From Pegea sp. RAD2-039 (Eukaryota > Chordata > Thaliacea > Salpida > Salpidae): 64,000 nt of DNA. The stretch covers positions 186,001 through 250,000 of the forward strand of contig JAQGEQ010000043.1 of the NCBI GenBank assembly GCA_034620365.1. The letters run 5' to 3'. The stretch's first letter is position 1. Each line of letters opens with the position of its first letter. Below, one piece after another: positions 1 through 64,000 of the stretch. Under the pieces are notes generated by a model. The model saw nothing but the letters and a program-made list of their open reading frames with translations, had not been told where the DNA came from and ran no database searches. Position numbers and translations under genes: made by a program.

Positions 1-112
1 AAGACTTCTCAGCTGATAGCACTACACAATTGTTAAAACTTGATTAAATGAGCAGTTTATTGTGTTTTTTCAGTTCTGCATTTGTAAAGGTAGTTTATTA
101 GACTTTACTATT

Positions 113-377
113 ATGGATGTCTTTCCCAGTTCAACTTATACTGTTCAGTCTGCTGAGAAGTCATTTAATGAGCTAAAATCCCATATGAAAATGGAAAGAC
201 TTCCAGTAAGAAGCTATTTGCTTTACAAAGTTTAAATTTAACAAATTCTTTTTTCAGGTTTCAGCTTCTGGAAGAGAGATTCTAAACTTTGTGCTGGATA
301 ACCAACCGAAGGACTTTTTAATTGTCAAACCACCTGACAATCCCTTTAAGCCCAAGAGCACTTGTATGTTCTTGTGA
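113..377 (+). CDS. G-protein gamma subunit (70 aa, two exons)
   Basis: Exons are 113-205 and 258-377, joined in phase 0 across a 52-base GT-AG intron, giving 70 residues, the usual length for G-gamma. Seen: a short helix-forming N-terminus, the ELKSHMKMERLPVS segment that matches the gamma signature around ...IERIKVS, then PKDFL, then NPFKPKS and a C-terminal CMFL prenylation box directly before TGA. Known for the family: gamma pairs obligatorily with a G-beta propeller and anchors it to the membrane through a prenylated C-terminal cysteine; a final Leu favours geranylgeranylation. The PKDFL stretch resembles the GNG13-like subgroup, but I do not assign an ortholog. An acceptor-like CAG at 71-73 precedes the start, and the frame stays open back to it, so a 5' UTR exon or a slightly longer N-terminus is possible. 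A candidate AATAAA lies at 726-731. Confidence 0.86.
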
Positions 378-1390
378 TCTTTATACTTGGACAAGTCTCT
401 TTTGAGTGTATTGTTTCTTTGTCATATCAATATCTTTTTATATATGCTATTTGCCGAACTACAAATTCATATCATAAGAATCCTCTAGTTATACCTACTC
501 TATAAAGTTAGATTCTCATACTCTGTTCATCTTTACTATCTAAATCTTGCTTGTCATTCGGCAATTGATTTTAGCTAACTTTCTTTGCATAGTACATAAT
601 TATGTTATATTTTAACAACTTTGATATTACGTTTAATCAGGTGCTGAAACTATTAATTTAATCTATGTTTTCAGAGTTTGGCTCCCTATTATAAACATGC
701 CGTTTTATTTTAATGTATCATCACTAATAAACTTTTTCTAACATATTTTCAATCTGCAATCAATTGTGATACCTTTTAAGTAAGCACTTCCCACCTGCAT
801 GCGTTTAAAACACAAATTATTCTGCGTTATCTCTGTTTATTTCAAACCTGGATCTCAACAAAATTCTAAAGGACAGGAGGCGTAGCATGTATAACGAGTA
901 AATATGCATTTATAATTTGTATAAAATAAATTAGTATTATCAATTTTGGTGTTGGCTACTGTAAAAAAAGTTTTTAGCCAATTATATATATGCCAAATAT
1001 ATGTGAAATTCTCATTGATTTTAGTAAGTGCTTTATTAAAATAGCTTAATTGCAAATATATTGATTTTGACATTTCAGATGTCAAGTTATGCTCCATCAT
1101 TTAGAATTTCCACTTTAAAGTCACATTAAACTTTTCAATTTCTATCATTTTTTAATAATGAGTTTTTTAGTAAGTTGATATTAAAAATATCAACAAATGT
1201 ATGTTGCCAGTAATTAGAAAAGATGAAATGAAAACGTCGAGCAATTACAAGTGAATCTTATGTATAAGCTGATGAGTATTTTAACCAAGTATGAAGAAGT
1301 TACAATAATGACACGAAAAAACCATCAACCATTTTTTAAATTGGATCAAGAGCTAGAAAACTTTTAGAAAAATGAGAACAAAAAAACTTT
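378..1390. other. Intergenic gap between convergent genes
   Basis: AT-rich sequence between the end of the gamma-subunit gene (+) and the end of RNF170 (-). I see no coding signal. It holds possible poly(A) signals for both neighbours: AATAAA on + at 726-731 and its complement TTTATT at 1032-1037 for the minus-strand gene. Confidence 0.6.
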
Positions 1391-2630
1391 TCAATCTCTT
1401 TGAGCAACAACTTGCCTGTAGATGATAGTCATATATACTAATACAAGTAAAAGGACAAATAAATCATCTAAGAGGCCTAGTAGACCTAATACAGCTTCTG
1501 GTAGAATGTCTAAAGGTGAAATGAGATAAACCAGAATTGCAACGACACAAAGTACAATACGAGCACGAAACATTATTACTAACCCACCAACCGAAAAAAA
1601 CTCTCTTAATAGATGTCTTAACAGAGCAGGCAAGTCCCAAAAATAATCCATCAGCTGTAAAGAGAAATATGAAGTTTACAGCATACACCGAAATTCATTT
1701 CTTACCGGCCTGGGTTGCCCTGAAAATCTCCGATTATAATCTCGGATGCTTTGCTCGATTTCTTCGCCTCCTTCTGAATCAGGAGGAAAGTCTCGAAGTA
1801 ACAAGCTGACAGTCTGTCGACAAACTGGACACTGCACTGCACCTAACCAGTTTCCAAATAACCAATATGTCACTATACACTGGCCTGAAAGGTTACTCAA
1901 AGTTTTAAAGTTGTGGCAAGTTACGAGCTAGTTGCTTTACCACAGAATAAATGGCCACAATTAGTTTCTACTGCAAATCTAGCATCATGTAGACAAATAG
2001 GACATTTTCGGTCATTGTAATATTGAGGGCGTGAAGAGTTCTGTTTTTACAGAGATTAATTTGAATTAGTAATTTCTAAGCAAACTAATCTGTAAGACTA
2101 AAAAATGAAAACATAGGATCTAACCAGTTCAGTTTCTACTTGTACATCTGCTTGTGTCTCAGAATCTTCACCCTGATCTTCTGGTGGAGCACCTGAAGGA
2201 ACAAGTCCAAGACGACTTCTAGTTTCAAAAACATGTTTCTGGCTTTCAGGATGAATATTTGGAATGGATCTTGCATAAAAGCCTCTGTATTTGAAATAAA
2301 ATACTTAATTAGTTAAAATCAAGACTTTTTTTCATATATATGAATAAACAAACTTTAATATCATTAATAGCTCAAACAATGTTTGATTCTTATTTAAAAC
2401 TATGTTTTTTTAGCTTTTTATCAAATATGCACAAAATATGGTCCAAAAGTATACCCACTACTAAATATAAACTATTTTAATAAAGTATTATATCATAGAT
2501 TAGTTATCTGATATTACCTTATAAAAAGAAATATGGAAATGAAAAGTATAGTGAGGGTAAAAAAGAATTCAATAACTTCATCTCCAAAGCCCTCAACATA
2601 TGATCCAGTTTGAGCATTAATTGCATCCAT
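1391..2630 (-). CDS. RNF170: E3 ubiquitin-protein ligase RNF170 (RING finger, ER membrane)
   Basis: Five exons on the minus strand, 2630-2518, 2284-2125, 2040-1941, 1884-1706 and 1654-1391, join without frame breaks to 271 residues (the human protein has 258). Seen: a hydrophobic segment at about residues 21-38; a complete C3HC4 RING with Cys104, Cys107, Cys119, His121, Cys124, Cys127, Cys143 and Cys146; the conserved [11 protein letters not shown] stretch; then the C-terminal DUF1232 region with two hydrophobic helices around [11 protein letters not shown]. Known for the family: an ER ubiquitin ligase that, with erlin proteins, marks activated IP3 receptors for ER-associated degradation. The start Met in the first exon is followed by 20 polar residues and the membrane helix, as in homologs. 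Introns of 51 and 56 bases are very short. Confidence 0.97.
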
Positions 2631-5600
2631 AGTCAACTAAGTATATCAAAAAAGTAACAGCACAAAAGGCTGCTATAAAAACAGCCGCAACATAAACAAA
2701 TTATTTTTCTAAAAGCATGACTATAACATGAATAATTTGTTTGAAATGTAATTTTACTTCAAACATTATTTCTAAGGGAAATATATCCTGATTTAATCAT
2801 AAATCATTGTTGAGTTCGGTGAACAATCATTGTTATACTATTTATTTCCATTAATAATCAAAACTAAACTTTTATCAACAACAATAAACATTAATTTACA
2901 ATACTTAATTACATATAGGTTTATTGACACATGATAATTTTCAATATTTGGATTGATATTTTTGAAAATGATCATAAATAATTTCTATGGGATAATTATT
3001 AAAAGACTTGATAACAAACTTTCATAAATCTAGCAATTTTTAAACTTTATCATTCTAAGCTATGACTAATAGATCTTAAATACTATTCATAAAATGATGA
3101 GTAGATTAAATGTATCATAATGTACACATCAAATCTGAAAAAAAATGATAAACTTTAAGTCTTCAAAGTAATGATTAACTTATTTTCAACATTTTGACAG
3201 CTTTAATTATTTATTTCTGCTGTACAATTAAAATCCAAAATTATATAAGGCAAACAACTATTCTTATGCTCTTAAAATAGAATTAAAATAGCAACTAATA
3301 AAGTTGTGCTACAAAAGTAAATTATTCAAGATTAACTTTTCTAAAACTAAGTTAAAACTATAAACTTTAATGAATCAAAAAAATTTCAACAAACCAAAAA
3401 TGTTTCATTATTTGGAAAAAGTAAAGAGAAAAATATTAACTTTAAGACTAAAAATACCCCTATTCAAAAATTTCTGACAGCACTATTTGTGATATATAAA
3501 AATATTTTAATTAACAAACAAATATAAGAACTTACCAAGTAACTGTAGTAAAAACCATATACTAGTGTAACAACTTATGGAGACAAAAGCATATTTCAGC
3601 ACTTATATGTTCCACACAAAAGTACTTAATTACATTTTTATAAATAAAAAGTTTAAAAAGAATGGATATTTATTCATAAATTAATTAAATACAACTTTTA
3701 GCTCATGAGAGATAAAATTGTACCACGTTAACACGATAAAAATATTTGTGTTGTGATTACATGAACCTATTGAGAACTAACTTCTTAAAGAGGGTTTCTA
3801 ACGGCAATAAACAAAACTATAAGTTTAGAAAGTTATAATTATTTCAGTAAAACCGTAAACTTTGCACATATACTTTATAAATAGGTTTTAAAGTTTAAAA
3901 CATTAGTGTTTATAATACTGTTTCATAAAGCTAATTAATTAAAGGACTAGTTTAAACAATTGCACAAAAATATTATTATATTAAATATTATTTTTTTTTA
4001 AAGGCAGATTTATAAATTTAACAGATAAGATAAATTAAAAAAATCCTTAAAACACCAACTGAAATATATATTGATACGCATTATTAGCTAAGCTACATGC
4101 TTGATATAATTATTGGTCCAACGAATATCGATAACCACAGCATAAAATTGCTTAAAAATATAATGATTAACTAAATGCCGGTGTTTACCCAGTTAAGTTT
4201 TCTATAAAAAATGATTTTAAAGAAATGGTTTTATTCTTTCAATGTAAAAGTGAAAAATATTCAAAGAAAATCAAAAAAACTGTTCTTTAATCCACTCGCT
4301 GTTATTATCAACAATTTTATGTAAAATTGTAAAAAAACAATTAAAGATGATATATTTGAGGGAAATGGTTTTATCTGTAGCTGAGAGGCCGATGACAAAA
4401 TACTATGGTGAAGGCTATTGTGACTGCTTTGGTCTAAATTCTTTTATATAATCGATAAATGTAAGATTTACACCCATTCATATGTTTAGTATAAGCACAA
4501 AAGTTATAATTTATAGTTAAGTAACCATTTACCACCTAAATCATAGCATAGATTCCGTAAGTTTGTGAAAGGATAACAGAAAATAAAGCCTGTCAGCAAA
4601 AAAGTTTGTAATTATAAGAATAGATAGAAAAATACCTTTTTAAGATCGGTGAAAAATTGAATCTAGAATCTACCACCTTTGATTTGCAAACCATTAATCT
4701 TGCTTCGAGTTCTACGTGGATAAATCTGAAGACAGATCAGTGGCATTCACGATTTTTTAAACGTTAAAAGGCTACTTGAAGAATCTTTCCTTCTTGATAT
4801 TATACCGAATTATATGCCCTTGGTATGTTTTTTGAGCACACTGCAATTACTTTTTCAATCTGGTGGTAGCGTATATTACATAAAACTGATCACAAATGCC
4901 TAGAAGTTTCAAAAACAACTTGCTATGAGTATATCCACAGATTAAATTAGATTGATTTGTAATTATTAAAAAAGCAAGAATGGTTTTCTTCAGCTTTTGA
5001 ACATTGTATCATTAAAAAAGAAAGGATTTTTTTATTATTTTATATTTAAAGACGTTATTATATGTTTAAGAGTATATTATCTAAGGATTAGTTATGTATT
5101 TGTTTTATCTGAAAAATCGCGATAAAAAAAGTCGATGTATCCTAATGGCTTAGCAAGTTGAAGAAATAATGGATATAAACATTTTTAACTCACATAATTA
5201 ATTGTTAAATGACTGTAACAAAAGTTTTTTTTTATTTCTTATCATACTTAAGTCAAATTTTCTATTCGGCCATACTAGTTATCAATTCTAGTTTTAAAGC
5301 TAGTGAGATTTTTTTCTTTTTTATTGCTTAGATATTATAAGTATTTTTGTAGCTTGCGTGTTTTTAAAGTAATCTTACATGAGTGAAAAATATCTAATTT
5401 ATTTTTGATATAGTATAGATATATGTTTCTATATCTTTGTAAAAAGTAAATTAAAGTCATAAAATAATTTTATTAATGAAATGATTATTATGTCTAATTT
5501 ACTCAGATGATGTCATTTTACCTATTATAATTATTTGATTATTGTAATACTGATTTTATTTGAAAAATTAATTGTTATTTGTGCTATATATAAATAACTT

Positions 5601-6214
5601 CTTTTAAATTTTACATATCTTTTAATTTATCTATAATTAAACTGGTTTTAAGTTAAGTTTAGATTAATATAAACAAATTTCTAACTAGATCATATGATGT
5701 TAATTTTAGTACAAATTGGTTTTATTAAGTATTGAGTGTAGTTAAGATGAAAAATGTTTAATTGTTTGTCTTCATTTTTAAGATTTATTTTAATTTTTCA
5801 ATTGAAGTATAGAAAATAAGCTTATTCCATTTTTTTAGAAATTTTAATATTTATTCAGAATAATTATTTATTATGCTTTGATTTTATTTTTTCAGTCTAA
5901 ATTACATAAGTCAATTGCTAAGACTTGTTTTATAATGGGCATTTTATTGATGTAAAGTATGTTTGTAGTAATTTTTGGTTTGTAATCAATATAATTATAA
6001 AAGTTATAAGATTGTTTGTAGTATATGATGTAATAAAATCTTGTTTGTTTCTCTAATCATATAATGTCTACTGATTGGTTCTATATATTTAAAATTATTT
6101 ATATATTATAATTAGCTATGGTTATAATGGAATTTATAATCTTGCAATAATCATATTTTTTACCTATTCATAGATAAATAATTTATATTAGCAAGTACAA
6201 AGTTTATTCTGACA
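2631..6214. other. Intergenic region between divergent RNF170 and DDX52
   Basis: About 3.6 kb of AT-rich sequence between the divergent starts of RNF170 (-) and DDX52 (+). I see no protein-coding segment. A minus-strand stretch at about 4750-4640 that ends in a possible donor (AAAAAG/GTATTT) could be a 5' UTR exon of RNF170, but nothing else supports it. Confidence 0.5.
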
Positions 6215-8283
6215 ATGGATCAAAGTGATATATTTTTCAAATTGTCCAAAAATTTAAACTTTAAGTCTAAAGACAAAAAAACATCAAATCAGATAAAGCC
6301 TACTTTCAAAAAGCCAAAAACTGCTTTAAATTTCTTTAATAGCATAAATGAAAATAAGAAAGAAACATCTGATGGCTTTAAAGAGAATGAAGCTGATTCA
6401 AATAATGATGTAAATTGGAGAAAAAAGTTTAGAATATTTGTTGAAGGAAATGATGTTCCTGATATTGTTACAAGATTTGATGACCTAAAAAAGTTGTTTG
6501 ACTTTGATTCTACTTGTATTGACAACATTACTGAACAATTCAAATTTACATCTTTAACTCCAGTTCAAATGCAGGTTGGTTTCAAACTAGTCTAAAAACC
6601 TATTTTTTATTTTTATAAATTATTATTTTTATAATTTTTTATTTTTTGTAGGTAATACCAGCTATGCTGCATAGAAGAGAAGTGATGGTCTGTGCTCCTA
6701 CTGGATCAGGAAAAACTCTTTCATTCGTCTTACCACTTATACAACACCTCTTAGTTACCAAAAAGTCAACTAGCTTTCGAGCTTTGATAATATGTCCAAC
6801 TCGAGAACTTGCTATTCAAATTCATAAAATTTGTAATAATCTTATTACATCACTGAAAGACACAAAAAAGATGAAAACAAAATTATCTTCATTAAAAATC
6901 CAACTGCTAGATAAAGAGGCTGTAAAAGGGTTTAAACGAAAAGGTATAAAATATGGTAAAGGTTGGGATTTACTTATAAGTACACCAAACAGTGTTGCTT
7001 ATCTGTTGAATAATCAGCCAAGCTTCATAAGGTATGTATTTTATCAAAGTATTTTATAAATAAAATTGACAGATCATTTACACTAAAATTTGTTTGTAGC
7101 ATCGTTATTTGATCCTTATATAAATAATGCTAAATTGCATATGTTTATATTTTCATATCTATTGATTTATTGCTTAAGTTTGAAGACTGTTGAATGGCTA
7201 GTGGTTGATGAATCTGACAAAATGTTTGAAACTGGCAAAACTGGACGAAGTTTCCGCGAGCAACTTGGTACTATATACTCATCATGTACTAATCCTCAAA
7301 TACGAAGAGCTGTATTTAGTGCAACTTATGCTTATGATGTTCAACAATGGTGTGTAATGAACATGGAAAATGTGATTCAGGTTTGTCAATAGACCTCTTG
7401 AATAATTGGTTTTACTAAAAAAATTTTCCTAGGTGACTGTTGGTGGTCGAAATACTGCCGTCAAATCAATTAATCAAAAACTTGAATATGTTGGAAGTGA
7501 GGATGGTAAAAGATTAGCTCTTAAATCGCTCTTCCAAAAAGGATTTAAACCGCCAGCGTTAATTTTTGTACAATCAAAACAGCGCGCTAAGGACTTGTAT
7601 GCCGAACTTATCTACGATGGTTACTTCAAATTATTTAGAAAATATTTGTTCAACAATTAATTTATTTTTCCCATTAGAGCTTAACGTAGACGTGATCCAT
7701 GCTGATCGGACATCCAGTCAACGAGAAGAAGCGATCAAAAAGTTTAGGCGAGCTGAAACTTGGGTCTTGATTTGCACTGAGATTCTTGGAAGAGGGATAG
7801 ACATTGTGGTTGGTTTTATTCAGATCATTTCCAGCTTGCTGATGATTGATTTATAATAGGGATGCAACCTGGTTATCAACTACGATTTTCCGACCAGTGC
7901 AATTTCTTATATACATCGGATTGGGCGGACTGGCAGGGCGGGCAGAGAAGGGCACGCGATCACATATTTCACTGATGGAGATAAACCTCTCTTGAGATCG
8001 ATTGCTAATGTTGTTCGTGAGGCTGGATGCCAAATTCCTGGGTAACTTGCACCAAATTTGTTGATAAAAATAAATTTTTAATTATTAAAGTGAAATTGTT
8101 GATGGAAGCAACCGACAGTTTTCAACACATTTTAAACTTTTATTCAGATATATGTTGAAATTCAAGAAACTTGCAAAAGATACACAATTAGAAGTGAAGT
8201 CACGTGAGCTAAAACGAAAATCGCTCCGTTCTACTCCTCTAGAAATTCTAAACAAGAAAAAAAGAGCAGTTGAAAAAAACTAA
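6215..8283 (+). CDS. DDX52: DEAD-box RNA helicase DDX52 (yeast Rok1 homolog)
   Basis: Seven exons, 6215-6574, 6652-7031, 7179-7380, 7433-7619, 7678-7808, 7860-8041 and 8148-8283, give 525 residues (human about 599, with a longer N-terminus). Seen in order: Q motif ending TPVQMQ at residues 115-120, Walker A APTGSGKT at 135-142, PTREL at 169-173, DESD at 257-260 (the DDX52-type DEAD variant), SAT at 294-296, [12 protein letters not shown] at 439-446, and a lysine/arginine-rich tail. Known for the family: a nucleolar ATP-dependent helicase needed for early 18S rRNA processing in the small-subunit processome. The exon 4 to 5 join (7619 to 7678) is the least certain: it gives Asp-Glu-Leu where human has Glu-Gly-Ile. 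Poly(A) signals AATAAA lie at 8374-8379 and 8389-8394. Confidence 0.97.
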
Positions 8284-8480
8284 CTTTCGTGATAAAAAGA
8301 ATCGTGGAGATTTTTGTTATCAAATGCAACTTCTTTAATGAATTTTTTAATTTTCTACTCCAATGTAATATTTAATAAAATTCTTATAAATAAAGTTTTG
8401 TCTAAAATGAGTAAAAGAAACGTTTAAATTAGTTTTTAATAAAATGAACTGATATTAGCAGCCTGTAAAATCTTCCTTAG

Positions 8481-8980
8481 TCATTTATCAACTACTCTAC
8501 TTAAACTAAATGTTATTGAATAAGATTTAGGCAACATTCTAAAGTACAATCCGCTTTCATCTCAATTAAAATTTTGATGTTCGGAGTAGCCCTCGGTTAT
8601 GCCAAAAAATTCATTAATGAATTTCTCAAAAGATGAACTATCTGAACTTAATTTTTCACAGCATATTTTGAGATTCCTCAAGCCGAATCTCCCGCAAAAC
8701 CTCCATTGAAACCCCAAAATTGCTAAAAAGGGCTTATAGTGTTCACCGTAAATTAAACGGTGGAACTCAGAGGTCTTTTCGAACAGTATTGGACCAGTTA
8801 CTGGACAGCCCTTCTCGCAATCCTGACGAAACCAGATGTAAAGGGCGCTGTCCAGGTTGTAAAGTGAATTGGCTCATAATAACAGATTTAGGCACATTCC
8901 TCTCTGCCATTTCACAAACTTTTAGCTTGTCTTCAATTGTTAGTTGAACTCGTTTTCTTTGCTGTCTTATCCGTTTTTAA
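8481..8980 (-). mobile_element. Decayed Tigger/pogo-type (CENP-B/JRK-like) DNA transposase
   Basis: Read on the minus strand, 8980-8875 encodes a basic start and helix-turn-helix like CENP-B (KRVQLTIEDKLKVCEMAER). A deletion and frameshift near 8842 follow. From about 8842 down the Tc5/CENP-B DNA-binding half continues: LYIWFRQDCEKGCPVTGP, FEKTSEFH, then ILGFQWRFCGRFGLRNL and CCEKLSSDS. After an in-frame stop comes DESGLYFRMLPKS, the start of the DDE catalytic domain around its first acidic residue. The frame stops at 8481 and the rest of the catalytic domain is absent. The element is dead. This reading competes with a plus-strand open frame at 8720-8947, which is antisense to it and matches nothing. 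Confidence 0.8.
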
Positions 8981-9198
8981 ACCGGTTGACTGTGTCAAAC
9001 GTACTTACAAATAAACCTGAAGTGATCAATGTTTCTTGCTAAATTTTACTTATTGTTGTTTCAAGATCAAACTCCAGCAAACAAACTTGCGACATAAGCG
9101 TAAAAATGGGTTTATTGTCAGCTTTCCAGTGATATCCATTCAGGAAAACATTGATTTTAGCTGAATTAATTAAATCTACTTCTCGACTGAAACCGGCC

Positions 9199-9233
9199 GG
9201 ATTAACAGCGGCCGTTATAAAGAGGATGCACTG
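9199..9233 (-). repeat. Probable terminal inverted repeat end of the Tigger-like element
   Basis: Read on the minus strand, the sequence from 9233 begins CAGTGCATCCTCTTTATAAC and runs into GGCCGCTGTTAATCCGG. It is flanked by TA at 9234-9235, as expected for pogo/Tigger insertions into TA. It lies about 250 bases upstream of the transposase remnant, in the right orientation for its 5' end. I did not find the matching opposite terminus in the window. Confidence 0.45.
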
Positions 9234-9322
9234 TATATGGGCTTTAAAACACTTTCAAGCGTTTATTTTTATTTTAAACCAAGTTAAAAAGAATAGTTTT
9301 TAATATTTGTCGTTTGTTTTAG

Positions 9323-9623
9323 TGAAACACAAAGTTTGATTGACGACCTGGCTGCTGAAAGAGGTAGTTTTAATCCGATAATTGGACTGACTGACATTGT
9401 TTAAGAAGGAATATTTGCTTTTATCGGCTTTACTTTGTTTGATTATGAAAATATAAACATCTCTCGGCTTTATTCATGGTTGAGCGGAGAGCTTAATAAT
9501 TATCTGAATTCAGAAGATTGCGTTCAAGTGTATAAAGATAAAGGTGTATATACACTGAATGATGTTGATTGCTCTAAATTTAGTCACGCAATTTGTGGAG
9601 TCAAGAATATAACATGCTCTTAA
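9323..9623 (+). pseudogene. Orphan C-type lectin exon with a nonsense mutation (family relic)
   Basis: This exon matches the final exon of genes 1-3: acceptor ...TTTTAG at 9322, the second half of a C-type lectin domain, and the same ending ...KNITCS followed by TAA. An in-frame TAA at 9402-9404 replaces the Lys/Asn/Ile codon of the intact copies after TDIV. The calcium-site motif reads ELN where intact copies have EPN. No partner first-half lectin exon or CCP exons are found upstream. The 3' flank to about 9780 still resembles that of gene 2. Best read as the surviving 3' end of an older family copy. Confidence 0.85.
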
Positions 9624-10720
9624 TAGCTTTGATATTTTAGAAAAGATTATTTTATGTAAAGCAAGCATGAGAGTAATACAGTTGTTTTGTCAAAAGATTT
9701 ATGAAATAAAAGAAAATTTATATATTTTTGGGCTTTATTATCTTACCAAAGTAAGTTGATTTCGAAAAAGAAAAGAGTTGCTAAGAACTGTTTTAACTCT
9801 AAGAAGGTTAAAATTTTGTCTATCATTAGAAATTAAAGCTCAAATTGTTTTGTAGAGAAGCAAGAATGGCTTAGTTTTAAAATAAAACTTATTACAGTAG
9901 TAAGCAAACAATCTTTGCTAAGTTATGCAAAGTCTAAAAGCTAATTCACTTTTTCCTATTTAGAAACCAAAAGCACCATAACACGAATTTCTATGAAATT
10001 TATTGTATTTTGTTAAAATAAATTTCTAAACTGTATTTTAAATACAGGCTAGCAAATAGTTCTGAATTTATTGTTTTTTCTTAAACACATTGCTTAATCG
10101 ATTAACATGCTTTTCTGATTACCCCAAGAAAATTAAAAAAACAATTAACTTGTTAACTATATCACAAAAATTTATGTGAATGATAGCCACAATTTAGTGA
10201 CAAAATTATCATAAAAGAAACATTAACTTACAACTCGTAAGAGATTCATATCGTTTATAATTTCAGTATATAAATTAATAGAAATTTAGAGTCTATCCAA
10301 AATATAGAAAATTTATCAGAAATACATGTCAACCTCAGTTGATTACATTTACTGATTAAATTTGTAGGTCATTTACTATTTAAAAAAGGCTTATGAGTGT
10401 TTGATTATGAGTTTTGGTGGTTATATAAATTTTCTGTTGCAACATGGACCCATCAAAGAAATTCATCAATGGTGTTTGCTTAGATAATATCGATGATAAA
10501 AATATTAACACGAGTACGATGCAGTAATGTGAAGCATTATCATAACATGTGAAAATTAAATTGGATGGACTGTGAATTATTTGACTATTTTTGTAAAGTT
10601 ATTAATGCTAAAAATAAATCCTTGGTCGTTTCTGGTCTTTCCTAATATTAGTATACAGTCTATAAAACGCCCCATAAATCAAGTCGAAGTAGTTCTACTT
10701 TGACAAGCTCCATGACTTAT
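9624..10720. other. AT-rich intergenic sequence
   Basis: The first about 150 bases are family 3' flank, with resemblance to 33646-33790. Beyond that I see no gene, RNA or repeat that I can name. Confidence 0.5.
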
Positions 10721-11270
10721 ACTGTGATTTAAAACTTAATTACAAAAACTGATGCTCTTAGAAATAAAAGATAATTGAGATCTAAGTTCAGAAGCTCTCA
10801 TATGCTCATTGAAATGATTTTGGAGATTCATACAAGACAAGTTACTCAAATTAATTCTATAGAGAGCAAGTTGAAGGTAGTACCCTCAAACATCAACTCA
10901 ACTATGGAATCCCAGACGGAAACGTGTTAAAAGAACTCCAAATCTCACAACGTATGCATCTTTAACGATGTAGAATCTGAGATGATGCAATTCTCAATAC
11001 ACAGCAATGATTTCAAACTTTTCTGAAGTCGATGAAATACAAAGTACCTTTAATCAAACAGTACTTAATGAATAAACCTGAAACAAACTGCTGAAGCTGC
11101 AAACCTCAGCATCGAGTTTTCCCAGCAAACTTGTATAAAATTGAACCGAAATAAAAGCAGCAAGAGCTTCAAGAAAGACTGGTAAAAAACTACGTGAAAA
11201 ACGAGAAGCTGTTCAGGTGTTATAAAAGTAGGAATGAATTTGACACTAACAATGACCTGGTCATTAACTT
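10720..11270 (+). mobile_element. Possible remnant of a LINE ORF1 (different from the main family)
   Basis: Broken plus-strand frames include a helical, charged stretch (MLIEMILEIHTRQVTQINS) followed by KSHNVCIFNDVESE. This resembles the coiled coil and ...RRNN.xFxGxxE junction of many LINE ORF1 proteins. Several stops interrupt it. Weak resemblance only. Confidence 0.25.
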
Positions 11271-11333
11271 TCAGTATTTTTCTGTCATCTCTTAGTCTCT
11301 ATGGGGGTTGTGTAGTGAAGTTGTATCTCAAAC

Positions 11334-11730
11334 TTTCTGGTGGAGTTTGAAAACAGTGTTGTCAATTTTAGATTTAAATTTGGCCAATTCAGCTAATAAC
11401 AATTGAATGATGTCGGACAACAGATTTAAATTAGAATTAGAGAATGTTGATGTCGTGTCAATGGTTCTACATTTAATGCAGAGCCAGTTAAATCCCATTT
11501 GCTTTATCTGGTTGTTATCAAATATTTCATAAATTTCTTGCTCACATCACTCCAGGTGAGATGAAACCAGGAGAGGCATTTAATACATTCAAATGCCGGA
11601 TTCTCACCGCAGCAAATTTCATTGCAGGATTGGCAATTGCCATTGCAATCTTGTTTTGATGAAGTCGGTTTGTCAGCATTTTTCTGCATACTGGAAAGTA
11701 AGATCTTGCACCTTTATTTAGATCCACCAT
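11334..11730 (-). mobile_element. LINE ORF1 fragment (PHD-finger end), minus strand
   Basis: The minus strand encodes the start of the same ORF1 seen at 41690-41294: MVDLNKGARSYF, then after a one-base frame change a cysteine-rich PHD-like finger (CQSCNEICC, then ECIKCLSWFHLT). It is cut at 11334, inside ORF1, whereas the 41 kb copy continues. The fragment is almost identical to 41294-41690. Dead, with frameshifts. Confidence 0.8.
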
Positions 11731-12716
11731 ATTTCACTGCATGAGTATAATAACAGAGTTAAAACACATCTCAAACTTGTACAGAGAAAATTTGCACTTT
11801 CTACTCTTGAAAATCATTAACAGTTTTGGTAGCAAAGACATAAAAAATCTTCTATTTCTAAATTAGTATAAAAACAAATACGTAAGTATTAATAAAAATT
11901 CAGCAAAAAAGTCGACAAATTTGATTGTTGGATTATTAAAAAAGGGAAAATAAAAAAGAATTTTTAAAATGAGCTTGTCAGGCAGACTAGTTAAAACTTT
12001 AACCATTAATTTTGTAGCAGTAAAATCCTTAAATTATGCTGTATACCTTCTTCATCATACAAGTTTATTAATAGTTTTGTTCAATCATTCGCACTTTAGT
12101 TCTAATTTTTCTAAAAAACTAATCAAAAATACATAATGTATACACTTGCTTTAAAAACATTTTGATTTTAGAAACACTTAATGGCCAACATTCTTCGTTT
12201 ATTTTGATATGCTGCTATGGCTTCATGATGGTGGAACATCGATCTGTCAACGGTTGCTGCTAGGTGATGCTATCATGTTTGCGCCACGGCGAGAACGATT
12301 AATACCAAAGAAAGTATGGCTGTACACTTTATTTTATCTTCTACTTTGATCCACGAGCGACAAGTCAAAAATAGTTTTTTATAAACTTTAAAAATTTCTA
12401 TAGATCAACATTATTTTGTTTTATTTAGAAAAATTTGAAAAAGTTTTATTAGTTCCTTCTAAGTCTTTCATATATTTTTATGCCTTAGTGTCAACTTAAG
12501 ATATAAACTAAGCAAAGTCTTATTCAATTTGACAACATAAATTAACCACAGAAAAACAACTTAATAAAAAGATGAATTAAACCATCGACTCGGCATAAAA
12601 ATTGAAGCTCAAAATAGTGGAACAAACAAATATTTTGTTGAAATAATATGATATTTATGAACACATAGATTTGTTATAAATAAAATATCTGAACAGATTT
12701 GTAGTTGTTTAGGGTA
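11334..12716. repeat. Near-identical duplicated segment (copy 1 of 2)
   Basis: About 1.38 kb that matches 41294-42676 almost base for base at an offset of 29960. I noticed only a handful of substitutions. After about 12716 the match continues into the gene 1 and gene 3 5' flanks but is clearly more diverged. The left boundary lies inside the LINE ORF1. Confidence 0.88.
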
Positions 12717-13130
12717 TTAAAGTTTGATGAACAACTTTTAAATAAAACAAGTTGTCAAATCGAGCAGAGTTCTTAGCAAAGTATTTTATATTAGTTTAAA
12801 TACCACTCAGGTATGGTATCAAATTACGATCTTCTTTTAACAAAATTATGACTTGCCCTAATAAAAAACTTAATATTGATTTCTATATTTTTAACCAATT
12901 TCTTTTAGAAATTTTCTTGAATAGCAGACTTTCTAAGTGAAGGACATAACTTAATAATACTACATTGTAAAAGATTATGAATACAAATCATGCAAAAAAT
13001 TAAATTGTTAAATTGTTTTTCAATATTCGAAATAAAAAGTTGTCCTGCAATTGCTTTGCAAAATTAAAGTTTACTTTTAGTACTGAACAATGAGATAAAC
13101 TCAAATATTATCACGTTTAAATATATCAAG
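12717..13130. other. 5' flank of gene 1
   Basis: AT-rich, homologous to the gene 3 5' flank (about 42677-43090) with visible substitutions and small indels. No coding signal seen. Confidence 0.6.
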
Positions 13131-13134
13131 AGTT

Positions 13135-13251
13135 TGTATGACCATTATTACGTAACAATTAAAGTCGCATTTTATACTTAAGTCACTCTAAATGAATTGT
13201 GTGCTTTGAATTATGCAGAGATTTCATCCACAAAATATATGTTAGACAAGA
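13135..13251 (+). promoter_or_regulatory. Conserved family promoter block, gene 1
   Basis: Conserved in front of all four genes at the same distance from the leader ATG. It contains the palindrome TTACGTAA at 13148-13155, the optimal site for PAR-bZIP and C/EBP-like factors, then a TATA-like ATTTTATA around 13169-13176, about 76 bases before the ATG. Confidence 0.55.
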
Positions 13252-16200
13252 ATGTGTTCTTCCTGCGTTTTTGCTGGAGTAACATGGGCGGCCATCATCT
13301 GTGAGTACCTTATAATATCTTCTGTATTTTTTTTTAATAAATTGTTTAAAGAGAGTAAAAACTTTTCATGAATAATAAAGTCAAGTTTTGACTGATAGAA
13401 TAACACTTTATAATATTTGGAATAACATTTTACACCTCAATCTATAAAGTATGTGGCATTCCTCCTGAAATAAGAAATGGATCTTATTCAGGACCTTCTA
13501 AAGCAGTTTCAGGATCAATCTACAATTATTCTTGCAATAAAGGATTTATTGCATTTGGAGAATTTAAGAACAATCTACAGGTGGAATGTTTATCAAATGG
13601 CAGTTTTTCACTAAATAGTGATCATCTTGCAGTATGTTTACCAGGTAAAGAATTTGTACAAATTTAACAAAAGCAAATCGCATCAATTAAATACAATACT
13701 ATTTCAAATTTAGATTTAAATTGAAGAGTTTTATAAATGACAAAGAAAAGATTAAACAACTAAAATTTTATCTAAGTTATATTATTTAAAAAAAAGTTTA
13801 TTTTTTAAAGAAAGTTTTCAATTTATTCAAAAAGTTCAAATGAAAAATGTTACTTTTAAAACAATGTCTTTTATATTTTGGATAATATCAACAATAGTTA
13901 ATTTATTGATTTACTAATTACCATTTAACTTTGAGTTCTAAGATCTACAGTTTTAGAAAAGCTAAAGAAATGAATTACAAATCAAAATTACAATCAATAA
14001 AAATTTCAGCTTTACACCGTTTATATTTTTTAAACATGAGATTATTGATTAAAATTAAAAATACATTTAAGATGACGATCTACACTTTTTATTGCTTATT
14101 GTATTTACTTTTATAAATTTAGTTTGTGATCGTCCAACGTCGCTTAAAAATGGAAACTTTTCAATTTCTACTGCTGTTTTTGAGTCAATGTATTTATCTG
14201 GCACAATGGTAGAATATACTTGTGATAGTGGGTATGCATTTTATCCAAAAGAAAACAGCACGCTTTCTTGCAATAGTTCAGGGGAATGGAAAGGTATAAT
14301 TGGAAACTGTTATCCAAGTAAGTTATAAATATATTGCAACAATCTGTATGACATTTATTCATTAGTTTGCAGTCCAACACCTGATCTAGATAATGGTTTT
14401 AAGAATATCACCAATCAAATCGTAATTAATGATACAGTAACACTTGAATTAGAAGTCATATACTCATGTGACTTAAGCAGCGTAATGGTTTCTGAAGATA
14501 AAAATAATTGGACTTGCTTATCTCCTGGCTTGTGGTCTTACACAGCCTTACCTAACTGCTTAAAAGGTAGTAGTTATTTTTCCTTGCAAAAAATGATAAT
14601 TAATTGTTTGTTTAAAATCAATTTCCATTAAATACTTCAAAATAAATTTGTGATTGACCTACTATTCTATTTTCTTGAAGAGTGTTCTTTATTTTAAAAT
14701 ACTTTAAATGGCAAAATTAAATAGTACTATTTTACATACGTAAGATTATTGATTAAAGTTAAAAATACATTTAAGATGACGATCTACACTTTTTATTGCT
14801 TATTGTATTAACTTTTAAAAATTTAGTTTGTGATCGTCCAACGTCGCTTAAAAATGGAAACTTTTCAATTTCTACTGCTGTTTTTGATTCAATGTATTTA
14901 TCTGGCACAATGGTAGAATATACTTGTGATAGTGGGTATACATTGTATCCAAAAGAAAACAGCACGCTTTCTTGCAATAGTTCAGGAGAATGGGAAGGTA
15001 TAATTGGAAACTGTTATCCAAGTAAGTTATAAATATATTGCCACAATATGTATAACATTTATTCCATAGTTTGCAGTCCAGCACCTGATCTAGATAATGG
15101 TTTTAAAAATATTACAAATCAAATTGTAATTAATGATACATTGACACTTGAATTAAAAGTCATATACTCATGTGACTTAAGCAGCGTAATGGTTTCTAAA
15201 GATAAAAATAATTGGACTTGCTTATCTCCTGGCTTGTGGTCTTACACAGCCTTACCTAAATGCTTAAAAGGTAGTAGTTATTTTTCCTTGCAAAAAATGA
15301 TAATTAATTGTTTGTTTAAAATCAATTTCCATTAAATACTTCAAAATAAATTTGTGATTGACCTACTATTCTATTTTCTTGAAGAGTGTTCTTTATTTTA
15401 AAATACTTTAAATGGCAAAATTAAATAGTACTATTTTACATACGTAAGATTATTGATTAAAGTTAAAAATACATTTAAGATGACGATCTACACTTTTTAT
15501 TGCTTATTGTATTAACTTTTAAAAATTTAGTTTGTGATCGTCCAACGTCGCTTAAAAATGGAAACTTTTCAATTTCTACTGCTGTTTTTGATTCAATGTA
15601 TTTATCTGGCACAATGGTAGAATATACTTGTGATAGTGGGTATACATTGTATCCAAAAGAAAACAGCACGCTTTCTTGCAATAGTTCAGGAGAATGGGAA
15701 GGTATAATTGGAAACTGTTATCCAAGTAAGTTATAAATATATTGCCACAATATGTATAACATTTATTCCATAGTTTGCAGTCCAGCACCTGATCTAGATA
15801 ATGGTTTTAAAAATATTACAAATCAAATTGTAATTAATGATACATTGACACTTGAATTAAAAGTCATATACTCATGTGACTTAAGCAGCGTAATGGTTTC
15901 TGAAGATAAAAATAATTGGACTTGCTTATCTCCTGGCTTGTGGTCTTACACAGCCTTACCTAAATGCTTAAAAGGTAGTAGTTATTTTTCCTTGCAAAAA
16001 ATGATAATTAGTTGTTTGTTTAAAATCAATTTCCATTAAATACTTCAAAATAAATTTGTGATTGACCTACTATTCTATTTTCTTGAAGAGTGTTCTTTAT
16101 TTTAAAATACTTTAAATGGCAAAATTAAATAGTACTATTTTACATACGTAAGATTATTGATTAAAGTTAAAAATACATTTAAGATGACGATCTACACTTT

Positions 16201-19200
16201 TTATTGCTTATTGTATTAACTTTTAAAAATTTAGTTTGTGATCGTCCAACGTCGCTTAAAAATGGAAACTTTTCAATTTCTACTGCTGTTTTTGATTCAA
16301 TGTATTTATCTGGCACAATGGTAGAATATACTTGTGATAGTGGGTATGCATTGTATCCAAAAGAAAACAGCACGCTTTCTTGCAATAGTTTAGGAGAATG
16401 GAAAGGGATAATTGGAAACTGTTATCCAAGTAAGTTATAAATATATTGCAACAATCTGTATGACATTTATACATTAGTTTGCAGTCCAGCACCTGATCTA
16501 GATAATGGTTTTAAGAATATCACCAATCAAATCGTAATTAATGATACATTAACACTTGAATTAGAAGTCATATACTCATGTGACTTAAGCAGCGTAATGG
16601 TTTCTGAAGATAAAAATAATTGGACTTGCTTATCTCCTGGCTTGTGGTCTTACACAGCCTTACCTAAATGCTTAAAAGGTAGTATTTATTTCTTCCTTGC
16701 AAAAAATGATAATTAATTGTTTGTTTAAAATCAATTTTTATTAAACACTTTATTTGAAATTGGTTGATGACCTACTATTTAATTTTTATGAAGAGTGTCC
16801 TTAACTTTCAACACTCCAAATGGCAAATTTAAAAAGTATCATTTTACATACGTAAGATTATTGATTAAAATTAAAAATACATTAAAGATGACCTTCTATA
16901 CTTTATATTGTTTATCGTATTTACTTTTAAAAATCTAGTTTGTGATCGTCCAACGTTGCTTAAAAATGGAAACTTTTCAATTTCTACTGCTGTTTTTGGG
17001 TCAATGTATTTATCTGGCACAATGGTAGAATATACTTGTGATAGTGGGTATGCATTGTATCCAAAAGAAAACAACACGCTTTCTTGCAATAGTTTAGGGG
17101 AATGGAAAGGTATATTTGGAAACTGTTATCCAAGTAAGTTATAACTATATTGCTACAGTATGTATAACAGTTATTCCATAGTTTGCAGTCCAGCACCTGA
17201 TCTAGATAATGGTTTTAAGAATATTACAAATCAAATCGTAATTAATGATACATTGACACTTGAATTAAAAGTCATATACTCATGTGACTTAAGCAGCGTA
17301 ATGATTTCTGAAGATAAAAATAATTGGACTTGCTTATCTCCTGGCTTGTGGTCTAACACAGCCTTACCTAAATGTTTAAAAGGTAGTAGTTATTTTTAGT
17401 ATCTATGATTAGTGATTTTTTGTATATGAACAATTTCCATTAAACATTCTAAACAATACTTTTTTGGTTAAAAATTTGCATAAAAAGATTAGGAACAATT
17501 TTCGTATAATTCATTTATATCCATTAAACACTTTAAAAATAAATTGGTTATTAAGCTACTATTCTCTTTTCTTAAAGAGTGTACTTTAATTTACAACACT
17601 CCAAATGGAAAACTTTTTCCAATATATGAGCCAGTTGTTGGTAGATATGTATCTGGAACAATTGTTGAATACGTTTGTAATGAGCTTTATCTGAAAAAAG
17701 AAGGAGATACTTATACAAAAGCCTGTCAGGAAGATGGTACTTGGAATTCTACTGCTCTTCCTCGTTGTATTCTAGGTAAGTTAGCTTGTTTGTTTTCAAG
17801 TTTTAAGTTATTCAATCATAAAATTTTCAGTAAAAGTCATTAAAATTTTAGTGAATTGTTTTTAGTTGCATCTATTTCTTTAGTAGATTAAATCTTTTGC
17901 AGAATTCTCAGATGCTATGAAATGTAATGCTTCTTTTACATTTCAACTAACGTCAACGAAGTCAAACTTTTCCGAAAGTAGAAAACTTTGTCAATTAATG
18001 GGTGGTGATTTGATTCATCAAACATTAGGATTTCATGAAGTTGGTTCAACTTATTTTAGGTAACTGTTAGTTGCATGGCACTTCTTTCAAAACTTTTTTA
18101 GTCTGACTTTCTTAGTAATAGAAATAACTAGAAAGAATTATTCGATTAACTTTATAATAAAAAGTGTTTCAGTTAGCTTTTTCACCTAAACAAATCTTTT
18201 GTAGTTTAGTACAATTATTTTTGTAATTATTTGAACTAAATTAATAGTTAAGAAAGAAAATCAAACTTGGTTCTGTGGGTAAGCTGTTTTAGCTTAAGCT
18301 ATTTGTAGCATATGTACTTAACACACATATATTTCCAAACATTAGTAATTTTATTTCAATTTAAAATTGTAACATATTTAACTATATTTTAGTGACATCA
18401 ATGAATATTCGAAATTACCAGAAAGCTCGGAGACCCAGTTCTATATTGGAATCACTGATTTGAAATATCAAGGAGACTTTAGATTTATTGATGATACAAA
18501 ATGGGATTTCAATAATTCAGATATACCTCAACTGTTAAATTGGACGAGTGGTGAGCCTAATAATAACAATGGAAATGAACGTTGCGTTGAAATCCGAGGT
18601 GTTAATACGTTGAATGACCGAAAGTGTACAAGAGAATACTTTGGGCTTTGTGAAATCAAAACAATTACTTGTGTCTCTGAAACTATTCCAACAAGTTGTG
18701 AGGCAGCACCTGATGTTAATAATTCAACTATCAGTATTGCTTATACTAATTTGGAAAACGACTTCATTAGTTCAGAAGCAAGTTTGACTTACATTTGTGA
18801 TGGTGATCTGTTGTTTGTTTCGCCTGAAAAATCAAAGTGGAACTGCAGTGAAAAAATAAACTCGTCTATCTATACAACGCCGCAATGTGTAACTAGTCAG
18901 TTGTATTTATGTACTTATATAATTAGTTTGATAAATGTTTAATTAAACTTTTCTGTAAAAATAAATATTCAATGTTTAATTAACTATAATAAAAATAAAA
19001 CAAAAATTTTTCTAGAATATTGGCAGTATTAATTCTCTCATTTATAACTGAGTATTAAAACACATTTTAAAATTGTCTGATAAATAATTTCAAATGTTAG
19101 ATTTTGTCTTTTTCCATTCTAATAATTATAAAATTAGTTAATTCTTTTTTGGGATAACATTTATAAATAGATCTATTTATAAATAGATTGTGGTCCGGCA

Positions 19201-22200
19201 CCTGATCTTGAAAATGGAAGCAAATTTATTGTCGACAGCATTATCGTAAATGATTCATTTAGCCTGGAATTGAAAGTGAATTATACATGTGACAGTGATT
19301 TTTTCCTTTTTCCACACGATTATTCACAATGGAGCTGTCTTCAGGGAGGAAAATGGTCGTACTCATTACAACCTCGCTGTTTAAATAATATGATATCAGG
19401 TAAGAATTTTGTTTTGCTTTTAGATTGATTTTTATATAAAATTTTTTAACTTTTATATGACTCAATCATAAATGTATTTTAGTATCATCTAACATTACTT
19501 CAATGAACTGTAATTTTGAAACTGAATTTTGCAACTGGATAAGTGAAGTTGAAAATGATTGGATTTTGAAAAATGGTAAAATTTTGATTGTTTAAATCCA
19601 ATATTTAGTACTTCCAAAGTCAATGGAATAAAAACTGATTATAGAAACTTATCAACTACGTGCTGCATCTGCTGGGTATGACACAGGAAGATATGCTGAG
19701 ATTGAAGTGGACAGTATATCTTACAGTTTGAGTGCTGAATCAACCGAAATAGGGTATCTTATTGTTGAAATGAAGACTGAAACAAATACTTTTACTGAAA
19801 GAATGTTTGATGTTTTCGGAAGAGCAGTAGAGGTTCAAATTATTTTCGCTCATTAAAATTATGTAAAGCTTTTTTCAACTATTTCTTTTATTGATTTGTA
19901 GCAAAGGTTTGCTTTATAATTAGATTTTTAATTAATGCTTGAAGTATAATTTCACTTTTCTTTACTAAAAGGTCGACAATATGGTTTCATTTTTGATGAA
20001 TGATGTCAGCTATGGATCTATTTTGTTGATAGCTGTTAAAGACACAAGTTTTAAATTGCATCTTTCAGCATCCAGTTTATACGTGGAACAATTTACTGCA
20101 TTAGGAGCAGGAGATACGGAAGAATGCCCACTTTTTCCTGGTAAATTTATGCGTTTTAACAAATACATTAAATAGTAGGTTTTAAGTCTTAACCCTATTT
20201 GTAACGAGTTGTATAAATTTTTAAGGTATAACGTCAACACTAATTGTTGTATTTCTAATTAGTTTTGATTATCTCTCTTAGAATTTAGATCAAGCTGGGC
20301 GATGATAACGATGAAGGTTCGGAATAAAACTGAAATACCCGACTGGTTTGTTTGCAATTATGCCGAGAATAAATCTGTTGAAATTTCTACAAATGCTTAT
20401 AAAAGTAAAAAAAAAAAGATAATATTGATATTTATCAAATTATATAATTGAATATTTGTCATTTAGATCGCTATATGCTTTTTAATGAGGTAAAATCAAG
20501 TTCAAAAATATCTTCACGACTAGCTTCAATTCAACTTTTACCACCATCCTCAGAATATTGTATTTGTATGGAATTCAAATATAAATCATTTGGCTTAAGC
20601 ATTGCAAAGTTGTCTTTTACTGCTAAAAGCATAAGCACTGGAGATGAAAAAAAAGTAAATCAAACTCAAAATACGAAAAATGATATTTAAGTGATTTTGG
20701 CAGATATGGTCAAATACAAGAGTATCAGCTGGTACTTGGTTACAAGACAAGGTTTTTTATATGAACACACGTGAAACATATCAATTAGCATTTACAGTTG
20801 ATCGCTCAGAAGAATCATCCACTAATGTTTCTGTTGATGATATTTTCTTCAGCAAAATTAATGCTGAAAACTGTGGTAATTACAAATTTACAGTTTTAAA
20901 CAATAAAACATAATCTGTTAATTTTGCTACTAAGGTGTTTCTTATGTTTTAATAATTATTAAATTTTAAATAATCATGTTTTGTTCACATACTAAAAAAA
21001 ATTGTATAAGACTTCGCTCAAAACACTTAAAGTAAATATTGTCTTGGTATACTTGAGCAACCAGCTGCTGCAAATTAATAAGCTAAAACGTCTTAGAAAA
21101 TAGTTTTATTTTTCGTTATAAACTAAAAATTATTGCAAAAATATAAAAATTGATTGAAAAATACTTGTTTTCATTTGATTATCTATAAAAAGTCTAAGTA
21201 AATATTGATTTAGTGATTAATCAGTTATAAATAAATTTTACTTTTGTCAACTAGAATGCCCTTTGCTCTATAATACTGCAAATGGAAAAATTGTTCCTCG
21301 AACAGAACTTGAAGATGGAAGATATATGTTTGGAACAATTATTGATTATGTGTGTGATGAATTTTATGTTGAAGCTGAAGGGGATGATTTTACATTAGCT
21401 TGTCAAGATGATGGTACTTGGAATTCTACTGTTGTTCCTCGTTGTGTTTTAGGTATTTTTTTAAAGAGATTTTTTCTAAAGTTAAAAAGTTTTCATAAAA
21501 GTTGTACTAATATTAGTTTGTATACATTCTTATTTGAAATATGAAACTTTTTATCAAAAAGTTTTTTGCTAATCAAACTTCTAGTTGTAAACTTTAATCA
21601 GCTTTATCAAAAATTCAGAAGCCTAACTTCTCAAACAGAATATTATAAGATATGATAAGTAAAATGTATTATCTGTTGTTTAAATCATCAAAAAACATTT
21701 AATACCTGGAATTAAACTATTTTTATTATATATTTTCAGCCAATAAGCAGTGTTAATATTTATAAAATTTAGTAGAAATTTGAACTTCTGTAATAGTAAG
21801 TACTCTTGAACCACAGCAGATTAAGATAATAAAAAATAATTCATCGATAAAATGAATAATACTTCAAAATACCTTAATCAAAAATACCCGTTTGATTAAT
21901 ATATTTTGTAAATAAAGTCGCCTATAAGATTACGCGTCAGTAATAAGAAAAGTTCACCTGCTAACTGACAAATGGTAATAAACTGTATAAAGTTGTTTAA
22001 AGCGTAAAATACTCCAAAATTCAATCTATAAAATAGTGTAAGAATATTTTTCAACTATCTATTCGATTACTCTGCTTTAATATGCAGCAAACTGCAACTA
22101 ACTTTGTTTTCAGACAATAAAAATCATTAAGTTTCAGTTTAAATTTTACAAAATAGAATTTCAAGATATACTAAAAACAGAAAGTGCAAACTTTATTATT

Positions 22201-23028
22201 AGGAAGTTTATTTCTTTTAAATTAAAGATTTTCAATTTATTAAGTGATTAGTTTTATCTAGAGGTATATGAGATTTTCTTTAAATTCTACTCAAGTTGTT
22301 TTTAGAGTAATTGAGTCTTATCATTAACAGAGTATTGGAGTGCTTGCATCACTGCAATAATTTAGCACTTTTACAGTGAATATCATCAGATTTCTAGATT
22401 TTATAAACTTTTCTTCTTCACAGAGTGGTCTGATAGCAGAAAATGTAACGTCTCATATGAGTTTTTTGCTACACCAACTAAAGACAACTTTGTGAATTCA
22501 CAAATTTATTGTCAATCAATAGGAGGAAATATAATTCATCAAACATTAGGATATACTGATGTTGGCTCAACTTATTTCGAGTTAATAAATTATTTTTATG
22601 TGCTTTCAATTTGGTATCGTTATGAATCTGTTTACTAACATTATTGTTAAGTTATCGCTTATCAAGTTATATGACTTTAAATGTTTCCTAAAGTCAGGTC
22701 AAAACTGATTTTGTTTTGATTTTTTAGTGAAATACAAACTTTTATAGACGAACAGGATGCTGAAAGGGGTACTTTTAATCCGCTAATTGGACTGACTGAC
22801 ATTGTTAACGAAGGAACATTTGCTTTTATTGACAATACTTTGTTTGATTATTATAAGCCAAAAACCTCTCGGCTTTATTCATGGTTGAGAGGAGAGCCTA
22901 ATGATTATTTCAATTCAGAAGATTGTGTTCAACTGTTTAAAAATTCAGATGTGTATACACTGAATGATATTGATTGCTCTGCACTAAATTATGCAATTTG
23001 CGAAGTCAAAAATATAACATGCTTTTAA
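13252..23028 (+). CDS. CCP/C-type lectin/MAM mosaic protein, gene 1 (1627 aa)
   Basis: The exons sum to 4884 bases, an exact frame. Leader 13252-13300 and CCP1 13450-13644; five A/B CCP pairs (see array entry); CCP-C 17578-17775; lectin 1 17903-18059 plus 18393-18895 (the latter also carries a CCP); CCP 19187-19399; MAM region 19483-19575, 19645-19832, 19972-20140, 20282-20404, 20467-20654, 20704-20875; CCP-C2 21255-21452; lectin 2 22424-22580 and 22728-23028. Approximate residues: leader 1-16, 15 CCPs between 17 and 1475, lectin 1 808-950, MAM 1099-1409, lectin 2 1476-1627. CCPs show the four cysteines and Trp; lectins keep EPN. No membrane segment is seen, so the product is probably secreted. 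Lectin and CCP families act in recognition, complement and adhesion; the role here is inferred. The leader is short for a signal peptide. AATAAA at 23109-23114. Confidence 0.9.
14123..17382 (+). repeat. Tandem CCP exon array, gene 1 (5 units of ~704 bases)
   Basis: Each unit holds exon A (195 bases) and exon B (201 bases). A exons: 14123-14317, 14827-15021, 15531-15725, 16235-16429, 16939-17133. B exons: 14366-14566, 15070-15270, 15774-15974, 16478-16678, 17182-17382. A encodes the VCDRP...EYTCDSGY...LSCNS..GEW...NCYP type; B encodes VCSPAPD...IYSCDLSS...WTCLSPGLW...CLK. Both have four Cys and the Trp. Introns inside a unit are only 48 bases; introns between units are about 260 bases. Every exon is phase 1 at both ends. 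Units 2 and 3 are nearly identical. Confidence 0.95.
14681..16838 (+). pseudogene. Four fossil exon-C fragments inside the array introns, gene 1
   Basis: At 14681-14725, 15385-15429, 16089-16133 and 16794-16838 the intron repeats the acceptor and about the first 45 bases of exon C (AGTGT...ACACTCCAAATGGCAAA), then departs from it. The real exon C stands at 17578. The fossils have no usable downstream half or donor. Confidence 0.75.
17903..18895 (+). other. C-type lectin domain 1 plus linked CCP, gene 1
   Basis: The first half (17903-18059) carries SRKLCQLMGGDLI, the start of the lectin fold. The second half (from 18393) has FRFIDDTKW, then NWTSGEPNNNNGNERC and NTLNDRKC. EPN is the mannose-type calcium-site motif; the usual WND is LND. 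A CCP (CEAAPDVNN... to ...TPQC) follows in the same exon, an unusual fusion of two domains in one exon. Confidence 0.88.
19483..20875 (+). other. MAM region, six exons, gene 1
   Basis: It opens with MNCNFETEFCNWISE and NDW, the classic MAM start, and closes with NVSVDDIFFSKINAENC, the classic MAM end. Its 311 residues are about twice one MAM domain (~160). It is best read as two MAM domains, the second with a diverged start. MAM domains mediate adhesion and oligomerisation in extracellular proteins. Confidence 0.8.
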
Positions 23029-23380
23029 TAGCTTTGATATTTTAGAAAAAAAAATTTTCCTAAAGCAAGCGCGATAGTAATAAAGTTGTTTTGTCAAAAT
23101 ATTTATTAAATAAAAGAAATTTTATATATTATTGAGCTTTATTATTTCACAAATATATGTTGATTAGGAAATGGAATTGCTTCTTTTAGATTCAGATAGT
23201 AACTAAGTTAGAATTAATCGGAAAATGATAGAAAGATGTTTTTGTCGTTTTATACTCAATATTTTCTGAAAGGTTAGAACAGAAGTGGATCTATGTTAAA
23301 TAAAATGACTCAAATTTTATTCATTTTGAGATTTATTCTTTTGTATCTTTTATTAATTTGTCTATTTATTACAACAAATA
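23029..23380 (+). other. 3' flank of gene 1
   Basis: 3' UTR and flank with AATAAA at 23109-23114. It resembles the gene 3 flank at 55740-56090. No other signal seen. Confidence 0.6.
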
Positions 23381-25330
23381 CGAAGGAGGGTACCTGAAGA
23401 AAGCACTTCTCGCTACCACACATTCTCACAAATCACATCAATTAAGTTAAAAATATAGAAAGCAAAAGATGTAACACATGGCATTTCGGTAGTCCTCACA
23501 ACAGGTAACAGTGAACATTCACATAGAATTATAGTAATATTGAAAAAAATGAAAAATTCACAATTTAGAAATGACAGTGTTGGCAATATTATAAATGTTC
23601 AATTTCTGCTTGAACAACGCGAGTGATTCTGATATGACTATGTCTGATGGCAGCTGACATCTGGCTCCATGTATTAATTGTGCAGTATGAGAAAAATTTC
23701 GCTCTGACCAATGTACCAGGAGATATGCGCTTTTTAAGGTGCAGTGTGTGTCGTCTGAGTTGTTATAACTTGAGGAAATGACTAATGAAAAAGAAACAAT
23801 CCAATTTAAACTCAATTACGTTGTGGATAACTTTACAAAAAAGAATTAATTCGTAACTAATCCGTTAAGTTTCCAAAGTATGTAAATTTAAGAAGCAAAG
23901 CTGATGTGTTTGAACCTATCATTTTGAATATTATGTTTTCTGCATACCAAACTCGTAAATGTTGCTTGAACAACATTCGATGTTATTGTTATTACTTTTT
24001 ACAATTTAAAAAATTGATAAAAGAGTGTGGATCCTTAGAATTAAAGATCTTTACAGTAAGGTAGACCATTGATGGAATATTGGTTCATGGATTTTGCAGC
24101 TGGTTTAGAGGAGAAAGTTATAAGTTCAGACTTTGTGGGTTGGATTGTGAGCTGCCAATTCGTAGACCAGTCTTCTACAGTGTGTAGTGAAGTCTAAAGA
24201 TCTGAAGGATTGCAAGATAATAGCTTGATGTCTTCTGCATACACAAATGCATTGACATCTTCTACTTCTACTAGTCTTCTGATGAGGTCTTCAATGAAAA
24301 TTAAAGAGAGAAGGGGCCCAGAACAGAACCCTGGGGAACACCACTAGTGATTTGACTAGAAGTAGATAAAGATTTTTCTACACGAGTTTGTTGGCTTTTA
24401 CCTGATAGGTAACCTTCAATCCACTGTAAGATAAAGCTGTTGATTTTTAGGTTTTCAAAATCGTAATGAGCTTGTTGTGTGGAACAGAATCAAACGCTTT
24501 AGCAAAATCGAGGTATATGATGTCACAAGGAATATTACTTTCATAAAAGGCCGTAAGCTCATTAAGAAAAGTGAGATATTGAGTCAGGGAAGATCTCCGT
24601 TTCACAAAGCCATACTGGACATCATATAATAGATGGTGCTCCATCAAATGACTGGTCATATGATTGTGAATGTTATACTCTTCAGTTCTGCAGATAACTG
24701 AAGTCAGCGAAACTGGTCTGTAGTTAAGTGCAGTGTTTCTGGAACCCTTTTCATGAATTGGAGTAATGATAACTTTCTTCCAAATTGGTGGAAGTCTACC
24801 TCGCCTTAGAATGATATTAAAGAGTAGCGATAAAAGTTGTGGTAAAGAGGAAGTAGTTTTTCTTAGAACCAAAGCCGGGATCTGATCTGCAGTGTTGGAA
24901 ACTGATGATTTAAAAAAAAAGATAGTCATATCTACCATATGGACCGTTATATCAAAATCTATCATCTCAGAGAATTTTGTAAGAATGTCTGACTAGGAAA
25001 GAGAAGGAGTATTGCCATCATCAGTTTAGAAACTACTATTAAATTGATTGTTTAGCAATTGGACTTTATTCTCTGGTTCCATCACAAGCTGGTCGCCATT
25101 ATCACGTAAGGGAGGTAAATGAGATCTCGCCTCAAGCTTATGATTTATAAAGCCAAAAAACATTTTCTTGTTAGGTGAAGATAATACTGCAGTTTCTCTT
25201 CCTAAATAAAATTTAGAAATAGAAAAATCTTAGTGCAGAGATTTGATGGAAGGGTCTGATTTAGTTTGTTTGTATAGGAGGTTTTTCAAATGATGTAATG
25301 TTGTTTAAGCGACTACAATATTATATTTAC
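23380..25330 (-). mobile_element. 5'-truncated CR1/Jockey-type LINE, minus strand (after gene 1)
   Basis: From 25330 downward the minus strand encodes the linker before reverse transcriptase, then RT motifs: an open 172-residue stretch at 24965-24447 with LNYRPVSLTSVICRTEE and CDIIYLDFAKAFDSVPHNK. In broken frames there follow the SGVPQGS and YADD-like regions and the C-terminal LFKQKLNIYNIAN ending near 23558, with 3' UTR to about 23380. The usual 5' truncation of a LINE insertion explains the missing ORF1 and endonuclease. It is shared at the same place with 56090-58025. Confidence 0.88.
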
Positions 25331-26510
25331 TTAGCCATCTGACAAATCCTTTGTAGAACTATCTAATTGTCATTTGTAGTAGAACAAGAAAAATTTTCAT
25401 ATAGATTAAATAATGATAATCTATCGGTATATCTTGATAGTATAGAACGTTTAATTTTATGTTAAAGTTTTCTTGAAAAGTCAGAATGTTAATGTAATGC
25501 TGTAACTACAAACTCACAACTCATTAAGATCATTGTCCCAAAGATTTTTCATGATCAACAGTTGATGTCTCATTTTGTTGAATGAGATTAAAAAATAAAA
25601 GCTTCAAAAGATAAGTTTTGCAAAATTTTAGTAGTTTGCAAAAAATAAGTTTAAAAATAAGATTTGAAAAATAGGTTCAGATTTTCATACCAAGTTTTCC
25701 ATGTGAAGTTGAACCATAATCAAGTTAACTATTTGAGAATAACATTTTTCCAATAGTTTTGAGTCAAGCAATGCCTAAATAGTAAAATGTAGAAAAAATA
25801 ACCAAAATAGCAAAGTTGTACATAAAGCTAAAGAAAATTTATAACTTCATCAAGACAAAAGTATTAGTTTAAAACAATTTTCAACAAATTGATGTAACTT
25901 TGAGCTTCCATAAAAGTATCGGAAATTTACCAAACACTTAAGAGATTTTAGTTAGCTGTACTTGTTTCTGGAGGTTTGCAGCTTAAGTAGTACCCGTATA
26001 ATCATAAAACAAAGTTTGCTGTACTGGTGCACAAACAAAAAAAATGAGGTAGTAGTATTATTACTAAAAAGAGTTCTTAGCAAAAAATTTTTATTATTAG
26101 TTTATATATCCAGGTGTCGTAATGAATTACAGACTACTTGGAACAGAACATGACAGAACTAATGAATGCTTAAAAATGAGTTTTATACTTTTATCATATT
26201 TCTTTGTATTTTTCTTGTACATCATTATATCCAAGAGAATGACACAACTCAATGTTATCACGTTTTAAACGAATACAAAGCCAGTCAGGGAAAAATTAGA
26301 GCATCAAAATATTTATCAATATTTAAAATCAACAATTTTATATACAATCAATTTATTGAAACTTGAAAAAAATCTATAATGAACATTACTTTACATCAGC
26401 TTATAGCTTTATAAGTTTACTATAAGGTTTATTATAAAAACAAACTAACATTTAATATTGAAAAGTGAGATAAATTCAAATATTATCACGGTTAAAAATA
26501 TCAAGAGTTT
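25331..26510. other. 5' flank of gene 2
   Basis: AT-rich. It matches 58026-59500 (5' flank of gene 4) closely, except that the latter carries about 300 extra bases. Small open frames at 25962-26366 are not supported as genes. Confidence 0.6.
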
Positions 26511-26627
26511 GTATGACCATTATTACGTAACAATTAAAGTCGCATTTTATACTTAAAGTCATTCTAAATGAATTGTGTGCTTTGAATTATGCAGAGATTG
26601 ATTCTACAAAATATATGTTAGACAAGA
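26510..26627 (+). promoter_or_regulatory. Conserved family promoter block, gene 2
   Basis: Same block as before gene 1, with TTACGTAA at 26523-26530 and the TATA-like ATTTTATA downstream, at the same spacing to the ATG at 26628. Confidence 0.55.
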
Positions 26628-29600
26628 ATGTGTTCTTCCTGCGTTTTTGCTGGAGTAACATGGGCAGCCATCATTTGTGAGTACCTTGAAATGCCTATTT
26701 TCTTTTGCTTTATCAACTTTTATAAAATAAGTAAAAACTTTCAGTAAATAAAAAATAAAGTTAAGACTGATACAAAAAAACTCATTTTACACCTCAATTT
26801 ATATAGTATGTGGCATTCCTCCTGAAATAAGAAATGGATCTTATTCAGGACCTTCTAAGGCAGTCTCAGGATCAATCTACAATTATTCGTGTAATAAAGG
26901 ATTTATTGCATTTGGAGAATTTAAAAACAATCTACAGGTGGAATGTTTATCAAATGGTAGTTTTTCACTAGATAGTGATAATCTTGCAGTATGTTTACCA
27001 GGTAAAGAATTTGTACAAATTTAACAAAATTTAAACGCATAAATTAAATACAGTACTATTTAACTTTAAGGTTGAAGTTAAAGATTTTTAGAAATGACTA
27101 AAAACATATCACACAACTAAAAATTTATCTAAGTTATTTTGTTAAGAAAACGTTAATTTTCTAAATAATGTTTTTAATTATTTGAAATAGTTTAAATGAA
27201 AAATTTTACTTTCATAATGATGTGTTTTGGATTTTTGAAATCTATAATCCAAAAAATAATTAGTTTGTTAATTTAATGTAACTAGGAATGAATAGATAAT
27301 ATTACTACAATGTAACAAAAAAAATTTTTTCAGTTATTATAAGGCAATATAAAAAACATCTAGTTGAGTTACTATTAAGTTTAAAAAGTAATATTTCATA
27401 TATTTGTAAGATTATTGATTAAAACTGAAACTAAATTAATAATGAAGATTAAAACTTTTTACACTTTACATTGTTTATCTTATTTACTTTTGAAAATTCA
27501 GGCTGTGATCATCCACCGTCGCTTAAAAATGGAAATTTTTCAATTTCGACTGCTGTTTTTGAGACAATGTATTTATCTGGCACAATGGTAGAATATACTT
27601 GTGATAGTGGGTATACATTTTATCCAAAAGAAAACAGCACGCTTTCTTGCAATAGTTTAGGGGAATGGAAAGGTATAATTGGAAAATGTTATCCAAGTAA
27701 GTTATAATTATATTGATACAATATGTATAACAGTTATTGATTAGTTTGCAGTCCGGCACCTGATCTGGATAATGGTTTTAAGAATATTACAAATCAAATC
27801 GTAGTTAATGATACATTGACACTTGAATTAAAAGTCATATACTCATGTGACTTAAGCAGCGTAATGATTTCTGAAGATAAAAATAATTGGACTTGCTTAT
27901 CTCCTGGCTTGTGGTCTAACACAGCCTTACCTAAATGTTTAAAAGGTAGTAGTTATTTTTAGTATCTATGATTAGTGATTTTTTGTATATGAACAATTTC
28001 CATTAAACATTCTAAACAATACTTTTTTGGTTAAAAATTTGCATAAAAAGATTAGGAACAATTTTCGTATAATTCTTGTATATCCATTAAACACTTCAAA
28101 AATAAATTGGTTATTAAGCTACTATTCTCTTTTCTTAAAGAGTGTACTTCAATTTACAACACTCCAAATGGAAAACTTGTTCCAATATATGAGCCAGTTG
28201 TTGGTAGATATGTATCTGGAACAATTGTTGAATACGTTTGTAATGAGCTTTATCTGAAAAAAGAAGAAGATACTTATACAAAAGCCTGTCAGGAAGATGG
28301 TACTTGGAATTCTACTGCTCTTCCTCGTTGTATTCTTGGTAAGTTAGCTTGTTTGTTTTCAAGTTTTAAGTTATTCAATCATAAAATTTTCAGTAAAAGT
28401 CATTAAAATTTTAGTGAATTGTTTTTAGTTGCATCTATTTCTTTAGTAGTTTAAATCTTTTGCAGAATTCTCAGATGCTATGAAATGTAATGCTTCTTTT
28501 ACATTTCAACTTACCTCAACGAAGTCAAGCTTTACCGAAAGTAGAAAACTTTGTCAATTAATGGGTGGTGATTTGATTCATCAAACATTAGGATTTCATG
28601 AAGTTGGTTCAACTTATTTTAGGTAACTGTTAGTCTCATGGCACTTCTTTCAAAACTTTTTTAGTCTGACTTTCTTAGTAAAAAAGATAAATAGAAAGAA
28701 ATTTCTGATCAACTTTATAATAAAAAGTGTTTCAGTTAGCTTTTTCACCTAAACAAAACTTTTGTAGTTTAGTACAATTATTTTTGTAATTATTTGAACT
28801 AAATTAATAGTTAAGAAAGAAAATCAAACTTGGTTCTGTGGATAAGCTGTTTTAGCTTAAGCTATTAGTAACATATGTACTTAACAGAAATATATTTCTA
28901 AAAATTTGTAATTTTTAATTAAATTCAAAGTTGTAAAGTTTTGTTTTAGTGATATCAATGAATATTCAAAACTAGAAGAAGGCTCAGAGACCCAGTTCCA
29001 TATCGGAATTAATGATTTGAAATATCAAGGAGACTTTAGATTTATTGATGATACAAAATGGGATTACACTAATTCAGATATACCTCAACTGTTAAATTGG
29101 ACGAGTGGTGAGCCTAATAATGAGAATGGAAATGAACGTTGCGTTGAAATCCGAGGTGTTAATACGTTGAATGACCGAAAGTGTACAAGAGAATACTTTG
29201 GGCTTTGTGAAATCAAAACAATTACTTGTGTCTCTGAAACTATTCCAACAAGTTGTGAGGCAGCATCTGATGTTAATAATTCAACTGTCAGTATTGCTTA
29301 TACTAATTTGGAAAACGACTTCATTAGTTCAGAAGCAAGTTTGACTTACATTTGTGATGGTGATCTGTTGTTTGTTTCGCCTGACAAATCCAAGTGGAAC
29401 TGTAATGAAAAAATAAACTCGTCTATCTATACAACGCCGCAATGTGTAACTAGTCAGTTGTATTTATGTACTTATATAATTAGTTTGATAAATGTTTAAA
29501 TAAACTTATCTGTAAAAATAAATATTCAATGTTTAATTAACTCTAATATCAAGAAACTGAAGAATTATCTAGAATATTGGCAGTATTAAGTTTCAATAGA

Positions 29601-32600
29601 ATCCTCATATCAGTTTTTTTCATTTCAATTCTCTCATTAATAACTGAGTATTGAAATACATTTTAAAATTGTCTGATGCTTAATTTCAAATGTTAGATTT
29701 TGTCTTTTTGCATTCTAATAATTATAAAAGTAGTTAAGTCTTTTTTGGGATAACATTTATAAATAGATCTATTTATAAATAGATTGTGGTCCGGCACCTG
29801 ATCTTGAAAATGGAAGCAAATTTATAGTCGACAGCATTATCGTAAATGATTCATTTAGCCTGGAATTGAAAGTGAATTATACATGTGACAGTGATTTTTT
29901 CCTTTTTCCACACGATTATTCACAATGGAGCTGTCTTCAGGGAGGAAAATGGTCGTACTCATTACAACCTCGCTGTTTAAATAGTATGATATAAGTTTTG
30001 CAAAAGTAGTGCTTTACTCTTAGATTGATTTTGATATAAAATTTTTAAACTTTTATATGACTCAATCATAAATGTATTTTAGTCTCATCTAACATTACTT
30101 CAATGAACTGTAATTTTGAAACTGAATTTTGCAACTGGATAAGTGATGTTGAAAATGATTGGATTTTGAAAAATGGTACGCTTTTAATTGTTTAAACCCA
30201 ATATTTAGTACTTCCAAAGTTAATAGATTAAAAACTGATTATAGAAACTTATCAACTACGTGCTGTATCTGCTGGGTATAACTCAGGAAAATATTCTGAG
30301 ATTGAAGTGGACAGTATATCTTACAATTTAAGTGCTAGTCCAATGCTAATAGGGCATCATATTGTTGAAATAAAGACTGAAACAAATACTTTTACTGAAA
30401 GAATGTTTGATGTTTTCGGAAATGCAGAAGAGGTTCAAATTATTTTCGCTCATTAAAGTTATCTAAAGCTTTCTTCAACTATTTCCTAGTTTGACTTAAA
30501 GCAAAAGTTTGCTTTATAATTAGATTTTCAAATAATGCTTGAAGTATAATTTCACTTTTCTTTACCAAAAGGTCGACAATATGGTTTCATTTTTGATGAA
30601 TGATGTCAGCTATGGATCTATTTTGTTGATAGCTGTTAAAGACACAAGTTTTAAATTACATCTTTCAGCATCCAGTTTGTATGTGGAACAATTTACTGCA
30701 TTAGGAGCAGGAGATACGGAAGAATGCCCACTTTTTCCTGGTAAATTTATGCGTTTTAACAAATACATTAAATAGTAGGTTTTAAGTCTTAACTCTATTT
30801 ATAACGAGTTATATAAATTTTTAAGGTATAACGTCAACACTAATTGTTGTATTTATTATTAGTTTTGATTATCTCTCTTAGAAATTAGATCAAGCTGGGC
30901 GATGATAACGATGAAGGTTCGGAATAAAACTGAAATACCCGACTGGTTTGTTTGCAATTATGCCACGAATAACACTGTTGAAGTTTCTACAAATGCTTAT
31001 AAAAGTAAAAAAAAGATAATATTGATATTTATCAAATTATATAATTGAATATTTGTCATTTAGATCGCTATATGCTTTTTAATGAGGTAAAATCAAGTTC
31101 AAAAATATCTTCACGACTAGCTTCAATTCAACTTTTACCACCATCCTCAGAATATTGTATTTGTATGGAATTCAAATATAAATCATTTGGCTTAAGCATT
31201 GCAAAGTTGTCTTTTACTGCTAAAAGCATAAGCACTGGAGATGAAAAAAAAGTAAATCAAACTCAAAATACGAAAAATGATATTTAAGTGATTTTGGCAG
31301 ATATGGTCAAATACAAGAGTATCAGCTGGTACTTGGTTACAAGACAAGGTTTTTTATATGAACACACGTGAAACATATCAATTAGCATTTACAGTTGATC
31401 GCTCAGAAGAATCATTCAGTAATGTTTCTGTTGATGATATTTTCTTCACCAAAATTAATGCTGAAAACTGTGGTAATTACAAATTTACAGTTTTAAACAT
31501 TAAAACATAATCTGTTAATTTTGCTCCTAAGGTGTTTCTTATGTTTTAATAATTATTAAATTTTAAATAATCATGTTTTGTTCACATAATAAAAAAAATT
31601 GTATAAGACTTCGCTTAAAACACTTAAAGTAAATATTGTCTTGGTACACATGAGCAACGAGCTGCTGCAAATTAATAAGCTAAAACGTCTCAGAAAATAT
31701 TTTTATTTTTCGTTATAAACTAGAAATTATTTCAAAAATATAAAAATTATTTAAAAAAATACTTGTTTTCATTTGATTATCTATAAAAAGTCTAAGTAAA
31801 TATTGATTTAGTGATTAATCAGTTATAAATAATTTTTACTTTTGTCAACTAGAATGCCCTTGGCTCTATAATACTGCAAATGGAAAAATTGTTCCTCGAA
31901 CAGAACTTGAAGATGGAAGATATTTGCTTGGAACAATTATTGATTATGTGTGTGATGAGTTTTATGTTGAAGCTGAAGGGGATAATTTTACATTAGCTTG
32001 TCAAGATGATGGTACTTGGAATTCTACTGTTGTTCCTCGTTGTGTTTTAGGTATTTTTTCTAAAGAGATTTTTTCTAAAGTTAAAAAGTTTTCATAAAAG
32101 TTGTACTAATATTAGTTTTTCTACATTCTTATTTGAAATATGAAACTTTTTATCAACAAGTTTTTTGCTAATCAAACTTCTAGTTGTAAACTTTAATCAG
32201 CTATATCAAAAATTCAGAAGCCGAACTTCTCAAATAGAAGATTATAAGAATTGATAAGTAAAATGTATTATCTGTTGTTGTTTAAATTATCAAAAAAAAA
32301 CATTTAATATTTGTTATAAAACTATTTTTATTTCTTGCTTACAGCCAATAACTAGTGTTAATATTTACAAAACTTACTAGAATGTTTAACTTCAGTAATA
32401 GTAAGTACTCTTGAACAACAGCAGATCGAGGTATTATAAAATACTACATCGATAAAAATAAGTTTATATCAAAATACCTTAATCAAAAATACAATTTAAA
32501 CTATTATATTTAGTAAATATAGTAGCCTATAAGATTACGCGCCTGTAGTAAAAAAGGTTCACTTGCTAACTGACAATTGGTAATAAGCTATATAAAGTGA

Positions 32601-33645
32601 TTTAAAGCCTAAAATACTTAAAAATTCATATTGGAAATTAGAGTAAGAATATTTGTGTAATATCTATTCGATTACTCTGCTTTAATATGCAGCAAACTGC
32701 AACTAACTTTGTTATCAGACAATAAAAATCATTGAATTTTACTTAAAATATTACAAAATAGAATTTCCAGATATACTAAAAACATAAAGTTCAAACTTTA
32801 TTATTAAGAAGTTTATTTCTTTTAAATTAAAGATTTTCAAATCATTAAGTGATTATCTTTATTTAGAGGTGTTTGAGATTTTCTTTAAATTCTACTCAAG
32901 TTGTTTTTAGAGTAATTGAGCTTTATCATTAACAGAGTTATGGAGTGGTTGCATCACTGCAATAATTTAGCACTTTTACAGTGAACATCATCAGATTTCT
33001 AGATGTTATAAAATTTTCTTCTTCACAGAGTGGTCTGATAGTAGAAAATGTAACGTCTCATATGAGTTGTTTGCTACACCAACTAAAGACAACTTTACGA
33101 ATTCACAAATTTATTGTCAATCAATAGGAGGAAATATAATTCATCAAACATTAGGATATACTGATGTTGGCTCAGCTTATTTCGAGTAAATAAATTATTT
33201 TTGATGTGCTTTAATTTTTTTGTCGTAATGAATCTGTTTACTAACATTATTGTTAAGTTATCGCTTATCAAGTTATATGACTTTTTATGTTTCCTAAAGT
33301 CAGGTCAAAACTGATTTTGTTTTGTTTTGTTTTTTTAGTGAAATAAAAACTATGATTGACAACCTGGCTTCTGAAAAGGGTACTTTTAATCCGCTGATTG
33401 GACTGACTGACATTGTTAAAGAAGGAACATTTACTTTTATTGACAATACTGTGTTTGATTATAATAACCCGAAATTCCCTCGGCCTTATTCATGGTTGTT
33501 CGGAGAGCCTAACAATTATTTAAAGAAGGAAGATTGCGTTCAAGTGTTTAAAGATAAAAACACAGGTGTATATTCACTGAATGATGTTTATTGCTTCACA
33601 CCAAATTATGCAATTTGCGAAGTCAAGAATATAACATGCTCTTAA
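26628..33645 (+). CDS. CCP/C-type lectin/MAM mosaic protein, gene 2 (1097 aa)
   Basis: Exons: 26628-26676, 26807-27001, A 27502-27696, B 27745-27945, C 28141-28338, lectin 1 28466-28622 and 28950-29452, CCP 29783-29983, MAM 30083-30175, 30245-30432, 30572-30740, 30882-31004, 31064-31251, 31301-31472, C2 31853-32050, lectin 2 33029-33185 and 33339-33645. The sum is 3294 bases, an exact frame. Same order as gene 1 but with a single A/B pair, so seven CCPs. Approximate residues: lectin 1 280-425, MAM 567-877, lectin 2 944-1097. Lectin 2 keeps EPN and has SLND in place of WND. The CCP exon at 29783 must use a different donor from gene 1 (GTATGA at 29984), because the gene 1 site is lost. No membrane segment; probably secreted. 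AATAAA at 33696-33701. Confidence 0.9.
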
Positions 33646-34229
33646 TAGCTTCGATAATTAGGAAAATATTATTTTTCTAGAGCACGTGCGATAGTAATAA
33701 AGTTGTTTTGTCAAAATATTTGAAAAATAAAAGAAAAGTTAAATATTGTTAAGCTTTATTGTTTTAAAACATTTAGTTGATTTCGAAAAAAAAGAATTGC
33801 TTCCTACATGATAATAGCTAGTTCAGATTCAATTGTAATAGGTTATTTTTTTGTTTCTGTAATCAAAATTTTTTGAAAAGTTTGAGGTTTGAGCGAGATC
33901 TGGTAAAATAACTTTACTCAGATTTAATTCTAGGTTGAGCTTTACGCTTTTTCATCTTATGTTTGACTACTGTTTAATTTTTACTTGGTCATTTGAGACA
34001 AATCGATAGGATACAATACACTGAAATTGTTTAGGGATCTGTTACAAGTGATAACTTTTCTTGTCAATTTGTTAATATTACGGAAGATTTCTCTTCTGCC
34101 AAAGATTTTTCTTAAAGTAGCCTGAGTGGTAATCTCAAAGCATAACTGATAATTTACAATTAATTAAAATGATTCTAAAACGGTTTATATTTATAAAGTT
34201 TATATTTATTTTAGCATGCCAAAATTATT
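33646..34229 (+). other. 3' flank of gene 2
   Basis: Related to the 3' flanks of genes 1 and 3 for roughly the first 250 bases, then diverged. The LINE found after genes 1 and 3 is not at this position. Confidence 0.55.
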
Positions 34230-34605
34230 TTGAATTGTCAGGCTATGAAAGTCAGAGTTGAATCATTCAAATGAAAAATGTTACTCTCAAAACTATATCC
34301 TATGATATTTTTGATAATACCAACAGTTGTTAATTTGTTAATTTGACGTAATTAGCAATGAAATGATAAACTTACTACAATGTTGTAAAGAAGAATATTT
34401 ATTTGGTACTATTAGGTTTTATAGAAAAATCATTTAACTTTTGTCACTAATAAGGTTAAATATTAATCTTATACAAGTACTGTAAGAGTTTTGACTGAAA
34501 TTCAAAATATATTAAAGATTTTACTTTAGATAATTTATTTTATCTGCTTTCAATAAATTAGGCTGTGATCGTCTACTACGGCTTAAAAATTGAAAATTTA
34601 TTAGA
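34230..34605 (+). pseudogene. Relic of a further family gene: intron plus broken CCP-A exon
   Basis: Positions 34260-34560 follow the intron that separates CCP1 from the first A exon in the other genes (compare 43790-44076). At 34560 an acceptor leads into GCTGTGATCGTC, the start of exon A, but the copy decays after about 45 bases. LINE sequence begins about 110 bases further on. No leader or CCP1 exon is seen upstream, so only a scar of the 5' part remains. Confidence 0.65.
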
Positions 34606-34719
34606 AAAATGTATTTCATAAGGAGGTAAGAACCTGGTAATATACAGAAGTCTTATCAAAAGGTTTGACAAATAAAAAAAAGTTTATTTTTATATATCTA
34701 ATAAAATAAAAACCGAATT

Positions 34720-35000
34720 GTGATATCTGATGAAGCACCTCTCGCTAACACACATTCGCACACTTATTATATGTAATTAAGTTTGAAATCTAGGGAGGAA
34801 AACATGTAACACATTTCAGTGGTTTCTATATCAGTGAATAATTACATCTAGTGTTAAATCTATAAAGTAAAATAGAATCATATCTTAGAAATGACAGTGA
34901 TAGCAGTATTATAACGGTTCAGCTCTTAAACAGCACGAATGATTTTGATATGAAAATGTCTAATGGCAGCTGGTTTCATGTTCTAATTGTGTAATTGAAG
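34720..35000 (-). mobile_element. LINE 3'-end fragment, minus strand
   Basis: It matches the 3' end of the other minus-strand copies, with the CACCTCTCGCTAACACACAT block (compare 23411 and 56111) and the degenerate C-terminal coding end. Several indels. Cut at both sides. Confidence 0.65.
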
Positions 35001-35171
35001 AAACAATTTGATCTGATTAACATGATTATGTTTTATATTTGAATAAGTTTCAGGTTATAGGTTATATTCAATTTGAATAAGTGCTTATAAGTTGTGATTA
35101 TTATTTATAGGAAGTGATTGTAAAATATATATATTGTGATTGGTGACAGTAAAAATCTTTTATGAAAACTA

Positions 35172-38100
35172 TGGTGGATCCACATAAAAGTGGCAAGACC
35201 TTACGGTCAACTGTAATGAAAAAATACTGAAAAACCGACTTCATCAAAGCAAGATTGCAATTGCCAATCCTGCAATAAAATTTGCTCTGGTGAAGATCCG
35301 GTAATTGAATGCTTTAAATGTCTCTCCTGCTTTCATCTCACATGTAGTGATGTGAACAAGAAAGTTTATGATATGTTTGATAAAAACCAGATGAAGCAAA
35401 TGGGATTTAAATTTAAATGGGATCTAAATTTGCATTAAATGTAGAACTACCGACACAACAGCTAACTCAACCAATTCTGATGAAAACCTATTATCAGACA
35501 TCAGCAAATCTGTATCTGCTGAATTAGTAAAACTTAGATCGGAAATTGCCAAAATGTTGCCAAGATTGATGAGAAAGTTTCTAGTTTGTCTAAATCAATG
35601 GACGAACTGAATGACTCTACAAAGAAACAAGTCACATGGGCCTCGGTGGTCGGTGATCCCGGTTCCGACAAAAATGCTAACATGGGAAAGCTTCTTGCCA
35701 AGAAGGTCACCAAAACGCACAAAAAACTCACTTTTGACCGTGAGGACAGAGAAAACATTGTCTATAGTGTCTCTGAGACTGATAAAGATGATGAAGTGAG
35801 CTTTTTAATCAAGTGTGCTCTCAAAGCCTTGATTTTGTGGACGTTACAAAGGTATCAATGACTAGACTTGGAGCAAAAAGCTCAGATCATCAAAGACCGT
35901 TTAAAGTGTTCTTTCAGGAAAATTGGAACAAATGCAAGTTTCTTGCCAAACTGTATAAATTAAAGTTTGAGAAAAAATTCAAGCGCATTAGAGTAGCACA
36001 TGATATGTATGAAGATGATCGCTTAGAAAATAGGCGTCTTCTAAAAGAAGCGAATAACCGAAATCAGAAGGAACAACCAACTGATTTTAAATACAAAGTT
36101 CGAGGTCCACTATGGGCCTTTAGAATTAAGGTTTTTTCAAAAAACCGAATTAGCAAATAATCACTGGACCCACATCTTCTTTTTTCAAACTCTGTCCGGA
36201 CAAAACTGTTAATACCCAAGATATCAATTTACAGAAGTCCATCATCAAATCTCACAAACATCAACAAGACAATTCTTCTATCACATTTTCTGTACTTGTT
36301 CTTCAAGCACGTTCGATTCTTCACAAAATTTTTCAATTAAAAGCTTTTTTGTATTTTTAAGATTTCACATTTGTTTTTATTACTGAAACTTGGTTGAAAC
36401 CGTTTTATCCTGATTCTTTTCTGGTTGACGGTAATCTTTTTTGAGTTTTGCGTTGTGATAGACTGTATGATAGAGGCGGCGGTGTTTGCGTAATTTACAA
36501 AATTTTGCACCAAAGATCTCTATAATTCAGATCGATCCCATTAATTTTCCAGGGTTTGAGATTATTGCTTTTGATTTTCATTACTCAAAGCCCAAATTCT
36601 CTCGTTTTATATGTACCTATCTACCACCCTCTAAAACTAATGACTGGATTACTGTTAAGGCCCTTTTGAAAGTACTGAAAAATGTTGTCTGTCCTGAGTT
36701 ATATATTTTGGGGGATTTTAATTTTAGTATAATTGATTAGAATAATCCGAATTTAGCATTTATTGGAAAATCGTTTGACTTGGATAGCGATAATACTATT
36801 TCACCCTTTCTAAGTCATGTCTTTGTAAGCTTCCTCAATGCTAATAATCTATCTCAGATGGTTACTTTCCGACCCAAGTTAGTGGTAATACTTTGGATCT
36901 TCTTATCACATCGAAACTCGAGAACATTATCTACGTTGATCAAAAAGAACGTTTTGCTTTGACATGCGATCACAATATGATTGAATTCACGCTCCATCAA
37001 ACTGTTTTTATGAACGTTAAAACTTCAAGCAAAAGGAATTTTCACTGTGAAAATTATAATGGCATTAACAAGTTTCTATCAGATGTTGACTGGATTTATG
37101 TTTTCAACTCTTCCGAAGACATCAATACTATTTACTCAAGGTTTACTAACATCGTTAAGGAGTCAATCGAAAAATTCATACCTTTTTATAGAGCCAACAA
37201 AAAACCGCATTGGCCCAAAAATTTTAAGAACTTACAACATTTAAAAACCTCCTATACAAACAAACTAAAGGAGACCCTTCTATCAAATCTTTCTACAAAG
37301 ATCTATGTATAGTTTACAAGAAATATATTTCTAATTTCTATTTGGGAAGAGAAAGTGCAGTTTTATCTTCACCTTGCAAAAAAAAAACGTTTTTTGGTTT
37401 CATAAATCGCAAGCTTAAGGCAAAATGTCAAATACCTCCCCTAATTGATAAACAGCGACCAGCTTGTGATGGAACCAGGAAATAAAGCTGAGTTGCTAAA
37501 CAATCAATTTAATAGCGTTTTTATAACTGATGATGGCAATACTCCTCTCTCCTGCTCCGACATTCTTACAAATGTCTCTGAGATGGTAGATCTTGACATA
37601 ACGGTCAATATGGTATCTAAGTCTATTTTTTCTTTAAAATCATCAGTTTCCAACACCCCAGATCAGATCCCAGCTTAGTTTAAAAAAAAAACTACTTTCT
37701 CTTTATCACTACCTTTATTGCTTTCCTTTAACATGACTCTGGGGCGAGGAAGAGTTCCACAAATTTGGAAGAAAGCTATTATTACTCCAATTAATAAAAA
37801 GGGTTTCAGAAACACTGCACTTAACTACAAACCAGTTTCGCTGACTTCAGTTATCTGTAGAACTGAAGAGCATATAATTCACAATCATATGACCAGTCAT
37901 TTGATGGAGCACCATCTAATATCTGATGTCCAACATTGCTTTGTGAAACGGAGATCTTCCCTGACTCAACATCTCACTTTTCTTAATGAGCTTACAGCTT
38001 ATTATCAAAGTAACACTCCCTGTGACATCATATACCTCGAGTTTGCTAAAGCGTTTGACTTTGTCCCACACACTAAGCTCGTTACTGTATTGAAAAACTT

Positions 38101-39300
38101 AAAAATCAACAGCTTTATCTTACAGTGGATTGAAGGTTACCTATCAGGTAGAAGCCAACAAGCTGGTGTGGAAAGATCTTTATCCACTTCTAGTCAAATC
38201 TCTAGTGGTGTTCCTCAGGGTTCAGTTCTGGGCCCCCTTCTCTTTTTAATTTTCATTGAAGACCTCATCAGAAGATTAGTATCAGTAGATGATGTCAGAG
38301 TGTTTGTGTATGCAGATGATATCAAGCTATTATCTTGTAATCCTTCAAAACTTCAAACTACACTACACACTGTAGAAAACTGGTCTACGAAGTGGCAGCT
38401 CAGAATCCACCCAAAGATTCTGAACTTATAACTTTTTCTAGTAAACCAGCTGTAAATTGTTTGAAACAATACTCCATCAATAGATTTATTATTCAACGAG
38501 TATCTTCGGTCCTAGACCTTGGCATTACTCTATTATCTGACTTTAAATGGCGCAATTATGTTTCCAAAATCTTTGGAACCTTGTCTTCCTTATTATAAAG
38601 ACCTTTAATTCTAAGAACCCATGCTTATTTATCAATCTTTTCAAATTGTACGTACGTCCAATTCTTGAATATAATGTCAGTGCATGGATGCCATATCAAG
38701 TTATTGGTATCACAAAATCGAATCTGTTCAGGCCACATTTACAAGAGAAGTATGTAGGAAACTTAATATTAAATATGATAGTTATAACCATCGTCTCAGT
38801 TTCTTCAATTTAGACTCTTTGGAAATCTGACGGATTAAATACGACTTAATTCTTATTTTTATAATTATCCATAACTTAATTGACATTCAGTTTGATGATT
38901 TATTTTCTACTAGTCCTTCCCTCAAGTTATATCAGCTAAGACGACACACATTACATCTAAATAAGCCTATATCAACTAGTACATTGATCAGAGCAAATGT
39001 TTTCTCATACCGTACAGTTAATAGATGGAACCAGTGGCCATGTCAAAGTCACTTGCGTTGTTCGAGCAGAAGTTGAACCGTTATAATATTGCCAACATTG
39101 ACATTTCTAAACTGTGATTTTTTTTTCTTTCTTATATTATTAACATTCCATGTAATTCTTCACTGTTATATGCTTTGAGTGATATCGAAATACCATGTGT
39201 TACATCTTTTACTTTCTATATTTTCGGCTAAACAGACGTTATTTGTGAGAATGTGTGCTAGCGAGAGGTTCTCTTTTCAGGTACCCTACTTCGTATTTAT
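35172..39300 (+). mobile_element. Near full-length but inactive CR1/Jockey-type LINE, plus strand
   Basis: In order: ORF1 start near 35172 (MVDPHKSGKT); PHD finger (CQSCNKICSGEDPVIECFKC, then CFHLTC); the ORF1 body with VTWASVVGDPGSDKNA; endonuclease from about 36290 (FITETWLKP, DRGGGVC, YILGDFN near 36700, DLLITSK at 36896); reverse transcriptase at 37718-38431, an open 237-residue stretch with the FAKAFD, SGVPQGSVLGPLLF and VYADDIKLL motifs; and a C-terminal region ending ALFEQKLNRYNIANI before 39116. Stops and frameshifts in ORF1, endonuclease and C-terminus make it inactive. The AT-rich tail ends near 39320. CR1/Jockey placement rests on the PHD-type ORF1 and RT motifs, not on a tree. Confidence 0.9.
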
Positions 39301-39339
39301 TGAAATATATAAATAAATAACTGATCTGAATGGTATGTT

Positions 39340-41690
39340 TTTCAGTTTTGGAGATAATTGAAGTCAGGGAAACTGGTTTGTAGTTAAGTATAGTGTTTCT
39401 GGCACCCTTTTTTGAGTAGGAGTAGTGAGAGCTTTCTTCGAAATTGGTTAACTCTACCTCGTCTTATAATGATGTTAAAAAGTAGCGATAAAAGTAGAAA
39501 TAGAGAAAAACAAAGTTATGTTTTTAAATCAAAGAAACGGATCTGATAGTGGGTATTGGAAACTGATGATTTTGAAAAAGAACTAGCGTTAGTTACCATA
39601 TCGACCGTTATGTCAAGATCTATCATCTCAGAGACATTTGTAAGAATGTCGGAGTAGGAAAGAGAAGAAGATTTGCCATCATCGGTTTGTAAAAACTCTA
39701 CTGAATTGATTGTTTAGCTATTGGGCTTTATTATCTGCCTTCATCACAAGCTGGTCGCTGCTATCAAGTAAGGGAGGTATTTGAGATCTCGCCACAAGCC
39801 TGTGATTTATGAAGCAAAAAACGTTTTCTGGTTAGGTGAAGATAAGACTGTACTTTCTCCTTCGAAACAAAATTTAGAAATAGGTGGATCTTTGTACAGA
39901 GGTATGATGGAAGGGTCTGCTTTAGTTTGTTTGTATAGGAGGTTTTTAAAATGTTGTATATTTGTTAGATATATCGGCGAATGCGGCTTTTTGTTGACTC
40001 TATACAGCGTAACTTTTTTTAAAATGCTTCTGTATTGATGGTAATAATTCTTGAGTAAATAGTATTGATGTCTTCGGTAGAGTTGAAAACGGAAATCCAG
40101 TCAACATCTGATAGAAATTCATTAATACCAACATATTTTCCGCCATAGAAAATCTGTTTACTTGGAGTTATAACATTCATGGAAAAAGTTTGATGAAGCT
40201 TGAACTAAATCATGTTATGATTGCAGGTTATAGATAATGGTTAGATTTGATCAGGATTGGATAAGAAAATCTAAAGTATTACCATTAACTTGGGTGAAAA
40301 AGGTAACCGTCTGATTTAAGTTATTAGCATCAAGGAAACTTACAAAGGCATCACATAGAATGGATTAAGTAGAATTGTCGCTATCCAAGTTAAACGATTT
40401 TCCAATAAATGCTATATTCGGTTTATTCCAATTAATTGTAATAAAATATTTTTAAATTACCTAAACACTGTCCCGTTTATTAAACAGTCGGTCACAGTGC
40501 AAAAATATTACCTTAAACCAGAAAAGAATCATGATACAACGGTTTCAAACAAGTTAATGTAATAGAAGAATTGTCTTCTTGACGCTTATGAGATTTAATG
40601 ATGGGCTTCTGTGAATTGATATCTTGGGATGGAAGTGCATTTGTCACAGCTGTGTGCAGAGAGAATGTGAGAAAAAAAGATGTGGGTCCATTGGTTATTT
40701 ACCACTTCAGTTTTTTGAAAAAAACCTTGATAATTTTTAAGGTCAAGGGTGGACTACGAACAATTTATTTGAAATCAGTTAATTGTTCTTCTGATTTCAG
40801 TTTTACGCTGTTTTTACAAGACGCTTATTTTCTAAGCGATCAGCTTCGCACATATCACATTGTACTCTAATGCGCTCGAAATGTTTTCAACCTTTAGTTT
40901 ATACAGCTTGGCAAGAAAATTGTGTTTATCCCAACTTTCCTAAGAGGATATTTTCAACGGTCTTTGATGATCTGAGATTTTTGCATCAAGTTTAGCCATA
41001 GTTATCTTTGGAACATCCACAAAATCAAGGTTTTGAGAGCACATTTGAATAAAAAATTTACTGTTGTCATCTATATTAGTCTCACAGACATTAGAGATGG
41101 TGACATTGTTATCTCTGTTTTCACGGTCCAAAGTAAGACTTTTGTGTGTGTCGGTGAGCTTTTTGGCTAAAAGCTGCATCATGCTAGCATTTTTGTCGGA
41201 ATCGAAATCACCGACCACCGAGGCCCATGTGACAGGTTTCTTTGTAGAGGTATAATTATGTAGCTCATTCATTGATTTAGAGAAACTAGAAAGTTTCTGG
41301 TGGAGTTTGGAAACAGTGTTGTCAATTTTAGATTTAAATTTGGCCAATTCAGCTAATAACAATTGAATGATGTCGGACAACAGATTTAAATTAGAATTAG
41401 AGAATGTTGATGTCGTGTCAATGGTTCTACATTTAATGCAGAGCCAGTTAAATCCCATTTGCTTTATCTGGTTGTTATCAAATATTTCATAAATTTCTTG
41501 CTCACATCACTCCAGGTGAGATGAAACCAGGAGAGGCATTTAATGCACTCAAATGCCGGATTCTCACCGCAGCAAATTTCATTGCAGGATTGGCAATTGC
41601 CATTGCAATCTTGTTTTGATGAAGTCGGTTTGTCAGCATTTTTCTGCATACTGGAAAGTAAGATCTTGCACCTTTATTTAGATCCACCAT
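39340..41690 (-). mobile_element. LINE copy missing its 3' half, minus strand
   Basis: Read downward from 41690: ORF1 start, PHD-like finger, and a 172-residue open stretch at 41458-40940 with KKPVTWASVVGDFDSD and NNVTISNVCETN. Degenerate endonuclease sequence and the first part of reverse transcriptase follow (matching 24700-24990), ending near 39340 before the catalytic YADD. It meets the plus-strand copy tail to tail. LINEs normally lose the 5' end, so loss of the 3' end points to a later rearrangement. Confidence 0.85.
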
Positions 41691-42676
41691 ATTTCACTGC
41701 ATGAGTATAATAACAGAGTTAAAACACATCTCAAACTTGTACAGAGAAAATTTGCACTTTCTACTCTTGAAAATCATTAACAGTTTTGGTAGCAAAGACA
41801 TAAAAAATCTTCTATTTCTAAATTAGTATAAAAACAAATACGTAAGTATTAATAAAAATTCAGCAAAAAAGTCGACAAATTTGATTGTTGGATTATTAAA
41901 AAAGGGAAAATAAAAAAGAATTTTTAAAATGAGCTTGTCAGGCAGACTAGTTAAAACTTTAACCATTAATTTTGTAGCAGTAAAATCCTTAAATTATGCT
42001 GTATACCTTCTTCATCATACAAGTTTATTAATAGTTTTGTTCAATCATTCGCACTTTAGTTCTAATTTTTCTAAAAAACTAATCAAAAATACATAATGTA
42101 TACACTTGCTTTAAAAACATTTTGATTTTAGAAACACTTAATGGCCAACATTCTTCGTTTATTTTGATATGCTGCTATGGCTTCATGATGGTGGAACATC
42201 GATCTGTCAACGGTTGCTGCTAGGTGATGCTATCATGTTTGCGCCACGGCGAGAACGATTAATACCAAAGAAAGTATGGCTGTACACTTTATTTTGTCTT
42301 CTACTTTGATCCACGAGCGACAAGTCAAAAATAGTTTTTTATAAACTTTAAAAATTTCTATAGATCAACATTATTTTGTTTTATTTAGAAAAATTTGAAA
42401 AAGTTTTATTAGTTCCTTCTAAGTCTTTCATATATTTTTATGCCTTAGTGTCAACTTAAGATATAAACTAAGCAAAGTCTTATTCAATTTGACAACATAA
42501 ATTAACCACAGAAAAACAACTTAATAAAAAGATGAATTAAACCATCGACTCGGCATAAAAATTGAAGCTCAAAATAGTGGAACAAACAAATATTTTGTTG
42601 AAATAATATGATATTTATGAACACATAGATTTGTTATAAATAAAATATCTGAACAGATTTGTAGTTGTTTTAGGGT
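41294..42676. repeat. Near-identical duplicated segment (copy 2 of 2)
   Basis: Pairs with 11334-12716 at an offset of 29960. In this copy the LINE sequence continues to the left beyond the boundary, so the break in the other copy is inside the LINE. Confidence 0.88.
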
Positions 42677-43090
42677 ATTAAAGTTTGATGAACAACTTTT
42701 AAATAAAACAAGTTGTCAAGTCGAGCAGAGCTCTTGGCAAACGATTTTATATTAGTTTAAATACCACTCAGGTATGGTATCAAATTACGATCTTCTTTTA
42801 ACAAAATTATGACTTGCCCTAATAAAAAACTTAATATTGATTTCTATATTTTTAACCAATTTCTTTTAGAAATTTTCTTGTAAACTACATTTTTCAACTG
42901 AAGGACATAACTTAATAATATTACATTTCCAAAGATTATGAATACAAAAATCGAAAAATTAAATCGTTAAAATGCTTTTCACTATTTGAAATAAAAAATT
43001 GTCCTGCAATTGCTTTGCAAAATTAAAGTTTACTTTTAGTACTTATCAATGAGATGAACTCAAATATTATCACGTTTAAATATACCAAGA
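41691..43090. other. 5' flank of gene 3
   Basis: It contains either the LINE 5' UTR or old gene flank. A less AT-rich patch at about 42140-42290 (same as 12184-12330) stands out but has no open frame of note. Confidence 0.5.
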
Positions 43091-43094
43091 GTTT

Positions 43095-43211
43095 GTATGA
43101 CCATTATTACGTAACAATTAAAGTCGCATTTTATACTTAAAGTCATTCTAAATGAATTGTGTGCTTTGAATTATGCAGAGATTTAATCTACAAAATATAT
43201 TTTAGACAATA
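43095..43211 (+). promoter_or_regulatory. Conserved family promoter block, gene 3
   Basis: TTACGTAA at 43107-43114 with the same downstream TATA-like run and spacing as in the other three genes. Confidence 0.55.
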
Positions 43212-46200
43212 ATGTGTTCTTCCTGCGTTTTTGCTGGAGTAACATGGGCAGCCATCATTTGTGAGTACCTTAAAATACCTATTTTCTTTTACTTTCTCTA
43301 TTTTTATAAAATAAGTAAAAAGTTTCTGGGAATAAAAAAATAAAGTTAAGACTGATAGAATAAAACTCATTTTACACCTCAATCTATATAGTATGTGGCA
43401 TTCCTCCTGAAATAAATAATGGATCTTATTCAGGACCTTCTAAGGCAGTTTCAGGATCAATCTACAATTATTCGTGTAATAAAGGATTTATTGCATTTGG
43501 AGAATTTAAAAACAATCTACAGGTGGAATGTTTATCAAATGGTAGTTTTTCACTAGATAGTGATCATCTTGCAGTATGTTTACCAGGTAAACAATTTGTA
43601 CAAATTTAACAAAAATCAAAACGCAAAAATTAAATAGAATATTATTTTAACTTAAGAATTAAATTGAAGAGTTTTTGAAATGACAAAGAAAAGAAACACA
43701 AAATAAAATTTTAGTCTAAGTTATATTATTTTTAAAAAAGTTTATTTTTTAAATAATGTTTTCAATTATTTGAAATAGTTCAAATGAAAAATGTTACCTT
43801 TAAAACAATGTATTTTATATTTTTGATAATATCAACAATAGTTAATTTGTTAATTTAATGTATTTAGGGATAAATAGATAAAAATACTATATTGCAGGAA
43901 AAAATCAAATTTATTAGATAGTCTAAGGTAATATAAAACAATATAAAATTCAGTTACTATTAAGCTTAAAAATTAATGTTGTATATATTCGTAAAATTAT
44001 TTAGGAAACTCATACTAAATTACAGAAGAAGATCTAAACTTTCCATTGTTTATCCTAATTACCTATAAAAATACAGGCTGTGATCGTCCAACGTCACTTA
44101 AAAATGGAAACTTTTCTATTTCTACTGCTGTTTTTGGGTCAATGTATTTATCTGGCACAATGGTAGAATATACTTGTGATAGTGGGTATGCATTTTATCC
44201 AAAAGAAAACAGCACGCTTTCTTGCAATAGTTCAGGGGAATGGAAAGGTATTGTTGGAAACTGTTATCCAAGTAAGTTATTAACATATTGATACAATATG
44301 TATAACAGTTATTCATTAGTTTGCAGTCCAGCACCTGATCTAGATAATGGTTTTAAGAATATTACAAATCAAATCGTAATTAATGATACGTTAACACTTG
44401 AATTAGAAGTCATATACTCATGTGACTTAAGCAGCGTAATGGTTTCTGAAGATAAAAATATTTGGGCTTGCTTATCTCCTGGCTTGTGGTCTTACACAGC
44501 CTTACCTAAATGCTTAAAAGGTAGTAGTTATTTCTTCCTTGCAAAAAATGATAATTACTTTTAGTCTCAAAACAATTTTCATTAAACACTTTATTTGAAA
44601 TTGGTTAATGACCTACTATTTAATTTTCCTGAAGACTGTCCTTATCTTACAACACTCCAAATGGCAAATTTAAAAAGTAACATTTTTACATACGTAAGAA
44701 TATTGATTAAAATTACAAATACATTTAGGGTGACGATCTATACTTTACATTATTTATTGTATTTACTTTTAAAACTTTAGTCTGTGATCGTCCAATGTCG
44801 CTTAATAATGGAAACTTTTCAATTTCTACTGCTGTTGTTGAATCAATGTATTTATCTGGTACAATGGTAGAATATACTTGTGATAGTGGGTATGCATTGT
44901 ACCCAAACCAAAACAGTATGATTTCTTGCAATAGTTCAGGGGAATGGAAAGGTATTGTTGGAAACTGTTATCCAAGTAAGTTATTAACATATTGATACAA
45001 TATGTATAACAGTTATTCATTAGTTTGCAGTCCAGCACCTGATCTAGATAATGGTTTTAAGAATATTTCAAATCAAATCGTAATTAATGATACGTTAACA
45101 CTTGAATTAGAAGTCATATACTCATGTGACTTAAGCAGCGTAATGGTTTCTGAAGATAAAAATAATTGGACTTGCCTATCTCCTGGCTTTTGGTCGTACA
45201 CAGCCATACCTGAATGCTTAAAAGGTAGTAGTTATTTCTTCCTTGCAAAAAATGATAATTACTTTTTGTGTCAAAACAATTTTCATTAAACACTTTATTT
45301 GAAATTGGTTAATGACCTACTATTTAATTTTCCTGAAGACTGTCCTTATCTTACAACACTCCAAATGGCAAATTTAAAAAGTAACATTTTTACATACGTT
45401 AGAATATTGATTAAAATTACAAATACATTTAGGGTGACGATCTATACTTTACATTGTTTATTGTATTTACTTTTAAAACTTTAGTCTGTGATCGTCCAAT
45501 GTCGCTTAATAATGGAAACTTTTCAATTTCTACTGCTGTTGTTGAATCAATGTATTTATCTGGTACAATGGTAGAATATACTTGTGATAGTGGGTATGCA
45601 TTGTACCCAAACCAAAACAGTATGATTTCTTGCAATAGTTCAGGGGAATGGAAAGGTATTGTTGGAAACTGTTATCCAAGTAAGTTATAAATATATTGAT
45701 ACAATATGTATAACAATTATTCATTAGTTTGCAGTCCTGCACCTTATATTGAAAATGGCTTTAAGAATAATACAAATCAAATCACAATTAATGAAACATT
45801 GACACTTGAATTAGAAGTCATATACTCATGTGACTTAAGCAGCGTAATGGTTTCTGAAGATAAAAATAATTGGAATTGCTTATCTCCTGGCTTGTGGTCT
45901 TACACAGCCTTACCTGAATGCTTAAAAGGTAGTAGTTATCTATTTCTTGCAAAAAACGATTAGTATTTTTTTGTATAAAATCAATTTTCATTAAACACTT
46001 TACAAGAAGTTGGTTAATGACCTACTATTTAATTTTCTTGAGGAGTGTTCTTTAACTTACAACACTTCAAATGGCAAATTTAAAAAGTAACATTTTCACA
46101 TTTGTAAGAATATTGATTAAAATTAAAAATACATTTTTGATGACGATCTAAACTTTACATTGTTTATTTTATTTACTTTTGAAAATTTAGTTTGTGATCG

Positions 46201-49200
46201 TCCAATGTCGCTAAATAATGGAAACTTTTCAATTTCCTTTGCTGTTTTTGAGTTAATGTATTTATCTGGCACAATGGTAGAATATACTTGTGATAGTGGG
46301 TATGCATTGTACCCAAACCAAAACAGTATGATTTCTTGCAATAGTTCAGGGGAATGGAAAGGTATTGTTGGAAACTGTTATCCAAGTAGGTTATAATTAT
46401 ATTGATGCAATATGTATAACAGTTATTCATTAGTTTGCAGTCCAGCACCTGATCTAGATAATGGTTTTAAGAATATTACAAATCAAATCGTAATTAATGA
46501 TACATTGACACTTGAATTAGAAGTCATATACTCATGTGACTTAAGCAGCGTGATGATTTCTGAAGATAAAAATAATTGGACTTGCTTATCTCCTGGCTTA
46601 TGGTCTTACACAGCCTTACCTAAATGCTTAAAAAGTAGTAGTTATTTCTTCTTTGCAAAAATCGATTAGTATTTTTTGTCTCAAATCAATTTTTATTAAA
46701 CACTTTATTTGAAATTGGTTAATGACCTACTATTTAATTTTCTTGAGGAGTGTTCTTTAATTTACAACACTCCAAATGGCGTATTTAAAAAGTATCATTT
46801 TACATACGTTAGAATATTGATTAAATTTAAAATTACTCTAAGATGACGATCTATACTTTCCATTGTTTATATTATTTACTTTTAAAAATTTAGTCTGTGA
46901 TCGTCCAATGTCGCTTAATAATGGCAACTTTTCAATTTCTACTGCTGTTTTTGAGTCAATGTATTTATCTGGCACAATGGTAGAATATACTTGTGATAGT
47001 GGGTATACATTGTATCCAAAAGAAAACAGCACGCTTTCTTGCAATAGTTCAGGGAAATGGAACGGGATAATTGGAAACTGTTATCCAAGTAAGTTATAAA
47101 TAATTTGCTACAATATGTATAACATTTATACATTAGTTTGCAGTCCAGCACCTGATCTAGATAATGGTTTTAAGAATATTACAAATCAAATCGTAATTAA
47201 TGATACATTGACACTTGAATTAGAAGTCATATACTCATGTGACTTAAGCAGCGTAATGGTTTCTGAAGATAAAAATAATTGGACTTGCTTATCTCCTGGC
47301 TTGTGGTCTTACACAGCCTTACCTAAATGCTTAAAAGGTAGTAGTTATTTCTTCCTCGCAAAAATCGGTTAATATTTTTTTCTATAAAATCAGTTTCTAT
47401 TGAACATTTCAAAAATAAATTAGTGATTGACCTTCTATTCTATTTTCTTGAAGAGTGTTCTTTAATTTACAACACTTCAATTGGCGTAATTAAAAAGTAT
47501 CATTTTACATACGTTAGAATACTGATTAAAATTAAAAATTACTCTAAGATGACGATCTATACTTTCCATTGTTTATATTATTTACTTTTAAAAATTTAGA
47601 CTGTGATCGTCCAATGTCGCTTAATAATGGAAACTTTTCAATTTCTTCTGCTGTTTTCGAGACAATGTATTTATCTGGCACAATGGTAGAATATACTTGT
47701 GATAGTGGGTATGTATTGTACCCAAAAGAAAACAGTATGCTTTCTTGCATTAGTTCAGGGGAATGGAAAGGTATAATTGGAAACTGTTATCCAAGTAAGT
47801 TATAAATATATTGCTACAATATGTATAACAGTTATTCATTAGTTTGCAGTCCAGCACCCTATATTGAAAATGGTTTTAAAAGTATTACAAATCAAATCGT
47901 AATTAATGATACATTAACACTTGAATTAGAAGTCATATACTCATGTGACTTAAGTAGCGTCATGGTTTCTGAAGATAAAAATAATTGGACTTGCCTATCT
48001 CCTGGCTTGTGGTCTTACACAGCCATACCTAAATGCTTAAAAGGTAGTAGTTATTTCTTCCTTGCAAAAAATGATAATTAATTTTTGTCTCAAAACAATT
48101 TTCATTAAACGCTTTACAAGAAGTTGGTTAATGACCTACTATTCTATTTTTTTGAGGAGTGTTCTTTAACTTACAACACTCCAAATGGCAAATTTAAAAA
48201 GTAACATTTTCACATTTGTAAGAATATTGATTAAAATTAAAAATACATTTAAGATGACGATCTATCTTTACATTGTTTATTGTATTTACTTTTGAAAATC
48301 TAGTTTGTGATCGTCCAATGTCGCTTAAAAATGGAAACTTTTCAATTTCTTTTGCTGTTTTTGAGTCAATGTATTTATCTGGTACAATGGTAGAATATAC
48401 TTGTGATAGTGGGTATACATTGTATCCAAAAGAAAACAGCACGCTTTCTTGCAATAGTTTAGGGGAATGGAGTGGTATAATTGGAAACTGTTATCCAAGT
48501 AAGTTATAATTATATTGCTGCAATATGTATAACAGTTATTCATTAGTTTGCAGTCCAGCACCTGATTTAGAAAATGGTTTTAAAAATATTACAAATCAAA
48601 TCACTATTAATGATACATTGACACTTGAATTAGAAGTCATATACTCATGTGACTTAAGCAGCGTAATGGTTTCTGAAGATAAAAATAATTGGACTTGCTT
48701 ATCTCCTGGCTTGTGGTCTTACACAGCCTTACCTAAATGCTTAAAAGGTAGTAGTTATTTCTTCCTCGCAAAAATCGGTTAATATTTTTTTCTATAAAAT
48801 CAGTTTCTATTGAACATTTCAAAAATAAATTAGTGATTGACCTTCTATTCTATTTTCTTGAAGAGTGTTCTTTAATTTACAACACTTCAATTGGCGTAAT
48901 TAAAAAGTATCATTTTACATACGTTAGAATACTGATTAAAATTAAAAATTACTCTAAGATGACGATCTATACTTTCCATTGTTTATATTATTTACTTTTA
49001 AAAATTTAGACTGTGATCGTCCAATGTCGCTTAATAATGGAAACTTTTCAATTTCTTCTGCTGTTTTCGAGACAATGTATTTATCTGGCACAATGGTAGA
49101 ATATACTTGTGATAGTGGGTATGTATTGTACCCAAAAGAAAACAGTATGCTTTCTTGCATTAGTTCAGGGGAATGGAAAGGTATAATTGGAAACTGTTAT

Positions 49201-52200
49201 CCAAGTAAGTTATAAATATATTGCTACAATATGTATAACAGTTATTCATTAGTTTGCAGTCCAGCACCCTATATTGAAAATGGTTTTAAAAGTATTACAA
49301 ATCAAATCGTAATTAATGATACATTAACACTTGAATTAGAAGTCATATACTCATGTGACTTAAGTAGCGTCATGGTTTCTGAAGATAAAAATAATTGGAC
49401 TTGCCTATCTCCTGGCTTGTGGTCTTACACAGCCATACCTAAATGCTTAAAAGGTAGTAGTTATTTCTTCCTTGCAAAAAATGATAATTAATTTTTGTCT
49501 CAAAACAATTTTCATTAAACACTTTACAAGAAATTGGTTAATGACCTACTATTCTATTTTTTTGAGGAGTGTTCTTTAACTTACAACACTCCAAATGGCA
49601 AATTTAAAAAGTAACATTTTCACATTTGTAAGAATATTGATTAAAATTAAAAATACATTTAAGATGACGATCTATCTTTACATTGTTTATTGTATTTACT
49701 TTTGAAAATCTAGTTTGTGATCGTCCAATGTCGCTTAAAAATGGAAACTTTTCAATTTCTTTTGCTGTTTTTGAGTCAATGTATTTATCTGGTACAATGG
49801 TAGAATATACTTGTGATAGTGGGTATACATTGTATCCAAAAGAAAACAGCACGCTTTCTTGCAATAGTTTAGGGGAATGGAGTGGTATAATTGGAAACTG
49901 TTATCCAAGTAAGTTATAATTATATTGCTGCAATATGTATAACAGTTATTCATTAGTTTGCAGTCCAGCACCTGATCTAGAAAATGGTTTTAAGAATATT
50001 ACGAATCAAATCGTAATTAATGATACATTGACACTTGAATTAGAAGTCATATACTCATGTGACTTAAGCAGCGTAATGGTTTCTGAAGATAAAAATAATT
50101 GGACTTGCCTATCTCCTGGCTTTTGGTCGTACACAGCCTTACCTGAATGCTTAAAAGGTAGTAGTTATTTCTTCCTTGCAAAAAATGATAATTAATTTTT
50201 GTGTCAAAACAATTTTCATTAAACACTTTATTTGAAATTGGTTAATGACCTACTATTTAATTTTTTTGAAGACTGTCCTTAACTTACAACACTCCAAATG
50301 GCATCTTTAAAAATTAACATTTTACATTTTAAAGAATATTGATTAAAATTACAAATACATTTAAGATGACGATCTATCTTTACATTGTTTATTGTATTTA
50401 CTTTTGAAAATTTAGTTTGTGATCGTCCACCGTCGCTTAAAAATGGAAACTTTTCAATTTCTACTGCTGTTTTCGAGACAATGTTTTTATCTGGCACAAT
50501 GGTAGAATATACTTGTGATAGTGGGTATGCATTGTATCCAAAAGAAAACAGTATGCTTTCTTGCAATAGCTCAGGAGAATGGAAAGGTATAATTGGAAAC
50601 TGTTATCCAAGTAAGTTATAAATATATTGATACAATATGTATAACAGTTATTCCTTAGTTTGCAGTCCAGCACCTTATATTGAAAATGGTTTTAAAAATA
50701 TTACAAATCAAATCACTATTAATGATACATTGACACTTGAATTAGAAGTCATATACTTATGTGACTTAAGCAGCGTAATGGTTTCTGAAGATAAAAATTA
50801 TTGGACTTGCTTATCTCCTGGCTTGTGGTCTTACACAGCCTTACCTAAATGCTTAAAAGGTAGTAGTTATTTTTTACTTGCAAAAATCGATTAGTATTTT
50901 TAAGTATAAAATCAATTTTCATTAAACACTTTACAAGAAGTTGGTTAATGACCTACTATTCTATTTTCTTGAGGAGTGTTCTTTAATTTACAACACTCCA
51001 AATGGCGTATTTAAAAAGTATCATTTTACATACGTTAGAATATTGATTAAAATTAAATATTACCCTAAGATGACAATCTATAATTTCCATTGTTTATATT
51101 ATTTACTTTTAAAAATTTAGACTGTGATCGTCCAATGTCGCTTAATAATGGAAACTTTTCAATTTCTTTTGCTGTTTTTGAGTCAATGTATTTATCTGGT
51201 ACAATGGTAGAATATACTTGTGATAGTGGGTATGCATTGTATCCAAAAGAAAACAGCACGGTTTCTTGCAATAGTTCAGGAGAATGGAAAGGTATAATTG
51301 GAAACTGTTATCCAAGTAAGTTATAAATATATTGATACAATATGTATAACAGTTATTCCTTAGTTTGCAGTGCAGCACCTTATATTGAAAATGGTTTTAA
51401 AAATATTACAAATCAAATCACTATTAATGATACATTGACACTTGAATTAGAAGTCATATACTTATGTGACTTAAGCAGCGTAATGGTTTCTGAAGATAAT
51501 AATAATTGGACTTGCTTATCTCCTGGCTTTTGGTCTTACACAGCCTTACCTAAATGTTTAAAAGGTAGTAGTTATTTCTTCTTTGCAAAAATCGATTAGT
51601 ATTTTTTGTCTCAAATCAATTTTCATTAAACACTTTATTTGAAATTGGTTAATGACCTACTATTTAAATTTCTTGAAGAGTGTTCTTTAATTTACAACAC
51701 TTCAAATGGCGTATTTAAAAAGTATCATTTTACATACGTTAGAATATTGATTAAAATTAAAAATTACTCTAAGATGACATTCTATACTTTCCATTGTTTA
51801 TATTATTTACTTTTAAAATTTTAGTCTGTGATCGTCCAATGTTGCTTAATAATGGAAACTTTTCAATTTCTACTGCTGTTTTTGAGTCAATGTATTTATC
51901 TGGCACAATGGTAGAATATACTTGTGATAGCGGGTATGCATTGTACCCAAACCAAAATAGTATGCTTTCTTGCAATAGTTCAGGAGAATGGAAAGGTATA
52001 ATTGGAAGCTGTTATCCAAGTAAGTCATAAATATATTGCTACACTATGTATAACAGTTATTCATTAGTTTGCAGTCCAGCACCTTATATTGAAAATGGTT
52101 TTAAAAATATTACAAATCAAATCACTATTAATGATACATTGACACTTGAATTAGAAGTCATATACTCATGTGACTTAAGCAGCGTAATGGTTTCTGAAGA

Positions 52201-55200
52201 TAAAAATAATTGGACTTGCCTATCTCCTGGCTTGTGGTCGTACACAGCCTTACCTGAATGCTTAAAAGGTAGTAGTTATTTCTTCCTTGCAAAAAATGGT
52301 AATTAATTTTTGTGTCAAAACAATTTTCATTAAACACTTTATTTGAAATTGGTTAATGACCTACTATTTAATTTTTTTGAAGACTGTCTTTAACTTACAA
52401 CACTCCAAATGGCATCTTTAAAAATTAACATTTTACATTTTAAAGAATATTGATTAAAATTAAAAATACATTTAAGATGACGATCTATACTTTACATTGT
52501 TTATTGTATTTACTTTTGAAAATTTAGTTTGTGATCGTCCACCGTCGCTTAAAAATGGAAACTTTTCAATTTCTACTGCTGTTTTCGAGACAATGTATTT
52601 ATCTGGCACAATGGTAGAATATACTTGTGATAGTGGGTATGCATTGTATCCAAAAGAAAACAGTATGCTTTCTTGCAATAGCTCAGGAGAATGGAAAGGT
52701 ATAATTGGAAACTGTTATCCAAGTAAGTTATAAATATATTGATACAATATGTATAACAGTTATTCCTTAGTTTGCAGTCCAGCACCTTATATTGAAAATG
52801 GTTTTAAAAATATTACAAATCAAATCACTATTAATGATACATTGACACTTGAATTAGAAGTCATATACTTATGTGACTTAAGCAGCGTAATGGTTTCTGA
52901 AGATAAAAATAATTGGACTTGCTTATCTCCTGGCTTGTGGTCTTACACAGCCTTACCTAAATGCTTAAAAGGTAGTAGTTATTTTTTACTTGCAAAAATC
53001 GATTAGTATTTTTAAGTATAAAATCAATTTTCATTAAACACTTTACAAGAAGTTGGTTAATGACCTACTATTCAATTTTCTTGAGGAGTGTTCTTTAATT
53101 TACAACACTCCAAATGGCGTATTTAAAAAGTATCATTTTACATACGTTAGAATATTGATTAAAATTAAATATTACCCTAAGATGACAATCTATAATTTCC
53201 ATTGTTTATATTATTTACTTTTAAAAATCTAGTCTGTGATCGTCCAACGTCGCTTAATAATGGAAACTTTTCAATTTCTTTTGCTGTTTTTGAGTCAATG
53301 TATTTATCTGGTACAATCGTAGAATATACTTGTAATAGTGGGTATGTAATGTACCCAAAAGAAAACAGTATGCTTTCTTGCAATAGTTCAGGAGAATGGA
53401 AAGGTATTGTTGGAAACTGTTATCCAAGTAAGTTATAAATATATTGCTACAATATGTATAACAGTAATTTTTTAGTTTGCACTACTGCACCTTATATTGA
53501 AAATGGTTTTAAGAGTATTACAAATCAAATCGCAATTAATGATACATTGACACTTGAATTAGAAGTCATATACTCATGTGACTTAAGCAGCGTAATGGTT
53601 TCGGAAGATAAAAATAAATGGACTTGCTTATCTCCTGGCTTGTGGTCTTACACAGACTTACCTATCTGCTTAAAAGGTAGTAGTTATTTCTTCTTTGCAA
53701 AAAATTAAATGATCAATTTTTGTGTTTTCATTAAACTCTGTAAAAATAAAGTGGTTATTGAGTTACTATTCTATTTTCTTAAAGAGTGTTCTTTTATTTA
53801 CAATACTCCAAATGGCAACCTTGTTCCGATATATGAGCCAGTTATTGGTAGATATGCATCTGGAACAATTATTGAATATGTATGTGATGAGTTTTATCTT
53901 AGAAAAGAAGGAGATATTTATACAAAAGCTTGTCAGGAAGATGGTACTTGGAATTCTACTGCTATTCCTCGCTGTGTTTTAGGTATTTTCTGAATATTAG
54001 TGCTTTTTTCTACAATTTAACTATTTTCAATAATTTTACTATTATTAGTTTTTATACATTCATCTTTAAATTATGAAACCTCTTATCAACAAGTTTTTTG
54101 ATAAGCAAATGTTAAGTTTTTATTTAAACCACCTACATCAAAAAATTAGAAGCCTAACTTCTATCAAGGAGGATTATAAAACTTGATAAGTAAAATGATC
54201 TATTTGTTGTTGGCAAATTATCAAAAAAACATTTAATATTTGCTATAAAACCATTTTATTATATGCTTACAGCCAATTAACGGTGCTAATATTTTCAAAA
54301 TTTAGTAGAAAGCTTTACTTCAATAATAGTAAGTACTTTTGAACCACAGCAGGTTAACATAATAGAAAGTACTACATCGATAGAATGAATAATACTTCAT
54401 AATACCTTAATCAAAAATACCCTTTTGATTAATATATTTTGTAAATAAAGTCGCCTATAAGATACTGCGTCAGTAATAAAAAAGGTTCACCTGCTAACTG
54501 ACAATTGGTAATAAGCTATATAAAGTGATTTAAAGCCTAAAATACTTTAAAATTCTTATTGGAAATTAGAGTAAGAATATTTGTCTAATATCTATTCGAT
54601 TACTCTGCTTTAATATGCAGCAAACTGCAACTAACTTTATTCTCAGACTATAAACATCATTAAATTTTACTTTAAGTTTTACAGAATAGAATTTCCAGAT
54701 ATACTAAAAACAGAAAGTTCAAACTTTATTATTAAGAAGTTTATTTCTTTTAAATTAAAGAATTTCAAAGTATTAAGTGATTACTTTTATTTAGAGGCGT
54801 TTGAGATTTTCTTTAAATTCTACTCAAGTTGTTTTTAGAGTAATTGAGCCTTATCATTAACAGAGTTATGGAGTGCTTGCATCACTGCAATAATTTAGCA
54901 CTTTTACAGTGAACATCATCAGATTTCTAGATTTTATAAACTTTTCTTCTTCACAGAGTGGTCTGATAGCAGAAAATGTAACGTCTCATATGAGTTTTTT
55001 ACTACACCAACTAAAGACACCTTTGCGAATTCACAAATTTATTGTCAATCAATAGGAGGAGATATAATTCATCAAACATTAGGATATACTGATGTTGGCT
55101 CAGCTTATTTCGAGTAAATAAATTATTTTTGATGTGCTTTCATTTTTTTATCGTAATGAATCTGTCTAGTAATATTATTTCTCGATGAGACTTTAATACT

Positions 55201-55739
55201 AATCATATTTCTTCAAGCACTAAACATATATTTATCATCGTTTTGTTAGCTTTGAGCTTTGTTTAGTAATTTTCTCTTTAATGTGATTTGTCTTTTTAAT
55301 TTGATATTTACCAGCATTAATAGAATTAATCTATGTATTTTCCATTAACTGATAGCTTTTAAGCTAAATTATCGCTTATGAAGTTATATGACTTTTTATG
55401 TTTCCTAAGGCCAGGTCAAAAATGATTTTTTTTTTTAGTGAAATACAAAATTTTATAGACGAACAGGATGCTGAAAGGGGTGCTTTTAATCCGCTAATTG
55501 GACTTGATGACATTGTTATAGAAGGAACATTTGTTTTTATTGGCTTTACTTTGTTTGATTATGAAAATGTAAACATCGTTCGGCTGTTTTCATGGATGAA
55601 CGGAGAGCCTAATAACTATATGAATTCAGAAGATTGTGTTCAACTGTATAAAAGTGAAGGTGCATATACACTGAATGATATTGATTGCTCTAAATTTAAT
55701 TATGCAATTTGCGAAGTCAAAAATATAACATGCTTTTAA
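43212..55739 (+). CDS. Long CCP-repeat C-type lectin, gene 3 (2147 aa, no MAM)
   Basis: Leader 43212-43260, CCP1 43392-43586, fourteen A/B CCP pairs (see array entry), one CCP-C at 53785-53982, and one C-type lectin at 54957-55113 plus 55439-55739. The exons sum to 6444 bases, an exact frame. About 30 CCPs occupy residues 17-1995, and the lectin is at about 1996-2147. Lectin 1, its CCP, the following CCP and the whole MAM region of genes 1 and 2 are absent. The single CCP-C starts like C1 and ends like C2. The lectin keeps EPN (GEPNNY) and has LND instead of WND. No membrane segment is seen. A long CCP stalk with a terminal lectin suggests an extended secreted recognition or adhesion molecule; function is inferred. 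Transcripts were not available to confirm that all 28 array exons are used. Confidence 0.88.
47205..49973 (+). repeat. Higher-order duplication of a two-unit block in gene 3
   Basis: The stretch from about 47205 to 48563 repeats almost exactly at 48615-49973 (shift 1410 bases, two units). The match covers introns as well as exons. I saw only about two differences, near 48109/49519 and 48122/49532. The identity fades at both ends inside B exons. Confidence 0.88.
50200..53232 (+). repeat. Higher-order duplication of a three-unit block in gene 3
   Basis: Units 10 and 13 (A starts 50416 and 52528) match closely at a shift of about 2112 bases, including introns (compare 50880-51090 with 52991-53202). 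Unit 11 versus 14 is more diverged inside exon A. Confidence 0.75.
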
Positions 55740-56090
55740 TAGCTTTGATGTTTTACAAAAAAAATTTTCCTAAAGCAAGCTTGATAGTAATAAAGTTGTT
55801 TTGTCAAAAAATTTATAAAATAAAAGAATTTTTATATATTATTGAGCTTTATTATTTCACCAAAATAAGTTGATTAGGAAATGGAATTGCTTCTTTTAGA
55901 TTCAGATAGTAACTAAGTTAGATTTAATCGGAAAATGATAGAAAGATGTTTTTGTCGTTTTATACTCAATATTTTCTGAAAGGTTAGAAAGGAAGCGGAT
56001 CTATGTTAAATAAAATGACTCAAATTTTATTCATTTTGAGATTTATTCTTTTGTATCTTTTATTAATTTGTCTATTTATTACAACAAATA
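55740..56090 (+). other. 3' flank of gene 3
   Basis: Very close to 23029-23380 after gene 1. No other signal. Confidence 0.6.
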
Positions 56091-58025
56091 CGAAGGAGGG
56101 TGCCTGAAGAAAGCACTTCTCGCTACCACACATTCTCACAAATCACATCAATTAAGTTAAAAATATAGAAAGCAAAAGATGTAACACATGGCATTTCGGT
56201 AGTCCTCAAAACATGTAACAGTGAACATTCACATAGAATTATAGTAATATTGAAAAAAATGAAAAATTCACAATTTAGAAATTACAGTGTTGGCAATATT
56301 ATAAATGTTCAATTTCTGCTTGAACAACGCGAGTGATTCTGATATGACTATGTCTGATGGCAGCTGACATCTGGCTCCATGTATTAATTGTGCAGTATGA
56401 GAAAAATTTCGCTCTGACCAATGTACCAGGAGATATGCGCTTTTTAAGATGTAGTGTGTGTCGTCTGAGTTGTTATAACTTGAGGAAATGACTAATGAAA
56501 AAGAAACAATCCAATTTAAACTCAATTACGTTGTGGATAACTTTACAAAAAAGAATTAATTCGTAACTAATCCGTTAAGTTTCCAAAGTATGTAAATTTA
56601 AGAAGCAAAGCTGATGTGTTTGAACCTATCATTTTGAATATTATGTTTTCTGCATACCAATCTCGTAAATGTTGCTTGAACAACATTCGATGTTATTGTT
56701 ATTACTTTTTACAATTTAAAAAATTGATAAAAGAGTGTGGATCCTTAGAATTAAAGATATTTATAGTAAGGTAGACCATTGATGGAATATTGGTTCATGG
56801 ATTTTGCAGCTGGTTTAGAGGAGAAAGTTATAAGTTCAGACTTTGTGGGTTGGATTGTGAGCTGCCAATTCGTAGACCAGTCTTCTACAGTGTGTAGTGA
56901 AGTCTGAAGATCTGAAGGATTGCAAGATAATAGCTTGATGTCTTCTGCATACACAAATGCATTGACATCTTCTACTTCTACTAGTCTTCTGATGAGGTCT
57001 TCAATAAAAATTAAAGAGAGAAGGGGGCCCAGAACAGAACCCTGGGGAACACCACTAGTGATTTGACTAATGGCGACTTGACTAGGAGTAGATAAAGATC
57101 TTTCTACACGAGTTTGTTGACTTCTACCTGATAGGTAATCTTCAATCCACTGTAAGATAAAGCTGTTGATTTTTAGGTTTTCAATATAGTAATGAGCTTG
57201 TTGTGTGGAACAGAATCAAACGCCTTAGCAAAATCGAGGTATATGATGTCACAAGGAATATTACTTTCATAAAAGGCCGTAAGCTCATTAAGAAAAGTGA
57301 GATATTGAGTTAGGGAAGATCTCCGTTTCACAAAGCCATACTGGACATCATATAATAGATGGTGCTCCATCAAATGACTGGTCATATGATTGTGAATGTT
57401 ATACTCTTCAGTTCTGCAGATAACTGAAGTCAGCGAAACTGGTCTGTAGTTAAGTGCAGTGTTTCTGGAACCCTTTTCATGAATTGGAGTAATGATAACT
57501 TTCATCCAAATTGGTGGAAGTCTACCTCGCCTTAGAATGATATTAAAGAGTAGCGATAAAAGTTGTGGTAAAGAGGAAGTAGTTTTTCTTAGAACCAAAG
57601 CCGGGATCTGATCTGCAGTGTTGGAAACTGATGATTTGAAAAAAAAGATAGTCATATCTACCATATGGACCGTTATATCAAAATCTATCATCTCAGAGAA
57701 TTTTGTAAGAATGTCTGACTAGGAAAAACAAGGAGTATTGCCATCATCAGTTTAGAAACTACTATTAAATTGATTGTTTAGCAACTGGGCTTTATTCTCT
57801 GGTTCCATCACAAGCTGGTCGCAATTATCACGTAAGGGAGGTAATTGAGATCCCGCCTCAAGCTTATGATTTATAAAGCGAAAAAACATTTTCTTGTTAG
57901 GTGAAGATAAGACTGCAGTTTCTCTTCCTAAATAAAAATTAGAAATAGAAGAATCTTTGTACAGAGATTTGATGGAAGGGTCTGCTTTAGTTTGTTTGTA
58001 TAGGAGGTTTTTCAAATGATGTAAT
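56090..58025 (-). mobile_element. 5'-truncated CR1/Jockey-type LINE, minus strand (after gene 3)
   Basis: Near copy of 23380-25330 with the same truncation point and the same flanks, hence one ancestral insertion. Open parts: the 172-residue RT stretch at 57691-57173 (one residue seen to differ from the other copy), the pre-RT linker at 58015-57752, a YAEDIKLL segment at 56954-56751 in place of YADD, and the C-terminal end at 56525-56268. This copy keeps about 12 bases near 57070 that 24350 lacks. Confidence 0.88.
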
Positions 58026-59500
58026 GTTGTTTAAGCGACTACAATATTATATTTACTTAGCCATCTGACAAATCCTTTGTAGAACTATCTAATTGTCATT
58101 TGTAGTAGAACAAGAAAAATTTTCATATAGATTAAATAATGATAATTTTTTGGTATATTTTGATGGTATAGAACGTTTAATTTTATGTTAAAGTTTTCTT
58201 GAAAAGTCAGAATGTTAATGTAATGCTGTAACTACAAACTCACAACTCATTAAGATCATAGTCCCAAAGATTTTTCATGATCAACAGTTGATGTCTCATT
58301 TTGTTGAATGAGATTAAAAAATAAAAGCTTCAAAAGATAAGTTTTGCAAAATTTTAGTAGTTTGCAAAAAATAAGTTTAAAAATAAGATTTGAAAAATAG
58401 GTTCAGATTTTCATACCAAGTTTTCCATGTGAAGTTGAACCATAATCAAGTTAACTATTTGAGAATAACATTTTTCCAATAGTTTTGAGTCAAACGATAC
58501 CTAAATAGTAAAATGTTGAAAAAATAACCAAAATAGCAAAGTTGTACAGAAAGCTAAAGAAAATTTATAACTTCATCAAGACAAAAGTATTAGTGTAAAA
58601 CAATTTTCACCAAATTGATGTAACTTTGAGCTTCCATAAAAGTATCGGAAGTTTACCAAGCACTTAAGAGATTTTACTTAGCTGTACTTGTTTGTGGAGG
58701 TTGGCAACTTAAGTAGTACCCGTATAATCATAAAACAAGGTTTGCTGTACTGGTGCACAAACAAAAAAAAATGAGGTAGTAGTATTATTACTAAAAAGAG
58801 TTCTTAGCAAAAAATTTTTATTACTAGTTTATATATCCAGGTGTCGTAATGAATTACAGACTACTTAGAACAGAACATGACTGAACTAATGAGTGCTTAA
58901 AAATGAGTTTTATACTTTTATCACATTTCTTTGTATTTTTCTTGTACATCATTTTATCCAAGAGAGTGACACAACTCAATGTTATCACGTTTTAAACGAA
59001 TACAAAGCCAATCAGGAAAAAATTAGAGCATCAAAATATTTATCCATATTTAAAATCAACAATTTTCTTTCTATTGTCTTGCGAAATAAAAGCTTAATAA
59101 TAATGTTGAGTAGTGAATAAGATGGGCTGTCATCATTTTTTAGTACCTTAAGACACCTACTGTATAATTTGTATATATCAACAACGGTAAAGTTTTAAAT
59201 ATAATTCCATCGGAAATAACAATACATAATTTTACATAAAAAATACAACGCAGCAAGCAAGAAAAATTTATTCGATAATGTCAGGTAAGATAAAACTATC
59301 ATTAATGTTTAGTTACTATTAAACGTAAAAATAATATTTTTCATATATACTTAAAACTATCTATTTAAACTTTAAAAAAATCTATAATAAACATTACTTT
59401 ACATCAGTTTATAGCTTTATAAGTTTACTATAAAGTTTATTATAATAACAAAATAACATTTAATATTGAATAATGAGATAAATTCAAATACTATAAAGTT
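58026..59500. other. 5' flank of gene 4 with a probable leader-exon relic
   Basis: It follows the gene 2 flank closely. It has about 300 extra bases around 59070-59380. Inside these, 59120-59165 (GATGGGCTGTCATCATTTTT then AGTACCTTAAGACACCTA) resembles the end of the leader exon and its intron start, but the donor GT is changed, so it is non-functional. Confidence 0.5.
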
Positions 59501-59516
59501 TAAATATACCAAGAGT

Positions 59517-59635
59517 TTGTATGACCATTATTACGTAACAATTAAAGTTGCATTTTATACTTGAAGTCATTCTAAATGAATTGTGTGCTTTGATATATGC
59601 AGAGATTGATTCTACAAAATATATGTTAGACAAGA
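59517..59635 (+). promoter_or_regulatory. Conserved family promoter block, gene 4
   Basis: TTACGTAA at 59531-59538 with the TATA-like run downstream; spacing to the ATG at 59636 is as in genes 1-3. Confidence 0.55.
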
Positions 59636-62600
59636 ATGTGTTCTTCCTGCGTTTTTGCTGGAGTAACATGGGCAGCCATCATTTGTGAGTACCTTAAAAT
59701 ACCTATTTTCTTTTGCTTTATCAACTTTTATAAAATAAGTAAAAACTTTTAGTAAATAAAAAATAAAGTTAAGACTGATACAAAAAAACTCATTTTACAC
59801 CTCAATTTATATAGTATGTGGCATTCCTCCTGAAATAAGAAATGGATCATATTCAGGACCTTCTAAGGCAGTCTCAGGATCAATCTACAATTATTCATGT
59901 AACAAAGGATTTATTGCATTTGGAGAATTTAAAAACAATCTACAGGTGGAATGTTTATCAAATGGCAGTTTTTCACTAGATAGTGATCATCTTGCAGTAT
60001 GTTTACCAAGTAAAGAATTTGTACAAATTTAACAAAATTTAAACGCATAAATTAAATAAAGTACTATTTAACTTTAAGGTTGAAGTTAAAGATTTTTAGA
60101 AATGACTAAAAACATATAACACAACTAAAAATTTATCTAAGTTATTTTGTTAAGAAAACGTTTATTTTCTAAATAATGTTTTCAATTATTTGAAATAGTT
60201 TAAATGAAAAATTTTACTTTCATAATGATGTGTTTTGGATTTTTGAAATCTATAATCCAAAAAATAATTAGTTTGTTAATTTAATGTAACTAGGAATGAA
60301 TAGATAATATTACTACAATGTAACAAAAAAAAATTTTTCAGTTATTATAAGGCAAGATAAAAAACATCTAGTTGAGTTACTATTAAGTTTAAAAAGTAAT
60401 ATTTCATATATTTATAAGATTATTAATTAAAACTGAAACTAAATTAATAATGAAGATTAAAACTTTTTACACTGTACATTGTTTATCGTAATTACTTTTG
60501 AAAATTCAGTCTGTGATCATCCACCGTCGCTTAAAAATGGAAACTTTTCAATTTCTACTGCTGTTTTTGATTCAATGTATTTATCTGGCACAATGGTAGA
60601 ATATACTTGTGATAGTGGGTATACATTGTATCCAAAAGAAAACAGCACGCTTTCTTGCAATAGTTCAGGAGAATGGGAAGGTATAGTTGGAAACTGTTAT
60701 CCAAGTAAGTTATAAATATATTGCTACAATATGTATAACATTTATTCCATAGTTTGCAGTCCAGCACCTGATCTAGATAATGGATTTAAAAATATTACAA
60801 ATCAAATTGTAATTAATGATACATTGACACTTGAATTAGAAGTCATATACTCATGTGACTTAAGCAGCGTAATGGTTTCTGAAGATAAAAATTATTGGAC
60901 TTGCTTATCTCCTGGCTTGTGGTCTTACACAGCCTCACCTAAATGCTTGAAAGGTAGTAGTTATTTCTTCCTTGTAAAAGTCGATTAATATTTTTTTGTT
61001 TAAAATTAATTTTCATTAAGAACTTCAAAAATAAATTAGTGATTGACCTACTATTCTATTTTCTTGAAGAGTGTTCTTTATTTTAAAATACTTTAAATGG
61101 CAAAATTAAATAGTACTATTTTACATACGTAAGATTATTGATTAAAGTTAAAAATACATTTAAGATGACGATCTACACTTTTTATTGCTTATTGTATTAA
61201 CTTTTAAAAATTTAGTTTGTGATCGTCCAACGTCGCTTAAAAATGGAAACTTTTCAATTTCTACTGCTGTTTTTGATTCAATGTATTTATCTGGCACAAT
61301 GGTAGAATATACTTGTGATAGTGGGTATGCATTGTATCCAAAAGAAAACAGCACGCTTTCTTGCAATAGTTTAGGAGAATGGAAAGGGATAATTGGAAAC
61401 TGTTATCCAAGTAAGTTATAAATATATTGCAACAATCTGTATGACATTTATACATTAGTTTGCAGTCCAGCACCTGATCTAGATAATGGTTTTAAAAATA
61501 TTACAAATCAAATTGTAATTAATGATACATTGACACTTGAATTAGAAGTCATATACTCATGTGACTTAAGCAGCGTAATGGTTTCTGAAGATAAAAATAA
61601 TTGGACTTGCTTATCTCCTGGCTTGTGGTCTTACACAGCCTCACCTAAATGCTTGAAAGGTAGTAGTTATTTCTTCCTTGTAAAAGTCGAATAATATTTT
61701 TTTGTTTAAAATTAATTTTCATTAAGAACTTCAAAAATAAATTAGTGATTGACCTACTATTCTATTTTCTTGAAGAGTGTTCTTTATTTTAAAAAACTTT
61801 AAATGGCAAAATTAAATAGTACTATTTTACATACGTAAGATTATTGATTAAAATTAAAAATACATTTAAGATGACGATCTACACTTTTTATTGCTTATTG
61901 TATTAACTTTTAAAAATTTAGTTTGTGATCGTCCACCGTCGCTTAAAAATGGAAACTTTTCAATTTCTACTGCTGTTTTTGGGTCAATGTATTTATCTGG
62001 CACAATGGTAGAATATACTTGTGATAGTGGGTATGCAATGTATCCAAAAGAAAACAGCACGCTTTCTTGCAATAGTTCAGGGGAATGGAAAGGTATAATT
62101 GGAAACTGTTATCCAAGTAAGTTATAAATATATTGCTACAATATGTATAACAGTTATTCCTTAGTTTGCAGTCCAGCACCTGATCTAGATAATGGTTTTA
62201 AGAATATTACAAATCAAATCGTAATTAATGATACATTGACACTTGAATTAAAAGTCATATACTCATGTGACTTAAGCAGCGTGATGATTTCTGAAGATAA
62301 AAATAATTGGACTTGCTTATCTCCTGGCTTGTGGTCTTACACAGCCTCACCTAAATGCTTGAAAGGTAGTAGTTATTTCTTCCTTGTAAAAGTCGATTAA
62401 TAATTTTTTGTTTAAAATTAAATTTCATTAAGAACTTCAAAAATAAATTAGTGATTGACCTACTATTCTATTTTCTTGAAGAGTGTTCTTTAACTTGCAA
62501 CACTCCAAATAGCAAATTTAAAAAGTAACATTTTACATATGTTAGAATATTGATTAAAATTAAAAATACATTTAATATGACAATTACCTTTTACATTGTT

Positions 62601-64000
62601 TATCTTATTTACTTTTGAAAATTTAGTTTGTGATCGTCCAACGTCGCTTAAAAATGGAAACTTTTCAATTTCTACTGCTGTTTTTGGGTCAATGTATTTA
62701 TCTGGCACAATGGTAGAATATACTTGTGATAGTGGGTATGCATTGTATCCAAAAGAAAACAGCACGCTTTCTTGCAATAGTTTAGGGGAATGGAAAGGTA
62801 TTGTTGGAAACTGTTATCCAAGTAAGTTATAAATATATTGCTACAATATGTATAACATTTATTCCATAGTTTGCAGTCCAGCACCTGATCTAGATAATGG
62901 TTTTAAAAATATTACAAATCAAATTGTAATTAATGATACATTGACACTTGAATTAGAAGTCATATACTCATGTGACTTAAGCAGCGTAATGGTTTCTGAA
63001 GATAAAAATAATTGGACTTGCTTATCTCCTGGCTTGTGGTCTTACACAGCCTCACCTAAATGCTTGAAAGGTAGTAGTTATTTCTTCCTTGTAAAAGTCG
63101 AATAATATTTTTTTGTTTAAAATTAATTTTCATTAAGAACTTCAAAAATAAATTAGTGATTGACCTACTATTCTATTTTCTTGAAGAGTGTTCTTTATTT
63201 TAAAATACTTTAAATGGCAAAATTAAATAGTACTATTTTACATACGTAAGATTATTGATTAAAATTAAAAATACATTTAAGATGACGATCTACACTTTTT
63301 ATTGCTTATTGTATTAACTTTTAAAAATTTAGTTTGTGATCGTCCACCGTCGCTTAAAAATGGAAACTTTTCAATTTCTACTGCTGTTTTTGGGTCAATG
63401 TATTTATCTGGCACAATGGTAGAATATACTTGTGATAGTGGGTATGCAATGTATCCAAAAGAAAACAGCACGCTTTCTTGCAATAGTTCAGGGGAATGGA
63501 AAGGTATAATTGGAAACTGTTATCCAAGTAAGTTATAAATATATTGCTACAATATGTATAACAGTTATTCCTTAGTTTGCAGTCCAGCACCTGATCTAGA
63601 TAATGGTTTTAAGAATATTACAAATCAAATCGTAATTAATGATACATTGACACTTGAATTAAAAGTCATATACTCATGTGACTTAAGCAGCGTGATGATT
63701 TCTGAAGATAAAAATAATTGGACTTGCTTATCTCCTGGCTTGTGGTCTTACACAGCCTCACCTAAATGCTTGAAAGGTAGTAGTTATTTCTTCCTTGTAA
63801 AAGTCGATTAATAATTTTTTGTTTAAAATTAAATTTCATTAAGAACTTCAAAAATAAATTAGTGATTGACCTACTATTCTATTTTCTTGAAGAGTGTTCT
63901 TTAACTTGCAACACTCCAAATAGCAAATTTAAAAAGTAACATTTTACATACGTTAGAATATTGATTAAAATTAAAAATACATTTAATATGACAATTACAC
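59636..64000 (+). CDS. CCP-repeat mosaic protein, gene 4 (5' part only, runs off the window)
   Basis: Leader 59636-59684, CCP1 59815-60009, then A/B pairs: 60510-60704 and 60753-60953; 61216-61410 and 61459-61659; 61922-62116 and 62165-62365; 62627-62821 and 62870-63070; 63333-63527 and 63576-63776. All are open and phase 1. The CCP1 donor is A/GTAAAG where the other genes have G/GTAAAG, which keeps the phase. A fossil exon-C start at 63893 shows that another repeat unit probably follows beyond the edge. Whether this copy ends like gene 2 (lectin 1, MAM, lectin 2) or like gene 3 cannot be seen. Its 5' flank and CCP1 match gene 2 best, while its second repeat unit matches gene 1. Confidence 0.87.
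60510..63776 (+). repeat. Tandem CCP exon array, gene 4 (at least 5 units)
   Basis: Same A+B unit as in the other genes. Units 3 and 5 (about 61740-62400 and 63151-63811) are nearly identical at a shift of 1411 bases, which marks a recent two-unit duplication. The array probably continues past 64000. Confidence 0.93.

Follow-up and report, generated by a model that had tools for sequence, protein, structure and literature searches.

A tandem tunicate gene family combining CCP arrays of variable length with C-type lectin domains and a predicted ILEI-type domain within MAM

The 64,000-nt window analysed here, whose numbering gives all coordinates below, holds part of a tandem cluster of tunicate genes in which CCP arrays of very different lengths are followed by C-type lectin (CTL) and, in most copies, MAM domains. 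In keeping with a tunicate source, the genome gave one match to GH6, a family that among animals marks tunicates (27.5 bits, cut-off 27; 29.4 bits when two open stretches were scanned jointly), and its homeodomains, with tentative Hox labels, point the same way; by our judgement, their set speaks against a rotifer, hydrozoan or placozoan, likewise AT-rich animals with small genomes. We see about an even chance that this family encodes secreted proteins that bind glycans multivalently, their CCP stalks homogenised but variable in length and their tips diversifying. Behind the leader would come a stalk of CCP A/B pairs, both homogenised and constrained, which unequal exchange would alter by whole in-frame CCP pairs; beyond it would lie CTL1, an ILEI domain lodged in MAM, and the terminal CTL2. 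The CCP stalk would set reach and valency, and the fastest-changing exons, MAM1b (the exon with which the ILEI region opens) and CTL2b (the last lectin exon), would set ligand specificity.

Organization of the Cluster and Gene Models

Models were rebuilt independently, with GT-AG introns, from a single assembly. Gene models, domain order and unit counts are direct observations, as follows.

9324..9617, + strand: lone CTL2b exon interrupted by an in-frame stop, a pseudogene relic upstream of g1
13252..23028, + strand: g1, 25 exons, 1627 aa, intact, single open frame; domain order leader-CCP1-(A-B)x5-C-CTL1-CCPd-CCPe-MAM(N)-ILEI-MAM(C)-CCPf-CTL2
14123..17382, + strand: g1 A/B CCP array, 5 pairs, period of about 704 bp, all exons phase-1
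17903..18895, + strand: g1 CTL1, two exons, CCPd within the second
19483-19575 (N-terminal motif) and remainder up to 20875, + strand: g1 MAM pieces flanking ILEI
19645..20404, + strand: g1 ILEI (FAM3-type) region, exons 18-20, inside MAM
22424..23028, + strand: terminal C-type lectin of g1, CTL2 (CTL2a 22424-22580, CTL2b 22728-23028)
26628..33645, + strand: g2, 17 exons, 1097 aa, intact, domain order as in g1
27502-27945, + strand: g2 A/B array, 1 pair
34266..34599, + strand: degenerate remnant of a gene of this family, 68.5% identity to 27191-27539 (the sequence leading up to and entering the g2 A exon)
43212..55739, + strand: g3, 33 exons, 2147 aa, leader-CCP1-(A-B)x14-C-CTL2
44077..53676, + strand: g3 A/B array, 14 pairs
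53785..53982, + strand: g3 junction CCP exon, C-like through the exon and CCPf-like in the next intron, the probable recombination site
59636..64000, + strand: g4 as far as the window reaches (the gene ends at 70359, beyond it), 1755 aa, open

The full-length frames of 1627, 1097 and 2147 residues given for g1, g2 and g3 in a preliminary description of this DNA were recovered exactly, with no non-canonical splice site in these three genes. Its array lengths of 5, 1, 14 and at least 5 units correspond to the 5, 1 and 14 pairs found and to six pairs in g4, and the models bear out the leader, CCP1 and repeat unit that it described as common to the paralogs. All four of its adjacent paralogs could be modelled, but the contig carries at least seven copies (g1-g7) and the cluster extends past the window's end. 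Its domains, CCP, C-type lectin and MAM, are all recognized by Pfam, but ILEI had been overlooked, and the full domain set cannot be extended to every gene, as g3 has no CTL1, ILEI or MAM.

Inside the window, g4 comprises the leader, CCP1 and five of its six A/B pairs; the sixth pair (64038-64481) lies past the end and is followed by CTL1-ILEI-MAM-CTL2, the frame being open given a shifted CCPe donor like that of g2 (GTATGA after 29983). Also beyond the window are g5 and g6, with one A/B pair each, and the inverted g7, which is open with one GC donor and misses CCPe. Five of the seven copies (g1, g2, g3, g4 and g6) combine an open spliced frame with canonical sites throughout. By contrast with these, g5 looks broken: codon 998 is a stop, a donor reads GC, a tyrosine replaces a CCP cysteine, and CCPe offers no donor that could be used in the phase expected.

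Lectin, MAM and ILEI Domains

A search of the spliced models for Sushi, Lectin_C and MAM had been proposed in the preliminary description, and a Pfam scan of whole g2 matched all three (6.7e-33, 1.6e-20 and 6.1e-16, respectively); ILEI was absent from the families listed at E 0.01. Both lectins of g1 score above the Lectin_C cut-off (CTL1 7.1e-14, CTL2 1.5e-09). In the translations, CTL1 has EPN and LND in six of six copies, whereas CTL2 has EPN in six of seven (ELN in g7) and LND in six of seven (LSD in g5), each lectin present in an intact gene keeping both. We take EPN with ND/LND to be the mannose-type calcium/sugar motifs, which would make these putative sugar-binding CRDs of the mannose (EPN) type.

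The profiles indicate that the "MAM" stretch includes an ILEI/FAM3-type domain nested inside a MAM domain. Pfam ILEI (PF15711, curated cut-off 27 bits) scores 29.9-38.0 bits in all five bordered segments (g1, g2, g4, g5 and g7), with 30.6 bits in the 311-aa segment of g1; an over-short piece of 150 aa gives 21.3 bits, under the cut-off. The C-terminal MAM piece alone scores 56.6 bits (36-153), the uncut 311-aa segment 65.1 bits (20-153), and the piece joined to the N-terminal motif with ILEI omitted 74.4 bits (1-153), so that a full-length Pfam MAM is obtained only by reading across the ILEI insertion. A reading as two MAM domains was dropped after Pfam scans of single pieces. The same MAM(N)-ILEI-MAM(C) order occurs in a distant paralog, C258 (ILEI 33.4 bits, exon joins approximate). 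A whole-genome search with the ILEI profile missed the C30 copies, since three exons share the domain there, and is uninformative on how frequent the arrangement is.

Among the GlcNAc contacts of POMGnT1 (Arg129, Asp179 and Arg207), two have putative counterparts here: the Asp and Arg are invariant in six of six aligned copies, whereas I or L stands in place of Arg129. The POMGnT1 numbering and the Arg207 match are provisional. Against the PDB, the match to the POMGnT1 stem was weak (E 0.75).

Repeat Units and Length Change in the CCP Stalk

The unit of about 704 bp recurs, introns included, at about 85-96% identity in self-BLAST, far above chance. Four unit pairs are 99.1-100% identical over 704 bp, the next best reaching 95.9%: units 6/8 of g3 are 99.7% identical over this length and units 10/13 of g3 99.1%, and units 3/5 of g4 and 2/3 of g1 are, like g3 6/8, at or near 100%. 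Recent unit duplication is thus seen directly, and the near-identity of these units indicates that it is how A/B array length changes. Exon borders in the g1 array are phase 1 throughout; because each CCP is one phase-1/phase-1 exon, unequal exchange can gain or lose whole pairs with the frame intact, and the near-identical units, which include introns, suggest exchange of just such pairs. The rapid change claimed in the preliminary description is supported, these units pointing to a recent change in copy number. When pieces were scanned, CCP1, A, C and CCPe reached Pfam Sushi; B and CCPd, scanned singly, gave no Sushi match.

Fusion in g3 and Mosaic Copies

The frame of g3 is still open without CTL1, CCPd, CCPe, ILEI, MAM and CCPf. 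This fusion is plain from the model; CTL1, ILEI and MAM were probably lost through recombination between two CCP exons, and therefore the 14 pairs run directly into the last lectin. Copies also have mosaic ends, the nearest paralog changing along the gene length. Introns in the 3' ends of g4 and g6 differ by only 0.003 and 0.006, which points to recent homogenization of these ends.

Distribution of Amino-Acid Change

Amino-acid change is concentrated in MAM1b and CTL2b, not in the CCPs or CTL1. Pooled dN/dS is 0.12 in CCP1, 0.30 in B, 0.62 in A and 0.45 in CTL1b+CCPd, values that indicate constrained CCP sequences, and reaches 2.80 in MAM1b and 1.03 in CTL2b (dN 0.158); in MAM1c, the second ILEI exon, it is 0.65. 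In MAM1b, dN is 0.102 versus 0.070 and 0.055 in the flanking introns. The ratio of amino-acid to silent changes in MAM1b+CTL2b, two exons singled out after per-segment dN/dS had been seen, is 108:24, against 52:37 in CCP1+C+CTL1+CCPe+CCPf (P 2.0e-4) and 78:48 in A+B (P 4.8e-4).

Over whole segments, M0 omega is 0.97 for CTL2 (P 0.91 vs 1), 1.02 for MAM1 (P 0.95) and 0.35 for CTL1+CCPd. M2a versus M1a gives P 3.4e-4 for CTL2, 1.6e-8 for the MAM1 segment and 0.0017 for CTL1+CCPd (weak support), in site tests that conversion can mislead and that included the broken g5. Of the six sites flagged in the MAM1 segment, five fall immediately ahead of the Pfam ILEI core and not within it. We do not claim positive selection as proven, and the CTL2b ratio near 1 could come from relaxed constraint. 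Because amino-acid change is highest there, variable recognition, if real, would more likely reside in MAM1b and the terminal lectin.

Putative Function and Alternative Scenarios

The products are probably secreted: past the leader, which is short and by our judgement without a textbook cleavage site, no 19-mer with hydropathy >1.6 was found in g1 or g3. N-glycosylation sequons number 51 in g1, 29 in g2, 70 in g3, 60 in g4 and 29 in g6, the counts for g4 and g6 being those of the proteins before CCPe donor correction. Beyond secretion, we infer sugar binding and a role either in adhesion at surfaces or in recognition, be it of gametes, allogeneic cells or microbes. Varying stalk lengths together with fast-changing, likely binding parts would suit a recognition locus. 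A more specific scenario, a tunicate recognition locus in which exchange of CCP-pair cassettes sets stalk length, diversification and conversion of ILEI-in-MAM and CTL2 set specificity, and individuals differ in both, seems to us distinctly doubtful. If expressed and variable between individuals, the family would be a testable candidate for antibody-free recognition with reach and specificity varied separately, and this in a close invertebrate relative of vertebrates.

An ordinary birth-and-death process among tandem duplicates, with unequal crossing over and gene conversion leaving near-neutral differences in unit number and residues while part of the cluster decays, would accommodate the broken g5, the absence of CCPe and the GC donor in g7, the relics at 9324-9617 and 34266-34599, the recent homogenization of the g4 and g6 3' ends, the CTL2b dN/dS of about 1 and the M0 omega indistinguishable from 1 for CTL2 and MAM1. 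We nevertheless find it rather unlikely: long open frames with all their splice sites persist in five copies, constraint is seen in CCP1, A, B and CTL1, and dN in MAM1b exceeds that of its flanking introns. We also regard as unlikely a family of matrix proteins, structural or adhesive, for the tunic, egg coat or larval glue: many-CCP rods would be joined by lectin ends, their length changing as tolerated drift and without any role in recognition. Two lectins, many sequons, no membrane anchor in g1 or g3, and a g3 that stays open despite its missing domains fit such a matrix, whereas the surplus of amino-acid change that MAM1b and CTL2b show next to constrained CCPs is unexpected for a pure scaffold. 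Gamete-coat proteins can also show excess amino-acid change.

Exact unit counts may be off, as assemblers err with units this similar (g3 6/8, g4 3/5 and g1 2/3, all at or near 100%). That the cluster is an assembly artefact, through miscounted units or through haplotypes left uncollapsed and set in tandem, is however very improbable, since copies differ structurally (g3 has 14 pairs but lacks CTL1, and g7 lacks CCPe), their flanks differ by 0.020-0.514 pairwise across 5' and 3' stretches, and all six of the 42 CTL1 matches that reach 93-100% identity lie on the cluster contig, the next best having 56%. Haplotig duplication was likewise judged unlikely, the copies being unlike in structure and flanks.

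Comparison with Known Systems

Among the literature titles and abstracts listed for these domains in combination, none describes the order CCP-CTL-MAM/ILEI-CTL. Selectins have the order CTL-EGF-CCP and a membrane anchor; in the cluster proteins CCPs come first and lectins later, and Pfam lists no EGF family in g2 at E 0.01. CR1, whose length variants arise by unequal exchange, is not known to have lectin, MAM or ILEI domains. It is described as a membrane receptor with 30 SCRs in four LHRs derived from a seven-SCR unit (PMC6883348), and on that description the cluster resembles it in having a long CCP array built from a duplicated multi-CCP unit. The cluster differs in that its unit is a CCP pair; of the CR1/RCA features the CCP array is present, and no membrane anchor of CR1 type is seen in g1 or g3. 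The best PDB matches of g2 were to decay-accelerating factor (8.8e-15).

The Ciona protein vCRL1 is likewise a fast-changing tunicate CCP/sushi protein; it is reported as highly polymorphic among individuals, with a likely role in the blood system and no part in self/non-self recognition at fertilization or in self-sterility (PMC9265791). As a tunicate precedent, this weighs against a recognition role for the cluster. Compared by description, vCRL1 differs in that the account drawn on here (PMC9265791) names no lectin, MAM or ILEI. According to the same source, the repeat rod of VERL, an abalone egg-coat protein, is homogenized through concerted evolution in repeats 3-22, and positive selection is limited to certain modules, repeats 1-2 (PMC9265791). 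VERL repeats are of ZP-N type, and the analogy is one of design, with no kinship.

Finally, ILEI within MAM would carry a little-understood fold, that of FAM3 proteins and the POMGnT1 stem, into a fast-changing lectin family. Sugar binding is reported for FAM3C and the POMGnT1 stem; in POMGnT1 the domain separates the membrane anchor from the catalytic domain, and FAMP-1 carries a pair of such domains N-terminally (PMC9802357). The cluster copies share with these proteins an ILEI score above the Pfam cut-off, have invariant putative Asp and Arg counterparts, and differ from POMGnT1 and FAMP-1 in that ILEI lies inside the MAM of a CCP-lectin protein, with I or L at the third contact position.

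Gene Models and Extent of the Cluster

Exon-by-exon reconstruction yielded the following copies of the CCP/C-type lectin/MAM family on contig C30 of the assembly (105.7 Mb, 387 contigs; the window is bases 186001–250000), A and B being the two alternating CCP exons of the repeat unit. The fourth gene was completed with an extra 50 kb past the window edge.

13252–23028: g1, 25 exons, single open frame of 1627 residues, 5 A/B pairs
26628–33645: g2, 17 exons, single open frame of 1097 residues, 1 A/B pair
43212–55739: g3, 33 exons, single open frame of 2147 residues, 14 A/B pairs
59636 (start), continuing beyond the window: g4, open, 1755 residues, 6 A/B pairs
C30:433363–439847: g7, inverted copy, open, 1030 residues, without CCPe, one GC donor

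The frames and array lengths of g1–g3 are exactly those of the preliminary description, and the 5 or more units it gave the fourth gene agree with the count in the completed g4. No non-canonical splice site occurs in the models of g1, g2, and g3. In g2, g4, and g6, the donor of CCPe, a single CCP outside the array, is an in-frame GTATGA 12 bases upstream of the g1-type donor; the latter would put a stop in frame.

The four adjacent paralogs originally described are present, but the cluster continues with the tandem copies g5 and g6, with 1 A/B pair each, and the inverted g7. g5 is probably a pseudogene: a stop interrupts it at codon 998, one donor is GC, a tyrosine replaces a CCP cysteine, and CCPe lacks a donor that could be used in the expected phase. 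Stray exons of CCP1, the first CCP, are relics of further copies; one adjoins g7 (C30:432871–433062, minus strand) and a partial one lies between g4 and g5 (window coordinate 72186–72254). Genome-wide, 6 of 42 matches to the first lectin (CTL1) reach 93–100% identity, all on C30, the next best being at 56%. Distant relatives, in which A-like and B-like CCPs often alternate, are found on contigs C258, C48, C42, C262, C113, and C38.

Other features of the window are two intergenic reverse transcriptase stretches, probably from LINE-type elements, and exons of a helicase gene upstream of the cluster:

6652–7389: DEAD-box helicase gene exons
24450–24992 (−): reverse transcriptase, RVT_1 1.5e-08
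37679–38428 (+): reverse transcriptase, RVT_1 4.7e-29

Domain Order

The domain search proposed for the spliced models detected Sushi, two Lectin_C, and MAM in whole g2 (Pfam); ILEI was not among the matches at E 0.01. Scanned piecewise, CCP1, A, C, and CCPe match Sushi; B and CCPd, which did not reach it singly, are named CCPs from their position and cysteines. All constituents of the claimed CCP/lectin/MAM make-up were found, and the stretch N-terminal of MAM also matches ILEI (PF15711, cut-off 27 bits), scoring 29.9–38.0 bits in 5/5 segments with fuller borders, 30.6 bits in a 311-residue segment, and 21.3 bits, below the cut-off, in a piece cut too short. The exon preceding ILEI encodes an N-terminal MAM motif; the C-terminal MAM piece scores 56.6 bits by itself and 74.4 bits (profile 1–153) when joined to this motif with ILEI omitted. 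Joining at the next exon border gives 59.4 vs. 53.7 bits, indicating that this border is not the precise end of the insert.

At C258:1520361–1547445 lies a distant cluster in which A/B-type CCPs occur together with an ILEI domain nested in MAM. Its A exons are ~49–66% identical to the C30 unit, and it likely represents an older branch of the family. One copy has ILEI (33.4 bits) in the same order as the C30 genes, and MAM there scores 49.1 bits over 1–157 with its N-terminal part and 38 bits over 69–157 without it. A genome-wide ILEI search gave 6 matches; 3 of them, all weak (20.4–22.2 bits), map to this cluster, and MAM matches adjoin two of these.

The family order is therefore leader-CCP1-(A-B)n-C-CTL1-CCPd-CCPe-MAM[ILEI]MAM-CCPf-CTL2, CTL2 being the terminal lectin; that of g3 is leader-CCP1-(A-B)14-C-CTL2. 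This order was not found described in the open-licence literature searched for these domains combined.

Turnover of the Array and Mosaic Ends

The repeat unit is ~704 bp long, introns included. When 29 units are compared in 406 pairs, four pairs stand out over 704 bp: g4 u3/u5 (100%; u, unit), g1 u2/u3 and g3 u6/u8 (both 99.7%), and g3 u10/u13 (99.1%); the next reaches 95.9%, and mean unit identity between genes is 78 to 94%. The near-identical units look like the footprint of recent unequal exchange or conversion. The junction exon of g3 is C-like up to its 3′ end and the intron after it is CCPf-like, which argues that the deletion of CTL1 through CCPf arose by recombination between two CCP exons. 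Among cluster copies, the closest relative changes along the gene: for g4 and g6, divergence is 0.303 upstream, in the 5′ flank, and only 0.003 and 0.006 in the introns flanking CTL2a.

Distribution of Amino-Acid Change

Pooled pairwise dN/dS is 0.12 in CCP1, 0.62 in A, 0.30 in B, 0.53 in C, 0.82 in CCPe, 0.42 in CCPf, 0.38 in CTL1a, 0.45 in CTL1b+CCPd, 0.45 in MAM1a, and 0.65 in MAM1c (the second ILEI exon). In MAM1b, with which the ILEI region begins, it reaches 2.80, and in CTL2b 1.03; few changes lie behind the values of MAM2a (1.21), MAM2b (1.41), and CTL2a (2.64), and MAM2c has zero silent changes. dN exceeds the divergence of neighboring introns both in MAM1b (0.102; flanking introns 0.070 and 0.055) and in CTL2b (0.158; upstream intron 0.108). 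Comparing g1 with g3, divergence is 0.134 in CTL2b and 0.056 and 0.020 in bases 1–200 and 201–400 past the gene. The ratio of amino-acid to silent changes is 108:24 in MAM1b+CTL2b, against 52:37 in CCP1+C+CTL1+CCPe+CCPf (C without g3; P 2.0e-4) and 78:48 in A+B (P 4.8e-4), P values that are descriptive because the exons were picked after dN/dS had been seen; MAM1a, MAM1c, MAM2, and CTL2a are outside both sets. The contrast stays at P < 0.001 without g5, or without g5 and g7.

In site models, which can be misled by recombination, a class above 1 is favored for CTL2, for the MAM1 segment and, weakly, for CTL1; M0 omega does not differ from 1 for either CTL2 or the MAM1 segment. By manual placement, 3/5 flagged CTL2 sites directly precede EPN or LND, and 5/6 flagged MAM1 sites lie ahead of the Pfam ILEI core, in a stretch that may belong to the ILEI fold; three of these five neighbor a POMGnT1 sugar-contact position.

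Function and Comparison with Known Systems

A hydrophobic leader, short and atypical, and the absence of any visible membrane anchor in the g1 and g3 sequences mean that the products are probably secreted. Lectin motifs are unbroken in the intact copies. PMC9802357 describes sugar binding by FAM3C and the POMGnT1 stem; two of the three POMGnT1 contacts have invariant counterparts in the family, the third position being I or L. We favor reading the family as encoding a glycan-binding protein that would combine a homogenised CCP stalk with diversifying tips. Neutral birth-and-death of gene copies is a serious rival; these explanations overlap, and their respective odds are not meant to total one.

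The C30 family belongs neither with VERL nor with CR1, although its evolutionary pattern resembles the former (PMC9265791) and its array growth the latter (PMC6883348). According to PMC9265791, vCRL1 provides a tunicate precedent for a sushi protein variable between individuals and was found without a role in self-sterility.

Other Observations in the Genome

Further long Sushi exon runs (150/638 candidates scored) are probably large CCP genes from other families. Among 18 homeodomain matches in the genome, 12 were inspected, two being posterior-type on one contig and anterior-type ones lying on others. One GH6 (cellulase-type) match, taken as a tunicate marker, scores 27.5 bits, just above the cut-off of 27, in an apparently intron-split gene. 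Together the homeodomain and GH6 matches would suit a tunicate source.

C42:423187–446503: Sushi exon run
C249:677997–691088: Sushi exon run
C262:757555–819966 (−): very dense MAM run, ~62 kb (150/188 candidates scored)
C14, around 74494–74718: GH6 match
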